NCBI GenBank assembly: GCA_031262285.1
Contig: JAISHZ010000348.1
Span: 1 to 17,951 of the forward strand
DNA from: Lachnospiraceae bacterium
GTDB taxonomy: Bacteria; Bacillota_A; Clostridia; Lachnospirales; Lachnospiraceae
DNA length: 17,951 bases
Reading direction: 5' to 3'
Shown in pieces: positions 1-17,951 of the stretch. Numbering within the stretch: the stretch's first letter is position 1; each line of letters begins with the position of its first letter. The notes below the pieces were generated by a model, which worked only from the letters and a program-made list of their open reading frames with translations, had not been told where the DNA came from and did not search any database. Both the position numbers and the translations under genes were made by a program.

Positions 1-139
1 CCCATCCACCCAGAGGCAGATAGTAAAAAATAAAACCGTAAATGACAAACCCAAGCGCCCAAAGAAGGAGAAAATTCTGCCTTTTTACTTCCTTCCATGT
101 GACCTTTTTGACTTTTGGATATTGTTTGACTTGTTTCAC
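1..139 (-). CDS. Sugar ABC transporter permease, LplB-type (N-terminal fragment)
   Basis: Only the first 46 codons are present; the gene runs off the left edge. It starts with GTG (137-139) behind an AGGAGA ribosome-binding site at 146-151. The translation is a basic cytoplasmic N-terminus (MKQVKQYPKVKKVTWKEVKR) followed by the first hydrophobic segment, ending in YYLPLGGW. In LplB-type permeases of complex-sugar ABC importers this first segment ends in a similar 'Y-x-P-x-x-G' motif. The gene lies directly downstream of a solute-binding lipoprotein gene, the usual partner. Its leader carries a diverged copy of the element also found before the phosphorylase and the 495-aa gene. The family call rests on a short fragment plus context. 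Confidence 0.72.
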   Translation of the reverse strand, partial: MKQVKQYPKVKKVTWKEVKRQNFLLLWALGFVIYGFIFYYLPLGGW

Positions 140-145
140 AATTTT

Positions 146-190
146 TCTCCTATGCGCGTCTAAGCGCGCCTACTAATCAGAGTGTTTGAA
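146..190 (-). promoter_or_regulatory. Leader element, copy A (diverged, 3' half only)
   Basis: Reading the minus strand, TTCAAACAC (182-190) is followed by CTGATT, a GCGCG/CGCGC stem (165-169 with 154-158) and GGAG, then the GTG start of the permease. The order and spacing match copies B (15118-15197) and C (17350-17428). The left arm of hairpin 1 seen in B and C is absent here. In the reading frame that is open in B and C, this copy has a TAG stop. That argues against selection on an encoded peptide. Confidence 0.5.
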
Positions 191-263
191 TATAATGCCC
201 TGAACGCCAACGGCGAGAATGGAACAAACAATGATATCCTAAGTGGATGTATATGCGTCATGA

Positions 264-304
264 TACTAGATTGTCCACGGTCATAGACCGTGGACAATCT
301 AGTA
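264..304. other. Perfect 18-bp inverted repeat between binding-protein and permease genes
   Basis: Arms at 264-281 and 287-304 are exactly complementary, with a 5-nt loop (282-286). No T-run follows on either strand, so it is not a canonical intrinsic terminator. It sits 41 nt past the stop of the solute-binding gene and 125 nt before the permease start. Such hairpins commonly protect the mRNA 3' end of the more abundant binding protein relative to the permease; that role is inferred here. A 9-nt match (317-325) to the end of the 15311-15618 foldback element lies nearby and may be chance. Confidence 0.7.
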
Positions 305-344
305 GGTACAGAATGTAATTGTAACCTATGCTTAAAAAACTTAA

Positions 345-1994
345 TTATTCTGTGTAGGTCGCCATAAAGTCGTCCAGAATCTGCTGCATCTCTGCAATGA
401 AGTCTTCCGGTTTGGTCTCTGCGTACAGATCCATATAAGTATCCCAAGCCGCGTCGAAGTCTTCTGCCATGATGACGATTGGTAATTGCTGATGTTTGAG
501 ATCATCCTGCAATTTCTTCGCAAGTCCTCCGGGAGATTCTACGGTCATAACACTGGACTTAGAGTACATCGGGAACCAAGGACCTGCTTTGTTTACAGAA
601 TTCAACATTTCGATATAGTTTGATGCATCATATGCAGCGAGGCAATTTACAAGCGGCTCTGCCATATCAGCTTGGAATACGCTGGTTTGCTCAGTCGGTT
701 GCATAGCGTTCTTGCCGTCTCTGGAAGTACCGTACCACATCGGGAAGTAGCTGTATGAGCACATATGAGAAGCGATGTAATTGGTGTCACCAGCTTGTTT
801 GATTTGATCTTCGGTACGATAGTACATTCCATCTTCGTCTACTTCGTAGTCAACACCTTCAACACCCCAGAAACGCAGGTCATGAACTTCTTGACCCAGT
901 AGATCGTTGATCATCTGGAAAGCGCCTTCGGGATCTTCACAGTCAACCGTAATCGCGATACCGCTAGCGGTATTCACAACGTCTGCGAGAGTACTCCACT
1001 GATTCTCCATCCCTGCTTCACGTGTGATCGGAAGGGGTACATAGTTACAGCCGATCAGATCCAATCCTTGCATCTTAAATACAGGATTGACTGTATTTGC
1101 GAAACACCACCACTGATCGCACATACCCAGAACTCGTCCGGTAGACATCTTTGCTAAGTATTCATCCTGTGTCTGTGTAGCGAACTCATCGTCGATCAGA
1201 CCTCTCTTCCAAGCGTCGTTGAGTGAACGGAACCAATACTCTGCGGTAGGAGTAATATTGTAATCAACAACAGTCTGTGTCTCAACATCAACGATAACAG
1301 AACCATCATTCGGATATCCGTCTAAGAATTCGGGCGGATTCTCGATCTGGAAATACAACCAATCTTGCATCATGGTAGAGTAAGGGATGACTTCCGAGCC
1401 ATCTTCCATCGTCGGATTCGCTTCTGCATAGCTTTCCAATAAATCAAAATATTGCTCTACAGTTTCGATCTTCGGATAATCTGCCCACTCTAAAACTCGA
1501 ACCTGGATCCAGAATGCTTCAGCGCTATGAGTCGTGGTTCTTCTCTCGCCGTAGCTGTTCTCAAAAGGATTCATCCAGTAGATCTTTCCGTCGTCTTGAC
1601 GGAATCTGTTCCATTCGGACTCGGTAAAGAATTCTTTGATGTTGGGATACTTGTCGATGTACTCATCCCAAGCGATCAAAGCGCCAGCTTGATACAAGTT
1701 GATCATAGCTTCACCGCCGTTGATAAAGTCGGGATATTCACCGAGTGCGATAAGCGTGTTGATCGCTTCGATATCGCTCTGTCCGGTAAGCCATGTCTCT
1801 TCGCATTCAGCACCAATCTTCTCGGCGATAATCTTCTTGATTTCGTTGTCCGAGGTAAGTTCGGGTTGCGTTACTGCAAAGAAAGCGGTAAATTTCTTAA
1901 CATTACCGCCACCGTTACTCTTCGCACAGCCTGCTAGTACAACAGCAGACAGCAATGTAACGGATAGTAAAACGAAAAGCTTTTTGAATCTCAT
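345..1994 (-). CDS. Extracellular solute-binding lipoprotein of a sugar ABC transporter (LplA-type)
   Basis: This 549-residue protein begins with a lipoprotein signal peptide: basic MRFKK, a hydrophobic core, then lipobox LAGC with Cys23 as the lipid-modified residue. A Gly/Asn linker follows. The body has the length and aromatic-rich character of the large LplA-type binding proteins of CUT1 complex-sugar importers. It would act outside the membrane and deliver an oligosaccharide to the permease encoded downstream. The ATG at 1992-1994 follows a GGGAGGT ribosome-binding site (2005-2011). A promoter (2038-2066) and a putative activator site lie upstream, next to a YesN-type regulator gene. The substrate cannot be read from sequence. 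No ATPase gene is visible; CUT1 importers often share a distant one. Confidence 0.9.
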   Translation of the reverse strand: MRFKKLFVLLSVTLLSAVVLAGCAKSNGGGNVKKFTAFFAVTQPELTSDNEIKKIIAEKIGAECEETWLTGQSDIEAINTLIALGEYPDFINGGEAMINLYQAGALIAWDEYIDKYPNIKEFFTESEWNRFRQDDGKIYWMNPFENSYGERRTTTHSAEAFWIQVRVLEWADYPKIETVEQYFDLLESYAEANPTMEDGSEVIPYSTMMQDWLYFQIENPPEFLDGYPNDGSVIVDVETQTVVDYNITPTAEYWFRSLNDAWKRGLIDDEFATQTQDEYLAKMSTGRVLGMCDQWWCFANTVNPVFKMQGLDLIGCNYVPLPITREAGMENQWSTLADVVNTASGIAITVDCEDPEGAFQMINDLLGQEVHDLRFWGVEGVDYEVDEDGMYYRTEDQIKQAGDTNYIASHMCSYSYFPMWYGTSRDGKNAMQPTEQTSVFQADMAEPLVNCLAAYDASNYIEMLNSVNKAGPWFPMYSKSSVMTVESPGGLAKKLQDDLKHQQLPIVIMAEDFDAAWDTYMDLYAETKPEDFIAEMQQILDDFMATYTE

Positions 1995-2037
1995 ACTCTT
2001 TGTTACCTCCCTATGTTAGTTGTCAATACCGTAACCA

Positions 2038-2066
2038 ATTATAGTATCCAAATCATGTCTCAGCAA
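2038..2066 (-). promoter_or_regulatory. Sigma-A-type promoter of the solute-binding protein gene
   Basis: On the minus strand, TTGCTG (-35, 2061-2066) and TATAAT (-10, 2038-2043) are separated by exactly 17 bp. The start codon is 44 nt past the -10 box. The weak -35 fits a promoter that needs an activator. Confidence 0.75.
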
Positions 2067-2097
2067 CCGGAAAAACTCTAGTCAAGTACCGGATAAA
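2066..2097 (-). promoter_or_regulatory. Putative AraC/YesN-type operator (22-bp-spaced direct repeat)
   Basis: Two near-identical 10-mers read on the minus strand, TTTATCCGGT (2088-2097) and TTTTTCCGGT (2066-2075), are exactly 22 bp apart. The promoter-proximal copy overlaps the first base of the -35 box. Direct half-sites two helical turns apart against a weak -35 are the classic arrangement for an AraC-family activator. The adjacent response regulator is the obvious candidate. The binding assignment is inference. Confidence 0.45.
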
Positions 2098-2112
2098 TTG
2101 CAGATGTTTTTG

Positions 2113-3717
2113 TCATCGTTTTCGATACTTAGCAGGTGTACATCCCTTTAGTGCGATAAATCTGGACACAAAGTAATCCATGTCTTTGTAACCCACTTCC
2201 TCTGCTACTTGGCTGATTTTATGATCGGTGCTGATCAGTTTGACTGCTGCCTCATTAATGCGATAATCATTCAGATAGTCTTTGAAAGAGCTGCCGAATT
2301 TCTTACGGAAGAGCTGACCCAAATAGGAACTGTTTATATAGTATTTCTTGCCCAGTTCTCTCAATGTCAGATTTTGATCGTAGTGCTCTTTGATTTCTCG
2401 CTCCACTTCCTGCAAAATTCCTGTGGAAACATTCTTACGCAAAGAGACCAAGTATTGCGCATATTCACAGGAAAACTTACGTAAATACGAAATGGTATTT
2501 CTCGCGATTCCGGAATCAAACACATTCTCTTCAATCCGTCTCATGATCTCTTGTTGATTGACACTTTCATCCTGTTTCACTGCCAAATGAATAAATTGAA
2601 ACATCAAGTAATTGATATTGATCGTCTCGCTTTCGCCAATCAATTCTTGCCGTTCCATCTCAAGGTAAAACTCATTTACACTACCATAAATTTGTTTTCT
2701 GTCATTGCGTTCTACCGCTGCTATGAGTTTGTCCAATGTTTCTTTCAAGATGACAATACCGGTCTGCGTCACTTGTACTTCATTTTCATAATAATAGAGA
2801 TGTTTTTCATCGTGAAATCCCCGAAATGATCGTAGAACGCACGCCGAACTGTATGACTTGGTGATCTGTTTTAATTCCTCAACCGGCTTCCCAACCAAGA
2901 CGACCACCGGTAGTGCGATGTCGCATTGGGCGGCATTCCATAGCGCCTCCAAATATTCGTCGGTACTGCTATGTCGCTTCTTTGCCAGTCCTTCGCTATA
3001 AATCAATCCGATCTCGTATTCATTTTGAAATCCCAATAAATCTTTCACGCAATGTGCTTGGTTATCGCCAAGGAATGTCCTTACGTTTTGGTACATCTGC
3101 AGCGTCATTGCTTCACATTCGTCATCGGACAGCTCTTCCAATTGCGCGATATTATCCAAGCTGATATGAATATACCGGATATCGGTAGTGAGCTGTAACT
3201 GCTTACGCAGAATGGCTTCTTCTTCCGGCGCATAGCGATTTTGGAGAAGCGCGGCTATATTTTGTTTCAGATAAGCTTCTTTCATCCGCGCATCGTCACG
3301 CAACCTGCGTTTTTCTCGATCGACCTTGTCCTGTACACGTGCCAAAACGTCTTGAAGACGTTCTCGGGTAAAAGGTTTCACCAAATAATCCATACACTCA
3401 TAGTGCCATGCGCACAATGCGGAAGCAAAATCTTCCGAGGTACTCATGACCACCACACAAGCGTCAGAAAGATGTTCGGTCTTGATGTGTTCCAATAATT
3501 GTAATCCGCCCAGTACAGGCATATGAATATCCGATATAATCAGATCCACATCCACTGTCCGCAGCAAATCAACTGCTTCTTGGCCGTTTCGAACCACATT
3601 TGTAATCTCATACCCCAGTGCTTCCCAATCAATTAAGACGATCAAGGTTTCCGCCCAACCTTGATCGTCCTCTACGATCATAACCTTCAATCGTCGTTCT
3701 TGATGCTCACTGCTCAT
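2113..3717 (-). CDS. Response regulator, receiver plus AraC-type DNA-binding domain (YesN-type)
   Basis: This 534-residue protein has an N-terminal receiver domain (about 10-130). It carries acidic residues E16-D17-D18, phospho-acceptor Asp63 in DLIISDIHMP, the switch Ser/Thr at 92-93, and Lys114 in the V-K-P-F motif. A long middle region (about 135-430) has no clear motif. The C-terminal ~100 residues form a double helix-turn-helix AraC domain ending P-A-K-Y-R-K-R. It would activate sugar-uptake genes when phosphorylated by a YesM-type histidine kinase, but no kinase gene is adjacent. The ATG at 3715-3717 follows AAGGAGT. The gene stops 118 nt before the solute-binding gene and probably controls it. 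Confidence 0.92.
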   Translation of the reverse strand: MSSEHQERRLKVMIVEDDQGWAETLIVLIDWEALGYEITNVVRNGQEAVDLLRTVDVDLIISDIHMPVLGGLQLLEHIKTEHLSDACVVVMSTSEDFASALCAWHYECMDYLVKPFTRERLQDVLARVQDKVDREKRRLRDDARMKEAYLKQNIAALLQNRYAPEEEAILRKQLQLTTDIRYIHISLDNIAQLEELSDDECEAMTLQMYQNVRTFLGDNQAHCVKDLLGFQNEYEIGLIYSEGLAKKRHSSTDEYLEALWNAAQCDIALPVVVLVGKPVEELKQITKSYSSACVLRSFRGFHDEKHLYYYENEVQVTQTGIVILKETLDKLIAAVERNDRKQIYGSVNEFYLEMERQELIGESETININYLMFQFIHLAVKQDESVNQQEIMRRIEENVFDSGIARNTISYLRKFSCEYAQYLVSLRKNVSTGILQEVEREIKEHYDQNLTLRELGKKYYINSSYLGQLFRKKFGSSFKDYLNDYRINEAAVKLISTDHKISQVAEEVGYKDMDYFVSRFIALKGCTPAKYRKR

Positions 3718-3772
3718 GAACTACTCCTTACACATACGACCTTCTTAACCACAAAACGAAAGGAACAGAATG

Positions 3773-3816
3773 TGAAAGTGCCATATTTACTGGTAATGGT
3801 AAATACGGCACTTTCA
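3773..3816 (-). terminator. Hairpin downstream of the tRNA, probable processing or termination structure
   Basis: Arms at 3773-3790 and 3799-3816 form an 18-bp stem with an 8-nt loop. The single non-Watson-Crick position is a G-U pair in minus-strand RNA but an A-C mismatch in plus-strand RNA, so the structure favours the minus strand, downstream of the tRNA. The T-run after it is weak, so some read-through into the response regulator gene is possible. I found no convincing promoter of the regulator's own. Confidence 0.5.
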
Positions 3817-3822
3817 TGCAAA

Positions 3823-3892
3823 GCAGACAACGGGAATCGAACCCGCCTCTCCAGCTTGGGAAGCTAGCATTCTACCAATGAACCATGTCTGC
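3823..3892 (-). tRNA. tRNA-Gly (anticodon CCC)
   Basis: The minus strand folds as a complete 70-nt cloverleaf. The acceptor stem pairs GCAGACA with TGTCTGC, the D-arm contains ATTGGTA, and the anticodon loop is TTCCCAA with anticodon CCC (reads GGG, Gly). The T-loop is TTCGATT. The 3' CCA is not encoded. A strong promoter lies 20 nt upstream and a long hairpin lies just downstream. Confidence 0.96.
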
Positions 3893-3911
3893 GAGGCGTT
3901 CAGATAAAAAA

Positions 3912-3940
3912 ATTATATCACGATTACTATGTTTTGTAAA
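3912..3940 (-). promoter_or_regulatory. Promoter of the tRNA-Gly gene
   Basis: On the minus strand, TTTACA (-35, 3935-3940) and consensus TATAAT (-10, 3912-3917) are separated by 17 bp. The mature tRNA 5' end is 20 nt downstream of the -10. Between here and 4073 I see only a weak 6-bp dyad (3998-4003 with 4012-4017). No T-rich terminator for the four-gene operon is evident. Confidence 0.85.
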
Positions 3941-4072
3941 TATCTCTTGTCTGGAATATTTAGGTTTATATTGCTATTCGGTATAGTCTTCGGCATTCAT
4001 AGCAGCAACACGCTATGCGATTTGGCGATTGCGACCCTTTGTATGGGATAGTGGTTGTGAATAGTAACAGGG

Positions 4073-5260
4073 TTATGCTTTCTTCGCAAAACTCTCGTGC
4101 AGTTCCTCTGCAAATTCCGGATAACGCTTTGCGATGTCAAGCAGTTCTTCTTGAATGCGGGAGGAACTTTGCGTCTGATCATCCATTTGTTTCCGTAAAG
4201 CTTGCCTGCGAATGATTAATTCGTGCCGTACCTCTACCATTTCCTTGGGATCCAGAATCGCAGATACTTGATGAATCCAACGCTGTGGCGTACGAATATG
4301 ATATTTACTCAAACGATCCACCAACTCGTGTTGATAATACGTTACTTTCGCTTCCGCTTCGGCAAACTGTCTGCGCTCTTCTCTTTCCTGCAAAAATGAT
4401 TTCCATTGCTTTTCCAAGACAGACGCTCGCTCGGTATGATATTTCAAGCGTAAATATTCCAGCAATTTCGTATTATTCGCATAGCGAATTTTCACCTTGT
4501 TCTGTAGCAAAATCAATCGATTGACCGCATTTTCCACTCGTTCAATTTCTGACTGAGCGTTTCTGTACTTGACACTAAAGACCACTATCGCAATCACTGC
4601 GCATATCACTGCGACGAAATACCCCACAAAGATCTCCATCTGAAGTGCAAACTGTAATACAAATAAAAGAAAAACACAGATGATCAGCGCAGTTAGGACG
4701 ATCACGGACATCCCTTTCAAGTTCGCAAGCATGGTATCTAATTCTTTGCCTCGGTACGCATAAGCGTGACGTTCCGCGTCTAAACGCTGCATATCCTGCT
4801 TTACCAATCTCTGGTAGCTCTCCGCTTCCTTCATTTTGCGGATACCATCCTCAATCTCTTCTTCCTGCTGGCTCATTCGCAAATATTCGCTCTCCGCCAT
4901 TCGATTCTTTTTTTCTCGATAGTCCCTTCGTTCCTTTTCAAATCCGCCGATCTTCCTGGCGATAAGTTCTAATGCTTCTTTGTCATCCGTCGGAAGCGCT
5001 TCCACTTCCTCCATATCTGCCAAGTAGGATGTGACGATGCCGTATTCATCAGTCAATTCTTCCATCACGAGTGCGTTTTCTTCCAGCAAAAGCAAAGCAT
5101 CTTCCAGAATTTTTTGTCGTTGTGCACTGTCCGTAAGATCAAAGTTCTCCGTGTGAATCATTTGATAGGTAAAATCATCTGTTTCTTCTATTCTATTACC
5201 TTTTCTTTTTCGCCCGAATAGATTGCGAAGTTTTGTCCAAATCTGCACTTTTATCACCAT
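4073..5260 (-). CDS. Coiled-coil membrane protein, last gene of the DUF5717/DUF5716 operon
   Basis: This 395-residue protein is of unknown function. A basic N-terminus (LRNLFGRKRKG) leads into a long Glu/Lys/Arg-rich helical region (about 45-180). Two adjacent membrane segments follow (about 184-206 and 209-231), joined by a very short turn. A second charged, probably coiled-coil region (about 235-305) and a soluble tail ending FAEELHESFAKKA complete it. Both coiled-coil arms therefore lie on the same side of the membrane, probably cytoplasmic. It is the fourth gene after the operon promoter, 60 nt behind the helical-repeat gene. The ribosome-binding site for the ATG at 5258-5260 is weak, so the next GTG codons are possible alternative starts. 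I infer a membrane anchor or scaffold for the other three products. Confidence 0.8.
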   Translation of the reverse strand: MVIKVQIWTKLRNLFGRKRKGNRIEETDDFTYQMIHTENFDLTDSAQRQKILEDALLLLEENALVMEELTDEYGIVTSYLADMEEVEALPTDDKEALELIARKIGGFEKERRDYREKKNRMAESEYLRMSQQEEEIEDGIRKMKEAESYQRLVKQDMQRLDAERHAYAYRGKELDTMLANLKGMSVIVLTALIICVFLLFVLQFALQMEIFVGYFVAVICAVIAIVVFSVKYRNAQSEIERVENAVNRLILLQNKVKIRYANNTKLLEYLRLKYHTERASVLEKQWKSFLQEREERRQFAEAEAKVTYYQHELVDRLSKYHIRTPQRWIHQVSAILDPKEMVEVRHELIIRRQALRKQMDDQTQSSSRIQEELLDIAKRYPEFAEELHESFAKKA

Positions 5261-5320
5261 CGCTTATTATGATTGTCACGAAACCGATTCTTTCTTATTA
5301 TATAGTGCAATTCTCTACGC

Positions 5321-6160
5321 CTATACTGATTCTGCGCGATAACGTTCTTTTAGTTCGCGTACTATGGAATCCCATACCGCCGTGTTTCTTTCCTCCATCC
5401 GCAATGTCTCCGCTCGATATTGCGTACTGCCTTGCCAATCGTGGCGAAGTTGTTCCATTCGCCTTTCCACAGAAAGAGAGATGGTATAATATTCCGGATG
5501 TTCGGCGATAAACGCAATATAATCCTCTTCTTGTTTGTCCAAACGGATCGCCGCCAGATATGAAAAGAGACATTCGGTAGAACCGCCTGCTTCGTATGCG
5601 TCCAAAAAACTTTGTGCCGCTTCCGGATAACGCATCAACATCGCATAAGCAACTCCTTGATTATGAAGAAGGTTCTGTAAGAAAGGAGATGCCAAGTTGC
5701 TCTCCCCCGTGTTCGTAATCGCCATCTCCTGCTGCCATTCTCGCTGTATTTCATCGTACAACGCAAGCGCTGTCACATATCGCTTCTTTTGAGCAAGACT
5801 ATTCGCACGCAAAATGGCGCGTTCATAACGATTTCTACCCTCCCCTTTCCGCAAAACCTCGGCTATCGCTGTTACGATATCAGTGTCATAGAAACCCGTG
5901 TATTCCAATATCGTAACCACATATTGCCGGAGCGAACCTTGCCCTGCGACCAGCGATGACAGGCTTTTCGCCAAATCAACCAGTCGGCATTCATTGCGAA
6001 TCCACAAGATGACTTCCTGTGACATAAGGGAATCATCCAACAGAAAAGCGTTCTCTTTTATCACATAACACAGTTCTTCCACACAGTATACCTGTGCTTC
6101 GAGACTTTCGATTCTCAAAGGATTTTCAGCGTAATGTCCAACACAAACCAAAATCGCCAT
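5321..6160 (-). CDS. Helical-repeat (TPR-like) protein of the DUF5717/DUF5716 operon
   Basis: This is a 279-residue soluble protein of unknown function. The chosen ATG (6158-6160) has an AGGAGCG ribosome-binding site and leaves a 25-nt gap to the preceding gene. The in-frame ATG 12 codons upstream overlaps that gene and lacks such a site. The N-terminus (NPLRIESLEAQVYCVEELCY, about 13-32) resembles, from memory, a small-protein family that travels with DUF5717 genes. Residues about 112-205 have a TPR-like pattern of paired amphipathic helices, including ANSLAQKKRYVTALALYDEI and NQGVAYAMLMRYPEAAQSFL. The tail is highly charged. I infer an adaptor role within the operon's complex. Confidence 0.8.
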   Translation of the reverse strand: MAILVCVGHYAENPLRIESLEAQVYCVEELCYVIKENAFLLDDSLMSQEVILWIRNECRLVDLAKSLSSLVAGQGSLRQYVVTILEYTGFYDTDIVTAIAEVLRKGEGRNRYERAILRANSLAQKKRYVTALALYDEIQREWQQEMAITNTGESNLASPFLQNLLHNQGVAYAMLMRYPEAAQSFLDAYEAGGSTECLFSYLAAIRLDKQEEDYIAFIAEHPEYYTISLSVERRMEQLRHDWQGSTQYRAETLRMEERNTAVWDSIVRELKERYRAESV

Positions 6161-6185
6161 AATCGCTCCTATCTGTTCGGTCGCC

Positions 6186-7406
6186 CTACAATTCAATCGT
6201 TTCCCGATAAATCTTCGTATCGGGAGCTTGTAATTCTCCTAAACCCAAATCACGCACCTCAACGCACAGTATATTGTGTGCATTCATGGTTAATACCATG
6301 CTGATCCTCGTGCAATCTTGTTCTCCCTGCGTTAATGTCATCTTCTCCATATGTGCATTTTTGCCATTTAGTGGTGCGATCATAAACGGAAGATCGCGGT
6401 CACCTTGGAGGTAAAATTCATAGCTGCGATTCACTTCGTACCAAGGGATACCGGCGTCTAAAAGCGCATAATAAGCGATTTTTCCTCTCTCTTTCACTTT
6501 AAGTCCGACATTTGCTTTTAAGACATCTTTTTTTAAAAATACAGCACTGTCATCACCGCTCGTTAGTTGACGCAATAGACTATAGCATGCACCTTTTGAA
6601 AATAGATTGGTTCCTTGAAACACCCTTCTGCCTACGCATAAAAATCGAAGCGCCTCTTTCATAATCGTTGGATCATGGTTTTCACCTATCAAGAAAACTG
6701 CGGTGATCCTTCTGCCTTCCGTCATTCTCTGCAACGCGGGTATGAAGTCTTCTTGTGTTTCTTGCAAATAGGTTTCTTCTTGTACATAAAAGACTTTCGG
6801 CTTAGTCCGCGCATTGTTCATCATATGATACGCTTCCATTCGCTGTTCTCGGTAATCACACAGCAAGCATTCCATAACAGAAAGCTCCTCCGGTTGTCGC
6901 CTCAGATACTCAAAAAAGCTTTCTTCATATTCTTGAAAAGAAAAAGTACAGCCTTTCATGTCCAGACCTTGCGTCGCTTGCAGTAAGACTTCGCGATGCG
7001 TCGCCTCCATCTGTTTCGAGGTAAATTGAATGGCGACGATTTTTGCGGAAGGTGCTGCGAAGTTTAATAAACCAAGACTTCTTTTGATAAAGAGCGTTAA
7101 CAGTGCGATTGGGTCATATTCCGTTTCTTCCACCAAGATTCGCTCTCCCAGGTTTGCTCGTTTCCACAAAAGATCGATCAAGATCCCCCCTGCCTGAGCG
7201 TGCTTGACCGCATCTTGACCAAAGGTCCATCTGTTTTCTCCCTCTTGTTTGCACAATACCATAGGAATGAGAAAACTGTCGGATCCGATCGCACCGGGCA
7301 ATGTGTCCGGTTCAGCTGTTGGTTGTGTCGCAAAACAATAGCTAATCTGTGCAGTGGTTTCCCCGATGTCATACCCAATCATCACTCTATCGCCGCGTAA
7401 ACCCAT
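6186..7406 (-). CDS. Actin/Hsp70-fold-like protein, DUF5716-type
   Basis: This is a 406-residue protein. The ATG at 7404-7406 follows AAAGGAG and sits 22 nt after the previous stop. The frame is open 35 codons further upstream, but that stretch overlaps the preceding gene and lacks a ribosome-binding site. Residues 13-18 (DIGETT) match the phosphate-1 loop of the actin/Hsp70/hexokinase fold. A phosphate-2-like strand (LLCDYREQ, 181-188) and an adenosine-like loop (FLIGENHD, 238-245) follow, both lacking the usual glycine pairs. TNLFSKGACY (266-275) is a motif I associate with DUF5716-type proteins. A beta-rich C-terminal domain (about 300-406) loosely resembles the Hsp70 substrate domain. Nucleotide binding may be altered or lost. 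Its likely partners are the neighbouring DUF5717-type and TPR-like proteins. Confidence 0.8.
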   Translation of the reverse strand: MGLRGDRVMIGYDIGETTAQISYCFATQPTAEPDTLPGAIGSDSFLIPMVLCKQEGENRWTFGQDAVKHAQAGGILIDLLWKRANLGERILVEETEYDPIALLTLFIKRSLGLLNFAAPSAKIVAIQFTSKQMEATHREVLLQATQGLDMKGCTFSFQEYEESFFEYLRRQPEELSVMECLLCDYREQRMEAYHMMNNARTKPKVFYVQEETYLQETQEDFIPALQRMTEGRRITAVFLIGENHDPTIMKEALRFLCVGRRVFQGTNLFSKGACYSLLRQLTSGDDSAVFLKKDVLKANVGLKVKERGKIAYYALLDAGIPWYEVNRSYEFYLQGDRDLPFMIAPLNGKNAHMEKMTLTQGEQDCTRISMVLTMNAHNILCVEVRDLGLGELQAPDTKIYRETIEL

Positions 7407-7428
7407 TTGTTCTCCTTTGTGCTCACAC

Positions 7429-10400
7429 TCATCCCATGATAAACAGACCGTTTCCGGCAAACTCTTTCCACAAAAACTCTTTATACTGTATCTCAAGCGC
7501 TTCGTAATCACCCAAAGTCTTATTAATCACCATATTATTGATTTGTTCATATCGACTTTGCCATACATTTCCTAAATCATCTGTACGCTGTAATTCTCCG
7601 CTCGCTTGCAAAAGCTGCTTGGTATCGGTGCTCTCTGTTATATAATACTCCAACTTTTCGCCAAAAAAGAGAACAAATTCAAAGGTAAACACACGCCCGA
7701 GTACGCGTTTCATCTCCATCTTTTGATACTCTCCCGCTTCACCCGATTCATGTTTGCGCATGAAATGAATCCGTAGGGAGTGATCTCCCTTGGCGTGATA
7801 CTCTACGATGCTCTTATCCATCATCGGTAACAAAATGCTTTCAAAACCGCGAAGCTTTTTAAAAAAGGGAAGATGGATCCCTTCTTGCATCATATCACGC
7901 AAAAAGACTGAAACTGCATTATAAGCGGGGTGATCTTGCGTTAATTGACGCAATTGTACTTTGGAATCATCAAAAAGCGTAGAAATGTATTTCAAAAAGG
8001 CTAGTTTACATACTTTGTTTACCATTTCGTTACGATGAAACATATGGAGAATTTCGCGGAATATGTATGAATTCGTCTCTTTCTCTTTCGCATAATAATC
8101 ATACGAACATAACGCCAAAAAGGCCTCCTCCACTTGAGAACGAGCTCCCTGTGAGACATAATAACGAAAAACTTCGATCATCGCTTGCGCATTCGCGTGG
8201 GTAAATAAGGTCTGTAAGAGAATACGCTCCGCTATTTTGTAACAGTCTATTTCAAAAGAGTGCGCTGCCGTCCATATGGTATGCATTTCGCGCAAAGGAC
8301 CGGTATAGTAATAGCTCAGATATTGCAGGATATTCGCATCATATTTGCCACTCCGAAAAACGATGATCGCCATCTGCGTGAGTCTTTTGTCTTTGGCGAA
8401 GTCGGTGAGTTGAATTTGACGACTACATAAGCGCAGTAACACTTTCGCGTTTGCAAAGTCCGGTCCAAAAAACGCTATCCACTCATTTGCCAGATCCAAC
8501 TTTTCGCACAAAAGCATATATTTTTGCGCTTCCGCACGCTCCTGTGTATTTAATAACATCGGATCCACTGTATCTAAATACAAATTCAAACTTTTGATAT
8601 CGTCATGTTCATAATAGTATGACATAACTTTGCACATGAGTTCCCCTCGAATGGCGGAGGCAATGGTTGCATCGGCACTTAATGTGACGAATTCCTTCGC
8701 CAGATCGCTTTGCCATGAAAGGGGATCCGGTGTCGTATGATAAAGGTAGAGACCGAATGCTTTGTTGGTCTGCGCAACAGGCTGCACATAAGCAAGAAAG
8801 CGTGTCGTCAAGGAAAGATCTGTACGTGAATAAGAAATACTTGTTCCCCCATATCGGTTCCCTTCTTCATCTTCAAACAAAATCGTTGATTCCGGATCAT
8901 AGAGCGGCAATGTCGCGATGTGATGTTCCACCGGATACTCCGCTACTTTGAGATTACCCGGCTGTGCAATCACGACTTTCTTGATCTTTTCTGCAGGAAT
9001 GTATAGTTCTTGCAAAAAGCATAATTTGGAAATGACATGGGCTGCGTCTTGATCCAACATCTTGGGCGTCAGAAATTCTTCGTATAAAGCGATTAAGTAG
9101 GGAAGTGCGTGATAGGTACTCGAGTAATCTTTCTTGATCTGTTCTTCGACGAAACGTTCTATCCGCTCCTGATAGCTCGCAAACAATTCCGGATTGTCCT
9201 TTCTTTGTCCAAGTACGACCAAATACAAGAAAGCACTATGTTCTACGTCGAGTTGTGTTTGGTAAGAGTAATACAGGAGAACCGATTTGGGTAATGATGG
9301 CTGTAGCGTGCGTCTTGGGATCGCTGTCAGCGTTCCCGGTACTTGCGTCCGTGCGCAAGCCGTCGGGATCGTCGCCATATAGTAATCATAGAGTTTGGTA
9401 ATACGCAGTTCGTTCTCCACACCAAGCCGAAACCATACAAAATAGCAGGTGTCAGTCTTCCCGCCTTTGATGAGCAGACCGCATATCTCCTTTAGCTGAC
9501 GTACATCTTTGCTTATTTCATAACAGATTCGCAAAAGCAAATACAGCTTGGGATTGTACTCTTTGACTCTCCCCGATAGGTACAGAATCTGCTCTTGCAA
9601 TTCTGCGTTAATGGCACCTCTCTTTGCGCCAAATAGTAGTACTTGTAGTTCAAAATCTTCCAATTTGCGCAAAATAGTCGGATTCGCATTCATCATCAAT
9701 AAGGCTTCGCAGTATATAATAGGACTTGTGCACCCCATCGCAATCTGTCGTCCGAGAAACTCCCATTTTTGTGCTTGACTGTGATAAAGGTCTTTTGATA
9801 GATACAAAAGAAGCCAAGCGACATGGTAACAAGTGGGGTCTTTTCTGTAGATTCGCTCCACTTGCGCTGCTACTTTTTCATCATATTCTTCGTCGCTGTC
9901 GATCAGAGTCGTCAGATACAGATAATACGCTTCCAAAGCACCGTTGTCGTCAGATTGTTGTGTCATCAACTGCTTTTCGGAATGTTCGAGCATCCATTTG
10001 GCTTCGTGGTAGCGTTCTTGTGTGATGAGCAATTGTGCAGCAAAAAGCTTGGCTGCCACATCTGTATCATCTAGGGAACGCAGTCTGTCCACATACTGGC
10101 TCGCTTCCTTGATCCATGTCGCCGTGTTCATCTTTTTGAGGCGCATATTTAGATAAGATTCCATTAAGGTCAATAGAATCTTCTTTTCTTCTCGTTTGCC
10201 CGCAGTGGTATAACGCAAGCTACCCTTCCCCGGCAGATCTTTTTGCACGATGATGGTCACGCACAAAGCTTTGCCAAAGAGTTGCATTCGCGGATTGGTC
10301 AGTCGTACTTTGGCGATATTTTTGCCATAGGATAAGAGAGTGCTGTCTATGTAAATCGGTAATCTACAGTAATGTCCCAAGAAGTCGTCTTCCGTCAGAT

Positions 10401-11118
10401 TGCTCTTTTGTACGAACGCAAACTCCCCGTCAACCTCTACTGCCAGATGGGTATATCCCCATCCATTTTTACCGATTGGGATAACGACTTCGGCAACAGC
10501 GGAGGGATTGTCGATTTCATATGTCGTTTGTTCCAGAAGGAATTCCACTTTCCCTTTTTTGTGGATATTGATGAGAAATTCATCCATATTTTGGTCTGAT
10601 CGTTCTCCTGTACACAATCCTCTATATAAGTCAAAATACTGCGTATCATTACCGAAAAATAACGTCGCAAACGCAGGACTATAAAAAAGAGCGAGTGCTT
10701 CCTTCCAATTGCTTTTTGCCAGATTGGCAAAATGAAACAAATTCTTGATGTTTCCAATAGAAGAAGACAGAAGCACTCGCTCCACCTTTACGACAAACGG
10801 CAGCGAGTATTCCCCAAGGTTACTCACCACATAAATGTTTCCTTCCGGCGTTTCCCCTTCCTCTAAATGTTCTGCGTGAAAGCAGTAACGGATTTCTTCT
10901 CTTGTGCCGGAAAATTTCTTGGTCAATAGCTCCATCCGCGTGTCCGTGGACAGACAGTACCCCGTCGTTAGTTGACCGGGCGGAGAACTGATGAAAAAAG
11001 ATCCCTCATAGGAATCGCCGCCAATCACATTCAGTTCCAAGGTGGCGCAAGAAAAATCCAAAGTTCCGGCTTCGTAGCCGTAAGTGCCGTCCAGAATATG
11101 GTTGATTACATCTTGCAT
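7429..11118 (-). CDS. Large DUF5717-type protein (beta domain, long helical repeat, beta C-terminus)
   Basis: This 1229-residue protein has no signal peptide or membrane segment. The N-terminus (about 19-115) reads as an Ig-like beta sandwich: alternating strands with GGDSYEGSFFISS and LGEYSLPFVVKVE. It leads into SSSIGNIKNLFHFANLAKSNW (118-138), a signature I recognise from DUF5717 proteins. Most of the protein is then tandem amphipathic helices of TPR/alpha-solenoid type. The last ~155 residues become beta-rich (KSIVEYHAKGDHSLRIHFM, then VFTFEFVLFFGEKLEYYI). The ATG at 11116-11118 is preceded by GGAGG; the ATG ten codons upstream lacks a good site. It is the first gene of the operon. The architecture suggests a large protein-interaction scaffold; the function is unknown. 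Confidence 0.85.
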   Translation of the reverse strand: MQDVINHILDGTYGYEAGTLDFSCATLELNVIGGDSYEGSFFISSPPGQLTTGYCLSTDTRMELLTKKFSGTREEIRYCFHAEHLEEGETPEGNIYVVSNLGEYSLPFVVKVERVLLSSSIGNIKNLFHFANLAKSNWKEALALFYSPAFATLFFGNDTQYFDLYRGLCTGERSDQNMDEFLINIHKKGKVEFLLEQTTYEIDNPSAVAEVVIPIGKNGWGYTHLAVEVDGEFAFVQKSNLTEDDFLGHYCRLPIYIDSTLLSYGKNIAKVRLTNPRMQLFGKALCVTIIVQKDLPGKGSLRYTTAGKREEKKILLTLMESYLNMRLKKMNTATWIKEASQYVDRLRSLDDTDVAAKLFAAQLLITQERYHEAKWMLEHSEKQLMTQQSDDNGALEAYYLYLTTLIDSDEEYDEKVAAQVERIYRKDPTCYHVAWLLLYLSKDLYHSQAQKWEFLGRQIAMGCTSPIIYCEALLMMNANPTILRKLEDFELQVLLFGAKRGAINAELQEQILYLSGRVKEYNPKLYLLLRICYEISKDVRQLKEICGLLIKGGKTDTCYFVWFRLGVENELRITKLYDYYMATIPTACARTQVPGTLTAIPRRTLQPSLPKSVLLYYSYQTQLDVEHSAFLYLVVLGQRKDNPELFASYQERIERFVEEQIKKDYSSTYHALPYLIALYEEFLTPKMLDQDAAHVISKLCFLQELYIPAEKIKKVVIAQPGNLKVAEYPVEHHIATLPLYDPESTILFEDEEGNRYGGTSISYSRTDLSLTTRFLAYVQPVAQTNKAFGLYLYHTTPDPLSWQSDLAKEFVTLSADATIASAIRGELMCKVMSYYYEHDDIKSLNLYLDTVDPMLLNTQERAEAQKYMLLCEKLDLANEWIAFFGPDFANAKVLLRLCSRQIQLTDFAKDKRLTQMAIIVFRSGKYDANILQYLSYYYTGPLREMHTIWTAAHSFEIDCYKIAERILLQTLFTHANAQAMIEVFRYYVSQGARSQVEEAFLALCSYDYYAKEKETNSYIFREILHMFHRNEMVNKVCKLAFLKYISTLFDDSKVQLRQLTQDHPAYNAVSVFLRDMMQEGIHLPFFKKLRGFESILLPMMDKSIVEYHAKGDHSLRIHFMRKHESGEAGEYQKMEMKRVLGRVFTFEFVLFFGEKLEYYITESTDTKQLLQASGELQRTDDLGNVWQSRYEQINNMVINKTLGDYEALEIQYKEFLWKEFAGNGLFIMG

Positions 11119-11168
11119 GCCCACCCTCCGCACAAGGTATTCCTGCATTCATTGTCTGTTTTAGAAGC

Positions 11169-11197
11169 AGTATAGCAGATTTTGGTGGGGTGGGCAA
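11169..11197 (-). promoter_or_regulatory. Promoter of the four-gene DUF5717/DUF5716 operon
   Basis: On the minus strand, TTGCCC (-35, 11192-11197) and TATACT (-10, 11169-11174) are separated by exactly 17 bp. It lies in the 85-nt gap between the hydrolase stop codon and the DUF5717-type start, giving a leader of about 45 nt. All four downstream genes follow with short gaps (22, 25 and 60 nt), which supports one transcript. Confidence 0.7.
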
Positions 11198-11203
11198 TAC
11201 TGA

Positions 11204-11839
11204 CTACGCGCTTTTGGGAACCATCGCATTCGCATATTCGAGGCCAAGTCCATAAGCACCGCCGTGCTGCTGCAAGAGCGTTGTGACCGCTTGGTAGGTC
11301 TCTTGATTCGCCCAGTCTCGTTGCAATTCCAAGGTAAGTGCCTGCCACGTGACCGGCTTCACACCGGCTTGTATCATTCTCTGCATAGCCATTTGGTGCG
11401 CTTGCTTAGTGCTTCCGGCGGAAGCGTCTGCTACACAATATACTTCATAACCGTCTTCAATTGCGGACAATGCGGGTAATGTGACGCATACTTCTGTCCA
11501 CAATCCTGCTATGATCAGTTTTTTTCTGCCTGTCTGTTGAACTGCTCTTTTGAAATTCATATCTTCCCACGCATTGAGGGATGTTCGATCAATCGGCATG
11601 ATCTTCGGATGAACCGACTGTACCATACTCACAAGAGGTCCTGAAAACTGTCTGGCTTCAACGGTACTTAATACAATCGGAATATCAAATACCTTTGCGG
11701 TTTTGGCAAGAGCGGTTACGGCATTTAATACGGAAGTACGGCAATCACTTTCCACGCCAAAAAACATCTGCGGCTCATGATCAATTAACAATATCGCGAC
11801 CTGTGTGGGGTCAAGTAAGGATTTGGAATACCCTCTCAT
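11204..11839 (-). CDS. Isochorismatase-family cysteine hydrolase, YcaC-like
   Basis: This 211-residue cytosolic enzyme has the isochorismatase/nicotinamidase fold. The catalytic Asp20 is in LLIDHEP and the nucleophile Cys118 is in GLWTEVCVTLPALSAIEDGY, a motif typical of the YcaC-like branch. TSLNAWED (86-93) and a preceding Arg85 lie in the region where the third, basic active-site residue is expected. YcaC-like enzymes are amidohydrolase-like and their physiological substrate is generally unknown. The ATG at 11837-11839 follows AAAGGAG; a longer reading of the frame would run through the upstream hairpin. It follows the small Asn-rich ORF, with a strong hairpin in the gap. It is probably not part of the DUF5717 operon, which has its own promoter. 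Confidence 0.9.
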   Translation of the reverse strand: MRGYSKSLLDPTQVAILLIDHEPQMFFGVESDCRTSVLNAVTALAKTAKVFDIPIVLSTVEARQFSGPLVSMVQSVHPKIMPIDRTSLNAWEDMNFKRAVQQTGRKKLIIAGLWTEVCVTLPALSAIEDGYEVYCVADASAGSTKQAHQMAMQRMIQAGVKPVTWQALTLELQRDWANQETYQAVTTLLQQHGGAYGLGLEYANAMVPKSA

Positions 11840-11855
11840 GAATGCTCCTTTCGTT

Positions 11856-11896
11856 ACAAGCAGCCACCTGCCTGCAAAGGCAAAGTGGCTGCTTGT
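11856..11896 (-). terminator. Stem-loop with nested inner hairpin between the small ORF and the hydrolase gene
   Basis: A 12-bp stem (11856-11867 with 11885-11896) closes over 17 nt, within which GCCT and AGGC can form a small inner hairpin. It follows the small ORF stop and ends just before the hydrolase ribosome-binding site. The downstream T content is poor (TTGTAACG). It may be a weak terminator or attenuator, or an mRNA-stabilising structure. Confidence 0.5.
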
Positions 11897-11913
11897 CAAT
11901 CTGTGTTTTCGTC

Positions 11914-12057
11914 TTAATTTTCGTTTTTGGAACAGTTTTTGCTCTGATTCTGATTCTTGTTCTGACTAGACTGATTGTTTTTGTTGCTGTTCTGACTCGG
12001 ACTGCAGTCTGTAGAGCCACTTTTGGACTTGTTGTCGTAATTTTGGTTGTTAGCCAT
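11914..12057 (-). CDS. Small Asn/Ser/Lys/Gln-rich protein, 47 residues
   Basis: The ATG (12055-12057) is preceded by a near-perfect AGGAGGAG ribosome-binding site (12064-12071), which makes this a convincing small gene. The protein starts MANNQNYDNKSKSGSTDC and is low-complexity, with almost no hydrophobic residues and two cysteines (18 and 42). Similar tiny hydrophilic proteins occur in Clostridia and are sometimes suspected of being spore-associated; I have no motif to confirm that. It would be intrinsically disordered. A strong stem-loop follows the stop codon. Confidence 0.72.
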   Translation of the reverse strand: MANNQNYDNKSKSGSTDCSPSQNSNKNNQSSQNKNQNQSKNCSKNEN

Positions 12058-12158
12058 TTCAAACTCCTCCTATAGGTTGTTTTTGTTTACAGGAGTAGTT
12101 TTCGCATATTTTTCCGAATTATGCAGCATTTTTCAGTGACTTTAGTACTATTTTCGCT

Positions 12159-12590
12159 TCATTTTCGCAAGATCCGATTGATGTACACAATCAGTACCAA
12201 CAGCAAGAGGATCGGCAATATGATCCGGAAAACGGAAAATGCAAATCGAAAGAACACGTAAAGAAGCAATACTTGTAAAGGGAGCCAAATCCAAAGAGGA
12301 AAACGGGTATTTGTCCGTTTCTTCTTTTGAAAATTTTTATGAAAATCCGGTTCGTCGCTACGTGCTTTTTCATAAAATGTCTTTTGATGAAAATCCACTT
12401 TCTGCGTATCAATGATGGTTCTGGCAAGAAGTCTGGGATCCCCCAATTCTTCCAAGACTTCTTTTTGTGTTTTCCCTGCTTTTACTTGATCGTGAATGTA
12501 TTCTTCATAATACCGAATATTCTCGTGAATCAGTTTTGACGGAATCGCTCCGTTTAAGGCAACACGTAATTGATCAATGAACTCTTTCAC
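12159..12590 (-). CDS. HAAS/DUF1700-like membrane protein
   Basis: This is a 143-residue protein. The GTG start (12588-12590) directly follows AAGGAGGGAGGC. An ATG ten codons upstream is in frame, but its codons are made up of the ribosome-binding site itself. The N-terminal half (KEFIDQLRVALNGAIP, then IRYYEEYIHDQVKAGKTQKE and VLEELGDPRLLARTII) is the helical HAAS domain of DUF1700-type proteins. The C-terminal half holds two hydrophobic segments (about residues 96-115 and 119-137). HAAS proteins usually sit beside a PadR-type repressor and take part in signalling or membrane stress; no PadR gene is present here. It lies 88 nt downstream of the phosphorylase gene. Confidence 0.82.
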   Translation of the reverse strand: MKEFIDQLRVALNGAIPSKLIHENIRYYEEYIHDQVKAGKTQKEVLEELGDPRLLARTIIDTQKVDFHQKTFYEKARSDEPDFHKNFQKKKRTNTRFPLWIWLPLQVLLLYVFFRFAFSVFRIILPILLLLVLIVYINRILRK

Positions 12591-12614
12591 GCCTCCCTCC
12601 TTTTTGTTCTTTCG

Positions 12615-12634
12615 CCGCACAAATCACAGTGCGG
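12615..12634. other. Short inverted repeat between the phosphorylase and HAAS genes
   Basis: CCGCAC (12615-12620) pairs with GTGCGG (12629-12634) across an 8-nt loop. There is no T-run, so termination between the two genes is uncertain and co-transcription is possible. Confidence 0.3.
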
Positions 12635-12678
12635 ATGAATAAGTGGCTTTGTCAGAGAACGAATCCTTCGCTCGCGTT

Positions 12679-15111
12679 TTACATAACTACTTCAACATGG
12701 ACGATGGTTTTCGTCTCATCAAACGGGGCGACATTGCCCTGTATCGGTACACCGTCCACCTTCATGGACGTAACACCGGATTCCTTGCCGGAAGGATTGC
12801 TCACCGATATCTGATATTCGACTCCTCGGAATGAGCGCGTCACGGTGTAGTCGCCAAAATCTTTGGGCAGACAGGGGTTGATTTGCAATCCCGCGTGTGT
12901 GGGTGTGATACCCAAGAGATATTGCGATATATTGACAAATGTCCAAGCAGCAGTTCCGGTCAACCAACTATTTTTGGCTTCCCCATGACGAGGAGCATCC
13001 TTTCCTGCCACCATTTGCGAATAAACATACGGTTCCGTGCGGTGAATCTCACTGATTTCTTCCAAATAAGAAGGACACGTCTTTTGATAGATCTCAAAAG
13101 CACGACTCCCTCTACCCAAGACCGTTTCGGCAATCGACACCCACGGATTGTTGTGACAAAAGATTCCTGCGTTTTCTTTATAACCGGGCGGGTAAGAGGT
13201 AACCTCTCCAAGCTCTACATGATAACGAGTATAAGCAGGTTGCAGCAGCATGATTCCGTATTGGGTATCCAAGCGTTCTTTCACGGAGTCCAAAGCACGC
13301 TTTGCCAAGCCTTGGCTCACACCGACACCCGCCATCACGCAAAATCCTTGTGGTTCGATAAAGATCTGCCCTTCCTCACACTCTTTGGATCCTACTTTGT
13401 GACCATATGCATCATATGCTCTCAAAAACCATTCGCCGTCCCAACCGCTTCTTAGGATCGCCTCGTCCATCAAGCGAACTTCCTTGCGCGCACGCGTTGC
13501 TTCCTCGTGATCACCTATCCGTTCGCTCAGCAGCGCGTACTCCTCCCCATACTTGACAAACATCCCCGCGATAAAGACAGACTCTGCAACCGGTCCTTCA
13601 CTAGGTCCGAATGTCTGGAAGGATTCCCCCGGTTCTTCCGAGAAGCAATTGAGATTCAAACAATCATTCCAATCTGCTCTGCCGATGAGCGGGAGATCAT
13701 GAGGTCCTTTATGCGTCACGATATATTCGAATGAACGGTGCAAGTGCTCCATGAGCGGCACTGCTTTGGTCACATCGCTGTCAAAGGGTACCATCTCCTC
13801 CAAAATCGAAAAATCACCCGTTTCACGAATATAGGCGCTTGTCCCGGCGATCAGCCAAAGAGGATCATCATTGAATCCACCGCCGATATCCGCGTTTCCC
13901 TTTTTGGTCAGCGGTTGGTATTGATGATAAGCACTCCCATCTTCAAACTGTGTACTGGCGATATCCAGTATCCTCTCCCGCGCTCGATCCGGGATTAAAT
14001 GCACGAAACCGAGCAAGTCTTGGCAAGAGTCACGAAATCCCATCCCTCTGCCGATACCTGATTCATAATAAGATGCAGAACGCGACATATTAAATGTCAC
14101 CATGCATTGATATTGATTCCACACATTCACCATGCGATTGACATGATCGTTCTTTGAAGATATCCGATATTTTGACAACAAACTTTCCCAATACTTTTGC
14201 AACCGTGCAAATGCTTGCGCAATATCTGTGTCCGTCCGATACCTCGAAAGCAATTCGGTGGCAGGCTTTTTATTGATCACATCCTGCGCTTCCCATTTAT
14301 TTGATCTGTCATTTTCTACATAAGCCAACACAAAAATGAAAGTCTTCGTTTCTCCAGGTGCCAGTGACATAGAGATATGATGAGAAGCGATCGGCGACCA
14401 ACCGCTTGCAAGTGTATTGGAGAGTTTTCCTTTTTTGACTGCTGTAGGCGTATCAAACCCTTCGTAGGCACCCAAAAAAGCTTCCCTATCCGTTTCAAAC
14501 CCATCTACTGTTGTATTTACCGAAAAGACCGCATAATGATCGCGACGTTCCCGATATTCTGTCTTATGATAGATATCGCTGCCGCATACTTCCACTTCTC
14601 CTGTGCTGTAATTGCGTTGGAAATTCTTCATATCGTCGTCAGCGTTCCACAAGCACCATTCCACGAAGGAAAAAAGAGAAATCGACTTTTCCGTGGTTCC
14701 TTGATTGGTTAGGGAAAGCTGCGTGACTTCGCAATTGTCGTCCATCGGAACAAATTGAAGGATCGCCGCTTCCAATCCATCTTTGGAGGAGCGAAAACGA
14801 CTGTAACCCAACCCATGGCGGCATTCAAATGTGTCCAGTTTCGTTCGCGTCGGTTGCCAAGTCGGATTCCAGATCGAATCTCCCTCTTTGAGGTAAAAAT
14901 ATTTTCCTCCGCAATCAGTCGGTATCGAGTTGTACCGGTACCGTGTCAAGCGAAGTAATTTCGCATCTTTATAGAAGGAATATCCGCCTCCCGTATTGGA
15001 TAAAATCGAAAAAAAGTCTTTGTTCCCCAAGTAGTTCATCCACGGAAGTGGTGTCTTGGGAGTGGTAATCACGTATTCCTTCGCGGCATCGTCAAAATAT
15101 CCAAATTTCAT
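12679..15111 (-). CDS. Cellobiose phosphorylase (GH94)
   Basis: This 810-residue cytosolic enzyme splits cellobiose with phosphate into glucose 1-phosphate and glucose, saving one ATP relative to hydrolysis. It lacks a signal peptide. The N-terminal beta domain opens [20 protein letters not shown] and contains [31 protein letters not shown]. The (alpha/alpha)6-barrel carries [13 protein letters not shown] and [15 protein letters not shown] (477-491), where D483 is the expected general acid. The DCLNLNCFS context and total length match cellobiose phosphorylase better than cellodextrin or chitobiose phosphorylase. The ATG (15109-15111) follows GGGAG; the frame extends 8 codons further but without a site. 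It has its own promoter and a structured leader (copy B). Confidence 0.93.
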
Positions 15112-15117
15112 CGTTTG

Positions 15118-15197
15118 CTCCCGTCTGCGCGCCAATGGCGCGCGTACAAATCAAGGCGTTTGAAAGTTCATTTACTTTCAAACTTGCGGTCTCCTTT
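15118..15197 (-). promoter_or_regulatory. Leader element, copy B, before cellobiose phosphorylase
   Basis: On the minus strand the order is: an early Shine-Dalgarno AAAGGAGA (15190-15197); hairpin 1, GTTTGAAAGT/ACTTTCAAAC (15174-15183 with 15158-15167, 10 bp, 6-nt loop); the linker GCCTTGATT; hairpin 2, GCGCGCC/GGCGCGC (15127-15143, 7 bp, 3-nt loop); then the gene's own GGGAG (15118-15122). A TTG at 15179-15181, eight bases after the early Shine-Dalgarno, opens a 29-codon frame that overlaps the phosphorylase start and stops at 15092. Copy C has the same layout. Regulation by folding or translational coupling is inferred. Confidence 0.65.
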
Positions 15198-15244
15198 ACA
15201 AGATTGTATCGTTGTGCTTTTGGGTTCCTGTTGAGTACATTCGC

Positions 15245-15273
15245 ATTATACCGATTTGATTGATGAATGGCAA
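15245..15273 (-). promoter_or_regulatory. Promoter of cellobiose phosphorylase
   Basis: On the minus strand, TTGCCA (-35, 15268-15273) and consensus TATAAT (-10, 15245-15250) are separated by exactly 17 bp. Transcription would start near 15238, placing the whole leader element within a 5' untranslated region of about 125 nt. Confidence 0.78.
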
Positions 15274-15348
15274 CGCAAATAATTGTGAGAATCCTTGTAA
15301 CGGAGATGTCGTTACAATTCACGGGTTCGCTGATCTACACTTAAAAGC

Positions 15349-15414
15349 GGTGTATCCCGGACGAACCAGGGGGGCAGTCCTCTACGTCAAGGACGGTGTA
15401 TCCCGGACGAACCA
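15349..15414 (+). repeat. 20-bp direct repeat inside the foldback element
   Basis: GGTGTATCCCGGACGAACCA occurs identically at 15349-15368 and 15395-15414, a period of 46 bp. This left segment has no counterpart in the right half of the element, so the foldback is asymmetric, possibly from a local duplication. Confidence 0.85.
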
Positions 15415-15476
15415 AAGAGAGTAGGGGACAGTTTTGGGTGTTAGACTCTCTGGGCGTTCCGATGAGCCCGAGCAGC

Positions 15477-15508
15477 AAAAATGAGCGCACAAGCAAGCGC
15501 TCATTTTT
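15477..15508. terminator. Bidirectional terminator-like hairpin at the centre of the foldback element
   Basis: AAAAATGAGCGC (15477-15488) pairs perfectly with GCGCTCATTTTT (15497-15508) over an 8-nt loop. The A-run before and T-run after the GC-containing stem give terminator form on both strands. It would stop transcription leaving the 495-aa gene. Confidence 0.6.
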
Positions 15509-15856
15509 ACTTGGTCTCATCTCCACAGAACGTATAACACCCAAAACTGTCCCCTACTCTCTTCGGTTCTGTGCATTGAGAAGCGCTAAACGTAATCTCT
15601 GAACCCATGAATTGTAACCACCCTAGTATAAACGTTTTCAATTATCTTTCTGTTTCCGCTCAAAACGCTTGAGCGTATTACCGTGATACGGTCAACTTAT
15701 AACTTTAAGTTAATTAAATTCATTCATACTAGTATAACGTCTTTGAATTAGCTGGACTAATATCGAATCATATGATGGAGCAACAACGCATATGAATATG
15801 CAGTCTTCAGATATCTTTGGTTTTGTATGAAGTCCAGATAATTGCAAATCTCTGTA

Positions 15857-17344
15857 CTAGTCAGAAATCATTGGGTAGTTACGATTTAATTGGCATAATA
15901 ATTCCTTATTTAATGCAATGTCCATGTTTTTGATTTCATTTATTAACTGAATCATCTTTGTGTTAGCGTCGTTATATGGTTTATGTCTATTTTTAATCAA
16001 AATATTTACTATATATTGGCACTTTTCTTTGAAAATCTGATATTGTTTTTGCAATGACTCATAGGTGTTCTGATTGATATACTTTCGTACAAATAGGAAT
16101 TTTAATCTTTCATACATAATAACGCTATGTTCGTATAGCATATAGCTAATTCGGAGATCTGAAGCAATCCTTTCCATCCACTCCGGCTTTACTAATTCCT
16201 CATAGATCTTCACACCAAAAATACCGGTTGACGGATTTGACATTGCTGCATACTTTTTACTGGTGTTGATTCCATTTAGATATTCTTCCGTCGCTTCTAT
16301 AAAAAATTGAATATCAAATTCATATACGGTTTCATCCGGCTGATAATAAATCAAGTATGCAATTTTGTTGTTCGCTTCTTTATAGGATAAAACTACATCT
16401 GAAAACGAAATCGTTGAAACAGTTGGTATCCCCATATAATTGTTTATCACATAGAAAACTTCATCTTCTGTATCATAACCAAAAAACAAATTATCATGAT
16501 AATATTCAAAGCTAAGATAAGCTAGTGATTTGCAACCATAGTACTCGTTCAAGTAGATCTCGATGTATTTGTGATCATCAATGAACTTCATTAGCTCATT
16601 CACGATTGTATGGGGATAGAAATACGTTCTATTGTATAGAAGTAATGGATTGTTGTGGAAATTTCTATGATCACGCAAAGGTCCTCTGTACCAATCCAGA
16701 GGTCTTTGTACATTGGTGGGCATATAGAGTTGCGTAAAATTCGAGTACAGCCAATTAAAGTACTGGTTACTTGGAGAACGAACAAAAATACCAATTTGAT
16801 ATCCATTGAAGGATCCACTATCGATCTGTTCCATGCACAGATCGCCAAAATAAAGATTGAGTTTATCCTCTTGTCGCGTAATCGTTAATTGCTTTGGTCT
16901 GTTTTGCAGGTTAGCGATAAAATGGTCTTTAAAGGAATGTTGATCTTCAAAAAATAAACCACGTGTACAATTCAAACCAAAATAGAACACAACATCATCG
17001 TAATTTTGCTTGCATACAAATACACCTAGACTTGACCATGGATTAAAGTATGTTTGCGTAAGAATATCGACAGTAAGTTCATCCTGAAGATGTAGTTCTC
17101 GAAACAAATACAATTCGACACCTTCTATATATGGGTCCGTTTTGGTAATAACAGTATCGTTTTCGACAACGTATTGTGCATTATGCGTATGTACCGTCCA
17201 ATCAGACTTATCATAATCTCTTATGTTCATACGCGCAACTACGTCACTGCATGTGCTTTCCAAATGACATATCAACTCAAAATACATATGCGATGAATAC
17301 GATCTGATCATCGGATGCTCATTAATCGGTAACATTTTCTTCAT
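15857..17344 (-). CDS. Protein with putative beta-sandwich plus BtrH/C39-peptidase-like region
   Basis: This is a 495-residue protein with no signal peptide. Residues about 40-208 alternate strands and turns like a concanavalin-type beta sandwich (WSSLGVFVCKQNYDDVVFYF, SFNGYQIGIFVRSPSNQYFN). Residues about 214-350 resemble the papain-like fold of BtrH-type acyltransferases and C39 peptidases: EIYLNEYY, then YYHDNLFFGYDTEDEVFYVI (281-300) with His283 as candidate catalytic residue. I see no obvious Cys nucleophile in the usual N-terminal position. The C-terminal helices (IFGVKIYEELV, YMLYEHSVIMYERLKFL) fit the same family from memory. Related proteins occur in peptide or natural-product gene clusters. 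The gene is visibly more AT-rich than its neighbours. The ATG (17342-17344) follows GGGAG, but the frame is open through the leader to a TTG at 17411-17413. Confidence 0.55.
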   Translation of the reverse strand: MKKMLPINEHPMIRSYSSHMYFELICHLESTCSDVVARMNIRDYDKSDWTVHTHNAQYVVENDTVITKTDPYIEGVELYLFRELHLQDELTVDILTQTYFNPWSSLGVFVCKQNYDDVVFYFGLNCTRGLFFEDQHSFKDHFIANLQNRPKQLTITRQEDKLNLYFGDLCMEQIDSGSFNGYQIGIFVRSPSNQYFNWLYSNFTQLYMPTNVQRPLDWYRGPLRDHRNFHNNPLLLYNRTYFYPHTIVNELMKFIDDHKYIEIYLNEYYGCKSLAYLSFEYYHDNLFFGYDTEDEVFYVINNYMGIPTVSTISFSDVVLSYKEANNKIAYLIYYQPDETVYEFDIQFFIEATEEYLNGINTSKKYAAMSNPSTGIFGVKIYEELVKPEWMERIASDLRISYMLYEHSVIMYERLKFLFVRKYINQNTYESLQKQYQIFKEKCQYIVNILIKNRHKPYNDANTKMIQLINEIKNMDIALNKELLCQLNRNYPMISD

Positions 17345-17349
17345 TTTTT

Positions 17350-17428
17350 CTCCCTTCTGCGCGCCAACAGCGCGCGTCCCAATCAAGGTGTTTGAAAGTT
17401 CACTTTCTTTCAAACTTATCCTCTCCCC
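17350..17428 (-). promoter_or_regulatory. Leader element, copy C, before the 495-aa gene
   Basis: On the minus strand the order is: an early Shine-Dalgarno-like GGGGAGAGG (17420-17428); hairpin 1, GTTTGAAAG/CTTTCAAAC (17407-17415 with 17390-17398); CACCTTGATT; hairpin 2, GCGCGC/GCGCGC (17359-17375, 5-nt loop); then GGGAG (17350-17354) and ATG. The TTG-initiated frame is in phase with the gene here, so a form extended by 23 residues is possible. In copy B the same frame is out of phase with its gene. Confidence 0.65.
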
Positions 17429-17849
17429 TATGTGGTAAAAATCGTTAAGTGGCTATAAGTAAAAACACTGATGTGAACTTGTTAATGAAATAAACAGCAT
17501 AAATAAATTCGCATTTGCTAACCTTTAGTGCCTTATTTCATCCATAGCACATAATTAACAGGATGTTATTAATGTTTACTTGTTTTGTATTATTAACCTC
17601 CATTTTATCGCCCCCTTTTTTGAAATGACTTTTTTCCATAGTATTTCGTTCGTTGGCAAGCTTTCTGCTTGATTCGCAATAGCCTTACTTAATGCCGGAA
17701 TCGAAAATACCAATGAATCAAATCCATTCTCTTCAGTAAATGATTACGCTCCATTTTCTTTATTTTGGTACTATTATTCCTTATTTTAACGCATATGTTT
17801 ATATTATGTCAACTCCTGTAGTATTTTTTGTTATTTTTGGATTACAATT
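17429..17849. other. AT-rich intergenic stretch with fragmentary ORFs
   Basis: No full-length gene is supported in these 421 bases. On the minus strand, a 21-codon ORF (17538-17603, MEVNNTKQVNINNILLIMCYG) has a GGGGGCG sequence shortly before its ATG. A 55-codon open stretch without a start (17576-17743) contains NGFDSL, reminiscent of an acyl-carrier-protein attachment site but with a helix-breaking proline soon after. I see no convincing promoter for the 495-aa gene. The stretch may be degenerate DNA. Confidence 0.4.
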
Positions 17850-17951
17850 TTTACAATTCAAGCGTTCGCCGATCTACGTTTATCGCTTATCGATATACAG
17901 AACCGAACAGAGTAGGGGACTGTTTTGGGTGTTATACGTTCTGTGGAGATG
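17850..17951. mobile_element. Foldback / MITE-like REP element, copy 2 (cut by window end, inverted)
   Basis: The first 28 bases match the left end of copy 1 at 24 positions (TTACAATTCA, then GATCTAC). From ACGTTTATCGC onward the sequence follows the reverse complement of copy 1's right half, including CAGAACCGAACAGAGTAGGG and GTTATACGTTCTGTGGAGAT. The copy is therefore inverted relative to copy 1. The pair brackets the 495-aa gene. Confidence 0.7.

Follow-up and report, generated by a model that had tools for sequence, protein, structure and literature searches.

The window, a stretch of 17,951 nucleotides from a Lachnospiraceae bacterium, carries three copies of one hairpin-forming element, termed A, B and C, which are probably three insertions of a mobile repeat. 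The element is likely a small mobile hairpin repeat that inserts between the native Shine-Dalgarno (SD) sequence of a gene and its start codon, and that brings a replacement SD with it. The short form is about 60-80 nt in length and comprises two hairpins. There is also a long form, of about 95-110 nt, that possibly contains a pseudoknot.

All three window copies are located on the minus strand. Copy B (15114..15194) is complete, and its right end lies 2 nt upstream of the start codon (ATG at 15111) of a cellobiose phosphorylase gene (12679..15111, minus strand), the product of which matches Pfam GH94 domains with E values of 8.6e-167 and 1.1e-87. Copy C (17346..17426) is also complete and ends 1 nt upstream of the ATG at 17344 of a 495-residue orphan protein (15857..17344, minus strand). 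This protein exhibits no Pfam or NCBIfam match, the Pfam search having used a version with a 23-residue longer start, and no homologue besides the window's own protein emerged when 5.8 billion proteins were searched. B and C are 84% identical across 81 nt, and score 105 and 106.1 bits, respectively, with covariance model R1 and 75.2 and 72.8 bits with model R2, both copies being included in both models. Copy A (about 141..190) retains only the 3' half, hairpin 1 having been lost, and precedes the GTG at 139 of a sugar permease gene that extends past the window edge. A profile of B and C alone, from which A was excluded, detected A at 20.4 bits. When the window was dinucleotide-shuffled 300 times after masking of B and C, some match arose in 299 shuffles, but the best reached only 15.7 bits. 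An earlier sequence-only reading had described three copies of one element, with A reduced to its 3' half. Both statements are borne out, and the positions it assigned to B and C hold except that the ends were off by 2-4 nt.

Copies B and C are each predicted to fold into the two hairpins proposed earlier (z of -3.0 and -3.3; none of 200 shuffles as good). Hairpin 1 of B (15158..15183, minus strand) carries TTGAAA in its 5' arm, and hairpin 2 (15127..15143, minus strand) pairs GCGCGCC with GGCGCGC. The corresponding hairpins of C span 17390..17415 and 17359..17375 (minus strand), the latter, defined by fold and pair counts, including one U-G pair. Folded alone, A is unremarkable (z -0.15; 87 of 200 shuffles as good) and retains about 5 of the hairpin 2 pairs. 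As the sequence-only reading had observed, a C-G pair in hairpin 2 of B becomes U-G in C. This is the sole difference between B and C at paired positions; thus, there is no covariation within the three window copies, and the covariation evidence comes only from copies outside the window. A consensus scan scored hairpin 1 of B as terminator-like, at the chance rate (1 found versus 0.5 in shuffles).

At the GH94 gene, the native SD, AAAGGAG (15191..15197, minus strand), now lies upstream of the element, and the sequence GGGAG within B (15118..15122, minus strand) is the putative element-supplied SD. In element-free GH94 homologues an AAAGGAG-type motif directly precedes the ATG, and the window flank GTAAAGGAGA matches the native ribosome-binding site of homologues, for example that at locus L042. 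The assignment of the native SD draws further evidence from an SD core at -20 to -4 in 60 of the 62 locatable starts (18 of 80 were not located). None of the 80 GH94 homologue loci carries the element. A promoter-like site, TTGCCA-17-TATAAT (15245..15273, minus strand), agrees with the consensus at 11 of 12 positions; given this upstream match, which is not proof, B probably resides inside a transcribed leader.

The sequence-only reading had set a covariance-model scan as the test of its element, and the scan returned copies at start codons in which 13 of 16 stem pairs are changed on both sides. In the stem alignment 97.5% of the cells are paired, versus 85.3% in shuffles. For the long-form pseudoknot the paired fraction is 93.9% versus 92.6% after shuffling (7 of 500 shuffles as good), and across the 12 sequences 3 pairs show changes in both partners (5 of 500 shuffles as good), so that this structure is suggestive only. 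A strand test based on G.U versus A.C counts yielded 49 to 22 overall; it cannot separate RNA from single-stranded DNA, because leaving out the two end pairs reduces the counts to 17 to 13. The TTG, GTG or ATG of hairpin 1 has a median unpaired probability of 0.01 in 32 copies (0.0 for the TTG of B), and the element SD has a median of 0.62 in 33 copies, that of B being only moderately open at 0.38. Among the 80 short-form rows, 42 have GTAT at the foot of hairpin 2, 12 have GTAC, 1 has GTAG and 25 read otherwise, and in 54 of the 80 the foot of hairpin 1 ends with AA. The element begins with GATTGAAA and finishes with GAGGTATAA, and neither sequence is an inverted copy of the other. A 2-nt AA target duplication at the ends is possible. 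With Rfam 15 only a tRNA in the window matched at the gathering threshold, and no family matched at the element at E<=1 in 20 short-form loci and 13 others, mostly of the long form.

The placement of the element is coupled to start codons. For the short form, ATG, GTG or TTG occurs at -1 to +3 of the 3' end in 69 of 75 copies versus 23% of random positions, and ATG itself in 48 of 75 versus 10%; an open reading frame of at least 60 residues begins at -1 to +4 in 47 of 75 copies, versus 10.6%. In genome G385, labelled Acetatifactor, which contains 38 long-form left ends, 31 of them seen as whole copies, an ATG lies 6-7 nt past the element GAGG at 23 of 25 non-tandem right ends. Of the whole copies, 20 precede the ATG of an open reading frame of at least 50 residues and 3 that of a shorter one, 6 precede a next copy and 2 neither. 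The dinucleotide AA precedes the left end in all 28 long-form copies compared, some of which sit behind another copy, and beyond AA there is only an SD-like purine stretch. Near-identical copies have unrelated flanks, copies also occur in tandem, and the bodies are identical in 11 of 22 cases in G385 and in 5 of 6 in G395. Start-codon placement is not universal, since 9 of 17 copies in G278 are neither at the start of an open reading frame nor before a hairpin 1, several of the copies in this genome starting close to an upstream stop codon and preceding another hairpin.

The genes behind the copies are unrelated and include secA, gyrA, trmD and purA. Pfam supports the products SecA, gyrase A, tRNA m1G methyltransferase, adenylosuccinate synthetase, YhbY, Mur ligase and dUTPase, and the identity of porC as well, although guaA is supported only as a glutamine amidotransferase and for murF the match goes no further than a Mur ligase. 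Nine genes were tested for occupancy, and in 7 of them a single locus is filled. With model R2, this is one of 20 tested loci for secA (30 fetched), one of 21 each for guaA and trmD, one of 16 for gyrA (plus one weak match), one of 12 for purA at the gene start, and one of 10 each for porC and a dUTPase-like gene. At murF, G385 carries a long copy, G324 a weak short match, and five genomes are without. At yhbY, G385 has two long copies and G313 one short copy, and five congeners are empty; separate landings of the two subfamilies at one start codon would fit real targeting over survivorship. The exact breakpoints are deduced, not read, because the congeners have diverged, and the left flank at secA in G352 may not be ancestral because another hairpin lies upstream. 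Genomes G017, labelled Roseburia, and G363 share a copy at the same gene (loci L154 and L176) with near-identical flanks, an arrangement equally expected of a conserved leader.

Covariance-model scans indicate a patchy spread within Lachnospiraceae. With model R1 at E<=1, one set of 20 genomes yielded 13 with matches and a second set of 61 yielded 34, G017 and G039 belonging to both; the best E value was 1e-5 or lower in 21 of the 61, and the richest genome held 42-43 matches at E<=1. With model R2 at E<=1e-3, 12 genomes matched among the 38 that have named records; cultured carriers include the records COE1 and 1xD42-87. There was no match in 119 genomes of another family or in plasmid searches. 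One search of viral contigs returned 10 loci, near chance by estimate, and further viral searches returned none.

Insertion would occur on the sense strand of the gene, in the stretch that follows the native SD with its spacer, at a distance of about 1-3 nt from the start codon downstream, and beside a left neighbour that is typically purine-rich, SD-like and AA-terminated. The right end would bring a new SD (GGGGTATAA, GAGGTATAA or GGGAG) and thereby restore a site of the type first entered, which would allow additional copies to insert behind it and build tandem arrays. Hairpin 1 would bury the TTG, GTG or ATG that the native SD would otherwise face, whereas the SD of the element would remain open, so that the host gene presumably is still translated and the insertion tolerated. 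Mobility may be supplied in trans by an enzyme acting on the hairpins, as single-stranded DNA (HUH) transposases do. No mobilising enzyme was found, Y1 transposases having been checked in 28 copy-bearing genomes. The Y1 transposase family PF01797 is not a convincing partner: it occurs in 9 of these genomes, many of them draft assemblies, and in several cases as broken pieces, and of 12 fetched transposase loci one gave a model match, a weak one at 20.6 bits. Nor was an autonomous parent seen in G385, where 32 of 38 left ends were read and only one of these lacks a right end, its copy being interrupted by a contig end. The constant register of the copies could reflect selection for workable SD spacing instead of target choice. 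We advance only tentatively the further idea that these are selfish elements that recognise translation initiation regions (SD plus start codon), possibly at the level of mRNA or single strands, and rebuild a working ribosome-binding site.

The position of the copies in the 5' leader on the sense strand, the strong pair covariation, the probable promoter upstream of B, the presence of a sugar permease and GH94 among the window genes, and the copy shared by G017 and G363 would all suit a cis-regulatory leader RNA, riboswitch-like or protein-bound, of a regulon to which B, C and A belong. This is quite improbable, as the downstream genes have no common function, a gene that has the element in one species mostly lacks it in the other species tested, copies form tandem arrays, and no Rfam family is found at the element. 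Another unlikely alternative is a translational relay, in which the native SD would start a mini-ORF at the TTG, GTG or ATG of hairpin 1, the ribosome would open the hairpins, stop near the element SD and restart at the gene start, and expression would thus be coupled or attenuated. The spacing from the native SD is suitable, 14 of 76 anchored copies have a mini-ORF whose stop is separated from the next start by 2 nt (a few anchors are misplaced), and the first base of the hairpin 1 codon is T in 59, G in 13, A in 5 and C in none of 77 aligned rows with a letter, although the independent lineages behind this lack of C are few. Against such a relay, a stem encloses the putative start codon, codon changes between B and C are mostly non-synonymous, and peptide and frame vary among copies, some running in frame into the gene and others ending about 35 nt earlier. 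A conserved mini-peptide is unsupported.

In B and C the sequence of hairpin 1 is almost perfectly palindromic, as a transcription factor site in DNA would be. An operator is nevertheless highly improbable, since the palindrome sequence varies with pairing kept, the two hairpins, linker and SD travel together, and the position tracks the start codon. Chance likeness of ribosome-binding sites, or a duplication confined to this contig, can draw on the shared contig of the three copies and on purine-rich SDs being alike everywhere; its probability is next to negligible given the shuffle control, the many covarying matches elsewhere, and their absence from the 80 homologue loci and the 119 genomes of another family. 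Both versions are refuted by the copies in other genomes. Thus, of the three options offered by the sequence-only reading, the cis-regulatory RNA in its usual sense and the operator dyad are not supported, and the dispersed repeat supplying translation start regions stands on its many copies at start codons and its covarying stems. That the element lies between the native SD and the start codon and looks mobile goes beyond that reading.

The mobile repeat proposed here resembles several known systems. REP elements and REPINs with TnpAREP (RAYT) are described in passages of PMC6006769 and PMC8266576 as short, palindromic, extragenic, multi-copy, sometimes clustered and presumably mobilised in trans, all of which applies to the element. 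The GTAT or GTAC before hairpin 2 in 54 of 80 short-form rows is one base from the GTAG of REP, but GTAG itself occurs in only one row. The element further differs in having two different hairpins in fixed order, in its sense orientation and tie to start codons, and in the presence of a Y1 transposase in only 9 of 28 carrier genomes. The IS200/IS605 scheme, as outlined in part of PMC6006769, has hairpins within the ends and a short left-flank target. By our own comparison the element is like a derivative of this scheme, with hairpins within non-inverted ends and insertion beside a short left-flank motif that its right end resembles; however, conservation of its left flank is limited to AA and an SD-like stretch, no parent was found in G385, and the target is a ribosome-binding site. 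The pneumococcal BOX, RUP and SPRITE repeats, according to passages of PMC3049150, are small interspersed repeats with predicted RNA folds that form clusters and insert into one another. The element is likewise a small interspersed Gram-positive repeat with RNA-like folds and clusters, but BOX and RUP carry terminal inverted repeats and target duplications whereas its ends are not inverted repeats, and those passages do not link BOX, RUP or SPRITE with the interval that separates SD and start codon. A limited search of open-licence papers found no description of such an element.

The usual view is that small repeats persist where they are inert. The Lachnospiraceae element occupies the sensitive gap between SD and start codon, secA and gyrA being examples, and is apparently tolerated there because it supplies its own translation start signals. 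If targeting is real, insertion would follow a preference of a new kind, common gut bacteria would gain fresh 5' leaders from it, and the ribosome-binding-site hairpins would form a natural, portable set; if start regions are indeed recognised, start codons would be a safe harbour for mobile DNA. A paired, covarying leader before many genes is, as this case also shows, not necessarily a riboswitch-like regulator. In human faecal contigs (18 records in all), the element precedes an ATG in all 10 that were fetched.

Copies B and C of the two-hairpin element, which precede the GH94 cellobiose phosphorylase gene and the gene for the 495-aa orphan protein (minus strand, 15114-15194 and 17346-17426, respectively), are 84% identical across 81 nt, and the two-hairpin fold of each beats 200 of 200 shuffles. 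In the same 200-shuffle test, copy A, located ahead of a sugar permease gene, folds by itself no better than shuffles. A profile of B and C detects A at 20.4 bits, the top score among 300 dinucleotide shuffles being 15.7. The repeated element proposed in the sequence-only reading was thus upheld. The C-G to U-G difference noted there in hairpin 2 is the one wobble change at paired positions among A, B and C alone, which show zero compensatory changes. An Rfam scan of the window returned a tRNA as the sole match and none at the element. The 495-aa protein (15857-17344) has no homologue among 5.8 billion proteins and none in Pfam or NCBIfam. A second repeat family, with direct and inverted arms of 32-77 nt that are 84-91% alike, lies between the GH94 and 495-aa genes (15409-15452, 15526-15569 and 15518-15594) and at the window's end (17851-17951).

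A covariance model built on A, B and C (R1) matched, at E <= 1, 13 of 20 genomes picked mainly by a DUF5717 match and 34 of 61 genomes of G039's genus, with a maximum in the two sets of 42-43 matches in one genome, part of them in tandem. The window's DUF5717 protein has matches in 295 of 299 genomes of the family of G017, whose record is labelled Roseburia (best identity 45%); on this basis the window, probably a metagenome contig, is assigned to Lachnospiraceae, with no close relative detected. A second model (R2) was built from 81 matches in fetched loci, one of them a reverse-strand artefact that was kept in the model and excluded from position counts. At E <= 1e-3, R2 had matches in 12 of the 38 named-record genomes, including Roseburia sp. 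NALB_7963_7 (27 matches), one Acetatifactor record (29), Lachnospiraceae COE1 (6) and 1xD42-87 (6). At this threshold there were zero matches in five Butyrivibrio, two Lacrimispora, one Gemmiger and one Pygmaiobacter record, Roseburia porci, an uncultured Roseburia record (L004) and Acetatifactor record L021. No R2 match was obtained in 119 Gemmiger-family genomes (E <= 1e-4, only 40 candidates scored per genome) or in 80 loci around GH94 homologues.

The loci were the highest-scoring matches, chosen regardless of position, and 75 rows were counted (the 81 minus three window copies, the reverse-strand artefact and two contig-end rows). ATG, GTG or TTG lies at -1 to +3 of the 3' end in 69 of the 75 (23% at random positions) and ATG in 48 (10%); an ORF start (60 aa or longer, or running off the contig) falls at -1 to +4 in 47 of 75, against 10.6% of random positions. 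The exception is genome G278 where, with a 50-aa cut, 6 copies lie at a start, 2 are followed by another hairpin 1 and 9 fit neither case, compared with 41, 4 and 13 in all other genomes. In the 81-row alignment, 13 of 16 pairs changed on both sides and paired cells amount to 97.5% versus 85.3% when shuffled, counts flattered by fitting the alignment to the structure, with compensatory changes still visible in the printed alignments. Pairing is lost when one arm is slid. The covariance-model scan proposed earlier therefore yielded many further copies, mostly at start codons and with covarying stems.

Among GH94 homologues with a locatable start (18 of 80 were not located), 60 of 62 carry a Shine-Dalgarno (SD) core at -20 to -4. 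In the window, element B is preceded by TTGTAAAGGAGACCGCA and followed by ATGAAATTTGG, and homologue locus L042 reads GTAAAGGAGAATTGCGT-ATGAAATTCGG; set against the L042 leader, the window flanks put copy B between the native SD and the GH94 start codon. R2 matches occur at 1 of 20 secA loci tested (30 fetched), 1 of 21 guaA, 1 of 21 trmD and 1 of 16 gyrA loci (plus one weak match, 20 bits), and at the start in 1 of 12 purA loci, a second purA locus being matched ~240 nt upstream. The porC and dUTPase-like genes are each filled at 1 of 10 loci, in both cases in genome G385; the empty porC site of G317 reads CAGAAAGGATGAAACAAAA-ATG and the filled one CGGAAAGGATGAA, element, AAAAA-ATG. At yhbY, G385 has two long copies, G313 a short copy (38 bits) and five others none; at murF, G385 has a long copy, G324 a weak short match (20.5 bits) and five others none. 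Gene identities are Pfam-supported, guaA only as a glutamine amidotransferase and murF only as a Mur ligase; other gene names were assigned by reading N-termini. One copy common to G017 and G363, with near-identical flanks, is read as probable inheritance, which counts against a pure gain-and-loss picture.

The long form, with a body of 92-93 nt, was revealed by R2 in G385 and G395, among which shorter copies of 51 and 81 nt also occur. A pattern search of G385 found 38 left ends, 34 of them exact; 31 belong to whole copies, one to a copy truncated where its contig stops, and 6 are outside the count. Of the whole copies, 20 precede the ATG of an ORF encoding 50 aa or more, 3 that of a shorter ORF, 6 a next copy and 2 neither. 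Of 22 G385 bodies compared, 11 are identical despite differing flanks. AA directly precedes the left end in 28 of 28 copies compared from G385 and G395, some of which sit behind another copy; the left flank is SD-like, as is the right end, GAGGTATAA. In an independent set, contigs from human faeces that were submitted as unverified phage and may be bacterial, the long form occurs in 18 records, with 10 of 10 copies before ATG in the 10 records examined. T-box-like leaders below the Rfam cut-off lie near two long-form loci (L299:1216-1428 and L309:624-991).

Hairpin 1 has a nearly invariant central TGAAA and variable ends. In predictions on mRNA, its TTG/GTG/ATG has a median unpaired probability of 0.01 (32 copies), and the element's own SD one of 0.62 (33 copies; B only 0.38, C 0.81). 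Hairpin 1 would hold the codon that otherwise adjoins the native SD and, with that codon buried and the element's SD mostly open, translation would shift to the latter, so that the gene remains on. Translation may instead be relayed through a mini-ORF read from the native SD, but the mini-ORF peptide shows no conservation between copies. As for the repeat that would supply its own SD, we infer mobility from the genomic pattern of its copies. In 54 of 80 short-form rows, hairpin 2 is preceded by the tetranucleotide GTAT or GTAC, near the GTAG that guides TnpAREP (PMC6006769, PMC8266576); this likeness keeps an HUH enzyme in play as the putative mobiliser. Of 28 copy-bearing genomes, 9 encode a Y1 transposase. 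The element's working is most like that of REP-type and IS200/IS605-derived repeats, but inverted ends are missing and it is without GTAG itself. We know of no repeat with its target, between SD and start codon, and a literature search limited to open-licence papers found no description of such an element. With these features missing and the target unfamiliar, it is filed as a small mobile repeat outside every named family.

Several copies in G278 start near an upstream stop codon. In this genome (L138-L151 and L099), other hairpin modules are chained 5' or 3' of the element, e.g. CAAATTTG..CAAATTTG ending TTGGAAGCATGGGGATTAG. Since the chained modules of G278 likewise terminate in an SD-like stretch, start-site hairpins may comprise several families. 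A hairpin ATATCGCA..TGCGATAT-GCAGG abuts the element upstream in L178 (secA of G352) and downstream in L172. At L292:1642-1726 the short-form linker is seemingly split by another hairpin (AAGAGGGGTGTTTACACACCCTCTT), a repeat within a repeat.
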